DNA of 64,000 nt from contig NC_135713.1 in assembly GCF_964656455.1 (NCBI RefSeq), positions 188,536,187-188,600,186 on the forward strand. Reading direction: 5' to 3'. Of the stretch, positions 1 through 64,000 are shown piece after piece (the first letter of the stretch is position 1; each line of letters opens with the position of its first letter). The translations under genes were made by a program, and so were the position numbers. The DNA is from Halichoerus grypus (taxonomy: Eukaryota; Chordata; Mammalia; Carnivora; Phocidae). The notes under the pieces are model-generated. The model worked only from the letters and a program-made list of their open reading frames with translations, was not told the DNA's origin and did no database searches.

Positions 1-1421
1 CTGAGCCACAGAGCTGCCATCTGGGTTGGTGGGAAGGGGTGGATGATGAGGTCAGTGTGGGACCTGCAGGGTGAGCAGCCTGAAGCCCATGAGAGGGAGC
101 AGGGCTGAAGACACGGGAGGCTCCAACACCCAGACGCAGAATGTGCTTACTGCCAAGTTCTTGGCCTGGGATGAAAGGTCACTTTTATGTGTGTTAGTCA
201 CAGTTTGTTGTGAGCCTGTGAGCCTTACCAACATCCTGGATTTCTGGGGTGCTGTCAGGAAAACCCTCCCATGATGGCACCTCCCGAGTCAGCAGGAATG
301 TCAGTGTGGTGAGATTTCACACTTCGAGGCAATTCAATTTTCTTTAAGCCTGATGGAGCACTTCATCCCTTCACAAAAGCAGGCTATAGGAGCCTTTTCA
401 GTTTGTCATCCTAATAAAAATGCCTGTAAGTAAAAACATTCGGTCTTTGTTTTCTGAATTGCATGATCTTTTCAATTTCTGGGGAACTCCTTTATAATAT
501 CAGTTGGAAGAAAAAAATAGCTGGTATCAGGACTGCTATGGACATCAGTCCTTTCATTGCATAATGTCCACTTTATTCTTTGCTGAGCAGGCAGGCAAAG
601 GATTCTGGGTTTGGATTAAGTGGTGGACTTTGGGGACCTTTTCCAGATATCTTCTAGTGTGTGGTTATAGCCAAGACAGATATAATGCTTGCCAGCTTAT
701 TAGCCGTGTTGTTTGGGTTTCTTTTAAATGGAAGTAATGTTTTGTGACTTGAAGACCGCTGATACTGACTTAAAGGGAGTGAGTGAACCCTTCCACTTTG
801 TCTCACATGGACATATATGATCCCGATGCAACATGCCAGAGCCGGTCTCACAGTACTACAGCACACGCATGCTTCACCCAGCTTCTGCTGGCTGGCAGTG
901 CTGCCTATTTTTCTTGGGGGTTAATTCTCATGTGTTATTGTGGGCTGTAGAATGTGCAGATAGTAACAGGAAATTATACACAGTTAAGGTATAAAATATA
1001 TGTGTTAAGTAAAATTAACCTGGTTGGGAAAATGGATGTTCAATAAAATTTGAATCCCTAATATATGCCAGGCACTAGGAAAATCAAATTTTCAGCTGTT
1101 CACTGTGTGAAATCTAATATTGAGACAGTTAAACACAATTATTCTATAGTAAACTTAGGGTTTTACATCCTAGGAATTATTTGCTAACAATAGTTATATC
1201 TTATAATTTTATTTTAAATTGGATGTTTTTGTCCATTGATTGGACAAATCTGATTACTGGATTGAATTAAATAGCTACTGGATTTCCAAAGAATTCCTGT
1301 AAGTAGTTGAAATTTTTTTTAAATTAAGATGATTAAATGTTTATGTATTTAAATATTAGCTGACATGACTTTAAAATATATTTTGAGTTGTTTACTGTAA
1401 TATACAGCTGATTTTATAATA
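1..1421. other. Intergenic sequence, no gene recognised
   Basis: No convincing coding region was found. The first ~430 bases are less AT-rich than what follows and end in an AATAAA-containing stretch near 413, so they could be the 3' part of an old repeat or a processed transcript copy, but I cannot assign a family. The remainder is AT-rich unique-looking sequence. Short open frames here lack KRTAP composition or any recognisable domain. Confidence 0.5.
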
Positions 1422-1675
1422 ACAGCAAACCCTTATATAGCATTTACTGTGTAGCAGATGCGGTTCTATGCTTTACATGTATTATGTCATTTAATTCTTA
1501 CAACAGCCCTATGTGGTTGGTATTGAAGGTATCCTTTGTTTTATAGATGAGGGAAACTGAGGCATAGAGAGAGTAAATAAGTTGATCAAGGTCAGCAACT
1601 GGTAAATAGTAGAGTTGGGATTTGAACCCTGGCTGTCTGGCTCCAGAGTCTGTGTTCTTAATCACTGTATACTAA
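1422..1675 (+). repeat. MIR (tRNA-derived ancient SINE)
   Basis: The order of motifs is that of a MIR: a segment resembling 'gcatttactgtgt', then 'atgtcatttaattctta', a 'gagggaaactgaggca' core, and the tail 'ttgaaccctggctgtctggc'. Orientation is plus. Assignment is by eye. Confidence 0.75.
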
Positions 1676-3390
1676 TCCATAGTCTCTCCATTGTTGACTA
1701 TTATATTTTTGAAGAGAAAATATGTAATTTACTTTATTTCAGCCAGGCTTTGTTGATACCCTGCTATTCGCCTTGCACTGTGCTAGGAGATTTAGGGGAC
1801 TCAGGGATGGTTTAGTTTCTACTGGAGTTCGTTGGGCACTCAGGACTTGAAGTTGAAGCAAAGTAGGAAAGTCATTCCAATTGTAGTGAGCAGCTGCAAT
1901 AAATGCACAGATGTGGAAAAGAACAAATTGTCATTAGGAGGCAGTGAATAGTGCACTGTGTCTAAACAGTAGTCATGTGAGGTAAAAGCTAGATGGAGAG
2001 TCTTGACTCTCAGGCTGAGGAGTTTGAATTTAAGTAGGTAGACCATTGAGAGCCACTGGCATGTTTTTCTAAAGCAGGGAAATCACTTCATTAATCTCCC
2101 CATTTGTAAAATACCACATTGCTAGAATGTATGAGGAATAAATTAAATAATGCATTAAAAATGTTTAACATGGTGTCTGGAACATAGTGCTCAATAAATG
2201 GTTCTAAATAAGGGTAGTTATTGTTAAGTAAATGAAGGGAAGCTGGAGTCCTTTTTCCATCATTCACAGGTAAACACCTGTGAATTCTATTTAACAATGG
2301 GGTGATCAAGGGGTAACTCTAGGAGTTTAGCTTTCCAGTCTCTCAATGTCTGAAAAGTCTTCTGCCTGTTCACAGTCTTCACTATAACTTTGCCACCAGT
2401 AGGGGCTCCACCTCTACAAAGGAAGGACTAGTGGCCCTTAGCCTTGCTTTGCTGGAACCCTGTGAGGCTACTGGGAAGCAGTGTCTCCTTCTCTAGTACC
2501 TTCTGCCATGTGGCCATTTTGTGGAGGTAGTCCAAGCAAACCCTCAGTAAGATTTATTACTTAGAGGGTACTGAAGCAAATCTGTCAGCTTGAGTATGGA
2601 TTTCTCCATTCTGCATTTCTCATCAATATCTGTGGTTTATGGTAAATGATGCAACTCACATTGAAATTCAGTTTGAAATTTTAACTGGAGAACCAAGATG
2701 TATTAGGATAGCTTATAATCATAGTTGGTCAGCATTCATCAGTAGGAATTGGCTTCTTGGTCTGTTGGGAAGAAGTATGTGAAGAAAGAAAAAAGAACAG
2801 AAAGGAGAGGAACATCATATGTGGGAAAAAATTCCCACAAATTAAAAGTGTGCAGATGAGTTGGATAAAGAAGGAACAACCACCCAAATGGAGTAAAACA
2901 TCACCCTGGGCAGCCCTCATCCTAGTTTTCTCAGCTTTATCATCCACTCTTGTGTATCTGGGTGTTGTTAGCCTCCTAATAGTCAACAGGGTTTTGTGCT
3001 TCTAAAGATGTACAATTGAATGGAGAGGAGGAAGAGAAAAAATTATTAATTTTTTTACATGCCAAGCATATTACTATTGATAAACTTATTTGATATAGGG
3101 ACACTGAGATATTAGAACCCCCATTTGATAGGCAAGATAAAACTGGGTAGATTTGTGATTTTCATCTTAGGTCTTCTGATTCCTTTTTTTGTCCCTTCCT
3201 ACAGTTAAAAACGTCTTTAGAGTGATCAAAGTGTAGAACCTGTACTCAAATACAATATAACAAGATATTTGGCTTACTTCCAGTCTCAGCCCCTGGGCCA
3301 CACTAATTTCTGTTCTTAACCTTTGTGTGCTTCTCTCTCATTTTTGTCTCTTCTCTTCAATAAAACAGTAACTGTTGGGGTGAAGTTTCA
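1676..3390. other. Intergenic; two weak MIR fragments
   Basis: No gene was recognised. Weak MIR-like pieces occur at about 2080-2230 ('ccccatttgtaaaat', 'ctcaataaatggtt') and 3040-3185 ('tgccaagcatatta', 'cccccatttgatag'). The open frames at 2729-3005 overlap each other on opposite strands, have low-complexity composition and show no domain. Confidence 0.4.
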
Positions 3391-3405
3391 AAATTCTAAC
3401 CTCAG

Positions 3406-3606
3406 GGGCGCCTGGGTGGCTCAGTCAGTTAAGCGTCTGCCTTTGGCTCAGGTCATGATCCCAGGGTCCTGGGATCGAGCCCTGCATCCGGCTCCCTGCT
3501 CCGTGGGAAGCCTGCTTCTCCCTCTCCCACTCCCCCTGCTTGTGTTCCCTCTCTCGCTGTGTCTCTTTCTGTCAAATAAATAAATAAAATCTTTAAAAAA
3601 AAAAAA
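3406..3606 (+). mobile_element. CAN-SINE (SINEC), complete with TSD
   Basis: A full carnivore tRNA-Lys SINE: head GGGCGCCTGGGTGGCTCAG, A/B-box-like tRNA region, CT-rich middle, (AAAT)n, and poly-A. It is bracketed by a perfect 15-bp target-site duplication, aaattctaacctcag, at 3391-3405 and 3607-3621. The perfect TSD and near-consensus body suggest a relatively recent insertion. Confidence 0.95.
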
Positions 3607-3621
3607 AAATTCTAACCTCAG

Positions 3622-5169
3622 AGTTTCCTGAATTCTATCTTTAGGGTTCATTATATTGTCTCCTTCCTCCCTCATGATGCCCCCTAGGGGAGAACCATGA
3701 ATTCCTCCTGCTTCAAGATCTTCCTGGCTATTACTCTAGATAAACCTCTGTCATCTTGACTCCTCTCAAACTTTCTCATGGCTCACCACCTCAGTGGCTT
3801 TGAAAATCCAGAGTTCCTTCACTTCTCCATCCCACAACGTTATAAACCTACTAGGATCTTTTCTGCAGGTCTACAGGTCTCATCTTTTGAACAAATGAAT
3901 ACTATCTTTATTCTGGTTCCATTCAGACCAAGATTCCTCCCATCCTTTTGAGAAAAGATTTAGTTTGTCTCTTCCACCTAAGATAAATACTATATTGAAA
4001 AATCTTAAAAAAAAAAAAAAGAAAGAAATGAAGAGCCCCAATATGACAAATATTTGGTGCTTTGGATTAGTCTCTCTGAATCTCACAAGAACACTTTTAC
4101 TTAACTCTCAAATCCCCAGGCTCACCCTATGGTTTTCATGTTTCAGTTGATGTGATGATTCAACATTTTCTCCCTTGAAGTTTCTCAAAATCCCTTTGTA
4201 TTCTTGGGCTTTTAAAACTAAGTTTGCCTGTTAGTGTTTAATAGAATAACCATGATGGAAAGCAGGTTTCTCAAGTCAGAGTTATGGTTTTGGGGATAAG
4301 TCAGTAATTAACAAAGGGCCATCTGCTGTCAGTTCTCCACGGCACAGCCCACTTTGCATAGAAGGTTTTTAATAGAAATGGTAGAGCTTCCTTAACTACA
4401 GAGCTAAATGGTGCTGAGTAATCTTTCTAATTCCTCAGTCAGATTCTGTCAGGCCTATAATGTAATTCTCTGGCTGCCATCTCCAAAGCTCAGAGACATT
4501 TTTTCCATAGTCCCGTTCCTAGGGTTAACCAAAGTAAGTGGGAAGTTGAACAAATGGTTCAGTAAATGATCTGAATTTTTAAAGGCAGTAAGAGTGTAAC
4601 AGTGAGGATCCCTTCAGGAAACAAGAACCACGCCCATTATTTGAATCAAGTGAATTTTATATGGAGAATTTTAAAATAAGTTCTTAGGTAACTAAAAGGG
4701 TTAAAAGGGGATACTGAGATGTTACAAATATAAGAACTGCAGAAAACCCTGGGAATGATAGTTTCTTTCAACAGAGGAGGGAGGGAATTAACACTTAGAA
4801 ATTTAGAGAGGGGGTTGTCCTGCAGAACCGAGACTCCGATGTTTCAGGAAAACTGGCAGGCTGGTGACTCTGAGTGGGGTGTGCAGTGAAGCAGCTTCTA
4901 CAAGTGTTGAGAAAACTGCAGACTGGATTTAGGTGCTTCTCTGGAAAGGATCTGCAGCTGCTGGAGTGAACAAGTGTTATTGGGAGATAATCCTGGGAAT
5001 TGTCAGCAAACAGGAAGTCCCAATTAAGCAGAAGGAAGCAAAAAGGAAGGAGCATGTTCCTTCTTCCTCTTCAGCTTTGCAGCTTTCCTCTGTCACCCCC
5101 TAGTGGTAAAGCCCGACAGAGTGGTTTGCAGAGCATCACAGGGCTGACGACAGCAGGGAGGGCATGAAG
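3622..5169. other. Intergenic; possible very old repeat at 4600-5160
   Basis: No gene was recognised. The part from about 4600 to 5160 (tract 'gaattttatatggagaatt' and the later 'caccccctagtggtaaagc') reads like a decayed interspersed repeat, but I could not name a family. A short poly-A run occurs at 4006-4020. Confidence 0.35.
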
Positions 5170-5645
5170 CTGGGACAGTAACTTAACACCTGGCACAGAG
5201 GAGCTTACTCTGAAAGCCCACAGCTTCCCAAATAGGCATCTTTAAATCAGCTGAACCAACGAAATCAGAAAGGGAGACAAACCATAAGAGACTCTTAACT
5301 ACAGGAAACAAACTGAGGGTTGCTGGAGGGGAGGTAGGTGGGAGGATGGAGTTATTGGGTAATGGGCATTAAGGAGGGCATCTGATGTAATGAGCACTGG
5401 GTGTTATATGCAACTGATGAATCACTAAACTCAAGCTCTGAAACTAATAATACACTATATGTTAATTAATTGATTTTAAATAAAATAAATAAATCAGCTG
5501 AACCTCCCCACACCATTCTTCATTTCCAGTTCCTTAATTTCATTGTCTTGTTATGAGTTTTGGAGTCAGAGTTGGGTTCATATTTTAGTTTTTACTTCTG
5601 AGCTATGTGACTATAAGCAAGCTATTTAACTTTCTTTATTCATTA
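5170..5645. repeat. Local duplication, copy A (left part)
   Basis: Matches 8649-8985 over 'gacagtaacttaac', 'cacagcttcccaaatag', 'cttaatttcattg' and 'gagttttggagtcaga'. Its right end is MIR-like (5550 onward) and continues after the ancient L1, at 7063-7175. The copy is interrupted by an L1 3'-end insertion (5258-5490) that copy B lacks. Confidence 0.65.
5258..5490 (+). mobile_element. L1 3'-end fragment (5'-truncated), with TSD
   Basis: A 233-bp carnivore L1 terminus: 'ataagagactcttaacta', 'tgagcactgggtgttatat', 'ctgaaactaataatacac', then an (AAAT)-type tail. The 14-bp TSD aaatcagctgaacc is at 5244-5257 and 5491-5504, which defines the insertion exactly. Confidence 0.9.
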
Positions 5646-5973
5646 AAAAACTACTTTGAGATATGATTGACATACAAAAAGCTATTTAAATTTAAATAAC
5701 TTGATGAGTTTGGAGATAAGTATATACCAGTGAAACAGCACAATCAATGCCATAAACTCCCAAAGTTTCCTCTTCTTTTTCCAACTTTTTTGTGATAAGA
5801 ACACTTAATATACATCTTTTTAGCAAATTTTTAAGTATACAATACAGTATTGCTAACTGTAGACCCTGTGGTACACAGTAGATCTCTAAGACTTATTCAT
5901 CTTGCATAACTGAAGCTTTGTACCCTTTGACCATTACCTCCTTAATTCTCCCCACCCCTGAACCTCTGGTAAC

Positions 5974-6753
5974 TGATGTGAAATATTGGGGTTCAGGAGC
6001 AGTCAATAAAGAATTCTTGAAACATCTTCGGTGCAAAAAGGGTGGTTTTATTAAAGCACAGGGACAGGACCTGTGGGCAGAAAGAGCTGTACTGGGGTTG
6101 TGAAGAGTGGCTGATTGTATACTTTCTTTTTTTTTTAAAGATTTTATTTATTTATTTGAAAGAAAGAGTGAGAGAGAGAGGCCAAGAGGGGGTAGAGTCA
6201 GAGGGAGAAGCAGACTCCCCGCTGAGCAGGGAGCCCGATGTGGGACTCAATCCCGGGACTCTGGGATCATGACCCGAGCCGAAGGCAGTCGCTTAACCAA
6301 CTGAGCCACCCAGGCGCCCCTGATTGTATACTTTCAAGTTGGGAGGGCGTTAGGGATAGCATGAGTCTCTGAGGAACTTGGAAGCAAGATTTCCAGGACC
6401 CTGAGGGGCTAGTAGTTGTTAGGAAAAGTCCATTTACTACTATCTAGTAAAACTTTAATCATGAGACCCTTCAGGTGAATATCAGTGTTCCATATGCTTG
6501 GAGGATGATTGCTAACCTATATCTTGGGTGGGGGTAGAGATAAAGGAAGTTTCCAAAGGGATTTTTGCAGGATCCTGGAAGTCTGGCTAATGTCAAGCTA
6601 AGGTTGTCTTTTGCCTCTAGCAAAGTATTAACATTGAGGCAGTTGAGTTCCGGGAGAAAGGTTACTTGGCCTGTATCAAATACTTGTTAATGGGCTGTAA
6701 GTTGTAAGGAAATTTAATTTTTTTTTTTTTTTTTTGCCTTTTTCTCCACATGA
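5974..6753 (+). mobile_element. LTR-like insertion (solo LTR?) with 5-bp TSD
   Basis: This block interrupts the ancient L1 exactly between two copies of GTAAC (5969-5973 and 6754-6758). Its ends are near-inverted (tgatgtg / cacatga), and it contains an AATAAA near 6006 followed by 'ggtggttttattaaagca'. A 5-bp TSD with no terminal poly-A in the expected orientation fits an endogenous-retrovirus LTR better than a LINE or SINE. Family not identified. A SINE at 6127-6320 lies inside it. Confidence 0.55.
6127..6320 (-). mobile_element. CAN-SINE, minus strand, with TSD
   Basis: Poly-T, then 'aaagattttatttattt', a GA-rich middle, and a tRNA-like end finishing in 'gagccacccaggcgcccc'. The perfect 15-bp TSD tgattgtatactttc occurs at 6112-6126 and 6321-6335. 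Confidence 0.95.
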
Positions 6754-7379
6754 GTAACCACCATTCTATTCTCTGCTTCTATGAATTTGACTATTTTAGA
6801 TTCCTCATAAAAGTGGTGTCATATAGGATTTGTTCTGTATCTGGCTTATTTATGTTAGCATAATCATCCATGTAAACAACATGATTTTCCTTCTTTTTTA
6901 AAGCTGGATAATATTCCATTGTATGTAAATATCACATTTTCTTTATCCATCATTCATTGTTGGATACTTACTTTGCTTCCATGTCTTGGATATTGTGAAT
7001 AATGTTGCAGTGAACATGGGAGTACACGTATCTCTTTGAGATCCTGATTTCAGTTTGTTTAACCTCTTTCAGATTTAATTTACTCATCTTACAAAACCAA
7101 GATAACTGTTTCACAGAACTGATGGAATATTAAATGAAATTGGGTTCATTTGAAGTTTAGTCTGGGTACAGCATATGGCACTAAACAAGGGAAGGAGAAA
7201 GGAGAAGAAAAGGAAGAAAATACACAGTTTCTATAATCCTTCTAATTGGTCATAAGACTGTAGTTGATATTTATAACTCTGTGCCTCCACTACGCATTTC
7301 ATGTTTTCTTTATGCTCAATCAGGACTTCAACTGGTTGAGATTCTTCACCTGATAGGGGATGATTTAAATCTTCATTTC

Positions 7380-8510
7380 TGAAAGGAAAATCCGTAATGG
7401 TCCTGTCTTTTTCAGGTTGTCAGTAGATGGGTTACGCTAGCACCCTCAAATACAGTATATATTGAATTCAAAATGCAAAAAAGCCCACCAAGAGTTGTGC
7501 TTTTCCTAGCTGAAGATAGTTCAAGGGACAACAGGTTTTCTTTCACTTTAGAAAGGAGATCTCAACATGTTCTAGACAATTTGACTCCAAGAGGTTTCAC
7601 TGAGGTGGTGACCTCCTTAATTTTTGTGGGGTTTATCTCCAACCCGGGAGTTCACATGTGTTTACTAAGACATCTAAAGTACTTGCTACTTCCTGCTCCT
7701 CAAACAGTTAGCACAATGTCATCACTGCAGTGGACTGATATGATGTGTGCAATGTCAAGATGGTTAAGATCTCTGCTGAGTATATTATGACAGAAAGCAG
7801 GAGAGTTGACACAGCCCTGAGGCAATATTTGTAAGGTTACTGTTAGTCATAGCAGTTAAAAGCAAACTATTTCTGATTGTCCTAGCAAACTGATATGGAG
7901 AAAAAGGCATTTTCATGTCAAAAACTGCATACTTCCAGTTGCCAGGGGCTATGTTGATTTGTTCCATGAAAGACACTCCATCTGGAACATCAGCTCCAGT
8001 TGGGGCCATTACCTAAATTAGTTTAAAATAATGTAGATAATTACTCTTATATTCTGATTTGTCTGCTTTTTCCATAGGACAAACAAGAGAGTAAGTGGGG
8101 AGATGCTAGGTATCACCACCGGGCTTTATTCAAGTGTCTGAAAATGGCACTCATCTTCACAATTCCTCCAGGGATCTGATATCATTTTTTATTTACTACC
8201 CTTGTAATGAGGGGAACGTCCAGTGGCTTCTACTTGGTTCTTCCTACCATTTGAGCTTTATTCCTCCAGCCAGAGTGCTAATGTGGGGATTCTGCCAATT
8301 GTCAAGAAGATTATCCGAGTTACAGATTCCCAAATTGAGGAATTGATCTCTGGACCTACTGGGTCCACTTTGATTAAAATGAGTGGTAAGACTCCAACTA
8401 TCATCTGGCCACCATCAGCCACCACTTTCACTGATGGACTGGAGTGACATTTTGGGTCTTTAGGAGTTAGTGTCAACATAGTGTCTGGTAATCCCTTGAG
8501 TAGGCAGAAT
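7380..8510 (-). pseudogene. Degenerate endogenous-retrovirus pol relic
   Basis: On the minus strand, 7785-8009 reads as a protein containing 'EQINIAPGNWKYAVFDM'. This resembles the N-terminal part of retroviral reverse transcriptase as seen in ERVL-like elements. A further open stretch at 8258-8479 minus may be the upstream part of the same element. There are multiple frame breaks and no intact gene. No flanking LTR pair was located; the LTR-like block at 5974-6753 is a separate insertion inside an L1. The outer limits are approximate, and an uncharacterised repeat is the alternative. Confidence 0.45.
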
Positions 8511-8648
8511 TTGGGGCCCTATGCCCTCTGAGCCCTGGTGTCATACCCATCAATATGTTACAGGACAAAAGGGACTTTGCTCTTGTAATTAAGGTTACTA
8601 ATAAGTTGACTCTAAAATAAAGAGGTTATCCTGGGCTATCCAGGTAGA

Positions 8649-8985
8649 CTGAGAGACAGTAACTTAACTGACACAAAGAGGAACTTGTTCTGACTTCCAC
8701 AGCTTCCAAATAGCCATTTTTAAATCTTCTGAACCTCCTCACACCTCCTTCAAGTCTAGTTACTTAATTTCATTCTCTGTGAGTTTTGGAGTCAGACAGA
8801 TTTGGGTTCAGATTTTACAGGTTTTGTTTGTTTGTTTGTTTACTTATAAGAATATGTGATTTAAGCAAGCTACTTAGATTCATTTAGACTTACTTTCCTC
8901 ACCTACAAGCCAGGATAACAATATCTATTTCAAGGATTGATGTAAGTGTTAAATGAAATAAAGTGTGCAGAAAGTGTAATTAGCC
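8649..8985. repeat. Local duplication, copy B (includes a MIR)
   Basis: Collinear with 5170-5645 plus 7063-7175. The right part (8780-8985) is a MIR: 'ttttggagtcagacagat', 'aagcaagctacttaga', 'aggataacaatatcta'. The left ~130 bp, shared with copy A, is not MIR, so a segment rather than just the repeat was duplicated. Copy B lacks both L1 insertions found in copy A. Confidence 0.65.
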
Positions 8986-9799
8986 CATAGGTCACGGTGG
9001 TTCTCCACTCTCTCCTTCATGCCTGTCTTCCCCATCATTTCCCCCCTTTTCTTTTCTGCCTCTTGTCCCTAGTCTTTTTCATTGTTTTTTCTGTCTTTTC
9101 TCCTCTATTTTGTGCTTTTCCTTTTCATTCTTTTCTCCATCATTTATTACCTTAATCCCCCCACCTGATTTTCTTCTATCCCTTTTGTTATCCATATACC
9201 CATATTATAGTCAATGAACCTCAATTAAAAATTCTCTCTTTTGCTTTAGAATTTGTAATTGATGTGCTTTTCCTATCACTTAACTGTTTATGCATCTCAA
9301 GTCCTTATAGGTGTCATATATAGGAAGTTTCCATTTTGAGAGCTTACTGCAGTCTATTGCATAGTGTAGTGGTTAGAAATGTTCTAGGTTTCCAGTTTTG
9401 GAAAAACCAACAGATCAAAGGACTTACTCTTCTCACAGGTAGGCAGCTGCTAGTAATGGTGCAGAGGCTCAGCTATGTCAGGACCAGTGTCCCTTCCATT
9501 GTCTTGAGATTTTGTAGTTCCAGGAATCATATCTGTGTTTAAAGTGAAAAGAATAGTCTGGGTGAAGAGGAAGTAGAAGCACCAGCAGTATATCTCCCTT
9601 TTATCAATAAAAGGAAGGTTTCTTAAAAGCCCATAACTGACTTCTGTTTAGATTTCACAGGCCAGTCCTGTGTCTATTTCTATAACTTTATTTTTTTAAA
9701 TCTATAAGCTTGTTATTTTAGTGCTGGACTACAGGCATCTGCGGGGCATAGTAGTCAGAACATTTTGGCAACATTTTAATGTCTCTATGGTTTTGTCTT
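8986..9799. other. Intergenic; pyrimidine-rich tract
   Basis: No gene was seen. About 9000-9200 is strongly C/T-rich on the plus strand (runs such as 'ttttcttttctgcctcttg'). The rest is unremarkable AT-rich sequence. Confidence 0.4.
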
Positions 9800-10300
9800 T
9801 TTCAGAATGTCTCTAGTTGGAATAATATAGCACATAGCCTTTTTAGATTGGCTTATTTCATTTAGTAATATGCATGTAATATTCTTCCATGTCTTTTTGT
9901 GGCTTGATAAATCATTTCTTTTTATCACAGAATAGTATTCCATTGCATAGATGTAATACAGTTTGTTTTTCCATTCACCTATTGAAGGACATCTTTGTTG
10001 CTTCCAATTCTTGGCAATTATGAATTAAGCTGCTATAAATGTTCATGTGTAGGTTTTTGTGTGGACATAAGTTTTCAGCTTATTTGGATAAATACATAGC
10101 ACAATTGCTGGATTGTATGATAAGCCTATGTTTAACTTGGTAAGAAACAGCCCAACAGTCTTCCAAAGTGGCTGTGCCATTGTGCATTCCTACCAGCAGT
10201 GAGAGAGAATTCTTGTTGTTCCAGTAGCATTTCACCAGCATTTGGTGTTGTCATTGCTTTGGATTTTAGCCACTCTAATGGTGTGCAGCTTGAACTCTTT
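9800..10300 (-). mobile_element. Ancient L1 3' fragment
   Basis: Minus-strand L1 ORF2 end: 'agtattccattgcatagat', 'ccattcacctattgaagga', 'attgctggattgtatg', 'ccaaagtggctgtgccat'. It is highly diverged and non-coding. Boundaries are approximate. Confidence 0.75.
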
Positions 10301-11298
10301 TTCACTCTTTTCCTCCCATTTAGAATGATCTTCAGGGCCCCAAAGATTGCTTCCCTTGTGAAGCCTTTCCAAGTGCTGCTCCCGACATAACCCCTGCTGG
10401 TCCCAAAGTGATCTTTTCCTCTTTGAAATCCCATTTCTGGCCCTTCCATCTTCTTTTTTGCAGTCTACATAACCAAGATATTACTTTCCACAGCAATGGC
10501 CATCCAGAGCCTCTCCACAATTTCTGAGCGTTCCTGAGGCATTACTTTCTTGTAGTTTCCCCTGCTCTGTCTGGGTCCTGGGTTGTCTCCAACTCCCTTT
10601 GAATCAACCCAGACATGAAACTCAGCTCTTTCTCTGGTATTCACAGGAAAGTTGACCTACCCTAAGGACTGTGGGAGTTTGGTAACTTAATGGGGATGAA
10701 TCATAGAGTAATATTCATGACCTTCTGACTGGGTCTCTCCTCTCTTCTTTCTTCTTCCCCACTCCCTTTCTGGAGTAAAAAAAAAAAAAAAAAAATCCTT
10801 CTCTCTGCCTCATGTGTAATTATTTTACATCCTTCTCTTAGGGTTTTATGTTTGCTAACATGCATGTCACATGTGATACACCTATTGTAAGTTGGACCAT
10901 CAAGGCTTATTGGCCACAGAAGCATCTCCCTAAAGTAGAGGGAGATTTTTTTCTACCAACTATTAAGAGAATACAGTTTATCTTGTTAAATTGTTTGTAG
11001 CTATTTTCACATATATACTTTTTCTTACTGGATAGCAAAGTCCTCAAAGATAAGAATTAAGTCTTCATCTTTCTGATCTCCATAGTCCCTGCTTTAGAAG
11101 TGGTGGTCAATAAATGTTTATAGAATGACTGAATGAATAAAAAAAAAAGAATGAATGAATACACTATATATGATTTCAGTTTCTTTTAAAAAGAAATAAA
11201 TGTATTTCTTTCAAGTAGGCATTCACAAATTATCACAGTTAACCCATTTTAGGTACAGGTGGAAACACAGACTATGGTTTGTTTGCCCAGTTATAGTA
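10301..11298. other. Intergenic, nothing recognised
   Basis: No gene or named repeat was seen. An A-run is present at about 10777-10795. The overlapping short frames at 10132-10520 have no KRTAP-like composition and fall partly on L1 sequence. Confidence 0.4.
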
Positions 11299-11304
11299 TT
11301 TATT
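11299..11304 (-). other. Candidate poly(A) signal, KRTAP1 copy 1
   Basis: AATAAA on the minus strand, 585 nt after the stop. The surrounding sequence ('gtttgcccag...tatttattaag') aligns with the poly(A) regions of KRTAP1 copies 2 and 3, which supports shared ancestry of the 3' UTR ends. Confidence 0.55.
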
Positions 11305-11888
11305 AAGAAATGACAGAAAACACTGTATCATAGATGTAACTGAAATAGCCAGCAGACAAGATCATTATGATCCCACCCTGCAAAAAAAGGGATGGAATCA
11401 GATGTTGAAAGATGAAAAAGTCTAGCCTACTCCTTAGAAAGTGAATGTTGAGTGAAGAGTCCATTCTCTCTGGTAACAACTGAGGAGAGTCACTTGACTA
11501 TACTCTGGTGCCTTTGATGTTAGGAAAAAATATTAGGTAAACAGAGCTAAAAATAGATTATAAAGCAGGGGAGAATTAGATTTGTGGGTAGTTCTCAAGG
11601 ATTAATTCCACAGTATATCAGTAATTTTCAACCCTGCAGAAAAATCAGAAATAGTATATCCAAAACATTTGATAGTCAGCTGGTAGGTTCACAGCATTTC
11701 TGTGTCGGCAGTGGACAGTCAGGGTATTCACTGCAGAATGAAATCAGATAAAACTCATATACTTGGTAGCCCCCATAACAAAAACACAAATGGAAGTCTA
11801 AGAACTTGTGGTGGTCCAGTGGTGGTTGAGGAGATATGCTATTCAGAGATCCTGTGTCCTGGGCAACTGGAAATCAGCAGCCTGGCTT

Positions 11889-12272
11889 TCAGCAGGTGGG
11901 CTCACAACAGCTGGGCTGGCAGCAGTAGCAGCAGCAGGCTGGGCGGCAGCAGGACTGTCCGCAGTAGGATGGGCGGCAGCAGGGGGCCTGGGCGTGGTGC
12001 AGCTGGCAGCAGGTTGGGGGCGTGCAGCTCACCACACAGCAGGGGGGCAGGCAGGTGTCCTCCACGCGGCAGTCAGGGCGGCACCACCTGACTCGGCAGC
12101 TCACAGCTCCGTAGCCACCCTCCTGGCCACCACCAGTGCCACAGCTGGTCCCACCGCAGCTGGGCTCGTAGCAGCTGGGCTGGTAGCAGCTGGGCTGGCA
12201 GCAGCTGGAGCCACAGTTCCCACTGGTGGAGCAGGTGGGAAATCCACAGAAGCTAGTGGAGCAGCAGGCCAT
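11889..12272 (-). CDS. KRTAP1: Keratin-associated protein 1 (copy 1)
   Basis: A single-exon gene for a 127-residue high-sulfur hair matrix protein; 33 residues (26%) are cysteine. KRTAP proteins bind and disulfide-cross-link keratin filaments in the hair cortex. Order of parts: the KRTAP1 start MACCSTSFCGFPTCSTSG, CCQPS/CYQPS/CYEPS pentapeptides (residues 24-38), a glycine-rich hinge GTGGGQEGGYGAV (45-57), the family core RVRWCRPDCRVEDTCLPPCC, then CCQLHHAQAPCCRPSYCGQS and a CCCYCCQPSCCEPTC end. The hinge and core are diagnostic of KRTAP1. The pentapeptide block is shorter than in the human KRTAP1-1 I recall. The ATG is chosen by MACC homology and a TATA box about 70 bp upstream. By position it would correspond to the KRTAP1-5 side of the human cluster, but the member number cannot be assigned because all four copies encode the same protein. 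Confidence 0.95.
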   Translation of the reverse strand: MACCSTSFCGFPTCSTSGNCGSSCCQPSCYQPSCYEPSCGGTSCGTGGGQEGGYGAVSCRVRWCRPDCRVEDTCLPPCCVVSCTPPTCCQLHHAQAPCCRPSYCGQSCCRPACCCYCCQPSCCEPTC

Positions 12273-12340
12273 GGTCAGGAGCTGGGTTGAGAGTTGGGTT
12301 GCTTGTAGGTGTTTTGGTGGTAAAGTCTATGTCAGGCAGG

Positions 12341-12352
12341 CCTTTTATATAT
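12341..12352 (-). promoter_or_regulatory. TATA box, KRTAP1 copy 1
   Basis: Minus strand ATATATAAAAGG, about 70 bp before the ATG. A CCAAT motif on the same strand lies at 12431-12435, about 80 bp further upstream, in the context CCAATCAGAGA shared with copy 2. Confidence 0.8.
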
Positions 12353-12439
12353 CTGAGCCAGCTTCTATTTATAAAATTCTTAACATATCTTCCTTGTTTT
12401 TGTTTAAATTTGTTCCTCATTGGTTCTCTGATTGGCGTA

Positions 12440-14169
12440 CATTGAAATACTTATGACCCATTATGAGCAGCAGTTTAGAAATTACTTTGTTTTATAGTTT
12501 CATTTGGACTCCTCATATTGGTCCTTTGCTCTTTGGAATACATTTGTGGTTTTCCATGTTCAAAGAGTCCTTCCATTTTAGTCCACATCAACACCCTCAT
12601 TTTGTAGAGGTGGTTATTTCACGTGACTCTCTGTCTATATGTCTAAGGCTAAGGCTAATTGTGCTCTTAGGTTTAACTATTATTTTTTCCTTCTGGCTTT
12701 ACAGACTGAATTCTGTTGAATTTAGGACAGTGGAACATCCCCTGAATTGAAGAGTACCTTTGTTCATACATAATTAAAAGCTTCCAACTAATTTACTCCA
12801 ACATCAAATCAAATTACTATTATAGTTCCTTTGATTTCGATCAATTTGAAATATGTAAATATTATTCGTATTCTAGGTCAGAAATCTTTTCTTGTGAACC
12901 AAGTGACATAGTTTATATAAAGGTATCTTGCAGAGTGCTTAGCTTCAGGTAGAACTTTAATAAATGCTTACCAAATCTGATTTTGAATGGGTGGAGTAAA
13001 AGACATGATTCATGGACACATGTACCACTTGTAAATGATTTAATAGAACTTACAAGCTGTAGTGCCTCTCATGGAGGAGTCCTTGTTACTGTCAAAAGAG
13101 AGTAGGAAGTGATGAAATATTTTTCTACTGCTGGAATATTTGAACCAAGTCTCAGGGAAAAGCATCTGGGAGTTATGACATTTTGAAGAATGTACTGCCA
13201 TCTACTACTATATTCTTTGAAATGCATTTGATCTAGCATTGTCAATTATGTTTGATCTATCATTGCTACCAATTAAATGATAGAGGTAAGTGCTGGGAGC
13301 TTGTAAATAACTTGAAAAATATTTTTCATAAAGTGTCCTGTATTTTGTCCTATTGTATTTTATATATTGCACTAAAATACTTAATGTGGAATTAAAAAAT
13401 TAAATGGCAAAGGTATTTTTTTTTGTTCTAGATTTATGTTAACTTCCTAAGAGAACATCTTTCAAATTGGGTTGCAAAGTGCAACATACATAGTTTGAGA
13501 TTTCTAATGCATGTGTCTGACCAATGGTGATGGTAGAACTCACAGGGTATCTCCCTGGCTCTTTGTTCTACCCTCATTTAGATCAGAGATACATTTTATA
13601 GGAACTCAAGTAAATGGAGATGAGTGTTGGGAGTTGAAACTTAGAGAGCAATTTGGGGATGAGTGAGAAGAGTATAATAGGCTAAGACATAGGAATTAAA
13701 CCTGAATGCATTTGGAAAATAGTATCTAAAAGATAGTATCTGGTAGATGTTTTAAAATTTACTTAGTAAGTAATATAATCTTTAGTTAGGCACACATGAA
13801 GGAGAACATCTAGTATATAAACTGGAAGGAGATTAAAATGGTAGAGGTAAATCTAGGTAGAAATCCCGTAGATTTGAGCAACCGGAAAATTTTAGCCAAA
13901 AGTGACTTTACTGGTTTAGACCTAATCATAATAGGTTAGAACATTTTAAGTATTTGAATAACTATGAAGATTATTTAATGCATGGAGCATTTTATTAACT
14001 GATGGATTTAAGCATAATGTAATTAGTATTTAATCTTTCTGATTTAGACTTTATGCTTTAGGATTATTATCAAAATGCAAATCCACTCTTCTTGAATTCC
14101 AGCTAAAGATGGACAAGCTTAGAGGTAGAAGGAAGAAAATAACTCAGTTTGCTTTACACATTTAAACAT
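12440..14169. other. Intergenic between KRTAP1 copies 1 and 2
   Basis: AT-rich with no gene and no repeat I can name. The plus-strand frame at 12463-12750 is upstream promoter-side sequence of copy 1 and shows no domain. Confidence 0.4.
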
Positions 14170-14175
14170 TTTATT
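14170..14175 (-). other. Candidate poly(A) signal, KRTAP1 copy 2
   Basis: AATAAA on the minus strand, 333 nt after the stop, in a context ('gtttgcttta...cattttattt') alignable with copy 1. Confidence 0.55.
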
Positions 14176-14507
14176 TGAAATTAAAGGGATATTCGAGGAG
14201 AAAGCAGGTCTGAAAATACGTGGGGATCAAGAGATAGGGAGGAGACCAGAGATGTCACTGAATTGAAGAAATACCCTACCCTGGTGTCTTTTCAAGCAAG
14301 GCAGGATATCTAGATACTCTGATTGATACATGCTTTCAGTGTGCTAATTCAACACATCCAAGAGGGTCCTGTCTAAGACCCATTATTTCTGAGTAGCTTA
14401 GAAACATCATGATACTTAGCATGGGAGTAAAATTGAACCCTTCTTCAGAGATCAGAGCAGTTTGTTTAGTTTCCCCTTTCATTCTTAATTAATCAGCAGC
14501 CTGGCTT

Positions 14508-14891
14508 TCAGCAGGTGGGCTCACAACAGCTGGGCTGGCAGCAGTAGCAGCAGCAGGCTGGGCGGCAGCAGGACTGTCCGCAGTAGGATGGGCGGCAGCA
14601 GGGGGCCTGGGCGTGGTGCAGCTGGCAGCAGGTTGGGGGCGTGCAGCTCACCACACAGCAGGGGGGCAGGCAGGTGTCCTCCACGCGGCAGTCAGGGCGG
14701 CACCACCTGACTCGGCAGCTCACAGCTCCGTAGCCACCCTCCTGGCCACCACCAGTGCCACAGCTGGTCCCACCGCAGCTGGGCTCATAGCAGCTGGGCT
14801 GGTAGCAGCTGGGCTGGCAGCAGCTGGAGCCACAGTTCCCACTGGTGGAGCAGGTGGGAAATCCACAGAAGCTAGTGGAGCAGCAGGCCAT
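14508..14891 (-). CDS. KRTAP1: Keratin-associated protein 1 (copy 2)
   Basis: Encodes exactly the same 127 residues as copy 1. The only nucleotide difference I found within the four coding regions is here: position 14787 makes Tyr35 TAT instead of TAC. Identity with copy 3 runs past the ATG through 'ggtcaggagctgggttgaga' and on into 'aagagaagtttttgag' of the 5' UTR before the two diverge. On the 3' side identity with copies 1 and 3 stops about 15 bp beyond the stop codon ('atcagcagcctggcttt'). The lone difference confirms that this is a separate locus. Intact; start chosen as in copy 1. Confidence 0.95.
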   Translation of the reverse strand: MACCSTSFCGFPTCSTSGNCGSSCCQPSCYQPSCYEPSCGGTSCGTGGGQEGGYGAVSCRVRWCRPDCRVEDTCLPPCCVVSCTPPTCCQLHHAQAPCCRPSYCGQSCCRPACCCYCCQPSCCEPTC

Positions 14892-14963
14892 GGTCAGGAG
14901 CTGGGTTGAGAGTTGGGTTGCTAAGAGAAGTTTTTGAGTTTTGGCTGCACCTTCTACATCTGG

Positions 14964-14974
14964 CCTTTTATATA
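14964..14974 (-). promoter_or_regulatory. TATA box, KRTAP1 copy 2
   Basis: Minus strand TATATAAAAGG, about 75 bp before the ATG. A CCAAT motif (minus strand) lies at 15045-15049, about 70 bp upstream of it. Confidence 0.8.
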
Positions 14975-15049
14975 TTTCCTAGAGCTGCATATTTCCCTGA
15001 CATTCAGTATTGTTCCTTGATACCATTTGCAAAGTAAGTCTCTGATTGG

Positions 15050-15797
15050 CTGATCCCTGAGTTGTTTAGAAAGTTATTAATAGCATTTCAATAGCCTGCT
15101 TTGGTCATTATTCAGTTAAGTCTCATTGTATTTCTTCTTTGCCCTCTGGATCATTATAGAAGCCAATCAGCAACACCTCTTTATGCAAATCACATGACAG
15201 ACTAGAGTTGGGCCAACCCTGGCTTGCTTTGTCATACCTGTCCTTTGTTAACCTGTAGGCCAAGTTTATCTAAATTGAGCATTTTCTTCCTAAGTGGTCA
15301 CTAAATTAAGGATCAGGACTTCATAAATAGAATTTGTTCAGACTTGGAATGACTAACATTAGTGTCATCAAAACATGAGCTATCCAAATTAATCAACATC
15401 CAAAGCACTATGCCTTTCTAAAATCTGTTTGTGCAAGTTACAGGATACTAAGAGCTCTAACCAGTATTTTTGCCTTCAACCATCAGTGTACATATTCCCA
15501 GTTGAAACCCTTAATGACTTTTGCTGATAGATTGTTTTCTGACTCTACTAAATTAAAAATATATGCTAGTAATGAATACATGTTTTAACAAGTCAAACAG
15601 TACACAGGCATATAAAGAAATTTAATATTTTTCCTCTCTTCCCCAAAACACCCATTCCCTCCACAACTAGTACTTCAGAAATAATAAATATTAACAGTTT
15701 GGTGCATATTCTTTGATACCTTTCTCCCTGCTTTTACAGACATAAACCAGCATGGATAAATAGATCATCTAAGTAAAAGTTGGGGTCTATATGTATT
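15050..15797. other. Intergenic, nothing recognised
   Basis: Upstream region of KRTAP1 copy 2; AT-rich, no gene, no repeat identified by eye. Confidence 0.4.
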
Positions 15798-18780
15798 TTT
15801 GAAAAGTTTTAATTAGAGTAAAATACACATAATATGAAATTTACCATCTTAATCATTTAAGTGCACTGTTCACTAGTGTGAAGTACATTCACATTGGTGT
15901 GCAATCTCGAGAACTCTTTTTAACCTCCAAAACTGAAACTCTTTGTCCATTAAAGAACAACCTTTCCATTCTCTCCTCCCTAGGCCTTTGGTAACCACTT
16001 TTTCACTCTTTGTTTAGATGAATTTGACCAACCTAGGTGCCTCATATAAGTGAAATTATCCAGTATGTCTTTTTAATGAATGGCTTATTTCACTTAGCAT
16101 ACTGTTCTCAAGATTCATCCATGTCATAGAATGTATGAGAATTTCCTTCCTTTTTAAGGCTGAATAATACTCCTTTGTATGTATATACCACAATTTGTTT
16201 ATCCGTTAATCCGTTGATGGACACTTGGGCTGCTTCCAACCTTTTGGCTATTGTGATTAATGCCCATACTACTCAAAGCAATTTACAGATTTTAAGTTTT
16301 TTGGGTAACTGCCATACTGTTTCCCATAGTGGCTGCTCATTTCCACCAACAGTACACAAGGGTTCCAATTTCTCCACATCCTTGCAAGCACTTTTTGGGT
16401 TTTTTGAGATTAGACATTCTAGTGGGTATGAGGTTGTATGTCATTGTGGTTTTGATTTGCATTTTTGTAATGACTGATGATATGAAACATTTTTTAATAT
16501 GCTTGTTGGCTGTTTATTTATCTTCTTTGGAGAAGTGTCCATTCATGTCCTTTGCCCAATTTTTAATTGTTGTTGATTGTAGGAGTTCTTCATATATTCT
16601 AGATATTAGCTTCTTATCAGATATATGATTTGCAAATCTTTCTCCCTTTCTGTAGATTGAATTTTCATTTCGTTCATTGGTCCTTTGCAAAATTTTTAAT
16701 TTTGATATAGTTCAATTTATGTGTTTTCTACTTTTGTTGTATATGCTTTTGGTGTCATATCCAAGAAATCACTGCCAAATCCAATGTCATGAACCTTTCC
16801 CCCTGTGTTTTCTTCTAAGAGTTTTACAGTTTTAGCTCCTAACTTTAGGTTTTTTATCCATCTTCAATTAATTTTTGTGTGTGGTGTAATGTAAGGGTCC
16901 ACCTTCATTCTTTTGCATGTGGATATCCGCTTTTCCCAGCCCCATTTGTTGAAAAGACTGTGCTTCCCCATTGAATGGTTTTGACGCTCTTGTTGAAAAT
17001 TATTTGATTGTACATATAAAGGTTTCTTCCTGGGCTCTTTCTTCTATTCCATTTGTCTATATGACTGCCTTTATGCCAGTACCATGCTGTTTTGAATACT
17101 GTAGCTTTGTAATATAGTTTGAAGTCAGGAAGTATGATGCCTCCAGCTTTGTTCCTCTTTCTCAAGATTGATTTGGCTATTCAGAGTCTTTTGTGGCTCC
17201 ATACAGATTTTTGGATGTTTCTTTTTTCTATTTCTGTGAAAAATACCATTGAAATTTTGATAGGGATTGCATTGAATCTGTAAATTGCTTTGAGTAGTAT
17301 GGGCATTTTAACAGTACTGATACTCCTAATTCATGAGCATGGAATACTTTTCCATTTATTTGTGGCTTCTTTAATTTCTTTCATCAATGTCTTCTAGTTT
17401 TCAGTACACAGATCTTTCATCTCCTTGGTTAAATTTATTCCTAAGTATTTTATTCTTTTTGATGCTATTATAAATGGAATTGTTTTCTTAATTTCTCTCT
17501 TTTTAAAATTTATCCTTATTTATTATTTTTTTAAGAGAGAGAGCAGCGGGGAGAGGCAGAGGGAGAGGGAGAGAGAAAGAATCTTAAGCAGGCTCCATGC
17601 CCAGTGCAGAGCCTGATGTGGGGCTTGATCTCACTACCCTGAAATCATGACCTGAGCTGAAATCAAGAGTCTGGCACTTAACTAACTGAGCCACCCAGCA
17701 CCCCTTAATTTCTCTTTCTGATAGATTGTTGTTAGTATATAGAAATGCAGCTGATTTGTATATTGATTTTTGTATCCTACAACTCTACTGAATTTGTTTA
17801 GTTTAACCATTTTCTTATTCTTTTTTTTTGTGGAGTCCTTAGGATTTTCTATATATCATATCATGTCATCTGCAAGTAGGGACAGTTTTACTTTTTTCTT
17901 TCTTATTTGGATGCCGTTTACTTCTTTTTCTTGTCTAATTGCTCTACCTGGGACTTCTAGTACTATGATAAAGAGAATAGTTAAAAATGGGCACCCTTCT
18001 CTTTTTCCTAATCTTAGGGGAAAAGCTTTCAGTCTTTTACCACTGAGTATGATGTTAGTGTGGGCTTTCATATTTTGCTTTTATTAGGCTGACGTAGTTT
18101 CCTTTTATTCCTAGTTTGTTGAGTGTTTTGTTTTCTGTTTTTTTTTTTTATTATGAAAGAGTGTTGAATTTCATCAAATTCTTTTTCTCCATCTATTGAG
18201 ATAACCATGTGTTTTCCCCCTTTTATTCTGTTATGTGATATATTACATTGATTTTTTTCCTGTTGAACCATCCTTGCATTCTAGGATAATATCCCATTAG
18301 GTCATGATGTGTAACCTTTTTAATGTACTGTTGAATTCTGTTTGATAGTATTTTGTTGAATATTGCATCAGTATTCATCAGGGATATTGGTTTCTAGTTT
18401 TCTCTTCCGTAGTGTCTTTGGCTTTGGTATCAGGATAATGCTAGCCTCATAAAGTGAGTTTGGAAGTGTTCCCTCCTCATTAATTTGTTGGAAGAATTAG
18501 AGGATGATTGATTTTAACTTTTCTTTGAATGTTTGGTAGGATTTACCAGTGAAGCTTCTGGTACTGGGATTTTATTTGTTGGGAGGTGTTGTTTTTTTTT
18601 TTTTAATTACTGATTTAATCTCCTTGCTAATTATAAATCTGTTCAGATTTTCTATTTCTTCCTGATTCAGTTTTGATAGGTTATGTGATTCTAGGAATTT
18701 ATCCATTTTATCTAGGTTATCTAATTTTTGGCCTATCCCATATGTGTTAGTCATTCTTTTAAAAACTATGCAGTATTCCA
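15798..18780 (-). mobile_element. Ancient L1, 3-kb 3' portion
   Basis: Read on the minus strand this is an old L1 3' UTR ('aaaatacacataatatgaaa' on the plus strand), followed upstream by decayed ORF2. Recognisable ORF2 pieces include 16905-17165 ('[20 protein letters not shown]', the region after the RT domain) and 17856-18071 (ends '[10 protein letters not shown]', the RT active-site strand). Many stops and frameshifts make it non-functional. A SINE at 17499-17703 interrupts it. Confidence 0.9.
17499..17703 (-). mobile_element. CAN-SINE, minus strand, with TSD
   Basis: T-rich start, GA-rich middle, and tRNA-like end 'actgagccacccagcacccc'. TSD cttaatttctct at 17487-17498 and 17704-17715. 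It is more diverged than the SINEs at 3406 or 6127. Confidence 0.9.
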
Positions 18781-19603
18781 GAATATGATCATACCATACT
18801 CTGTTCGCATCCCCCTATTGATAAATCCGTAATTGTTTTTAGTTTGTGCTTTTGAATTAAAAAAGTCAGAGAATTTTAAGCTAAAAGGGACTTTAAAGGA
18901 GTCCAGCTTTAGGTGATTATGAGAATTAAATTAAGCTAATTAAACTAAACAGGTTTCTCAAACTGGTTCTACCATTAAGTGATTCTGTGACCTCAGAAAA
19001 GTCACTTAATTTCCCTGAACATTGTTTTATTCATCTGTAAAATGAGATGATCTCCCGGACACTCCAGGGCTAAAATTATGTAGTTGCTCTACCAGGTCAT
19101 TCATTCCTTAAGGGCATGATCTGCCATGTCTGATTCATTTTGGTATTCTACGTAGTGCCTTCTGCACAATCTTGAATGTAGGCACTCAGTAAGTGCTTGT
19201 TGAATCAAGGAATGAATGAATGATTGACAGTGTATTGTAATGATAAACAGCCAATTTTGCATTTTACCCAAGTCACTTGTCATTTTATTTTATACTTTTT
19301 TCTCAGCAGGAGCTCTTAGGTAGTGATACCTGAAAGTGTTCAGTAGTTAAAATCAAAGGAACAAGAGGACAAAACATGTTTCCATTTTTGTTCTGTTGTT
19401 CAAGGGTGTCTTCTGGGTTGGATCAGGTCTCTAGAAGAAATGTTGGGGAAACTGATTCTTTGCTTACATGTTATCCTTAATCCATGCTTTATAATTTCTT
19501 GATTTTCATTAACTCTTTAATGAATAAAGCACTATAATCTTTTTTATTAAAGCACTATAATCTTAACCAAAGTACTATTTTTAATAAAAAAGAATTATCT
19601 TCA
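18781..19603. other. Intergenic; MIR-like piece
   Basis: No gene was recognised. About 18955-19215 resembles a MIR ('tctgtgacctcagaaaagtc', 'cattgttttattcatctgta', 'gcactcagtaagtgctt'). Confidence 0.45.
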
Positions 19604-19944
19604 GCTCCCTCCAGTTCTTTTTTTAAAAGATTATTTAAAAAATTTTTAAAAATTTTTTTATTTTTAAAAATTTTTTGATTATGTTGTATTAGTCACCATA
19701 CAGTACATTATTAATTTTTGATGTGGTGATCCACGATTCATTGTTTTCGTGTAACACCCAGTGCTTCATGCAGTACGTGCCCTTCTTAATACCCATCACT
19801 GGGCTAACCTATCCCCCCACCCCCCTCCCCTGTAAAACCTTCAGTTTGTTTCTCAGAGTCCATAGTCTCTCATGGTTCATCTCTTCTTCCGATTACCCCC
19901 CTTCATTTTTCCCTTCCTTCTTTTAATGTCCTCCATGCTATTCC

Positions 19945-22900
19945 TTATGTTCCACACATAAGTGAAACCATATGATAATTGACTTTCTCTGCTTGACTTA
20001 TTTGACTTAGCATAATCTTCTCCAGTCCCATCCATGCTGATGTAAAAGTTGGATATTCATCCTTTCTGGTGGCTGAGTAATATTCCATTGTATATACGGA
20101 CCACATCTTCTTTATCCATTCATCTGTTGAAGGGCATCTCGGCTCTTTCCACAGTTTGGCTATTGCTGACATGGCTGCTATGAACATTGGGGTGCATATG
20201 GCCCTTCTTTTCACTACATCTGTGTCTTTGGGGTAAATACCCAGGAGTGCAATTGCTGGGTCATAGGGTAGCTCTATTTTTAACTTTTTGAGGAACCTCC
20301 ACACTGTTTTCCAAAGCGGCTGTACCAACTTGCATTCCCACCAACAGTGTAAGAGGGTTCCTCTTTCTCCACAACTTCTCCAACATTTGTTGTTTCTTGT
20401 CCTGTCCATTTTTGCCATTCTAACTGGTGTAAGGTGGTATCTTAATGTGGTTTTGATTTGAATTTCCCTGATGACTAATGATGATGAACATTTTTTCATG
20501 TGTCTGTTAGCCATTTGTATGTCTTCTTCAGAGAAGTGTCTGTTCATGTCTTCTGCCCATTTTTTGACTTGATTATTTGTTTTTTTGGGCGTTGAGTTTG
20601 AGAAGTTCTTTATCGATCTTGGATACCAGCCCTTTATCTGTAGTGTCATTTGCAAATAGCTTCTCCCATTCCGTGGGTTGCCTCTTTGTTTTGTTGACTG
20701 TTTCCTTTGCTGTGCAGAAGCTTTTTAATCTTGATGAAGTCCCAAACGTTCATTTTTGCTTTTGTTTCACTAGCTTTTGGAGATGTATCTTGAAAGAAGT
20801 TGCTGTGGGTGATGTCAAAGAGGTTACTGCCTATGTTCTCCTCTAGGATTTTGATGGATTTCTGTCTCACATTGAGGTCTTTCATCCATTTTGAATTTAT
20901 CATTGTGTATGGTGTTAGAGAATGGTCGAGTGTCATTCTGCATGTGGCTGTCCAATTTTCCCAGCACAATTTATTGAAGAGACTTTTTTCCATTGCATTT
21001 TTTTCCCTGCTTTGTTGAAGATTATTTGACCATAGAGTTGAGGGTCCATATCTGGGCTCTCTATTCTGTTCCATTGGTCTATATGTCTGTTTTTGTGCCA
21101 GTACTGTGCTGTCTTGGTGATCACTGCTTTGTAATATAGCTTGAAAGCGGGCAACATGATGCCCCCAACTTTGTTTTTCTTTTTCAACATTTCCTTGGCG
21201 ATTCGGGGTCTCTTCTGATTCCATACAAATTTTAGGATTGTTTGTTCCAGCACTTTGAAAAATGTCATTGGAATTTTGATTGCGATGGCATTGAAGGTGT
21301 AGATTGCTCTGGGTAGCATAGACATTTTAACAATGTTTATTCTTCCGATCCATGAGCATGGAATGTTTTTCCATCTTTTTGTGTCTTCTTCAACTTCTTT
21401 CATGAGTGTTCTGTAGTTCCTAGAGTATAGATCCTTTACCTCTTTGGTTAGGTTTATTCCGAGGTATCTTATGGTTTTTGGTGGTATTGTAAATGGAATC
21501 ATTTCTCTAATTTCTCTTTCTATAGCTGCATTGTTAGTGTATAAGAAAGCAACTGATTTCTGTGCATTGATTTTGTATCCTGCCACATTACTGAATTGCT
21601 GTATGAGTTCTAGTAATTTGGGGGTGGAGTCTTTCGGGTTTTCCACATAAAGTATCATGTCATCTGCAAAAAGAGAGAGTTTGACTTCTTCTTTGCCAAT
21701 TTGAATACCTTTTATTTCTTTCTGTTGTCTGATTGCTGTTGCTAGGACTTCTAGTACTATGTTGAACAATAGTGGCAAGAGTGGACATCCTTGATGTGTT
21801 CCTGATCTTAAGGGAAAGGCTCTCAGCTTTTCCCCATTGAGGATGATATTCGCTGTGGGTTTTTCATAGATGGATTTTATGAAATTGAGGAATATTCCCT
21901 CTGTCCCTACACTCTGAAGAGTTTTAATCAGGAAAGGATGCTGTATTTTGTCAAATGCTTTTTCTGCATCAATTGAGAGGACCATATGGTTCTTCTCCCT
22001 CCTCTTAATGTGTTCTATCACATTGATTGATTTGCGAATGTTGAACCACCCTTGCATCCCGGGGATAAATCCCACTTGGTTGTGGTGGATGATCCTTTTA
22101 ATGTATTGTTGGATCCTATTAGCTAGGATTTTGTTGAGGATTTTGGAATCCATATTCATCAGGGATATCGGTCTGAAATTCTCCTTTTTGATGGGGTCTT
22201 TGCCTGGTTTGGGGATTAAGGTAATGCTGGCCTCACAGAATGAGTCTGGAAACTTTCCTTCTGTTTCTATTTTTTGAAACAGCTTCAGGAGAATAGGTAT
22301 TATTTCTTCTTTGAATGTTTGGTAGAATTCCCCGGGGAATCCATCAGGCCCTGGACTCTTGTTTTTTGGGAGGTTTTTGATCACTGCTTCAATCTCGTTA
22401 CTGGTTATTGTCCTATTCAGGTTGTCAATTTCTTCCTGTTTCAGTCTTGGCAGCTTATTGGTTTCCAGGAAGGCATCCATTTCATCCAGATTGCTCAGTT
22501 TATAGGCATATAGCTGTTGATAGTAATTTCTAATAATTGTTTCTATTTCCTTGGTGTTAGTCGTGATCTCTCCCCTTTCATTCATAATTATATTAATTTG
22601 GGTCCTTTCTTTTTTCTTTTGGATAAGTCTGGCCAGTGGTTTATCGATCTTATTAATTCTTTCAAAGAACCAGCTTCTGGTTTCGTTGATCTGATCTACT
22701 GTGTTTCTGGTTTCTAATTCATTGATCTCTGCTCTAATCTTAATTATTTTTCTTCTAATGCGTGGCTTAGGCATCGTTTGTTGCTTTTTCTCTAGTTCTT
22801 TAAGGTGTAGAGTTAGTTGGTGAATTCGGGATTTTTCTTTTTTTTTTTTTTTGAGTGAGGCTTTGATGGCTATGTATTTCCCCCTTAGGACCGCCTTTGC

Positions 22901-23755
22901 AGTATCCCATAGGTTTTGGACCGATATGTTTTCGTTCTCATTGGTTTCCATGAATTGTTTAAGTTCTCCTTTGATTTCCTGGTTGACCCAAACATTCATG
23001 AGCAGAGTGGTTTTTAGCTTCCAAGTATTTGAATTTCTTCCAAATTTTTTCTTGTGATTGAGTTCCAGTTTTAAAGCATTATGGTCTGAGAATATGCAGG
23101 GAATAATCTCAATCTTTTGGTATCAGTTGAGACCTGATTTGTGACCCAGTATGTGGTCTATTCTGGTGAAAGTTCCATGTGGGCTCGAGAAGAATGAGTA
23201 TTCTGTTGTTTTAGGGTGGAATGTTTTGTATATATCTATGAGGTCCATCTGGTCCAGTGTGTCATTCAAAGCTCTTGGTTCTTTGCTGATTTTCTGCTTA
23301 GATGATCTGTGTATTGCTGAGAGTGGAGTATTGAGGTCTCCTACGATTAACGTATTGTTATCAATATGACTTTTTATTTTGTTTAACGGTTGGCTTATGT
23401 AGATGGCTGCTCCCATGTTGGGGGTGTAGATATTTACAATTGTTAGATCTTCTTGTTGGATAGACCCTTTAAGAATGATATAGTCTCCTTGTGTGTCTCT
23501 AACTACAGTCTTTAGTTTAAAATCTAATTTGTTTGATATAAGAATTGCTACCCCAGCTTTCTTTTGAGGTCTGCTGGCATGGAAGATGGATCTCCATCCC
23601 TTCACTTTCAGTCTGGATGTATCTTTAGGTTCAAAATGAGTCTCTTGTAGACAGCATCTGGATGGGTCCTGTCTTTTTATCCAATCTGCAACCCTGTGCC
23701 ATTTTATGGGAGCATTTAGGCCGTTCATGTGAGAGTGATTATTGAAAAATACGAA
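19945..23755 (-). pseudogene. L1 ORF2 (endonuclease-RT), broken
   Basis: ORF2 encodes the nicking endonuclease and reverse transcriptase of L1. The endonuclease lies in 23123-23728 (motifs 'CCLQETHFEPKDTSRLK', 'IVGDLNTPLS', 'RIDHILGHKS'). One in-frame stop at 23123-23125 separates it from a 688-codon open stretch (20933-22999) that holds the RT domain with the FADD active site at 21659-21670. Around 20950-21000 the frame shifts to the segment ending at 20646. A second shift leads to the C-terminal frame 19945-20655, which carries a cysteine-rich '[14 protein letters not shown]' segment. The catalytic motifs look intact, but at least one nonsense change and two frameshifts disable the protein. 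Confidence 0.9.
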
Positions 23756-23859
23756 TTTATTGTCATCATGTTGCCTGTGAAGACCTTGTTTTTATAGATC
23801 GTCTCTGTAAATTTCTGTTGTATATCACTCTTGGGGTCTTTCTCCTTTTATAGAACCCC

Positions 23860-24741
23860 CCTTAATATTTCTTGCAGGGCCGGCTTAGTGGTCACATATT
23901 CTTTCGGTTTCTGCTGCTCTTGGAAGCTCTGCTGCATCTCTCCATCCATTCTAAATGATAGCCTTGCCGGATAAAGTATTCTTGGCTGCATGTTCTTCTC
24001 GTTTAGTACTCTGAATATGTCTTGCCAGGCCTTTCTGGTTTACCAGGTCGCTGTGGATGGGTCTGACGTTATTCTGATATTCCTCCCTCTGTACGTAAGG
24101 AATCTCTTCCCCCTAACTGCCCTTAAGATGGTTTCCTTGGTTCTAAGATTTGTGAGTTTTACTATTACATGCTGGGGTGTTGGCCTGTTTTCCTTGATCT
24201 TGGGAGGAGTCCTCTCTGCCTCTAGGACACGAGTGTTTGTTTCATTCCCCAGATTAGGGAAGTTCTCAGCTACAGTTTGCTCAAATATATCTTCTAGTCC
24301 TCTCTCTCTCTCCACCCCCTCCAGGATTCCAATAATTCTGACATTGGAATGCTTCATGGTGTCACTTACTTCTCTGATTCTATTTTCATGGATTCTGAGT
24401 TGTTTTACCCTGGCCTCCTCTTTTCCCTTTTTATCTATTAAATTGTCTTCCAGATCACTAATTCATTCTTCTGCCTCACTTACCCTAGCTCTTAGATTAT
24501 CTAGATTAGATTGGATCTCAATGATAGCATTTTTAAGTTCTGCCAATTCAGCTTTCATTTCTGCCCTTAGAGACTCTCTGTTGCCATTAATTGATTTCTC
24601 CATTCTAGCTATTGTCTTCACAATTGCTAGCCTGAATTCCATCTCTGACATCTTGGTTATATCTGAATCCATTTGTAAATCTGTGGCATAAGTCATAATC
24701 TCTGAGTTGTTCCTATTTTGGGGGTTCCTCCTCCTAGTCAT
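23860..24741 (-). pseudogene. L1 ORF1 (RNA-binding protein), broken
   Basis: ORF1 encodes the trimeric RNA chaperone of L1. 24463-24741 carries the N-terminal part and a coiled-coil-like segment ('AELKNAIIEIQSNLDNLRAR'). 24040-24357 carries the central RNA-recognition part ('NVRIIGILEGVERERG'). Both pieces are in the same frame and separated by a premature stop at 24463-24465; another stop lies at about 24040. The end of the gene near 23860 is approximate. Confidence 0.85.
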
Positions 24742-25588
24742 TCTGTTGATGGGTGGTTGAGGGAATGTATAGAGTCCAAATTATTGACCACAACCCAAGC
24801 AAGATGCACCTGTTTTCTAGGGACCTTAGGGTTGCTGGCCTCTTGTTTTCCCAGCCTGTCTTCTGGGGGAGGGGCCTGCCATGCTGTTACTCAGGCAACC
24901 CTGTCTGGGCAGAGTTGCCCTGCCCCCTGTGGCAGGGGGATGGGCTCAGTGGGAACCGGTTTTTTGGGGCTTTTGTTCTCTGGTGGCTTTCCTTGGCGGC
25001 TTTCCACGTCTCTTCCGAGAGTCAGAGCAGAAGAGACCGTTTCCAACCCTCTGCCTCAGAGCAGAGACATCGCAGTCTGTTCTTCAGTGAGCTCTCCAGG
25101 CCACACTATCTCCATTTCTGTCCGTGCAGTGTCCTGGGTTGCATGCCCCTCCACAGCTCTCCCAGTCCTCGCCTCCAGGTCTGGGCTTGTCTCTGTCCTT
25201 TGTGCTTCTAAAACCGCCAGCCACCCCAAGTTCCCACACACGGCCCCACTGCTCTGGTTTCCATCTAAAGTCCTTTCCCGCCACTACAGGTCTGCGAGTC
25301 TGTGCCCCGTCCCCAGCGCGGGAGACTATCGCTCACTGGCGGTGTCAGATCCCCACAGCCAGACTCCCTCCTACTGCCGTTTATCCTCCAATATCTGCTT
25401 GCGGAATCACGCTCCCTGCTTCGTACCTCGAAACCAACCGCCTGTGATATTCTGTTTTGTAGAGATCCAGATCTTCTTACATCTCAGGCTGATTTCGTGG
25501 GTGTTTAGAGTGGTCTGGTAGATATCCAACTCAATTCCAGGGACCGGTTGGAATAAGGTCCCCTACTCCTCTGCCGTCTTTTCTCTCT

Positions 25589-25811
25589 AAGATTTATTTA
25601 TTTATTTTAGAGGGAGAAGTGAGGGTGGGGGGAGAGAGAGACACCGACCGACCAAGCAGGGGGAGGGGCAGAAGGAGAAGGAGAAAGAGTCCTAAGCAGA
25701 CTCTGAGCTGAGCCCGGAGCCTGATGCAGGGCTCAATCCCATGACTCCAAGATCACAACCTGAGCTGAAACTAAGTCGGTCACTCAACTGACTGAGCCAC
25801 CCAGGAGCCCC
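25589..25811 (-). mobile_element. CAN-SINE fused to the L1 5' end
   Basis: 'aagatttatttatttatttt', a GA-rich middle, and the end 'gactgagccacccaggagcc'. Its A-rich tail faces the L1 start with only ~8 bp between (25581-25588). Its head abuts the outer TSD of the L1 after 2 bp. No own TSD was found: the left flank ttctctct and right flank tggctccc do not match convincingly. Confidence 0.85.
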
Positions 25812-25828
25812 TGGCTCCCTCCAGTTCT

Positions 25829-26546
25829 AAGTCCAGGAAACCACAAATTAATCCTGATCCTTCCAAAAACTACCCGGATTTATGAAGCATTTCTTGATGC
25901 TCTGTTTAGATATGTATAAGTTCACTGTATATTATTTTTTCTTTCATTGTGTATTATGTATAAATGCATGTGTATGTATAATAAATATATGTATTTCTAA
26001 GTGAAAATTTTAAACCAAGTTAGTTATGTTATTATCTTCACTTTCATTTTAGAAACGGGGGAAAAAAGTAGAATTCTCCATCTAACCAAAAGCATATTTC
26101 CTCAGAGAGGCTTCCCCAACTTGTAGCTCTCTTGCTTTACTCTGCAACGCTATGTATAAATGGAAGAGTATAATATATTAGCATATGTTCCCACAGTTTG
26201 AAGATGGCCTGAAAGAGCATTCCTCTAACAGACTTGAAAAAAATACATCATATTCTGGCTCTGGATTCAGAGTTGCTTCCTGACTTCTATAACTTTCTGG
26301 TTATGAAAGCACTTTGTGAGGTCAGGATATGGAAATAGAGCCTGTGCCACTTCTGAGGCCCTGTATAACTGCCTTTGCTGTATTTTTTTATGGGGATTAA
26401 CCTCCATTAGATGTGGTCAAATTGCCTAGAAAGCAGTGTGGGACAACAAAAACAGACTAAAATCTTTTGTGACTTTTTATGAAACACATATCACGAACAC
26501 ACTCAGTGAAGAAAAAGAGATATGTTTGCTGCACCAATAGATATAA
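25829..26546. other. Intergenic, nothing recognised
   Basis: AT-rich; no gene or repeat identified by eye. The rightmost part (from about 26780) is 3' UTR of KRTAP1 copy 3. Confidence 0.4.
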
Positions 26547-26552
26547 TTTAAT
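26547..26552 (-). other. Candidate poly(A) signal, KRTAP1 copy 3
   Basis: ATTAAA variant on the minus strand, 376 nt after the stop, at the position aligned with the AATAAA of copy 1. Confidence 0.4.
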
Positions 26553-26927
26553 AGACCGTGGTATATTATTCCCCTTTCATAAAAAGTGCAGTTTGCAAAA
26601 TGGTGGTGTGTAGGAGGTGAACATAGAAGGACAGATGATTCTGCAGCATCGGTGGCACTGAGTCACAGAGTAGATTAAAATGCGTGCTGAAGGCAATTTC
26701 TCGAGTTAAATTTGTATTTTGGCAACCTCACTGGGGAGATCGAGGTCTTTCCAGAAGTGAATGGAATCAGATAGGTCTGTGAGGCCCAAATATTTGGTAT
26801 CCCCCACAACAAAAACCAAATAAAAGTTCAAGAATTTGTTAGTGCTCCATGGATGATGGAAGAGCTAATTAGTTCATGAATTGATTTGGAAGCTGAAACT
26901 TCAAATCCAAAATCAGCAGCCTGGCTT

Positions 26928-27311
26928 TCAGCAGGTGGGCTCACAACAGCTGGGCTGGCAGCAGTAGCAGCAGCAGGCTGGGCGGCAGCAGGACTGTCCG
27001 CAGTAGGATGGGCGGCAGCAGGGGGCCTGGGCGTGGTGCAGCTGGCAGCAGGTTGGGGGCGTGCAGCTCACCACACAGCAGGGGGGCAGGCAGGTGTCCT
27101 CCACGCGGCAGTCAGGGCGGCACCACCTGACTCGGCAGCTCACAGCTCCGTAGCCACCCTCCTGGCCACCACCAGTGCCACAGCTGGTCCCACCGCAGCT
27201 GGGCTCGTAGCAGCTGGGCTGGTAGCAGCTGGGCTGGCAGCAGCTGGAGCCACAGTTCCCACTGGTGGAGCAGGTGGGAAATCCACAGAAGCTAGTGGAG
27301 CAGCAGGCCAT
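26928..27311 (-). CDS. KRTAP1: Keratin-associated protein 1 (copy 3)
   Basis: The 127-residue protein is identical to copies 1, 2 and 4. The open frame runs 22 codons further upstream (to 27377), but the MACC start at 27309-27311 is chosen. It matches the family, and the upstream extension would begin only about 7 bp from the TATA box. Outside the coding region the 3' UTR aligns to copy 1 with many differences ('tggtatcccccacaacaaa' against 'tggtagcccccataacaaa'), showing that the locus is an old duplicate whose coding part has been kept identical. Intact. Confidence 0.95.
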   Translation of the reverse strand: MACCSTSFCGFPTCSTSGNCGSSCCQPSCYQPSCYEPSCGGTSCGTGGGQEGGYGAVSCRVRWCRPDCRVEDTCLPPCCVVSCTPPTCCQLHHAQAPCCRPSYCGQSCCRPACCCYCCQPSCCEPTC

Positions 27312-27383
27312 GGTCAGGAGCTGGGTTGAGAGTTGGGTTGCTAAGAGAAGTTTTTGAGTTTTGGTGGTGACTTCCATGTTGGG

Positions 27384-27392
27384 CCTTTTATA
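27384..27392 (-). promoter_or_regulatory. TATA box, KRTAP1 copy 3
   Basis: Minus strand TATAAAAGG, about 75 bp before the ATG. The CCAAT motif of copies 1 and 2 is replaced: the plus strand reads ctgaataat where they have ctgattgg, near 27465-27469. Confidence 0.75.
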
Positions 27393-27479
27393 AGCCTTGA
27401 CTAGCTATGATTTACATAATTCTCAAAATCTCTTCCTTGTTTGTGTATAAATAATCTGTCTCTGAATAATAATTGCCCT

Positions 27480-29156
27480 ATTCCTGAGTTATTTGTTCAG
27501 CCTCTGAAAGCCTTTATAAGTTCATTTTATTTGGTCTTCAATTAAGATTCTTTACCACAGTTAAGTAGTTATTGGCATTCATTTGGTACATAACCCATAA
27601 TCCCCCATATTTGTTAAAATTTGGTCATTGCCCTATGAATAATTGATGCCTCACCTTTAAGGAGTGTCAGTATTACTCAGTGTTGACCCTGATAATCGGG
27701 CCCTTGGGTCTCACGTGACAGTTTAATTCCCAGCATCATGGCTCCAGTGTCAGCCACTGCCCCTTCATCGTTTTCATCTTCAATTTGACTATGAAGCAAA
27801 GTGATCCAGCTGGCCAGAAAGGGATGCTTTTTTGGGGGACTGAGAAATGTGGATGAATTGTTACTGATCACAATTTCTGGAGCACTTAGGTGCTTAAATG
27901 GTTCTGACTGTTTTACATTTATCAGTTCATTTAATTTTTACTGCAGTCCTATGAGCCATGCCTATAGCTACTCCCATCATCCATATAAGGAAACCAAGCC
28001 TCAAACAGATTTACATCTCTTGCCCAGGTTCACAGCAGCAAGTGGTGAATCTGAAATTTGAACCCACATCATCTGACTCCAGCGTAAACTCTTTCAACCA
28101 CTACAGTCAGTACTCTGTTTTCCATGTAAGCAATTGTTCTAGAGAAAATCAAAGGGTAAAAGAAAGATGTAAAAATTTGTCCACTTTCAAACTTTTTTAG
28201 AGTCAAGGGAAGAAAGGCAGAGCTTTGGATGAGTAATAACACTATTTATTAGGACTTCTCTGGAAATTTTTATTTTTTTTTAACTCCATAATCACACTTC
28301 GAGAAAATCTCAAGTGCTAAAAAGGTTAATCCATTTGACTTGTGACTTCATCTAAACTTTGATATTAGGATGTCTTCTAGATTTAAATGTCCTTAACTGC
28401 ATAAAAATCATACCCAGTGTATTAACACTGGAGCATGTGACACACTATGGTGTGTTAGATCTGCTGTATGCAGTTTACTGTACATATTAGAAACTAGTCC
28501 AGCTCGCTGAAAGTTAATATAATTTGAATGAAACAACTGATGAGGATGAAGATGAAGCTTTTGTGTAGGTACAATGAAAGGTGACCTGGCCCTCGTTGAG
28601 TATGGATTCTATTATAGGGAAATGGAAGTTAAAATACAGAGTTTGAACCAGAATACCAGGTATTAGTTCTGCTTCTCCAGAAATGACAGCTTTGAGTTAA
28701 GATCATAACTCTTTCCAAATCAGAATTAAGACATTTTCAAATCCCATGTCAAATGTGAGTTAAAAGGTATGTGAATTTTTTGCTTCCTTTCCTTAAGCAA
28801 ATCTCTGTCACAGATTCTTTGATTAGCTGATTTATTTTTACTGTGGGTGTTTGGAATATGCAGATTTATCACCATTACAGTCTCAGGAGCTATTTAATTC
28901 ATATTTAAATTCAGTAGAATATTTGATTTTGATAAATGGTAAATAATAAAAACATTTATCTCCCCTTGCAAAAAATTCTTATGTTTCAAGAGTTGAAATA
29001 CCTCCTCATAAGGGCACTGGAGATAGTAGTGTTGTCTGTTAGTTCTCCATTTCTGGCTTTTCTGGTGCGGCACTGTTTACAGCATCTCCCTCGGTGCAAA
29101 ACTTAACTCAGTTTTCATGTTGCTCGTCTTTAGTTGCCCTCAGAGAATTATTAGGT
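27480..29156. other. Intergenic; contains a MIR
   Basis: No gene was recognised. A MIR lies at 27870-28108. The open frames at 27677-28200 overlap the MIR or are short and featureless. Confidence 0.45.
27870..28108 (+). repeat. MIR
   Basis: 'atcagttcatttaattttta', 'aaggaaaccaagcctcaaac', 'tttgaacccacatcatctga' in MIR order, plus strand. Confidence 0.75.
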
Positions 29157-29550
29157 GTGTTAGCCAGAGTTCTCCAGAGAAACAGAACCAGTAAGATATA
29201 TATAAATAGGTAGAAAGAGATTTATTGTGAGGGATTGGCTCACACAAATATGGAGCCTAAGAAGTCCCACCAGGAGCACTGAAGTCTGAGGGCAGGAGAA
29301 GATGAATGTCCCAGCTTGAGCCATAGAACAGTTCACCTTTTCTGCCTTTTTGTTCTATTTGGGGCTCAATGGTTTGGATGATGCCCACTCACATTGGTGA
29401 AGGCAATGTTCTTTACTCATTCTACAGATTCATATGCTAATTCCTTCTGTAAACACCTTCACAGACACACCCAGGAATAATGTTTTACCAGCTATCTAGG
29501 GATCCCTTTAAGCAGTCAAGTTGATACATAAGATTAAACCATCACATAAG
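29157..29550 (-). repeat. Medium-reiteration repeat, family uncertain
   Basis: Ends in 'gttctccagagaaacagaac' on plus and reads on minus as 'gatggtttaatcttatg...caacttgactg'. A second copy in the opposite orientation is at 57491-58046, and the two align over their ends. This is a common mammalian interspersed repeat whose exact family I cannot name. Confidence 0.65.
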
Positions 29551-30573
29551 GTGTGACACTTAAAATTTGAGAATTCTATTTTTCTGCCACAGATTAATCT
29601 GAATATTCCCTTATCTTCCCTAAATAAGTCAAGAAAATAAAATTATTTCCTCTTACCACTTAAATCCAATTCTTCTTGATTGGTTCTAATACAAATAGAG
29701 TAAGAAGTTTTAATCATTTGTGATGTTAGATTTTCTGTCCTGTTTATATGCTGGATATCCCCATCTGTGGTCTTCTTTGAGAAAAGAATGCCAGTAACTT
29801 TACATTTAAAACTATTTTATTACTATGCGTATTCTCTTTGGTTTTCATTACTTCGTTTAAGCGATGGGGCCCAGACCAAATAGTACCACAAGAAGAAAGG
29901 ATGTGTTTGTCTCTTATTATTCCATGTTTGCCTTCTGTTTATAGATACTAATATTTGAGTTATTTTTCTTTAAGAGATCAGTGTTCTGGGTTTTTTACTG
30001 TAAATTTTGGGGTGTCTCTCAGTTCCTTAAAATCCATTTTAAATAGTTCTCTAATTCAGTTGCCTCTGCCTTTCTTAGGTTCCTGAGTGATAAGATGTGG
30101 TTGATATACCAACCAGTTGAATATCCTCAACTTTTTATTCTAAATCAAGTAATAAGATCTTCTCTCTGAATGTCAACCTGGCTCTTTGGTGCTTCCAAGC
30201 TGAAGCCTTCTAAGTCAAAGGTGCATCCAACCTAAGTCTTCCTAATCTGTTGGAAGATAAGAGAGTAGTATATGAGGGACATAGAGTGTTGAACATGTTT
30301 TAGACGCATTGTGTATAAGAATGGGCATAGTGAATGTCAGTATCATGCTTGTTTAAATCCATTCCTGTAATGTATATTTATTTTCTACTTAACAATACAT
30401 GAAACAACTGTATAGATGTTTTAGAAACATTAGTTGAAATTCCTTTTCATCATTTTCCAAAGTATATTTTGAGGAATACTAGTGTTACAGGATGTTAAGT
30501 CAGTAATAAATAAATAAATAAATTCCCTGACTAAATCAGTTTGGGAGTAATAGTTATAGAGCTTTCTTTAATA
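29551..30573. other. Intergenic; short (AAAT)n tract
   Basis: No gene was seen. A small aataaataaataaataaa tract lies near 30506-30524. Confidence 0.4.
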
Positions 30574-30587
30574 TTCTAATGTGCTTT

Positions 30588-30754
30588 GTTTTTAATTTTT
30601 TTATTTTTTAAAAATTTATTATGTTATTTTAGTCACCATACAATACATCATTAGTTTTTGATATGGTGATCCACATTCCATTGTTTTCGTATAACACCCA
30701 GTGCTCCATGCAGTATGTGCCCTCCTTAATACCCATCACCGGGCTAAGCAATCC
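30588..30754 (-). mobile_element. Short L1 3'-end insertion with perfect TSD
   Basis: Only ~167 bp of L1 3' UTR ('gtcaccatacaatacatcat', 'aacacccagtgctccatgc'), with the A-tail at the low coordinate. The perfect 14-bp TSD ttctaatgtgcttt is at 30574-30587 and 30755-30768. Confidence 0.95.
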
Positions 30755-30768
30755 TTCTAATGTGCTTT

Positions 30769-31325
30769 ATAAACCTTCAAGATGGTGAAAACGCATGCAA
30801 CATTATTTGACCATTGAATACTTTTTCCCTGTTGGGCATCTAAGACTCTAGTTGTCAGTGCATCACCTGTTTAGGAAATAATCCATCCTATGCCTGGGAG
30901 GGATGTTGTAAGCAATGAAAGTCAGTTCTCTTATTTTCCAGGCTTTCTAGACTGGTGCCCAGGGAGGCGAAGGGCTTTGCTCAAGAATCCATGGATTCTT
31001 AGTTACAAAGTGGGAACAAGAACTTGGGATGCCTTTACATCTTATGCTAGTACTTTGAAATCTTGTGTTTACTCTCTTTCCAACTATGTATTACTCTTTT
31101 ATACCCTCGATAATTGAAAGAATTGTACACAGAATCCTATATGAATGAAATTAATAGATTTGGTAACACCTCAAGAAGCTAAATGACATAAAAATTCCTT
31201 TTTTGTAAAATCATCTTCTGGAACACCTAGCCCATCAGTTTGCACATGTGAGGACCTTGGGAAATAATTTCTAAATACTGATAGATTCTTTTAATCATAG
31301 ATTTTGGCTGCAGAATATTGGACCA
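30769..31325. other. Intergenic, nothing recognised
   Basis: The frame at 30890-31117 has no recognisable domain. A weak MIR-like run ('agggaggcgaagggctttgc') is possible at 30955-31000. Confidence 0.35.
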
Positions 31326-31331
31326 TTTAAT
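31326..31331 (-). other. Candidate distal poly(A) signal, KRTAP1 copy 4
   Basis: ATTAAA on the minus strand in a context ('ggctgcagaatattgg') aligned with the poly(A) region of copy 3. A second, nearer AATAAA is at 31506-31511, 266 nt after the stop; copies 1 and 3 do not have it. Confidence 0.4.
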
Positions 31332-31505
31332 GGTAAAACAAAGGAAAACCATCTTTTAAAGACCTTTATAAAAGGACAAAAATTAGGAAAAACCATACTG
31401 CCATATCACAGTTATTGAGATTTTGAAAAATCCAAGTACCCCAATAGCAATAACAAATTCCAAATAAAAGCTCCAACAATGACTTCATCACTGAAGAATA
31501 AAAAT

Positions 31506-31511
31506 TTTATT
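31506..31511 (-). other. Candidate proximal poly(A) signal, KRTAP1 copy 4
   Basis: AATAAA on the minus strand within 'aaaattttattaaatc'. If used, the 3' UTR would be about 270 nt instead of about 450. Confidence 0.45.
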
Positions 31512-31776
31512 AAATCCCAAATCCAATGAGCTGTTGAACTATTTCAGATGATATTTATAGTAAAGTTTTACATATTCCTCTTAACTTTGTAGGACTTCTA
31601 TTCATATCCAGGTTTATGAAATATTTTTGGTCATCAATTATAAATTCACATTTTAGGAAAATTATGTAGCCATGTGACAAGAGTTTGCAAGCTGGATTAT
31701 GGGTATTAGCGCTCAGAAGTTTGTTGGGACTCTACATTGGCTCGTGCCAGTTTCTCAGGATTCCTTTAGAAGGCTT

Positions 31777-32160
31777 TCAGCAGGTGGGCTCACAACAGCT
31801 GGGCTGGCAGCAGTAGCAGCAGCAGGCTGGGCGGCAGCAGGACTGTCCGCAGTAGGATGGGCGGCAGCAGGGGGCCTGGGCGTGGTGCAGCTGGCAGCAG
31901 GTTGGGGGCGTGCAGCTCACCACACAGCAGGGGGGCAGGCAGGTGTCCTCCACGCGGCAGTCAGGGCGGCACCACCTGACTCGGCAGCTCACAGCTCCGT
32001 AGCCACCCTCCTGGCCACCACCAGTGCCACAGCTGGTCCCACCGCAGCTGGGCTCGTAGCAGCTGGGCTGGTAGCAGCTGGGCTGGCAGCAGCTGGAGCC
32101 ACAGTTCCCACTGGTGGAGCAGGTGGGAAATCCACAGAAGCTAGTGGAGCAGCAGGCCAT
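31777..32160 (-). CDS. KRTAP1: Keratin-associated protein 1 (copy 4)
   Basis: Protein identical to the other three KRTAP1 copies. The frame is open for 22 further codons (to 32226), but the MACC start at 32158-32160 is the family start. Identity with the other copies ends only ~8 bp past the stop (shared 'ggctttcagcaggtgggc', then divergent), and on the 5' side after 'gagttgggttgctt'. This is the sharpest coding-limited identity of the set. It is the last KRTAP1 before the KRTAP2 group, the place held by KRTAP1-1 in human. Confidence 0.95.
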   Translation of the reverse strand: MACCSTSFCGFPTCSTSGNCGSSCCQPSCYQPSCYEPSCGGTSCGTGGGQEGGYGAVSCRVRWCRPDCRVEDTCLPPCCVVSCTPPTCCQLHHAQAPCCRPSYCGQSCCRPACCCYCCQPSCCEPTC

Positions 32161-32231
32161 GGTCAGGAGCTGGGTTGAGAGTTGGGTTGCTTGGTGGACT
32201 TTCTGAGTTAGAGCTGCTTGTTCCACTTGGG

Positions 32232-32240
32232 CCTTTTATA
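32232..32240 (-). promoter_or_regulatory. TATA box, KRTAP1 copy 4
   Basis: Minus strand TATAAAAGG, about 72 bp before the ATG. The upstream CCAAT position reads attgt instead of attgg on plus (32322-32326), so the motif is lost. Confidence 0.75.
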
Positions 32241-33204
32241 GGTCTTGGCCGGTTCCTGTGTTTGTGATGGGCAGCATTTTTATCTTGTTACTCTTTAAAC
32301 AAGCTTTTCCAGAGTCCTTTGATTGTTCAAATATCGAGTTATTTTAAATGCATCCCCAGATTGGTTTTTCCTTATTGCTCAGCTAATACTCACTAAATGT
32401 TTTTGTCCTTGGTAGAAATAGTTGTTATTTCATTTCTAAATAATGCTGTAATTTCTCCTCAAGTCTCAGCTTCCATTCTGCATTAAGATCACATCACCTG
32501 ACAAAGTGACTCTCACTCATAAGATGATGTGATTTTAGGGTCATATTCACCAAACTCAAGTCTCCAGAAAAAAATTATTAACAATTGACTGTCTTTTATG
32601 TAAGACTGTGTTTATATTTTTTTATTACAATCAGCCAGATAGAAACTCTGATAAACTTCACATTCATAGAAATTCATAGATTTTTCCAGAAATTGGATCT
32701 CTCCAATTTCCATGATCTCTCCTGAACTTCACACATTGACTTGAGAAAATATCACTCAGGAAGACCTGTTGAACAAAACTGTTCCATCCCAATTTACTGT
32801 GGATATTTTATTAGCATGAATTTAAAAGAAGGACTAAAATTTGTAGCCAGTAATTAGGAAAATATCACATAAAATTTTAAGTGTAATTTATATTTTTCTA
32901 TGAAAGATAAAAATCACTGCTATGTGAGTTATCTGGACAGTATTTCTTAAAGGTGGGATTTATTTTCAGTTTATCATTTTATGTAACTACACCATGTGTC
33001 CTGTGAAATGATATTAGACCAAAGAGCATGACAATTGAATTTATGAAGGGGAATCAATAAAAGAAAAAGCAGGAGTTAGGAGATGCTTTTTCTGGATTAC
33101 AATGTATATAAGGCAGTGTAGGAAATGAGTGATCAAATATCATTCAATAGGTATAAGAGCAAAGAGATTAAATATACCTTATACTTAAGGTATAAGTGTA
33201 AAGG

Positions 33205-33340
33205 GATTGGTGTGGTACGGACCACTTTTGATTTCCCCTCAGCATCAGTCAATGTTAGAATACTGTTGAATCTAGGAATGGCTATAATTTGGAGAGGTAA
33301 GTGATTTGCTCCATTTACAGAGTACACAGCCAGAAAGCTG
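33205..33340. repeat. Duplicated segment, copy 1
   Basis: Matches 33972-34110 over 'gtggtac-ga', 'cagca/ggcatcagt', 'gatgttagaatac', 'tttggagaggt' and 'cacagccagaa'. The end looks MIR-like. Either a local duplication or two insertions of one old repeat. Confidence 0.6.
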
Positions 33341-33971
33341 TATATACATTTCAGTAAAATAAATTTGAAACAATTTTGGTGGTTGTCAAAAGAAAGAATG
33401 TGTTGTCAAAAGAAGAATGTGTAGGGTTACATGGGGGGAAATGAAAAAAAAAAAAGTGGTAACCAAAAGAGCATATTATTGCTACTTGTGGTTGGTTTAT
33501 TCTTTCCTTCCAATCTTGAATAGAAGCACACAGCTTTTTATGAAGTATTGGTTTGTGCGGCGATAGAATTACATTAGAATGTGATTCATGCTACTGTCAA
33601 GAAAGATGTTCACGTCGTATGATAACCATGACTATAGGTATGAAGTTGAAAAGTGGTTGAAGGAATCATCAAATATCAGAGATCAAAAAATTAATAAATC
33701 ACCTTGTCCAAACATTTGATTGTATAGTTATAGAAACTGACATCATTAAAAAAAAAAAGAAACTGACATCATTGTTTTTATAAGTAGTAAATGTTTACTA
33801 AATCATATATTATGCACAGAGCACTAAAGGGTTGGGCAGAAAGCAAGATTCAATCTGTCTGTCTCGTATCTTGCTCTAGTATACAAATCATTGGAGTACT
33901 GATAGGAGGGATGAATCAAGGAAAAGAGTCAAATATACTACCATCCATCCTCATAGTTTTAAGTTGGAACA

Positions 33972-34110
33972 CTGATGTTGTGGTACAGACTGCTTTTAAT
34001 TTCCTCTTGGCATCAGTTGATGTTAGAATACTACTGAGTCCAGGACTGGCTGCATTTTGGAGAGGTTAGTGACTTGCTTTATTCACACAGCACACAGCCA
34101 GAAGAGCTGG
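33972..34110. repeat. Duplicated segment, copy 2
   Basis: Collinear partner of 33205-33340, same orientation, about 770 bp away, by eye roughly 80% alike. Confidence 0.6.
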
Positions 34111-35172
34111 GTATAAAACTTCTGTCTCTCCCTCCTACATCAATTCATTTTATTTTATCCATGCTGTTTTCCAGGATCAATTAATTATTAAAACGCTTTG
34201 CTTCCTATTAAAAAAATACTTTATAATAGCTCAAGAATAGAAATATTAGTGAACAGAAATGCTATGGAGTAGTAACTTTAAACACACAGTAAATAAACAT
34301 GAATATGTTTAGATTCTTTTAAGTGTCTTCTGACCAGAAGAGTTTTCTCTAGAGCTGCAATAACACATTTAATTCTTGTTTCTTATTTCCCACATTCATA
34401 TTAGGGAACATACCTTCTGGGTTTCTATGTCTGCCATACTCTTTGTGTCTTCTTTATTCCATGGCTATCGTCTTAGGTCAGTTCTTATTGTGTATCACTT
34501 GGACGAGTACAATGGCCTCTTGATTTGTTTCTGTATAGCCATTTTATGTCTAGCCTTTGGCCTTCTTTTTTGATAAGCAGCTACCATAAGAATCATCCTG
34601 ATGCCCAGTGCCTGTTCTCTATTCACTTGCCCCAAGGCTTTCAACAGCTCCTTAGTATTTATTGCATTAAGGGCATACTCCTTTGGTTAGTATTCAAAGC
34701 ACACACATTTTTCAAATTTATCTTCCATTATTATTCTACATATGTCCAGTGTTCCCAGCCAAGCTATCCTCTGAACAGTCCCTCTCTCTATACCTTTGTG
34801 CATACTATTACCAGTGTTGAGAATGCCATCTTCCCTTAGATCTGCATGCCGAAATCTTAACCCATATAAAATGCTAGCTCCCTTTTCAGTCTTTCTCCCC
34901 ATTCAATAGTGATTTCTCTGTTGACACCAAAATGCTTTGTACTTTTTTTCATTTTCTAATTTTTAGTTGTGTTATTATGACTTTCATTTATCTCCCTAGA
35001 AGTTTCTTAGGGGAACATTTTTAACTCCATTTTAATTTCTATTGTATACCATCTAGCCTGTGATTTGCAGATGGTAGGCAATCAATACATTTTGTTTTAT
35101 TTAAATTTAATGAAAAAAATTAGAATGAATAAGTAAAACCAAATGTGTATTTGCTAGGCCAAAGAAGAGAAG

Positions 35173-35178
35173 TTTATT
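35173..35178 (-). other. Candidate poly(A) signal, KRTAP2 copy 1
   Basis: AATAAA on the minus strand in 'agaagtttattagaaaac', a context repeated at KRTAP2 copy 2. About 230 nt after the stop. Confidence 0.65.
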
Positions 35179-35406
35179 AGAAAACAAGCATGCCACAAGA
35201 CCTAAGATCTACAGTGGGAAGAAGGGAGTTGATACTGTTACAAAGACTTGAGAACAGCCCAAGTCTTAATAGATGCGCCTGGATTTCCATTCATCCTCTG
35301 GTTGACTTGGGTCTTGATGGTTCAGGGCAGGAGGTTTGTTAGGTAGAGGTGGGAGTATGACTTTTTCAGAATGTTGATTGCTTGTTCTAGATAGTCAGTG
35401 TACTTC

Positions 35407-35796
35407 TCAGCAGCAGGGGGAGGTCCTGCAGGTGGTGCGGCAGGGGGCAGGCTGGCAGCAGGGGGGGCGGCAGCAGGGCGCCTGCACAGAGATGGGCTGG
35501 CAGCAGGTGGAGGCCCAGCAGCAGGGGCGGCAGACCACGGCCGTGCAGGACGTGGGGCAGCAGCTGATGGGGCGGCAGCAGCCCTCCTGCAGGGAGCAGG
35601 GGTCACAGCAGACAGGGCGGTGGCAGGGCTCACAGATGGGGCGCGTGCAGCGGCAGGTGCAGGTCACGGGGCGGCACACGGTGGTCTGGCAGGACACGGG
35701 GCGGCAGCAGCAGGGGTCACGGCAGCAGCAGGGCTGGCAGTAGCCTCCCCCACAGCCCGGGGAGGAGCAGGTGGAGCCGCAGCAGGAGTCGGACAT
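35407..35796 (-). CDS. KRTAP2: Keratin-associated protein 2 (copy 1)
   Basis: A single-exon gene for a 129-residue high-sulfur KRTAP with 39 cysteines (30%), expected in the hair cortex matrix. It starts [20 protein letters not shown] and continues with [59 protein letters not shown] and a C-terminus TTCRTSPCC. The CRDPCCCRP and [14 protein letters not shown] blocks are characteristic of KRTAP2, and the length fits the family. Unlike KRTAP1 it has no glycine-rich hinge and is rich in CRP/CCRP repeats. The ATG is fixed by family homology and the TATA box about 85 bp upstream. It is the first of four copies, the place of KRTAP2-1 in human, but individual orthology cannot be inferred from near-identical copies. 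Confidence 0.95.
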
Positions 35797-35880
35797 GGTG
35801 ATGTGCGGGGTTGGTTTGGGTTGGACTGGTGAGAGGATTTGGGTGTTGTCAGGTGTGAATGTCTTTGTCGGGCTCTGGGG

Positions 35881-35890
35881 CCTTTATATA
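35881..35890 (-). promoter_or_regulatory. TATA box, KRTAP2 copy 1
   Basis: Minus strand TATATAAAGG, within a stretch identical in all four copies. An inverted CCAAT (plus strand ccaat, 35939-35943) lies ~50 bp upstream; copy 4 has one too. Confidence 0.85.
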
Positions 35891-35949
35891 CCCTAGCCAG
35901 CTGCTGCTGACCACCCGCCCACACCATTTATCTTTTGGCCAATTAAGTA

Positions 35950-37129
35950 GAATTTTGTTCTGACTAATGATTGCATTGCTTGTGACATACTCATGATCTC
36001 ATTAAAGAACTCTTGTTGCATTCCTAAATATGGATACATTCATGCTGTTCATCATCAAAATCTAAGCACTCACAGTCATTTGAGATGATAGCAGCTCTTG
36101 ATATTTATTTTGGGTAGATAGCACCGATGAATCTTGGGGAAAATGGTCCTAAAGGAACTGCAAGTTTTAAAAGAAATTAAACATATAGGGGTTTCTAGAT
36201 CAGTGACTGGATCCTGTACTTGACCCCCAGGAGATGCCCTGAATCAAACAGGTATTAGACATATCCTTGGGTGTGGACTCCTTGGAACTTTATTGACATA
36301 TCACTTGATACAATAGAATGCATGTACCTTGAATAAGACTGCAGCTCAGATAACTTGTATGGGAAAGCTAAAGGTTATTTTGGTAAACCAGGTAAGTATT
36401 GGAATAAAATATCCACAGCCACGTTTCATTTTTTCCCCTTTCTTTTCTCTAGCTCAAGTTTGAGCAACTATGGTCCTTCTGGCCACAGAATGTTGATATT
36501 TATCTCTGAGACATGACATTTTTTATATTTGCCTTTCTTGTGTGTATGATAAAGAATTGTGTAACGGGAAATTTTTTCTTAATATACTTGACATGGGCAC
36601 TATGACTAAGTGACAAGATGGAGGTTTTTCAACCAGCACTGCAGACATAGACAATACATTGATCAGAGGAGGTATGTAGGAGGCTGCACAGCTCTTCTGT
36701 GATGACACTGCTTCTTGGGAAGGGTTGTCAGAGGCTCTTGGAGATTTGCATGGGGGAAGAAGTCTCATTACTTTTCAGCTTTTCCCTTCTTATTATTTAC
36801 CAGATAGGATTTGGGGGGGTCACTTTAGGATCATTCCCATCATTCAAAAGAATGTGCCTCAAGCCCCAGGAGCTAAAGCTCCTCAAATCCCCATGGAATT
36901 TTAAACATAATTTCAAAACTTAAAAGGAATGTAAACTGACTGAACATATAGTCATAATTGGGGAAACAGAAGAGGGAGGAATGAAGCGTGGTCTCATCAA
37001 TGAAGACCTTTGACTCTCTCACATTTCATGTTCTTTCTCTTGTCCATGGACACACATGATTTTTTTCAAAGCAGTAACCAGAGCCAAGATTAAAAACTCA
37101 TGTATTCTGCTCTTTTTTGTTCTTTTTCT
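35950..37129. other. Intergenic, nothing recognised
   Basis: Upstream region of KRTAP2 copy 1. No gene and no repeat identified by eye. Confidence 0.4.
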
Positions 37130-38870
37130 TTTTCCCAGCTTTATTGAGACAAAAGTGATATATAAAATTCTGTAAGCTTAAAGTGTACATTGTGATGATT
37201 TGATGCATGTGTATATTGCAAAATGCTTACCATTATAAAGTTAGTCAACACATCCTTCACCCTACCCTACATAATTATGATTTTGTTGTTATTTTTATGG
37301 TGAGGAGATTAAAACTTTACTCTCATAACAACTTTCAAATGTACAATATGGTATTGTTAACTGTGGTCACCATGCTGTACATTAGGTCCCTGGATTCATC
37401 TTGTAACTGAAAGTTTGTATCATTTGACCAAAATCTACCTATTTCTCCTACCCTCACCCCCTGACAACCACCTTTCTGCTCTCTGTTTCTCTGAATTCGA
37501 TGTTTTTGATTCCACATGTGAGATCATACATTATTTGCCTTTCTCTGACTTACTCCACTTAGCATAGTGCCCTCAAGGTCCATCCATGTTGTTACAAATG
37601 GTGAGGTTTCATTCTTTTTTATGGCTCAGTAATACTTCATTATGTATTTACAAAACACAGTTATTCCAAGACTTCTCTTGGAATATACACACACATCATA
37701 TATATATGTTATTCATATATATATGCCATATGTGTGTGTGTGTATGCATATATCTCATTTTCTTTATGCATTCATCTATCATTGGACATTTAGATTGCTT
37801 CAGTGCCTTGGCTCTTGTGAATAATGCTGTAATGAACGTGGGAGTACAGATACCTCTTTGAGATTGTGATTTTTGTCTCCTTCAGATATATACCCAGAAG
37901 TGGGATTGCCTGGGTCGTATGGTAGTTCTATTTTTAATTTTTTGAGGAGTCTCCATACCATTTTCCACAGTAGTTGTACCAGCCTATATTCTCACCAACA
38001 GTGCACCAAGGAAGGTTCTCTTTTCTCCACATCCTCACTAGCATTTATTATATCTTATCTTGTTATACTAGTCATTCTAACAGGTGTGAGGTGATATCTC
38101 ATTGTGGTTTTGATTTGCATTTCCCTGATAATTACTGATATTGGACACCGTGTTGGTCTCTGTATGTCTTCTTTGGGAAAACGTCTATTCAGGTCCTCTG
38201 GCCCTTTTTCTTTTCCTTTTGTTTTTTTTATTATGTTCGGTTAGCCAACAGTTTGGTGTAGTGTTCAATGATTCATTAGTTGTTTATAACACCCAGTGCT
38301 CATCACAACATGTGCCTTCCTTAATACCCATCACTGGGCTAACCCATCCCCCCACCCACCTCCCCTCTGAAATCCTCAGTTTTTTTTTTCCCCGGAGTCC
38401 AGAGTCTCTCATGGTTCGTCTCCCCCTCTGATTTCTCCCCTCTTCATTTTTCCCTTCCTTCCCCTATGGTCCTCCATGCTATTCCTTATGTTCCACATAT
38501 GAGTGAAACCATATGATAATTGTCTTTCTCTGCTTGACTTATTTCACTTAGCATAATCCCCTCCAGTTCCATCCATGTCAATGCAAATGGTGGGTATTCA
38601 TCCTTTCTCATGGCTGAGTAATATTCTGCCCATTTTTCAAATTTTTTTGTTTGCTTTGCTTTTTGTTTGTTTTTGCTATTGAGTTGTAGGAGTTCCTTAT
38701 ATATTCCGGATATTAACCCCTTATCAGATATATATTTGGTTTGCAAAAGTTTTCTCCCATTTGGTAGATTACCTTTTCATTTTGTGCATTGTTTCTTTTG
38801 CTGTGCAGAAGCTTTTTAGTTTAATGTAGTCCCACTTACTGATTTTTGCTTTTGTTGCTTGTGCTTAGCT
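37130..38870 (-). mobile_element. Ancient L1 3' portion, interrupted
   Basis: Minus-strand old L1: 3' UTR start 'ctttattgagacaaaagtg', then ORF2-end signatures 'ttcatctatcattggacatt', 'acccagaagtgggattgcc', 'ttttgaggagtctccata'. A younger L1 piece (about 38210-38624) is inserted, after which the old L1 resumes at 'tctgcccatttttcaaatt'. A TA/TG microsatellite lies at 37696-37745. Confidence 0.8.
38210..38624 (-). mobile_element. Younger L1 3' end nested in ancient L1
   Basis: 'attatgttcggttagccaa', 'aacacccagtgctcatcac', 'gttccacatatgagtgaaac', the carnivore L1 3' UTR and ORF2 terminus. Imperfect TSD: tctggccctttttc near 38197 and tctgcccatttttc near 38625. Confidence 0.8.
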
Positions 38871-39147
38871 CTTTTCAAGGCACATTGTCTCATAATTTTT
38901 CATGTTGTTGGGGATTTTCATGATGATCACATTTTATGCAAAGGGGGCCTCTTTGGAAGATACATAAAACCTTAAGTTAACAAGACTAATTACTCTAAAC
39001 ACTTTTGATCCAAAATCATTCCAAAGAGATTTTTTTCCCCCTTGTAAAGATCCACAAAGAGGGTCCATGAGTCTCTCAGTAAGCAGTTCTAGTATTACTC
39101 AGTCTAAGATGCTCATCCCTAACCCATATTTAAACTTCATCTCCAGG

Positions 39148-39333
39148 GACGCCTGGGTGGCTCAGTCAGTTAAGCATCTGCTTTCGGCTCAGGTCATGAT
39201 CCCAGGGTCCTGGGATTGAGTCCCGCATTGGGCTCCTTGCTCAGCAGGGGGCCTGCTTCTCCCTCTGCCTGCCGCGTCCCGTGCTTGTGCTCTCTCTCCC
39301 TCTGACAAATAAATAAAATTAAAAAAAAAAAGC
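39148..39333 (+). mobile_element. CAN-SINE with TSD
   Basis: Head 'gacgcctgggtggctcagtc' and tail 'aaataaataaaattaaaaaa'. The perfect 15-bp TSD aacttcatctccagg is at 39133-39147 and 39334-39348. Confidence 0.95.
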
Positions 39334-39348
39334 AACTTCATCTCCAGG

Positions 39349-40164
39349 CAGAGAAAATATGGGTCATATTTCAGTAATTTATGCCACAGAACTCTGTGAT
39401 TTGACATTGGTGGCAAGCCACACAGCATTTTTTAATGCCACTTATCCTAAAACTAGATAACCTTCACTGAAAACTTGACCACTTACTGGCTGTGTGTGCT
39501 TGGGCCATGAGGGCTGATGATAGGACACACCCAGGTTGTTGTGACATTAAATAAGCTATTATTTGTCAAGCACTAAGAACAGTACCTGGCACTTAGCAAC
39601 TGTTTTGTGTTTACTAAATATATATATATATATATATATTTTTTTCGTGTGGGATTTCATTTTTTGTCAGCTTTACTGAGGCATAATTGACAAAATAAAT
39701 ATATTTTTAAAAGTCATTTTCTGTGGGTGCCTTATAAACTCTAAGTTTTGAATTTAGAATAAAGATGAACATATTTGATATGACAAATGGCCAGCTCTTT
39801 GCTAAGTTACCACAGAATATATAGTAAATAAGATTATCCATTGGAGAGTTTCATTAATAGCATGAAATAAAATAAAAATGCCTGGAAGGAAGATATAGAG
39901 CTCCATCTTTTTAACACCAATTTTTTGGAAAGGGGAGTTAGGTTATTGTTGTAGAACCTACAAGAAGAATATGTGTCAGAATTGTGGATAGTGACCTGAA
40001 CCATACTGAGAACCCCACAGTCCATGCAACACAAAGTGAGGTCTCAGAAAAACGTCTGTTAAAAAAAGCCTTAAAACTGATTTAGACAGACTCCTGGTGG
40101 TGAGGGGCAACATATTTTGTATTACTAATGCTAGGTCTTTATTTAATGCTAACATTCAACAATA
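39349..40164. other. Intergenic; MIR-like and L1 scraps
   Basis: No gene was recognised. A MIR-like piece lies at about 39485-39610 ('aacagtacctggcacttagc'), an (AT)n tract at 39618-39640, and an L1 3' scrap at about 39663-39705 ('gctttactgaggcataattg'). Confidence 0.45.
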
Positions 40165-40182
40165 ACATCATGAACAAATTTT

Positions 40183-41190
40183 TTTTTTAAATTTTTTTAT
40201 TGTTATGTTAATCCCCATACATTACATCATTAGTTTTAGATATAGTGTTCCATGATTCATTGTTTGTGCATAACACCCAGTGCTCCATGCTGAACGTGCC
40301 CTCCTCAATACCCATCACCAGGCTAACCCATCCTCCCAACCCCCTCCCCTCTAGAACCCTCAGTTTGTTTTTCAGAGTCCATCGTCTCTCATGGTTCTTC
40401 TCCCCCTCCGATTTCCCCCCCTTCATTCTTCCCCTCCTGCTACATTCTTCTTCTTTTTTTCTTTCTTAACATATATTGCATTATTTGTTTCAGAGGTACA
40501 GATCTGAGATTCAACAGTCTTGCACAATTCACAGCGCTTACCAGAACACATACCCTCCTCAGTGTCCATCACCCAGTCACCCCATCCCTCCCACCCCACC
40601 CCCCACTCCAGCAACCCTCAGTTTGTTTCCTGAGATTAAGAATTCCTCATATCAGTGAGGTCATATGATACATGTCTTTCTCTGTTTGACTTATTTCGCT
40701 CAGCATAATACCCTCCAGTTCCATCCACGTCGTTGCAAATGGCAAGATCTCATTCCTTTTGATGGCTGCATAATATTCCATTGTATATATATACCACCTC
40801 TTCTTTATCCATTCATCTGTTGATGGACATCTTGGCTCTTTCCACAGTTTGGCTATTGTGGACATTGCTGCTATAAACATCGGGGTGCACGTAGCCTTTC
40901 GGGTCCCTACTTTTGTATCTTTGGGGTAAATACCCAGTAGTGCAATTGCTGGATCATATGGTAGCTCTATTTTCAACTTTTTGAGGAACCTCCATACTGT
41001 TTTCCAGAGTGGCTGCACCAGCTTGCATTCCCACCAACAGCGTAGGAGGGCTCCCCTTTCTCCGCATCCCCGCCAACATCTGTCATTTCCTGACTTGTTA
41101 ATTTTAGCCATTCTGACTGGTGTGAGGTGGTATCTCATTGAGGTTTTGATTTGGATTTCCCTGATGCCGAGCGATATTGAACACTTTTTC
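40183..41190 (-). mobile_element. 5'-truncated L1, ~1 kb, with TSD
   Basis: A-tail at the low coordinate, 3' UTR, and the last ~180 codons of ORF2 (40647-41213 frame: '[19 protein letters not shown]', '[20 protein letters not shown]'). The perfect 18-bp TSD acatcatgaacaaatttt occurs at 40165-40182 and 41191-41208. The ORF2 end is still open, indicating a young insertion. Confidence 0.95.
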
Positions 41191-41323
41191 ACATCATGAA
41201 CAAATTTTAACATGGAAAATATTGTCTTGTGTTCTTAATTCTCAATTGTCTATTCAAATGGACGAAAATAATTATACCTGTTATTTGAAACTGCTAACAA
41301 TTTTTAAAAATTCTTAATTGGGG

Positions 41324-41521
41324 GGCGCCTGGGTGGCTCAGTTGGTTAAGCCACTGCCTTCAGCTCAGGTCATGATCCTGGAGTCCCTGGATCGAGTCCC
41401 ACATCAGGCTCCCTGCTCGGCGGGAAGCCTGCTTCTCCCTCTCCCACTCCCCCTGTTTGTGTTCCCTCTCTCGCTGTGTCTTTCTCTGTCAAATAAATAA
41501 ATAAAATCTTAAAAAAAAAAA
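41324..41521 (+). mobile_element. CAN-SINE with TSD
   Basis: Head 'gggcgcctgggtggctcagt' and tail 'aaataaataaataaaatctt' plus poly-A. TSD aaaattcttaattggg at about 41308-41323 and 41523-41538. Confidence 0.93.
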
Positions 41522-41538
41522 AAAAATTCTTAATTGGG

Positions 41539-43323
41539 ACATATCAAATTGCCACCTTATTTTATGCAGTTGAGATGATCCTGAAGAGTTAAAATACAAA
41601 TCCGTGTTTAATAATTTAATCAGAGTTTAAAGATATCAGAAAGTCCACCATAAGTGGTATTCTCCTCTATATATAATAAAATACTTCTTACGAGTACAAA
41701 TAGCTGCTAATTATCTGTTTTAAATCCATTTAGACTCTGATAGGTTTTTAAGAGCAGGGCATAATCATGAGAAAGGTTTAAATATTTTTCCCAAAATAGA
41801 TACAGGTTTTAGACAGTACATTCCATTAAAAAGAAAATATATGTTCATTTTAAAATTATGTAATTAAGAAAAATATAAAGAAGAAACTGAATATTATCCC
41901 CAATTACTCTTAGATTTTGTTGCATAATGTTTTAGATAATTTTTAGGCATAAACACACATAAACAAACAATACATTTTTCCTCACAAAATAGTGAATATT
42001 TTACAGCTTATTTATTTGTAACTTAAATATATGACAAGACAATTGCATCATGTTTCCTAGTAGATTTACAATCTTCAACTATTTTTAACTACTTGTGGCA
42101 TTTCTTTTATATTTATATTGCTTACATTATGTACTATTTGACTTTTTTCTTATTTATACCTCATCTCCCTAAATACATTATAACCTCTTTGAAGCAAGAG
42201 CCCTCTTTATTTGTTCATATTTCCTCAGGGTGGTCAACTCAGTGTCTTACTCATAGTAGATGTTCAACAAACAATGTGTAGACTGACAGTGATTAATTTG
42301 CTTAGAAAATGCCATTATTGCCCAATTCCTGAGCAAAAAGATGGGCAGCCCTTGAGAGCCAGTGTCAATTCAGTACCCACAAGAGTTGACACTGTGAATA
42401 ACATTCAAAATAACTACCAGATCTGTAACACATAGAAAGGAATTAGCCGAAGCCACAGTTTTCCTTGGCCACAAAAGACCAAAGAGTTCCTCTGGGCAGA
42501 AGAACATGTCTCCTACCATACTGAGAGGAAGTGTTTGACTTAAGGGCTTACTGTCAGGGGCCTTACGGTCTCCTGGGTCTTTTCTTTTTTTTTTTTTTTT
42601 AAGATTATTTATTTATTTATTTATTTGACAGAGAGATAGAGAGCACAAGTAGGCAGAGTGGCAGGCAGAGGGAGAGGGAGAAGCAGGCTCTCTGCTGAGC
42701 AGGGAGCCCGATGTGGGGCTTGATCCCAGGACCCCAGGATCATGACCTGAGCCGAAGGCAGCTGCTTAACTGACTGAGCCACCCAGGCGCCCCTCTCCTG
42801 GGTCTTCTCTGAACATCAGTGATTATAATTATATTAGTAAGAAACTTATTTAATCTTTCATTACTCATTGCTCTTCAGCTTCACAAACGTGTTTGGCCAG
42901 ATGTTGCCTAAGGTTCTTTCCACCTCTAACATACCAGGTTTTCTAAGCTGTGCTAACAGGTGTCAGGTCAGTGAATGAACCCTCATCCCAGGGTTGTAAG
43001 TATCAGCCTAGATGCAGCCTCCTTACCGGGTGTTCTTAAAGGACATTTCTCAGATTTTTGACACGTCTGGATTGTTAGCACACCTGACTCTGTATGTGTG
43101 ATGAAGATTTAGCCGTGCCCGCCTTTCTCACTTGGTTACTGTGCCTTATAAATTCCCCTTACAAGGATAATAAGGAAACTACCCAGACTTAGGGTATTTT
43201 AGAGAACAATTGGAGAGGATTATTCTGCCTCTTGCTTTGAATGTCTCCTGACAAAACAGAGAGACAGAACCTGCTGAAAGAAAGTATCACAAAGACCATG
43301 ATTTCTATGCTGGAAATACTAAG
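41539..43323. other. Intergenic; one SINE inside
   Basis: No gene was recognised. AT-rich to 42.4 kb; a SINE is annotated at 42582-42793. The frames at 42093-42435 are short and featureless. Confidence 0.4.
42582..42793 (-). mobile_element. CAN-SINE, minus strand, with TSD
   Basis: Poly-T, (ATTT)n, GA-rich middle, and the end 'gagccacccaggcgcccc'. TSD tctcctgggtctt at 42569-42581 and 42794-42806. Confidence 0.93.
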
Positions 43324-43329
43324 TTTATT
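43324..43329 (-). other. Candidate poly(A) signal, KRTAP2 copy 2
   Basis: AATAAA on minus in 'aagtttattagaaaacag', matching the copy 1 site. About 220 nt after the stop. Confidence 0.65.
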
Positions 43330-43547
43330 AGAAAACAGAAGACATGATTGAGGAGTTAGACGGGGGTCCTGAGAGGACAGGGTACTCTTCATCAGTAGTC
43401 AGTCTGAAAGGGGGGCTCCAGGCCTATTCCGAGCTAGACTGAAGAGATGTGAAACGGGCTTCTCAGAAAAGGCATGCTGTTCTGTCATGAAGAGCAGGAT
43501 GGATGGACGCCACCATCTACTGGGGACCATCAGTGATGATGTACTTC

Positions 43548-43937
43548 TCAGCAGCAGGGGGAGGTCCTGCAGGTGGTGCGGCAGGGGGCAGGCTGGCAGC
43601 AGGGGGGGCGGCAGCAGGGCGCCTGCACAGAGATGGGCTGGCAGCAGGTGGAGGCCCAGCAGCAGGGGCGGCAGACCACGGCCGTGCAGGACGTGGGGCA
43701 GCAGCTGATGGGGCGGCAGCAGCCCTCCTGCAGGGAGCAGGGGTCACAGCAGACAGGGCGGTGGCAGGGCTCACAGATGGGGCGCGTGCAGCGGCAGGTG
43801 CAGGTCACGGGGCGGCACACGGTGGTCTGGCAGGACACGGGGCGGCAGCAGCAGGGGTCACGGCAGCAGCAGGGCTGGCAGTAGCCTCCCCCACAGCCCG
43901 GGGAGGAGCAGGTGGAGCCGCAGCAGGAGTCGGACAT
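43548..43937 (-). CDS. KRTAP2: Keratin-associated protein 2 (copy 2)
   Basis: The 129 residues are identical to copy 1, and no coding difference from copy 1 was noticed. The shared tract runs from about 10 bp beyond the stop ('gtacttctcagcagcagg', also in copy 1) through the coding region, 5' UTR and TATA box to about 20-30 bp upstream of the TATA. In the 5' UTR it has gatgtgTgggg, shared with copy 3 and unlike copies 1 and 4. Intact. Confidence 0.95.
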
Positions 43938-44021
43938 GGTGATGTGTGGGGTTGGTTTGGGTTGGACTGGTGAGAGGATTTGGGTGTTGTCAGGTGTGAA
44001 TGTCTTTGTCGGGCTCTGGGG

Positions 44022-44031
44022 CCTTTATATA
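44022..44031 (-). promoter_or_regulatory. TATA box, KRTAP2 copy 2
   Basis: Minus strand TATATAAAGG, about 85 bp before the ATG. The flank just upstream (ccctggccgg, then gtcatttcctt) groups with copy 3. No CCAAT is seen where copies 1 and 4 have one. Confidence 0.85.
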
Positions 44032-44479
44032 CCCTGGCCGGCTGCTGCTGACCACCAGGACACAAGTCATTTCCTTGTTCATGTTTATTCTTTCTGAAAT
44101 GGCACTGATACGTTAGCAAGTTCCCTAGACATGTTTTTTTTTTTAGATGCTCAGGTACTCATGAAAGACCATTTGCTTTCCTTATTTAATGAAGACCCAT
44201 TATATTTTGCTATTTATGGTTCAAATATGAACTTAATGACCCTAACTTCAAAGTTTCCAATTATCTTTATAATTCAGTGATGTTTTTGTCAGTTGATGTT
44301 TTGATAGCACAGTGTAGCTGTCATGCTTCCTGGACAAGAGAAGTTCAGGAAAATAATAAGGGACTATTTTAAAAGTCATGGTCTGTCAGTAAAAGAAGTT
44401 TTACTGTGTATTTTTTGGAGCTACAGGTATGCATCTTATCATTTTATCATCAGTGGGGTTTTTTCCCCCAATTTTTTTA

Positions 44480-44865
44480 TTTTGGTAAACTACCTTAACC
44501 ATTTTTAAGTGTACAATTTAGTGGTATGATGTACATTCATATTGTTGTGAACCATCAGCATCATCCATCTCTAGAACTCTTTTTTTAAAAAAAGATTTTA
44601 TTTAGAGAGAGGGGATGGGTGGGTGGGCAGAGGGAAAGAGAGAATCCCAGGCCAACTTTGTGCTGAATGCAGAGCCTGATGTGGGGCTCGATCTCCTGAC
44701 CCTGAGATCGTGACCTGAGCTGAAATCAAGAATTAGATGCTCAACTGACTGAGCCACACAGGCACCCGTAGAACTCTTTTCATCTTGCAAAACTGAAATT
44801 CTATGCCCATTAAACTACTAACTCCCCATTGAACCCCTCTCCCCAACCCCTGGTAACCACTACTG
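44480..44865 (-). mobile_element. Ancient L1 3' UTR fragment, split by a SINE
   Basis: 'catttttaagtgtacaattt', 'gtacattcatattgttgtg', 'cccctggtaaccactactg' are old L1 3' UTR signatures on minus. Interrupted at 44585-44768. Confidence 0.75.
44585..44768 (-). mobile_element. CAN-SINE, older, with TSD
   Basis: 'aaagattttatttagagaga', then 'actgagccacacaggcaccc'. TSD tagaactctttt at 44572-44583 and 44769-44780. More diverged than the other SINEs. Confidence 0.88.
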
Positions 44866-45649
44866 CACTTTTTTTTTTCTTAATTATCTCCCTCCCCCAA
44901 TCCCACAAGTATTGGCTCCAACGCTTGGGTGTCATGGGTGTATGACTTTAGGCAAGTCACTGATCTGGTTCCTTATGTACAGAATGTAGAATATAAACTC
45001 AGCCTCTGGTAACCCCCCTCTTCTACTCTCTGTTACTGTGAGTTTGGCTTTTTTTTTTTTTTTGGTCTTAGGTATGTGCTCATTATTTTCCATAGTTGTA
45101 GCTTTCCAAACCATGGAGAATTTCATTTTTTAATCTTCATGATAGCTAATATCATTTAATTCTAACAACTATATTCTAAATATTGTGCTAAAAGAAATAA
45201 ATGTATTAATTTATTCTCATAAAATCCTGTGAGGAGGTATTGTATTCCTCATTTTACACATAAGGAACCAGAGAAGTGACTTGCCTAAGGTCATACACCT
45301 ACTAGGTTGGATCCAGGACTTACTGCAGAAACATCTGTGGGAACTTTATTTGTAAGCCCAAGGAGCTGAAGAATGAAATGTGGTTACCATATTCCCTGTC
45401 ATTAAGGAATGTCTGTTTTATGTAGGAATTTTAACAGTGAATTTATTTATAAAATAGTTGGTATTTATGAAATGGCTAATTTTTAGAGTTATTTGAAAGG
45501 ACTCTGTCTTTCCAATATCCTCAGGAATTCAAAGAATTATCTCCCACATAGCTTTCTAAAAATTCCAAAGCATACTCTAAGGAGATAGCATCAAAGTTGG
45601 ACATAACTAAGTGGTTATGGGGCACTATGAACAAAGCCACTTTTGAGAA
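44866..45649. other. Intergenic; MIR at 45170-45320
   Basis: No gene was seen. The MIR-like part contains 'cctgtgaggaggtattgtat' and 'gacttgcctaaggtcataca'. A T-run lies at about 45049-45063. Confidence 0.45.
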
Positions 45650-46505
45650 GGAAGAATTTACCCTTTAAAGTCCTTCTAGCTGGACTAAGAAACAAAATGA
45701 CATGAGACAGATTAACTGGAGAAAATAAAATTTAATAGCATACTTATGGGGAATCCACAGGGCCATGGAAATTCCAAAGACAGTGAGGCAACATGATACT
45801 TATAGGAGCTAAGGCGAAGGATAGGGGCCTGAGGATACAAAGGGGAGAAAGACCATTAGCAGGAAGGTGAGAGGAGATGTTTGGAAAACAAAGGTTGCCC
45901 TATTATGCAGATAAGTGTCTTAGATAAAGAGGAATCTTGTTAATAGGTTTCTTCCTGGTAGATGCAGGTAGTTGAGGGGTAGGTAAAGAGCATTTCCTGA
46001 ATCTGCTGGCTTTTGATTGCTTTTAACTCAGAAAAATGTTCATGCCAAAGTGGCCCATTTTGGAGCAGCCTGCCCTTAGCCCCTATACCACCATCTAGAT
46101 GAAGGTTGCAGTCTGCCAGCATAACAGAGCCCCCAGGTAGTGTGATTCCAGCCAAAGGTGGTCTCCAGGCTTGCCTTGTCATACCCTGTGTCTTGTTCCA
46201 ATGTCTCCCCATGCACTATGCTTGAGCATATTCCTGCTTACAGAGCCAATTGTGATTCTCAGTTGTTTGGGACTGTAGGAAAATCATTTCACTCAGCCAT
46301 TTTGTAGACTCTGCCTTTGGATTTGCTTGGTTTTGACTTTTTGCTTTACAACTAAGTCTGTTCTAGATCTGTGGTTGAAGGCTGTGGTGCAAGCCTCCTT
46401 TTTGATCATTCTGCTTGCATAGTCTCTTGCAGGCTTATCCAGATCCACACCAACCACTGTGGTTGGCCATGGCATGGAGTTACTGCGGAAACAGACACAA
46501 TCCAA
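45650..46505. repeat. LTR-like old repeat, family uncertain
   Basis: The composition and order ('tgacatgagacagattaact', 'ggaaggtgagaggagatgtt', 'taataggtttcttcctggt', 'ccatctagatgaaggttgc') remind me of an ERVL/MaLR-type LTR, but no ends or TSD were found. No intact coding region. Low-confidence call. Confidence 0.3.
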
Positions 46506-47810
46506 TAATAATGATAAGCTTGGGAGTACACAAAGAATTCTGCGTCTGAGAAAATACTGTAAGACAAGGAATTCTCTAGAAGGCTAACAAGGAAAACTCT
46601 GAGAGGGGAAAATCGTGTAGTTAGAGAATTTTTTAAATGGTGTTCAAGAACATGTAAAAGTAACTGGACTTGTGAGCCTATCTACCAGTAAACCATTAAA
46701 CCCTTACTAAAGAGAAAACTCCATTGTGCATGTAAATGTTTTGACTGTAATGGACTTCTTGTTGAGAAGTTTTTACCATATTTCAAGAAAAATACTTTCC
46801 TTCATGAGGTGGCTTATTTATTTTATTGTAGGAATGCACATGTCCAGCATGAGGAGAGAATCCGTGAGGGATGGAGATGTTTTTCTCTCTTCCAACCCTG
46901 TAGAACTTATCCATTTCCTCATTCAACAAATTATTATATCCTATGTGCCAAATATGGCGCAGATCAGTGGGAATCCAGCAATGAATAAAGTGTCAAGTTC
47001 CAGCCCTTCACAAATCTTACCTGGCCTGTCTCCTCTCTCTGGGCCAGTAGATATGCCCAAGCAGACAAGCAACACATTCAAAAAAACTCTTTTAGATCAT
47101 ATGTTGGAAACTCAATGCATATTTCTCAGGAAAACAATAGTGGTTGGTTTCCTGACCAGCCTAAAAGTGTTTCACAACAACAAAAGCATATCCAGCGTGG
47201 ATTACTGTTTTACTATTTCAACTACATTGACATTGTTTTAATGGTAAAATCCTTTGGAGGTCTAAATCAGAATGGTTCCAGCTGCATATCTTCTTTTCCC
47301 AGCAGCACTCACTCTATTAGAATCAGAATTGGCCATAGTGGTGCTGGAGGGGAGCCATGGGAAAGATGGGATAGTGATTCTTCCAGCCTAGGCCTTCAGT
47401 GGTTTGGGATTCCCAGGTACCAATTATATTAATCACTGCACAGTTTTCTAAATCAGGGTATAAATGCAGCTCTAACTTAGGCTTCCTCCCCCTTATCACA
47501 TGTGTGGGGATGATTCATGGGTCAAGTTCACAATTAGAGAAACCTGCTGTAGTCTCTCCATTTCTTCAGCATCCACAAAACCTGTGGCTTGAACTCTGAA
47601 GGTGCCTCACATGAGATGTTCTACATTATTTGAACTGCTATTAAAACTACAGACCTGGCACCTGAATTGTTCCTAACACTTAAAAAAATGGCCCTTGAAA
47701 AATCCTTCTTTCTTTGTTTTTTTTCTGATTCTGCATACCATACCATAAGCTAAAAATAAGCTTTTGAAGATTAATAAACAGAAACACATTTGCTTCCCAG
47801 AAATAAAATT
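46506..47810. other. Intergenic, nothing recognised
   Basis: The 171-codon plus frame at 46726-47241 overlaps another frame and has no recognisable domain, KRTAP composition or promoter context. I do not call it a gene. Confidence 0.35.
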
Positions 47811-47816
47811 TTTATT
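47811..47816 (-). other. Candidate poly(A) signal, KRTAP2 copy 3
   Basis: AATAAA on minus, ~365 nt after the stop. The context ('aaataaaatttttattat') differs from copies 1 and 2. Confidence 0.5.
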
Positions 47817-48180
47817 ATTTTACCATGTGAAACCCGATCATAAATATAATGATACCCTGGAAAAATATCCTGTCTTGTAATAGTAGAGATGTGATAATGA
47901 GTCAGTGTGATAGAGCTCCATTGAAGAGGAACTTTGATCTTTGTTCACTCATTTTTTCAAGCCAGGAATTCAAATGATGAAAGTTGGGATGTTTCTAAAG
48001 ATTGTCAAAGAGGGCCAGGATTAACTGGGTAATTATGTGGGAAAATGAATAGACAGCTACTGTTGAGTTAGTTGTTGAAGAGCATGTAGGTTGCAAAGGA
48101 GATATCTCTCATCAGATCCCTTGGGGTGGGAAGAGTTTTTGCATGTTTCTGAACACCTGGAATGTTTCTCAATGGGCTGT

Positions 48181-48570
48181 TCAGCAGCAGGGGGAGGTCC
48201 TGCAGGTGGTGCGGCAGGGGGCAGGCTGGCAGCAGGGGGGGCGGCAGCAGGGCGCCTGCACAGAGATGGGCTGGCAGCAGGTGGAGGCCCAGCAGCAGGG
48301 GCGGCAGACCACGGCCGTGCAGGACGTGGGGCAGCAGCTGATGGGGCGGCAGCAGCCCTCCTGCAGGGAGCAGGGGTCACAGCAGACAGGGCGGTGGCAG
48401 GGCTCACAGATGGGGCGCGTGCAGCGGCAGGTGCAGGTCACGGGGCGGCACACGGTGGTCTGGCAGGACACGGGGCGGCAGCAGCAGGGGTCACGGCAGC
48501 AGCAGGGCTGGCAGTAGCCTCCCCCACAGCCCGGGGAGGAGCAGGTGGAGCCGCAGCAGGAGCCGGACAT
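48181..48570 (-). CDS. KRTAP2: Keratin-associated protein 2 (copy 3)
   Basis: 129 residues, identical to the other KRTAP2 copies except Gly3 in place of Asp3 (GGC for GAC, base 48563). Shared sequence on the 3' side stops right at the stop codon: 'ttcagcagcaggggg' is common, but the preceding 'aatgggctg' is unique. On the 5' side it continues through the TATA box as in the other copies. Intact and presumably functional. Confidence 0.95.
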
Positions 48571-48654
48571 GGTGATGTGTGGGGTTGGTTTGGGTTGGAC
48601 TGGTGAGAGGATTTGGGTGTTGTCAGGTGTGAATGTCTTTGTCGGGCTCTGGGG

Positions 48655-48664
48655 CCTTTATATA
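48655..48664 (-). promoter_or_regulatory. TATA box, KRTAP2 copy 3
   Basis: Minus strand TATATAAAGG, about 85 bp before the ATG. The flanks group with copy 2 (ccctggccgg, ggtcatttcctgg). Confidence 0.85.
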
Positions 48665-48719
48665 CCCTGGCCGGCTACTGCTGACCCCCAGGTCACAGGT
48701 CATTTCCTGGAGTTGTGGT

Positions 48720-51340
48720 TGCCTATCGACCTCTAGATTGGTGGATTCAGTTACTGAGGCAGAGATTCCAACATCATGGAAAGATGCTTTCCTTTCTGCC
48801 TGTCTGCTTTCTTCCTCATTGAAATGAATACTTGATGATTTATATCATCCAAAAAATTACTCCTGGAATAACCAATCCTTCCAGACCATGTCACATGACA
48901 AGTTGAAAGTTTGAAGAAGCCAGTGTTGCCACCATCATACTTTCCTCTTGTTTATCTTATTCACCACCCATGACTAAGTGTGAGACTGTAAGTTTCATGA
49001 GGTCACAGGCCTGGTTTCTGATTGACATTGAGATGAAGCAAGAATTTCTGAAAAAACCAAAATGACTCATGGAAGGAGACATGGACTGATTCTGCTATGG
49101 GAAGAATGGCCTAATGCTTCTGGAAAACAGAATAGTGCTTTACCTCATTTTTAAGGAAGTAATCACCAGAGGCACTGGAGTGACTCCAGTTGGCCTATAA
49201 ATCAGAGATACTTCTGGGACTCTTACTGTGTAAATGTCACCATGCTATTTGGGAGTGGAGAGGGAAAGGAAGAAAAGGAAGTTCTAAGTAGTTTCTTATC
49301 ACACAATAATGACACATGTTGGGATGGCAAGACAAAGGCAGATAAAGCAATGAAAGGAGAAGACTTTTCATGGGAAAACAAGGTCAAACTAAGTGAGGAC
49401 TTTATTCATATTATGCATTTTGAATGACCCTTCCTGACTATGGTCTTAGAAATAGAATTGAAATTGGGATTGCTCTTTCTTTCCAAGTGTGACCATAAGC
49501 ACTTGTATTGAGTTCTTCAAAACATATTGAAAATATTTATAAAGGAACCAGTTATCTTTCTGTTGTAGATGGTTTGGTTCATTGGCCAAGGGTTTGATTC
49601 CTTTGAAGTGTGAAATTGGCTTGGCAAAAACAGGGGGAACCACATGTACTGACGACTGATAAAATAGCTTTGTCTTTTTAAGCCACAGCTAAGGAAAGTG
49701 GGAGTATAGAAAATAAATTTATAGTTGGAAGGTAGGTTAAGGATGACATTGTCCAAGGCTTGCTGATGACTCTCAGACCAAATTTGTCTCCACAAAGTGT
49801 TTCATTTGATAGATAATGTTTTATACATTTGTTGGTCTGCCATAATCCTGGTCCTTGAAGGCCTTTGAGTTTGTGACCCATCATAGTCCTTCACAGTTTT
49901 TGAGTGTCCTGATTTGTAAAATGATTTCTCTAAAGTCATGCAGATAAAAGGATGGCAAAGTGTTGACAACACTGTGGTCTTCTGTTGACTCTAAACACCG
50001 ATGAATGACCCCTAGTCTTTTCCAGCTCTGAGTTACTTCAGACTAGTGAACAGGTAGTCCTAGTTATCAAAACTTCTATCCCATCTAGTGAAGTAAAATG
50101 GGAACTTGCTTGATTTATGGTTTAGTGTATTGTTTATTTGTCCTAGAATATATACAGCAATTCAAATAGTAAGAATAGAAAGATGTCTGTAAACTCACTG
50201 CATTTGTTAAGTAACAAAAAGGACAGAATACTAAGAAATTCTGTGTCCTTAAATCATAGACTGTCAGAAACTTTGCTGTTTTAAGACACATTGGTAAGAA
50301 TGGAAGATCCCACTATTTCTGGGACAGGATCTTAGTCATCTTAACACAGAGAAGCAGCCTCAATATCCAACCCAAAGGCAGAGTTTCCGATAAGAGGTTT
50401 TTAGGTACAACATTCCTCATTTATCTTAATTCTATAGTTTTCAAGAAAGAGGACCTAAGTCCTGTCACAGCCCAGTCCTGATGTTAATTCTTTTGCACAA
50501 ACCCATTTTGCTTTGAGCCCGTTAAGACACCATTTCGTGTAATTTTACGTAAACTCTACCATTCTTCAAAATTCTATAAAAAAAACTTTGTTGGGTGGGA
50601 TGCCCCGGTCCTATGCTGTGTAGTCTCCTTTGCTGAAGCACATAAATAAACCTAAGCTTGTTGGACAAGAGATTGTCCCCAGTCTTTACCATGTGGGCTT
50701 TTTTAGTCCTATTATTTGAATTCCAGATGTTCTGCAAGAACATAATTACCGGAGTGGGAACAAGTAAATGTTAACCATGGTGGTGAGAAATTGTGGGATT
50801 TTTGTGGTTGGACTGAAAAAGTATGCAATGCTGGTGACTTTTTCTGATGGTGAACCATGCCCTCTTCTACATAGTTTCATGAGTTGTGTTTTGTTAGGAA
50901 CTGGCCACTGGATGTTTGGAATGTTTTTAAATTCTGAAAACAGAATATGCATTCCCTGTTCTCCAAAATGATCTTTGAAATACCCTCCAATCATAAGAGT
51001 CAGAGATGGAGATGGGAAAGAGTGAGGGAGAAAGGGCAGGAGGAGGGTAGGGATGACAAAGAGGGATTCAGATTCTTCCTCCGTCACCTAGCAGTTGTGT
51101 GGCTTAGAGCTGATACCTGTCCCTCTGCCAGCATGTTTCCTCAGCTATAGAAGGGGAAGAGTCATCTGTCCCTGCTGTTCTTCATAGGCCAGGTTTATCA
51201 TGAAATCTCTACAACGTGGAAGACAAAAGAAATGGATATCATTCATTGAAAAGAGAATGTTTTAGATGGGAAAAACTCTAGGTGATCAGGGAGTGGGTGG
51301 GATTTTTTTTCTGGAATTTAACAAATATCTTTTCTGCCTA
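48720..51340. other. Intergenic; possible LTR scrap near 50.5-50.8 kb
   Basis: No gene was recognised across 2.6 kb. The part at about 50520-50760 ('atgctgtgtagtctcctttg', 'cacataaataaacctaag') resembles the 3' part of a retroviral LTR with a poly(A) signal; low confidence. The frames at 49446-49884 and 50746-51150 have no domain. Confidence 0.4.
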
Positions 51341-51444
51341 GGGGCACCTGGGTGGCTCAGTTACGTGACTTGATCTCAGGGTCATGAGTTCAAGCCCCGT
51401 GTTGGGCTCCATGCTGGGTGTGGAGCTTACTTAAAAAAATTTTT
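51341..51444 (+). mobile_element. Short CAN-SINE-related tRNA element
   Basis: Head 'ggggcacctgggtggctcag' and 'gggtcatgagttcaagcccc', then a short A-rich end. At ~100 bp it is shorter than the other SINEs: internally deleted or an older, tRNA-only form. No clear TSD. Confidence 0.8.
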
Positions 51445-52920
51445 GTTTTCAGCCTAAGAAATACCATTTGCCTAAAGCCAGGGAAGACTAACCCAAGTAA
51501 TCTTTCAGAGTTTCTTACAGTCTGAGTTGTTTAATTCCTTTGGGTGGTTCAGGGTAGAAGGAAAAGTCCATCAGATGCATGTATTATCCCCAGCTCTCCT
51601 TGCTCCTGATGCTAAACCCTTATTCTTAAAGCTTGTAATCTAGGGCTCTTTCCTATGGATTAGCTGATCAACTTTTAAAGAGCATTTTCATTCTGAGACA
51701 GCCTCAATCTGATGATGAATTTTTTTTTTGCCCTGTTTTCTTATACTTAGGAAATCTTAGGAATATGCTTTGTTACATTAGGAAATCTGTTTCTGCCACT
51801 GGATGTGAACTATCTTGAAAAAACAAAAATCCTTCTCCTCAATCTTCTCCCACTCTCAGTGACATAATACGTAATAAATAGCATATCTTTTGAGCCCATT
51901 TAATACAGTGATGTTCAAATGTGCAACAAGGAAATCAGTGGATGGTACTGGGTGAATACTGTGTGCCAGGCACTTTACATACATAAGGTCATTTAACTTT
52001 CCCAGCAACCTACATTTATGAGGATTAACTTTCCCATTTGGCCCATGAGGAAACCTGAGGGTCAGAGAAGTTAAGTTATACTGATGCTGAAGATTCTGCT
52101 TAAAGTAGAATATCTACCTTTTAGAATTCTTGTCATGAAGACAATTACCTTCTCATTTTGTTTGATTCAACAAATAGAGATCAAGTACCAACCATATTCT
52201 AAACATTGAGCTCAGTACTGAAAGCCAGAATAAATAAATTGTGGCCCCTTCATTGGAGACAGAGAAATAGATCATCTCAATATTATGCCATATGGGGAAG
52301 GAAGTAAGCATAGGATACTATTGGCACATGTTAGGGGCACCTAACCTGCTCTGTGTGTGTGTGTGCATGCATGTGCATCCATGTACACACATGTCCGTGT
52401 GTGGGTGTGTATATGTGATGGAGGGGTTAGGACAGGACTACTACAGAAGGCTGAGCTGAATCTTTGAAATGACTCAGTGTTAGGTAGGTGAAGAAAGTGG
52501 AGGGAAGGGGTAGGTGGAAAAAAATATTCCAGGCAAATGAAAGAATATGACAGAAGCAAAGACATATGGAACTGCATGGCATGTGCCAGTTACTGTGAGT
52601 TTAGTGTTACTTGCAGTGAAACTTAGTGGGGGGTGTTGAGACATGAACCTGGACATGTGGGCAAAGGACAGACCCTGGAGGACCCCATGTGCACAGATTT
52701 CCTACCCACGTAAGCAGTCTGAGGACTAGCCTGGCCATCCTGTACCACCTTCTAAGATGCATATCAGGATTCCTAGCACCTCTCCCTTTCCTCTCCTGTC
52801 TTCCTCACCTTCTCTGTCTTGTCTTCCTTCTTCCTATTCCTTGTCTGATCATCTGTGTACACTAATAAACATGCACTACTGAATGAATCAGAAAGCAGGG
52901 AAGTTTACAGGAAAAATGAG
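51445..52920. other. Intergenic; MIR and TG repeat
   Basis: No gene was recognised. A MIR lies at 51940-52080 ('gtgtgccaggcactttacat', 'cccatgaggaaacctgaggg'). A degenerate TG/CATG microsatellite lies at 52352-52415. Confidence 0.5.
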
Positions 52921-52926
52921 TTTATT
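52921..52926 (-). other. Candidate poly(A) signal, KRTAP2 copy 4
   Basis: AATAAA on minus in 'gagtttattgaaaacaag', similar to the copy 1 and 2 sites. About 313 nt after the stop. Confidence 0.65.
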
Positions 52927-53238
52927 GAAAACAAGTGAGCAGCACATTACAAAAGATGGCAGGGAGGGTTTGAGCAGCCCTCAGAGTTCAGGATGGGTTT
53001 GCAAAGTCCATTTTGAGGACCTTTGAAGAGAGATTTACCATCCATGGTGTCTTCTGTTGATGGAGACGTAGGAATTTGGCTGAGGGTGGTGATGGACATC
53101 TGCTTGTGTATCCAAATGGTAGGATGTAAAAATGACTATTGTCACGTTATGAAAAACATCTATTTTTCTTTCTACTTTCTTGAAATGCAGAATGGGTGCT
53201 TAGGCTCCAGTGTGTTGCTCTGTGGGGGTGGTGGGGTC

Positions 53239-53628
53239 TCAGCAGCAGGGGGAAGTCCTGCAGGTGGTGCGGCAGGGGGCAGGCTGGCAGCAGGGGGGGC
53301 GGCAGCAGGGCGCCTGCACAGAGATGGGCTGGCAGCAGGTGGAGGCCCAGCAGCAGGGGCGGCAGACCACGGCCGTGCAGGACGTGGGGCAGCAGCTGAT
53401 GGGGCGGCAGCAGCCCTCCTGCAGGGAGCAGGGGTCACAGCAGACAGGGCGGTGGCAGGGCTCACAGATGGGGCGCGTGCAGCGGCAGGTGCAGGTCACG
53501 GGGCGGCACACGGTGGTCTGGCAGGACACGGGGCGGCAGCAGCAGGGGTCACGGCAGCAGCAGGGCTGGCAGTAGCCTCCCCCACAGCCCGGGGAGGAGC
53601 AGGTGGAGCCGCAGCAGGAGTCGGACAT
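53239..53628 (-). CDS. KRTAP2: Keratin-associated protein 2 (copy 4)
   Basis: Protein identical to copies 1 and 2. One synonymous difference was noted: Thr125 is ACT instead of ACC (base 53254). The 3' identity ends at the stop (shared 'tcagcagcaggggg'; the preceding 'gtggggtc' is unique). In the 5' UTR it carries gatgtgCgggg like copy 1. It is the last KRTAP2 before the KRTAP4-type gene. Intact. The plus strand opposite the gene is also open for about 200 codons, but as a GC-rich alanine/glycine shadow. Confidence 0.95.
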
Positions 53629-53712
53629 GGTGATGTGCGGGGTTGGTTTGGGTTGGACTGGTGAGAGGATTTGGGTGTTGTCAGGTGTGAATGTCTTTGT
53701 CGGGCTCTGGGG

Positions 53713-53722
53713 CCTTTATATA
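53713..53722 (-). promoter_or_regulatory. TATA box, KRTAP2 copy 4
   Basis: Minus strand TATATAAAGG, about 85 bp before the ATG. An inverted CCAAT (plus strand ccaat, 53778-53782) lies ~56 bp upstream, as in copy 1. Confidence 0.85.
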
Positions 53723-53789
53723 CCCTGGCCAGCTGCTGATGACCACCAGGACACATGATTATTTCTTAATCTTCTGGCCAATTAGTGAG

Positions 53790-55379
53790 GATTTAGCATT
53801 GAGTAAATGATGTTTTTTGAATCTTCACCTTATACACATCCATGCACCCAACCACAAACATTCCTTTGTTTTCCATATTGTTTATTCTTACCAAATGTAG
53901 ACATTAGATTCAATTCTGATGAATTTTCCTTTGAAATATTCCTAACTCATACAAGAGAAAAGAGTATGTTTTCTAAACTAGAATAGCATCTAATCATTCT
54001 GCCCTTTAGCCTTGAAGTCAGCATTTTATTGCTGGACTTCAAAGACTCACATAATTACCACCCAAACAGTGACTTCCCTTATTTACACCCGTGCCTCTAA
54101 CAGTAACAGGTTAATAGCAACACTCTTGTGCCAGCCAGTAGACATCTATCTGCTTCCTAGATGTCTCCTTCCATGACTCACCGAGAGGCAGGTTTGTGGT
54201 TTTCAGATGAGGAGGGACTACATGGTATCCTGGACCCTGCCATCCTGGTTTAGTCACTCTTCCCCAGTAGGTCCTGGGCTGTTCTGCCCCATTTACCTGG
54301 AATGCCCTCCTCTTCTCGACCAAACTCAACTTCTACCTTTACTGTAAAATTTTCATCAAGGATCTGTTGCAATTTTTATCTTTGTAATTTATTCAGGATT
54401 AATCATTGCATGTGTAGATTCTGGGAAGGGGCTGTAGAGAACATATAGGCCTATCCCCTCATCTTACAAGAGAGGTCATGTGGGTTCACCACAGTCACAC
54501 GATGGGGTCTAGGTCTCCTCCGTCCTCAGTAAGCAGCCTCTACTATGAGGTTTATGTTTATTCGGTAGACCATAGTCTTCAGACAGAGAGAACATTGCAA
54601 GTATTCCCCCCATTTTTATATTAAGTCTTTAAGTAAGCATCATTAAAAGTGATAATGGAAAAGAGGTAGGGAAGTGTCTTGTCCCAGTGAGAGATAATCC
54701 AAAAGGGCCCCAGGACTTGTTTGCTGGGTCAGATCTGTGCACCAGTGCAGAGGTTTCTCTCTGAGAAGCGATCAACAGATCTTGGCTTATTGGTGGGTGG
54801 GTGTGTGGGGTTTGCTTGTTCCGGGATGTTCAAAGTGTAGTCTGATTCCCTCTGGTAACACATTGTGGCACTATGAGATAATGCGCTTATCTAATTCCTT
54901 TTACTGTTTTTTAATTATACTTCACCCCATACCTTACCCTTTGTGATGAGTTCCATAAATTTACTTCTTATTTATGAAGTAGTGATGTACTTTTCCTTTG
55001 GATTTGAGGGGGAAAAGAAAAGAATCCTGTTCCATTAACCCCACTTACTTTCTGTGAGCATTAAATGAAAGAAAGGACCAGGAGCTTGCAAACCACCAAT
55101 CAAATGTCCTAAAGTTACTACCTTGAGCTTAAGGGGAGTGGCTTTTTATTGTTTTCAAAAGGGGATTAGTTTATTTTTGCTTCAGTGATATCATGGAAGA
55201 TATCATGGATGTGAATTATATTAAATTCATTCTCTAAATCTCTTCACCCCAAGATTCTTTCTTGGCTCCTTTACAATATTAGTTGATTTTTAGTGTGCAG
55301 GTGCAGACTAAGTAATTCTCTGAGATAATGTGGCTAGAATTACGTGCAAGCTAGTTTCTTGTTGCCACCATGGTTGATT
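53790..55379. other. Intergenic, nothing recognised
   Basis: No gene or named repeat. The short frames at 54111-54329 and 54737-54946 carry no domain. Confidence 0.4.
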
Positions 55380-55870
55380 TAGTCAGCTGTAATGCATAAC
55401 AAGCAACCAAAAACTCTCAGCATATAGAATAACAAGTATTTATTTCTTGGTCACATGTCTGCAGGTCAGTTGGGTTTTGGCTGATTAAGGCTGGTCTTGG
55501 CTTCTGACAGTGGGTTGGTTTGGGACTTCCTTCTGAATTAGAGTTGCCAGATTTAGCAAATAAATATACAGGTGCCAAGTTAAAATTTGATTTCAGATGA
55601 ACAAATAAATCTTTAGTATAAGTTTGTCTGAGTATGCATGGGGCATACTTACATTAAAAATTTGTTATTTATCTGAAATTAAAATTTAATGAAGTTGGCA
55701 ACCCTGGTTCTGATGGTATAAGCACACGGGAGCAAGGCAGTCATGCGGACATATTTAAAGTCTTTGGGTGGATCATGTCCTCTAACATCCCACTGGCTAA
55801 AGCAAGTCACATGGTGAAGTCCAAGTCACAGGGTGGGAGACTGGGAGAGGATACTTCTCCTAAAAGGAGT
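55380..55870. repeat. Old interspersed repeat hosting a palindromic element
   Basis: 'tcagctgtaatgcataacaa', 'tcttggtcacatgtctgcag' on the left and 'ggcagtcatgcggacatatt', 'gcaagtcacatggtgaagtc' on the right read as two halves of one decayed repeat of unknown family, split by 55543-55702. Confidence 0.4.
55543..55702. mobile_element. Palindromic MITE-like element (~160 bp)
   Basis: Terminal gttgcca (55543-55549) is the inverted complement of tggcaac (55696-55702). Internal arms also pair: 'gatttcagatgaacaaataa' against 'tgttatttatctgaaatta', and 'tagtataagt' against 'acttacatta'. The structure fits a palindromic non-autonomous DNA transposon (MER53-like by recollection). The whole element would form a long hairpin. 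Confidence 0.65.
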
Positions 55871-56080
55871 AACATTATGTAGTAAACATTAAGAAGAATA
55901 ATCTAATCTACCAGAGCAATGAGTCAATTATTTTAGGAATCTTTGTTGTGAAGCTTGGACAAAGACTTTTAGAAAGTCAAATTAGATGTTCACTGCATTT
56001 CCATTCATTTGGGTAACTTTTATTTCTCTTCCTCCTCCTCAGTGGTCAACCAGGAAATGTCATTGATTTAAAAAGGGACT

Positions 56081-56740
56081 TCCTGATCTACACATTTAGA
56101 GCAATCCTTATCAAAATACCAACAGCATTTTTTACAGAACTAGAACAAACAATCCCAAAATTTGTATGGAACCACGAAAGACCCCAAATAGCCAAAGCAA
56201 TCTTGAAAAAGAAAAGCAAAGCTGGAGACATCACAATTCCAGACTTCAAATTATAGTGCAAAGCTATAGTAATCAAAACACTGTGGTACTGGCACAAAAT
56301 AGACACATAGGTCAATGGAACAGACCAGAAAATCCAGAAATGAACCCACAACTATATGGTCGATTAATAATTAATATTCAACAGAGCAGGAAAGAATATC
56401 CAACGGGAGAAGGACAGTCTCTACAACAAATGGTGTTGGGAAAATTGGACAGCAACATGCAGAAGAATGAAACTAGGTCACTTTCTTACACCATACACAA
56501 AAACAAATTCAAAATGGATATGAGACCTAAAACCATAAAAATCCTAGAAGACAGCACAGGCAGTAATGTCTCTGACATTTGCCATAGCAAATTTTTTCTA
56601 GATATGTCTCCTGAGGCAAGGGCAATAAAGCAAAAATAATCTATCAGGACTACATCAAAATGAAAAGTGTCTGCACAGCCAAGAAAACAGTGGACAAAAC
56701 TAAAATTAGGCAGCCTATGGGATGGGAGAAGATATATGTC
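56081..56740 (+). mobile_element. Old L1 ORF2 fragment, plus strand
   Basis: The frame 56166-56639 and its neighbours give post-RT ORF2 features ('[18 protein letters not shown]', '[17 protein letters not shown]'). Stops and shifts are frequent. It ends abruptly at about 56740, where sequence in the opposite orientation begins. Confidence 0.8.
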
Positions 56741-57490
56741 TGATAGGGAAAAATCCCTTCTACTTACCTTTTCAGCATTTCTTTGGCTAATCTTGGACCT
56801 TTTCTTTTCTATATGCATTTAAAAACAGTTAATCATACTCTATTAAAAAATCTCATTAGAATTTTGATCAGAATGGCATTAAATTTATTGATTCAACTAG
56901 GAAGAATTGACATATATGTGATATTAAATCTTCCCAGTAATAAACCTGACATTAACTGTTCATTTACATACAGATTTCCAAAGAGTATTTTGAACTTTTC
57001 TTCATAAACATTGCACAGTTTTGTTAGACTTATTTTGAAGCAGTTTATAATATTTGTAGCTATTGTGAATGAAATCTTCCTTCCTATTAAATTAGAATTA
57101 CTAATTGACTCTTGCAAGTTATAAGAATGTTATTTTTTTTTTTTTTTTTTTGTCAGTACTCTATATAGTGATTTCTCTAAACTCTCTTTTTAGCACAAGT
57201 TTGTGGGTTTTCTTGGATTTCCTATGTTGACAACAGTATTGTCCACAAATATCAGCTTTTTTTTTTTGGTAACACTTTTTTTCTTATCAGATTGCATTGG
57301 TGAGGATCTCAAATACAACAATGAATGATGAGTGATATGCGTTATCCTTGCCTTATTCTAAACTTTAGTAGGAATACTTGTTATTTGTTAACTATTATGT
57401 TTGCTATGAAGTTTTGATAAATAGCATTCATTAGGATAAAAATGTCCTCTTTTAGCCCTATTTTACTTAGAGTGTTTTAAATAGTAAATG

Positions 57491-58046
57491 GCTGTTGTGA
57501 TGGCCAATTTTATGTGTCAACTTGACTGGGCCATAGGATGCCCAGACATTTGGACAAACATTATTCTGGGTATGTCTGTGAAAGTGTTTCTGAGTAAGAT
57601 TAATATTCAAATCAGTAGACTGAATAAAGCAGATTGCCCTCCTCTCCAATGTGGGTAGACCTCATCCAATCAACTGAAGGTCTGAATAGAACAAAACTGC
57701 TAATGTCCCCTCACTTTGACTAAAAAGGAGCTCCTCATGTCTGACTCCCTTGATATCAGTCTTTTCCTGAAACATTGACTCTTCTTGGGTCTTGAGCCTG
57801 CTGGCTTTTGATTTGGAATTTACACCATCAGATCTTCTGGGTCTCCAGCTTATTGAATGCAGATCTTAGGATTTCTCAAATTCTGTAATCACATAAACCA
57901 ATTCCCTAAAATAAATACCTCTCTCTCTCTATATATATATATATGTATGATTCTGTATATGTGTGTGTGTGTTTATGTATATGAATGTGCATCTATATCT
58001 ATATCTGTCTCCTATTGGTTCTGTTTCTCTGGAGAACCCTAATACA
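57491..58046 (+). repeat. Medium-reiteration repeat, second copy
   Basis: 'gatggccaattttatgtgtc', 'aacttgactgggccatagga' at the start and 'ggttctgtttctctggagaa' at the end. Opposite orientation to the copy at 29157-29550 and more complete. It contains a CT/TA microsatellite at about 57920-57990. Confidence 0.7.
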
Positions 58047-58349
58047 TTTATATATTATTGAATTATTTTCCCATTATTGAATTTCCCATGTTTTTGAATT
58101 TTGCCATATTATTGAATTATTGATATAATCCTGAAGTTTTTCCTCTTTAATATAGTAGTATCAACAAGCCTATTTAAATATTGTCTAATTTTGAAGCATT
58201 CCTGAATGTCTAGGACAAACTCTATTTGGTTATGATGTGTTACTCCTTTTATATATTGCTAAATTTCACTTGTATTTATGGGAATTTTGCATCTATAATC
58301 TTCAATAATATAGGCCTATAATTTTCCTTTATCACATTGTTCTTGTATT

Positions 58350-58548
58350 TTTTTTTTTTTTTAAAGATTTTATTTATTTATTTGAGAGAGAGAGAATGAG
58401 AGAGAGCACATGAGAGCGGGGAGGGTCAGAGGGAGAAGCAGACTCCCTGCCGAGCAGGGAGCCCGATGCGGGACTCAATCCAGGGACTCCAGGATCATGA
58501 CCTGAGCTGAAGGCAGTCGCTTAATCAACTGAGCCACCCAGGCGCCCT
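58350..58548 (-). mobile_element. CAN-SINE, minus strand, with TSD
   Basis: Poly-T, 'aaagattttatttatttatt', GA-rich middle, and the end 'gagccacccaggcgccc'. TSD tgttcttgtat at 58339-58349 and 58549-58559. Confidence 0.93.
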
Positions 58549-59214
58549 GTTCTTGTATGTTTTTAATATTGTTTTACTAAAAATGAATTGGGAAGATTTT
58601 ACTTCTGTTCTTTTTCTTAGTTGGAGTGGGAGAGAACTTTAAGGTTTAGTAAACTTATAAATCAACATGGGTCTGGCTTTTTAGTATCAATATATGTAGA
58701 GGATGGATTTTGGATCATAGGTATAGTTTCTTTAATGGTTATTGGCTTATTTATGTTTTGTATATCTTCTAGAATTAATTTTACTAATTTATATTTTTCT
58801 AGACATAGTCAATTCAATTGTAATTTTCAAACATATTGGTATAAACTTATATGTAATGTTCTGATATGTTTTTTAAAAGTTTCTACTCTTTTGGGAGCTG
58901 ATTATTTCCCTTTTCAAACATAATGTTATTTGTCAGTCTTTCAGTCATCATCTTTCTCCCTTTCTCTCTCTTTGATCAGTTTTACCAGACCTTTTCTACT
59001 TCATTAGTTTTTTATCTTTGTTTATATAATTAATTTTATTAAACTTTTCATTTGTTATTGTATTTATGTAATTTTACTAAGCTTTTCATTTAAAAATATG
59101 TTATTAATGTTTAAATTTGTCATTATAACCTTCTTTCTACATTGGGCTTACTGATTGAAGGGGATGTAATAGAAGGGGGGTTATCCCAACATGTGATTGC
59201 AAAGCATGGCTTCA

Positions 59215-60010
59215 AGAAGGAGAACCCTGTGCATTGTTGATGGGGATATAAATTGGTGCAGCCACTCTGGAAAACAATATGGAGGTTCCTTAAAAAATTA
59301 AAAATAGTACTGCCATATGATCCAGCAGTTCCACTCCTGGGTATTCATCCAAAGAAAATGAAAACATTAATTCAAAAAGATATATGCATTCCTATGTTCA
59401 TTGTAGCGTTATTTACAATAGCCAAGCTAGAGAAACAACCTAAGTGTGCATCAATGGATGAATGGATAAAGAAGATGTGGTGTAGATACACAATGAAATT
59501 TTAGTCACCCATAAAGAAGAATGAAATCTTGCCATTTGCAACAACATGGATGGATCTTGAAGATATTATGCTAAGTTAAGTCAAAGACTAATACTGTATG
59601 ATTTCAATAAGCAAATGAACAAACGAACAAACAAAACAAAACTCACAGATACAGAGAACAGATTGGTGGTTGCCAGAGAGGAGTGGGGTTGGGGGTGGGC
59701 AAACTGGGTGAAGGTGGTCAAGAGGTGTACACTTCCAGTTATAAAATAAATAAGTCATGGGGATGTAATGTTAGCATGGTGACTATAGTCAATAATATTG
59801 TATCACATACCTGAAAGTTGCTAAAAGAATAAATCTTAAAAGTTCTCATTACAAGGAAAAGAATTTTTGTAACTTTGTATGGTGACAGATAGTAACTGGA
59901 TTTATTGTGGTAATCATTTCTTAGAGTATACAAGTATCAAATTATTATGGTATATACCTGAAATATATATGTCAATTATATCTCAATAAAAAATTAAAAT
60001 TTAAAAATAA
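59215..60010 (+). mobile_element. Old L1 3' end, plus strand
   Basis: ORF2 terminus (frame 59253-59504: '[19 protein letters not shown]') followed by an L1 3' UTR ('ggtggttgccagagaggagt', 'gggatgtaatgttagcatgg') and A-rich end 'aaaaaattaaaatttaaaaa'. It may be the continuation of the plus-strand L1 piece at 56081-56740. Confidence 0.85.
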
Positions 60011-60257
60011 GAGCTAAAGACATGAATTAAATCTGTCCCAATTTAGGATATTAAGACATACACATGTGCACATACATATGTGCTGCTTTTGTTCCAATAT
60101 CTTAAATTATCCATATTTGATATAGCACTTATTCTCAATATTTCAGCATGAGTGTTCTTCCTGTATCATCATGTAAAATATAGTTGCCTAGTTACTGAGT
60201 AAAATGATCATGAAAACAATAGAGAACAATGCCGATGAATTTTTATGTGTAGAAAAG

Positions 60258-60263
60258 TTTATT
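60258..60263 (-). other. Candidate poly(A) signal, KRTAP4-type gene
   Basis: AATAAA on minus in 'aaaagtttattggaaagcag', resembling the KRTAP2 poly(A) sites. About 467 nt after the stop. Confidence 0.65.
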
Positions 60264-60729
60264 GGAAAGCAGAGAAGCAACAAAACATAAGAAATTCACT
60301 CTTTTAGAAACTACATAACTGGACTCCCAGGTCTAAGGGTATGACTGAATCCCAGGTCAAAGGGTATCAAATCAGTACTGCATAGGGGTTACAGATAATA
60401 TTCACTTTGTTAGGAAGGATAATCTAGAGCCCCTAAGTGATAAGGAAGAAAGAGAAATTTAGAGGAGTGGGATAATTTTTTAGCTGATGGATTACAAATT
60501 AATATCCATATTTGGCACCAATATTGAAAGGAAAAGATAATAATGGAAGGAGCTTAACATGAACCAGAATGTGCTCACAGAGTTAGTGGGATGGGTTCAT
60601 TGGAATCATGAGGCTCAACCTGTTGAATGAGGTCAACCAGCCTTCATATGTCCTAATGCTCAGCACGAAAGGAGGGTCTACATCTGTAGGGCAGAGGTAA
60701 ACAGAGATGGTGGTCACACGGCAGGGGGC

Positions 60730-61380
60730 TCAGCAGCAAGAGGAGGCACAGCACATGGGATGAGGGCAGGTGGAGATGACACAGGTGGGGCGATAACAAG
60801 TGGTGTGGCAGGAGACCTGACCACAGACTGGGCGCAGGCAGCAGGAAGGGCAGCAGCAGGAGGGGCGGCAGCAGCTGGAGCCACAGCAGGAGGGGTGGCA
60901 GCAGCTAGAGATGCAGCAGGAGGGGCGGCAGCAGCTGGAGCCACAGCAGCTGGAACCACAGCAGGAGGGGCGGCAGCAGCTAGAGATGCAGCAGGAGGGG
61001 CGGCAGCAGCTGGAGCCACAGCAGCTGGAACCACAGCAGGAGGGGCGGCAGCAGCTAGAGATGCAGCAGGAGGGGCGGCAGCAGCTGGAGCCATAGGAGT
61101 TGGAGCCACAGCAGGAGGGGCGGCAGCAGCTGGAGCCACAGCAGCTGGAACCACAGCAGGAGGGGCGGTAGCAGCTAGAAATGCAGCAGGAGGGGCGGCA
61201 GCAGCTGGAGCCACAGGAGTTGGAGCCACAGCAGGAGGGGCGGCAGCAGCTGGACACGCAGCAGCTGGGGCGGCAGCAGGTGGTCCTGCAGCAGGTGGTC
61301 TGGCAGCAGCTGGGGTGGCAGCAGGTCTCCTGGCCACAGCCCTGGTCAGAGCAGACGGAGCCACAACAGGAGTCGACCAT
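60730..61380 (-). CDS. KRTAP4: Keratin-associated protein 4-type, 216 residues
   Basis: A single-exon ultra-high-sulfur KRTAP with 76 cysteines in 216 residues (35%). It starts [20 protein letters not shown], the recognisable KRTAP4 N-terminus. Residues 31-180 are almost wholly cysteine pentapeptides: [10 protein letters not shown] and CCISS. Within this, residues 51-90 and 91-130 are a 40-residue tandem duplication differing only at Cys56/Tyr96 and Tyr71/Cys111, and residues 131-155 repeat 106-130. The C-terminus ([20 protein letters not shown], then CASSCC) is the non-repetitive KRTAP4-style end. KRTAP4 members are cortex matrix proteins that vary in length through repeat number. Position after KRTAP2 matches the human order (KRTAP2-4 then KRTAP4-7). 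The member number is not assignable; KRTAP9 is an alternative family but its start differs as I recall it. Confidence 0.9.
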
Positions 61381-61459
61381 GGTGTCAGAGGGTGGAGGTT
61401 CTGGGTGGGTTTCCAGAAGAATGAGGTTCTCAAGTGTGATCTCTCCCTGCCCTCTGTCA

Positions 61460-61467
61460 CTTTTATA
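61460..61467 (-). promoter_or_regulatory. TATA box, KRTAP4-type gene
   Basis: Minus strand TATAAAAG, about 80 bp before the ATG, matching the spacing in the KRTAP1 and KRTAP2 genes. Confidence 0.8.
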
Positions 61468-61529
61468 CCCTGCTGAGAGCTACTATGACCATGTGCAGGA
61501 CCCTTCTTGTTGTTTATCCTAATAGAAAA

Positions 61530-63530
61530 TCAGTTAGTTTTAGTAAATTAGATAATTATGTTTATCTGGTAAATATACCTATATATAGAAAAGGCTCCAT
61601 TTCCTTTTCCTGTTGTACTGTGAGCTCTCTGATTTGGTCAAAACCAAGTGAATCAGCTCCCGTTATTTCTTCCCTTGTCTGACATGTCTTCCAAAGTAGT
61701 CCCATCCCATGGCATTGTTTCATTGGATTTCACAAGTATTAAATCTTCATTTATGTATTTAACTCCAGGATAGTATGTTGAGAATGGATTTTATGATGAC
61801 TAAATCTGCTGTCAAGAGGTTAACAACAAGTCATATGAGAATGCTGGTAGGAAAATAGGATGAAAGAGCCATCTTGGGGGGGCTGTCCCTTGTGTGCAGT
61901 GAAGAATACTGTGATTCCTTTGGATTTTATGGATCGCCAGTGAGGTATGAAGGATCCTAACAAAGTTCCTATCTGTTTTGTCTTATTGAATCTATTCAAT
62001 TTGAAAGTTATAATGCAATGATTCACTACTATTAAATAGTAAAAAACCCATTGGCATGAATAGGTCCTTTTAAAAATTATTATGGACATGTTCTTCAGAG
62101 ATAGGGTATCATAAAGGAGTATTTTTTCTCGTATTTTAGTGGATGAACATACCCAATAGAATATGTATATTGAATATTTTCTTATATTCTGAGCTTTTGT
62201 CTCTCAAAAACTTATGTTTGAGGTATTTTGCTTGATATAAATCATATCTAAGGGGTTAAGCTTTAATCTGTGTCCTGTAGGCACTTGAATAAGACAAACA
62301 AGATACATATGTAGGGGTTTGGCAAGCATGTAGAACATTGTTGATAAATAACAATTATGTATTTAAATCTGTACACTTATGAAATATGAGATAATACTAA
62401 CACTATTTTTGAGTGCCTATTGTATGTCAGGAATTTTGAGTCATCTTTGTTACCTTGTTTATACTTCACAAGGGCTCTAAGAGGTGGTCACAACTTTTCT
62501 TAATTCTTCAGACATGAGGTAATTGAGGCTCAGATAGATTGAAGTCATATAGTCAGTAGGGTTCTTTCTTAGAAGTTTCAAACAGGTGTGAGGAGTAATC
62601 CATGTCCTTTCTCATACTGTTTCATTTGTGTAAGTGTGCTTTCTCCCTTGTCAATTCAACAAACTCTTGCTCATACATAAATGTCTAGTCTGGATACCAA
62701 CTCATCTCTAATGTCTTTCTTGACAGCTACCACATTCAAAACGAATCCTTCTTTCCCTTTTGCTCCAAGATATCTGTGCTATAGGGTATCACACTCTATC
62801 ATAATTGGTTCATAGCCCCCCCAATCCTTCTATATACCCCATGAGGTCAGAGATTGGCTTATTCATATATATAAACATGGTGCCTAGTAATTGATCTGAA
62901 TGAATGTTAGTTGAGTGAATGTGGAATTTATGGAAAACATAGGGCATTTACTCACCCTTTGTCATACTATAGATAATCTAGATGGATGGAGAAAAGAAGA
63001 ACATTCAGACAGTGGGGATATTATTGAATGGGGGTTTATTTTTGGCCTCTGATGGAGTAAATGACTTGTCCGGTTGGTATTTGTAGGATTGTAAAGAAAA
63101 ATAATAATCCACTGCTAAAATGAGAATGTAAAGATATTCTTGAATTTATGCAAAGAAAGTGGATATTGTATCATCACACAGTTGGGAGAAAGGTGTGAGA
63201 GAACATCTAGGCTTTTAAAATATTATTTGGCTGGGGGTGGGTGGAGTGACAGGAAGCAGGAAGAAAGTTTAGGTGGTGGTTGCAGGCTAGGGGTGAGAGA
63301 TGAATGCCTGTCTAGATTGGTGGCAATGGGAGCAGTAAGGAGGATAGTGATGCAATCGCACTTCAAAGAGAGTCAACCAGGATCACTTACAAAATGGGCA
63401 GTAGAGTTGGCAGGAGAACTCACTTAAAGAGGACTCATAATTTAATATCTTTTTCAATTGTATACACATACATTTTGCAATTAAATTCTGATAGTGAAAA
63501 GATAATCATTTGTAATAAAGAAAATATATT
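61530..63530. other. Intergenic; MIR-like piece at 62380-62590
   Basis: No gene was recognised. The MIR-like piece contains 'gagtgcctattgtatgtcag' and 'gaggtaattgaggctcaga'. The 95-codon plus frame at 63140-63427 has no domain or promoter context I can identify. Confidence 0.45.
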
Positions 63531-64000
63531 TTAAAATCTCACCAGAAACAAAGTAAAAAGACAAATGACTGAATGAAAAAAAAATACTTGCAATTTATAC
63601 CAAAGACAAAGAGCCAATGACCTTAATATATAAAGCATTTCTAAAATTAGAGTGGAGAAGAGGAAAAACCTGATGGAAAAATAAAATGAAGATCTTTCTT
63701 CGTCATATAGAGATGCCCAGTCTCACACATAGGAATGGAAATGAAATTATACAGGATACCACTTCTCACCTGTGGGACTGTCAAAAACTCAAAATTTGAC
63801 ATTGTCTAATAGATTATGTGGAAATAGCATGCTTATACCTTTCTTAAAAAGATTTGACAATAATTAGTGGCATTAATCTTTGACTCAGCTATCCCAATTC
63901 TATAAATTATCCAAGGTACTCAGGCAAAACTGTAAAAAGATGTTATGCCAGATTATTCATGGCACTGCTATTTGTAAAAACAAAACAAGAGCTGGACACA
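63531..64000 (+). mobile_element. Ancient L1 fragment, runs off the window
   Basis: 'gcccagtctcacacatagga', 'ataccacttctcacctgtg', 'tgactcagctatcccaattc', 'aagatgttatgccagattat' correspond to L1 ORF2-end sequence in plus orientation, heavily decayed. Continues past 64000. Confidence 0.7.

What the first reader, a model, noticed from the sequence alone, without database searches (positions are those of the whole stretch)
11889..32160. Four KRTAP1 genes with identical proteins but diverged flanks
The coding regions at 11889, 14508, 26928 and 31777 encode the same 127 residues. Comparing by eye I found one synonymous base difference (14787). Identity falls away within about 10-30 bp outside the ends: ~8 bp past the stop in copy 4, ~30 bp before the ATG in copies 1 and 4. 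The aligned 3' UTRs of copies 1 and 3 differ at many positions, so the loci are old duplicates. This is the signature of repeated gene conversion, or very strong constraint at silent sites as well, confined to the coding exon.
Basis: partly seen in the sequence, partly recalled or inferred. Interest (0 to 1): 0.8.

Follow-up and report, generated by a model that had tools for sequence, protein, structure and literature searches.

The report
Hair-protein genes kept identical by conversion
Four copies of one hair-protein gene, and four of its neighbour, are almost letter-for-letter identical inside the gene but unrecognisable as copies a short way outside it, best explained by the copies repeatedly overwriting one another, a process already known for this gene family.

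Summary
Four KRTAP1 coding regions on the minus strand (384 bp each) differ at one base in all: 14787, silent, TAC/TAT in copy 2. Exact identity stops 31-53 bp before the ATG and 5-18 bp after the stop, depending on the pair. At 200-1000 bp, flank identity is 39-47%, like unrelated controls at 41-47%. Nearer in, five of six pairs keep some upstream similarity, and only pair 1-3 a diverged 3' flank. Not in the finding: four KRTAP2 genes next door behave the same way, with 0-2 differences of 390 per pair, a shared TATA box and 5' UTR, and a 3' match ending 0-8 bp past the stop.

Recurrent non-allelic gene conversion is the best explanation. Constraint alone is disfavoured: at 63 of 126 KRTAP1 residues fewer than 90% of relatives agree (16 compared). 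Shifting relations among copies fit conversion, but that signal is modest. Recent tandem duplication fails on the flanks.

Concerted evolution of KRTAPs by gene conversion, with four KRTAP1 and four KRTAP2 genes in eight mammals including dog, is published (PMC2528016, PMC4180150; passages read). This is a clean instance of a known phenomenon. Assembly artefact was not tested.

The parts
11889..12272 (-). KRTAP1 copy 1, 127 aa, uninterrupted ORF
   Evidence: ORF; Pfam PF01500 Keratin_B2 E=5.5e-47; relatives include KAP1-3-like and KAP1-5-like
14508..14891 (-). KRTAP1 copy 2, 127 aa; carries the only CDS difference of the set (14787, silent)
26928..27311 (-). KRTAP1 copy 3, 127 aa; the mechanical ORF extends to 27377 through an in-frame ATG at -66, probably too near the TATA box (-81) to lie in the mRNA (inference)
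31777..32160 (-). KRTAP1 copy 4, 127 aa
12273..12303 (-). 31 bp upstream of the ATG of copy 1, identical in all four KRTAP1 copies (proximal 5' UTR, inferred)
   Evidence: alignment
27312..27364 (-). 53 bp upstream of copy 3, identical to copy 2; the outer part (-34 to -53) is shared with copy 2 only: inferred footprint of a 2/3 conversion tract
35407..35796 (-). KRTAP2 copy 1, 129 aa
   Evidence: Pfam PF01500 E=3.5e-17; relatives include KAP2-1-like
43548..43937 (-). KRTAP2 copy 2, CDS identical to copy 1
48181..48570 (-). KRTAP2 copy 3, one missense difference (Asp3Gly, window 48563)
53239..53628 (-). KRTAP2 copy 4, one silent difference (window 53254)
35797..35894 (-). 98 bp upstream of KRTAP2 copy 1, identical to copy 4 and, but for one base (-10), to copies 2 and 3; includes the TATA box at -94

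Best explanation
Eight hair-keratin-associated genes with uninterrupted reading frames form two sets of four old tandem duplicates. Within each set, non-allelic (interlocus) gene conversion has repeatedly copied the gene from one locus onto another, most recently perhaps one to two million years ago. Flanking DNA, rarely converted and little selected, has diverged beyond recognition, so conversion now acts between islands of about 420-530 bp of homology. Purifying selection on the coding sequence and proximal 5' region stops the island from shrinking further, so its edges sit in the 5' UTR/TATA region and at the stop codon. SHOWN: near-identity inside, no detectable homology further out, pair-specific tract ends, shifting relations among copies (modest signal). 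INFERRED: that conversion rather than another exchange did it, its dates, and the role of selection at the edges.
For: CDS differences are 0-1 of 384 (KRTAP1) and 0-2 of 390 (KRTAP2) per pair. Flanks at 200-1000 bp have 39.2-47.4% aligned identity over 24 comparisons (12 pairs, two sides), against 41.3-46.9% in six unrelated control pairs. In no pair of either family do fewer than 5 of 100 resamplings reach the observed score in the outer flank windows. If silent sites had diverged like the 3' UTR of copies 1 and 3 (p=0.415), zero differences at about 82 silent sites would have probability about 8e-20. The protein is not frozen: at 63 of 126 residues fewer than 90% of relatives share the window's residue, and identity to the 16 relatives compared runs from 84/121 to 84/94 of aligned residues, with 9 to 79 gap columns (2 of the 18 relatives, P0018 and P0019, were left out of the alignment). 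KRTAP1 copies 2 and 3 are identical to -53, but at -60 to -120 copy 3 is nearest copy 1 (38/54, against 31/55 with copy 2 and 34/54 with copy 4), and only copies 1 and 3 share a recognisable 3' UTR. In KRTAP2, 8 of 8 informative upstream columns group 1+4 against 2+3, while past the stop copies 1 and 2 share 8 bp. Silent-site GC is high inside (GC4 0.74 in KRTAP1, 0.91-0.93 in KRTAP2) against 0.34-0.45 GC in 1-kb flanks, as GC-biased conversion predicts.
Against: GENECONV was not run, and no orthologous mammalian DNA was available, so silent divergence within and between species was not compared. The incongruence is modest: in KRTAP1 the five informative columns nearest the gene all say 14|23, but so do 10 of 17 overall (chance about 0.04); beyond -120 copy 3 has no clear nearest copy (29/48, 25/40, 29/48); in KRTAP2 six of the eight informative columns lie at -130 or beyond, where the alignment is poor. 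The single KRTAP4-like gene is also GC-rich (GC4 0.86), so GC is weak evidence on its own. PMC2528016 (passage read) states that conversion in the past 5 million years has not obscured human-chimpanzee orthology, which argues against very frequent conversion in primates. No read-level support was available.
Confidence: 0.89

Rival explanations
1. Extreme constraint at amino-acid and silent sites has kept four independently evolving copies identical, with no exchange between them.
For: Identity ends close to functional boundaries, above all at the stop codon. Rhinoceros and deer database proteins seem to carry a similar stretch just before the ATG, read as protein (judged by eye), so the proximal 5' region is probably constrained.
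Against: At 63 of 126 KRTAP1 residues fewer than 90% of the relatives compared share the window's residue, and lengths differ. Shared non-coding stretches differ in length by pair.
Confidence: 0.03
2. The identity is an assembly or consensus artefact: one copy's sequence was placed or polished into all four loci.
For: A repeat of 384-530 bp exceeds common short-read lengths. Read data and the window's own assembly could not be examined: searches did not complete.
Against: No N in the window. Single-base differences survive at 14787, 48563, 53254 and at -10 of KRTAP2. Tract ends differ by pair. Published work reports concerted evolution of these subfamilies in other mammals (PMC2528016, PMC4180150; passages read). 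Collapse by an assembler would itself need near-identity (inference).
Confidence: 0.06
3. Recent tandem duplication or repeated unequal crossing-over made the copies alike.
For: Tandem order on the same strand. PMC2528016 states that GeneConv cannot separate conversion from unequal crossing-over (passage read). Copy number does vary in the wider survey: 16 of 22 mammals have four KRTAP1 and 12 of 22 have four KRTAP2; panda has 3 and 5 (PMC4180150, Table 1).
Against: Flanks are unrelated at 200-1000 bp. The matches between spacers listed (60 bp or more) are scattered and often inverted; I judged them by eye to be mostly SINE and LINE-1 copies, with a few unclassified short ones. Unequal crossing-over would make hybrid spacers. 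Eight mammals all have four and four in PMC2528016 Table 1.
Confidence: 0.02
4. Conversion templated by cDNA rather than by the sister gene's DNA.
For: The coding regions are uninterrupted, so a cDNA donor would leave no splice mark.
Against: The KRTAP2 block includes the TATA box at -94 (exact to -98 for pair 1-4 and -106 for pair 2-3; the other four pairs differ at -10 but stay at 55/60 or better to -120), which should not be transcribed, while the 3' UTR, which a cDNA would carry, is not homogenised.
Confidence: 0.01

Closest known systems
Concerted evolution of high-cysteine KRTAP subfamilies by gene conversion (PMC2528016, passages read; PMC4180150, passages read)
   Same: Same gene subfamilies, same copy number in eight mammals including dog (4 KRTAP1 and 4 KRTAP2, Table 1 of PMC2528016), high GC, low silent divergence between paralogues, conversion inferred.
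   Different: Those passages treat coding sequences; I saw no description there of identity against unalignable flanks. In the 22-mammal survey copy number varies (panda 3 and 5).
KAP1 and KAP2 families of sheep and human (PMC4929423, passages read)
   Same: Four KAP1 members in sheep and human; over 97% identity between human KAP2 members.
   Different: Sheep KAP1 members differ in decapeptide repeat number, whereas here all four have the same length and protein sequence. The four KRTAP2 CDSs here differ by at most two bases per pair.
Short-segment exchange in sheep KRTAP1-2 and KRTAP1-4 (PMC8657448, passages read)
   Same: Gene conversion proposed for KRTAP1 genes.
   Different: There it is invoked to create sequence diversity; here it removes diversity among loci.

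Membership tests
KRTAP1 and KRTAP2 (keratin-associated protein genes) | Keratin_B2 domain in a cysteine-rich protein with an uninterrupted reading frame | tested here: met
   PF01500 at 5.5e-47 and 3.5e-17, above the curated cut-off (one copy of each set tested); ORFs
KRTAP1 and KRTAP2 (keratin-associated protein genes) | Closest relatives belong to the named subfamily | tested here: met
   KRTAP1: 18 relatives; names include KAP1-3-like, KAP1-5 and B2A to B2D, but six are labelled KAP9-3-like and four are uncharacterised or hypothetical. KRTAP2: 11 relatives, six named KAP2-1, 2-2 or 2-3
Concerted evolution by gene conversion | Paralogues in one genome far more alike than their flanking DNA | tested here: met
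Concerted evolution by gene conversion | Incongruent relations among copies along the sequence | tested here: inconclusive
   KRTAP1: 2=3 at -34 to -53, 1-3 nearest at -60 to -120 and in the 3' UTR, no order beyond -120; chance of the near block about 0.04. KRTAP2: 14|23 upstream, 1-2 past the stop on 8 bp only
Concerted evolution by gene conversion | Paralogues within a species more alike than orthologues between close species, at silent sites | tested here: inconclusive
   Protein level only: best relative 77% identical over 89% of the query, no carnivoran among the 18 hits; orthologous DNA not available
Concerted evolution by gene conversion | Copies confirmed by single reads anchored in flanks | not testable with these tools
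   No read data; own-assembly search not answered

The most novel reading that the evidence does not exclude
Conversion here works edge to edge on islands of only about 420-530 bp of homology with no detectable homology further out, in two neighbouring families at once, and homogenises right up to the stop codon. That would mean that mammalian interlocus conversion needs no flanking homology and that selection alone draws the borders of the exchanged unit.
Probability: 0.35. Interest if true: 0.5.

Novelty: new member of a known kind. Interest (0 to 1): 0.3.

Why it matters
It is a clean natural example of how conversion and selection together may set the borders of a homogenised unit: eight genes in about 42 kb, with sharp ends and unrelated outer flanks. 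It could be used to measure the smallest homology that conversion needs in a mammal. It also warns that these paralogues can hardly be told apart by reads or primers inside the coding region, and that gene trees of KRTAP1/2 may not give orthology. The process itself is already published for this family.

Tried and rejected
Considered and rejected: recent tandem duplication (flanks unrelated; spacer matches scattered); cDNA-templated conversion (the KRTAP2 block includes the TATA box and excludes the 3' UTR); constraint alone. A megablast of copy 1's CDS against the phage records gave no match, as expected. A profile-based protein search returned the same 18 relatives and no carnivoran. Powell et al. 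1983 on sheep B2 genes, which I recall as reporting a conserved stretch just before the ATG, is not held, so that recollection was not checked. Paper searches were made; the hits were seen as a listing only. Passages of PMC10463633 on GC content of tandem arrays were read and not used. The near-flank and outer-flank tests used 100 first-order Markov resamplings per pair, not exact dinucleotide shuffles. Row 1 of alignment A1 lacks the first Met because the reference was cut three bases short. Times use assumed rates of 1.5-3e-9 per site per year (recalled, no call) and a star tree.
Full report
Observation. All four KRTAP1 coding regions lie at the stated coordinates, on the minus strand. Among the six pairs, three differ at 0 of 384 bases and three at 1 of 384; the only variable site is window 14787 in copy 2, TAC/TAT, silent. 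Upstream of the ATG, exact identity runs 31 bp for four pairs, 33 bp for pair 1-4 and 53 bp for pair 2-3; past the stop it runs 5 bp for the three pairs with copy 4 and 17-18 bp for the other three.

Flanks. In pairwise MAFFT alignments of 2-kb flanks, identity at 200-1000 bp is 39.2-47.4% over 24 comparisons (12 pairs of both families, two sides), the level of six unrelated control pairs (41.3-46.9%). Local alignment scores of the outer flanks (150-900 bp upstream, 220-1000 bp downstream) do not stand out: 7 to 85 of 100 resamplings reach the observed score in the KRTAP1 pairs and 5 to 74 in the KRTAP2 pairs. Nearer in (about 55-205 bp upstream), five of six KRTAP1 pairs exceed nearly all resamplings (0 or 1 of 100 reach the score) and pair 2-4 does not (18 of 100). 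At 20-220 bp downstream only pair 1-3 of KRTAP1 stands out (0 of 100); the other five have 52 to 98 of 100. The 3' UTRs of copies 1 and 3 differ at 41.5% of 142 aligned columns, with one well kept patch, so part of it may be constrained and an age from it is rough.

The neighbouring family. Four KRTAP2 genes (35407, 43548, 48181, 53239) show the same thing. CDS differences of 390 are 0 (copies 1-2), 2 (copies 3-4) and 1 in the other four pairs: one missense (Asp3Gly, copy 3) and one silent (copy 4). Pair 1-4 matches exactly to -98 and pair 2-3 to -106; the other four pairs differ at -10. In the -60 to -120 columns all six pairs have 55/60 to 58/60; the TATA box is at -94. Past the stop the match is 8 bp for copies 1-2 and 0-2 bp for the other five pairs. 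At 20-220 bp downstream 4 to 90 of 100 resamplings reach the observed score, so no pair clearly stands out, the lowest being pair 2-4.

Identity of the genes. One KRTAP1 and one KRTAP2 protein were scanned and both hit Pfam Keratin_B2. The names rest on database names of relatives: 18 for KRTAP1, down to platypus, of which six are labelled KAP9-3-like and four are uncharacterised or hypothetical, and 11 for KRTAP2. The window carries 8 matches with at most 3 mismatches to a SINE head that I recall as carnivoran (none in 100 shuffles).

Why conversion. First, the contrast of inside and outside: at the divergence of the copy 1/copy 3 3' UTR, zero silent differences at about 82 sites would have a probability near 8e-20. 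Second, the protein is free to change: of 126 window residues, 63 are shared by fewer than 90% of relatives (columns with at least 8 letters) and 37 are shared by all (columns with at least 12 letters). Identity to the 16 relatives compared runs from 84/121 to 84/94 of aligned residues. P0018 and P0019, the two weakest of the 18 hits, were left out of that alignment. Third, relations among copies change along the sequence. In KRTAP1, five informative columns from -32 to -52 all group 2 with 3, while seven of the eight informative columns from -64 to -136 group otherwise; over the whole stretch the counts are 10 for 14|23, 4 for 13|24 and 3 for 12|34. This is only a modest signal: five near columns all 14|23 given 10 of 17 has a chance of about 0.04. 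Four further 14|23 columns lie at -149 to -180, in poorly aligned sequence, and beyond -120 copy 3 has no clear nearest copy (29/48, 25/40, 29/48). In KRTAP2 all 8 informative columns say 14|23, six of them at -130 or beyond in poor alignment, against a 1-2 match of 8 bp past the stop. Fourth, GC4 is 0.74 (KRTAP1) and 0.91-0.93 (KRTAP2) against 0.34-0.45 GC in 1-kb flanks; the single KRTAP4-like gene is at 0.86, so this line is weak on its own.

Age. PMC2528016 (passages read, Table 1) lists four KRTAP1 and four KRTAP2 genes in human, chimpanzee, macaque, mouse, rat, dog, opossum and platypus; bracketed counts, presumably pseudogenes, are one in platypus KRTAP1 and one in macaque KRTAP2. PMC4180150 (Table 1) is less uniform: 16 of 22 mammals have four KRTAP1 and 12 of 22 have four KRTAP2, with panda at 3 and 5 and dolphin at 0 and 0. 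If the loci are shared, the duplications are very old, which would explain unalignable flanks; this is inference. With assumed rates of 1.5-3e-9 and a star tree, the last homogenisation of KRTAP1 is about 1-2 million years old, with an upper limit of about 6-11. PMC2528016 states that conversion in the past 5 million years has not obscured human-chimpanzee orthology, so the tempo may differ between lineages.

Where the borders lie. The 3' border sits within 0-18 bp of the stop in all 12 pairs. The 5' border lies near the gene in KRTAP1 and just beyond the TATA box in KRTAP2. N-terminal extensions of rhinoceros and deer database proteins (P0009, P0013) look like read-through of a TATA box and of a stretch resembling the KRTAP1 pre-ATG sequence, which suggests that this stretch is conserved between orders; I judged that by eye and inferred DNA from protein. 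The likely rule is that flanks drift, conversion holds the shared island together, and selection stops the island from shrinking into functional sequence.

What is known. PMC2528016 and PMC4180150 (passages read) report concerted evolution and gene conversion in high-cysteine KRTAP subfamilies, the latter stating for subfamilies 1, 2 and 3 that high conversion rates maintain homogeneity. PMC8657448 (passages read) proposes conversion for sheep KRTAP1-2 and KRTAP1-4. In sheep the KAP1 members differ in repeat number (PMC4929423, passages read); here they do not. In five paper searches and the passages read I saw no description of non-homologous flanks beside identical KRTAP coding regions, but most subscription papers are not held.

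Limits. No reads, no orthologous DNA, no GENECONV run, and the own-assembly search did not complete. An assembly artefact is therefore unlikely but not excluded.

Noticed in passing
35407-35796, 43548-43937, 48181-48570, 53239-53628 (-): Four KRTAP2 genes with the same pattern as the KRTAP1 set: near-identical CDS and promoter, 3' flanks that stop matching 0-8 bp past the stop.
   Followed up: yes
60730-61380 (-): A 216-aa cysteine-rich gene with internal repeats (Keratin_B2_2, 8 stretches), probably KRTAP4 (name recalled).
   Followed up: partly
26928-27377 (-): KRTAP1 copy 3 has an in-frame ATG at -66, close to the TATA box at -81; gene predictors may add 22 residues wrongly.
   Followed up: no
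P0009 and P0013 (proteins): KRTAP1-like database proteins of rhinoceros and deer have N-terminal extensions that look like translated promoter and 5' UTR, so their start codons are probably misannotated.
   Followed up: partly
19945-24741 (-) and 16289-18718: LINE-1-like ORFs (judged by eye) in the long spacer between KRTAP1 copies 2 and 3, plus a second stretch about 69-70% similar to part of it.
   Followed up: no
33208-33346 and 33976-34115: Two direct copies of about 140 bp, 80% alike, between KRTAP1 copy 4 and KRTAP2 copy 1; not identified.
   Followed up: no
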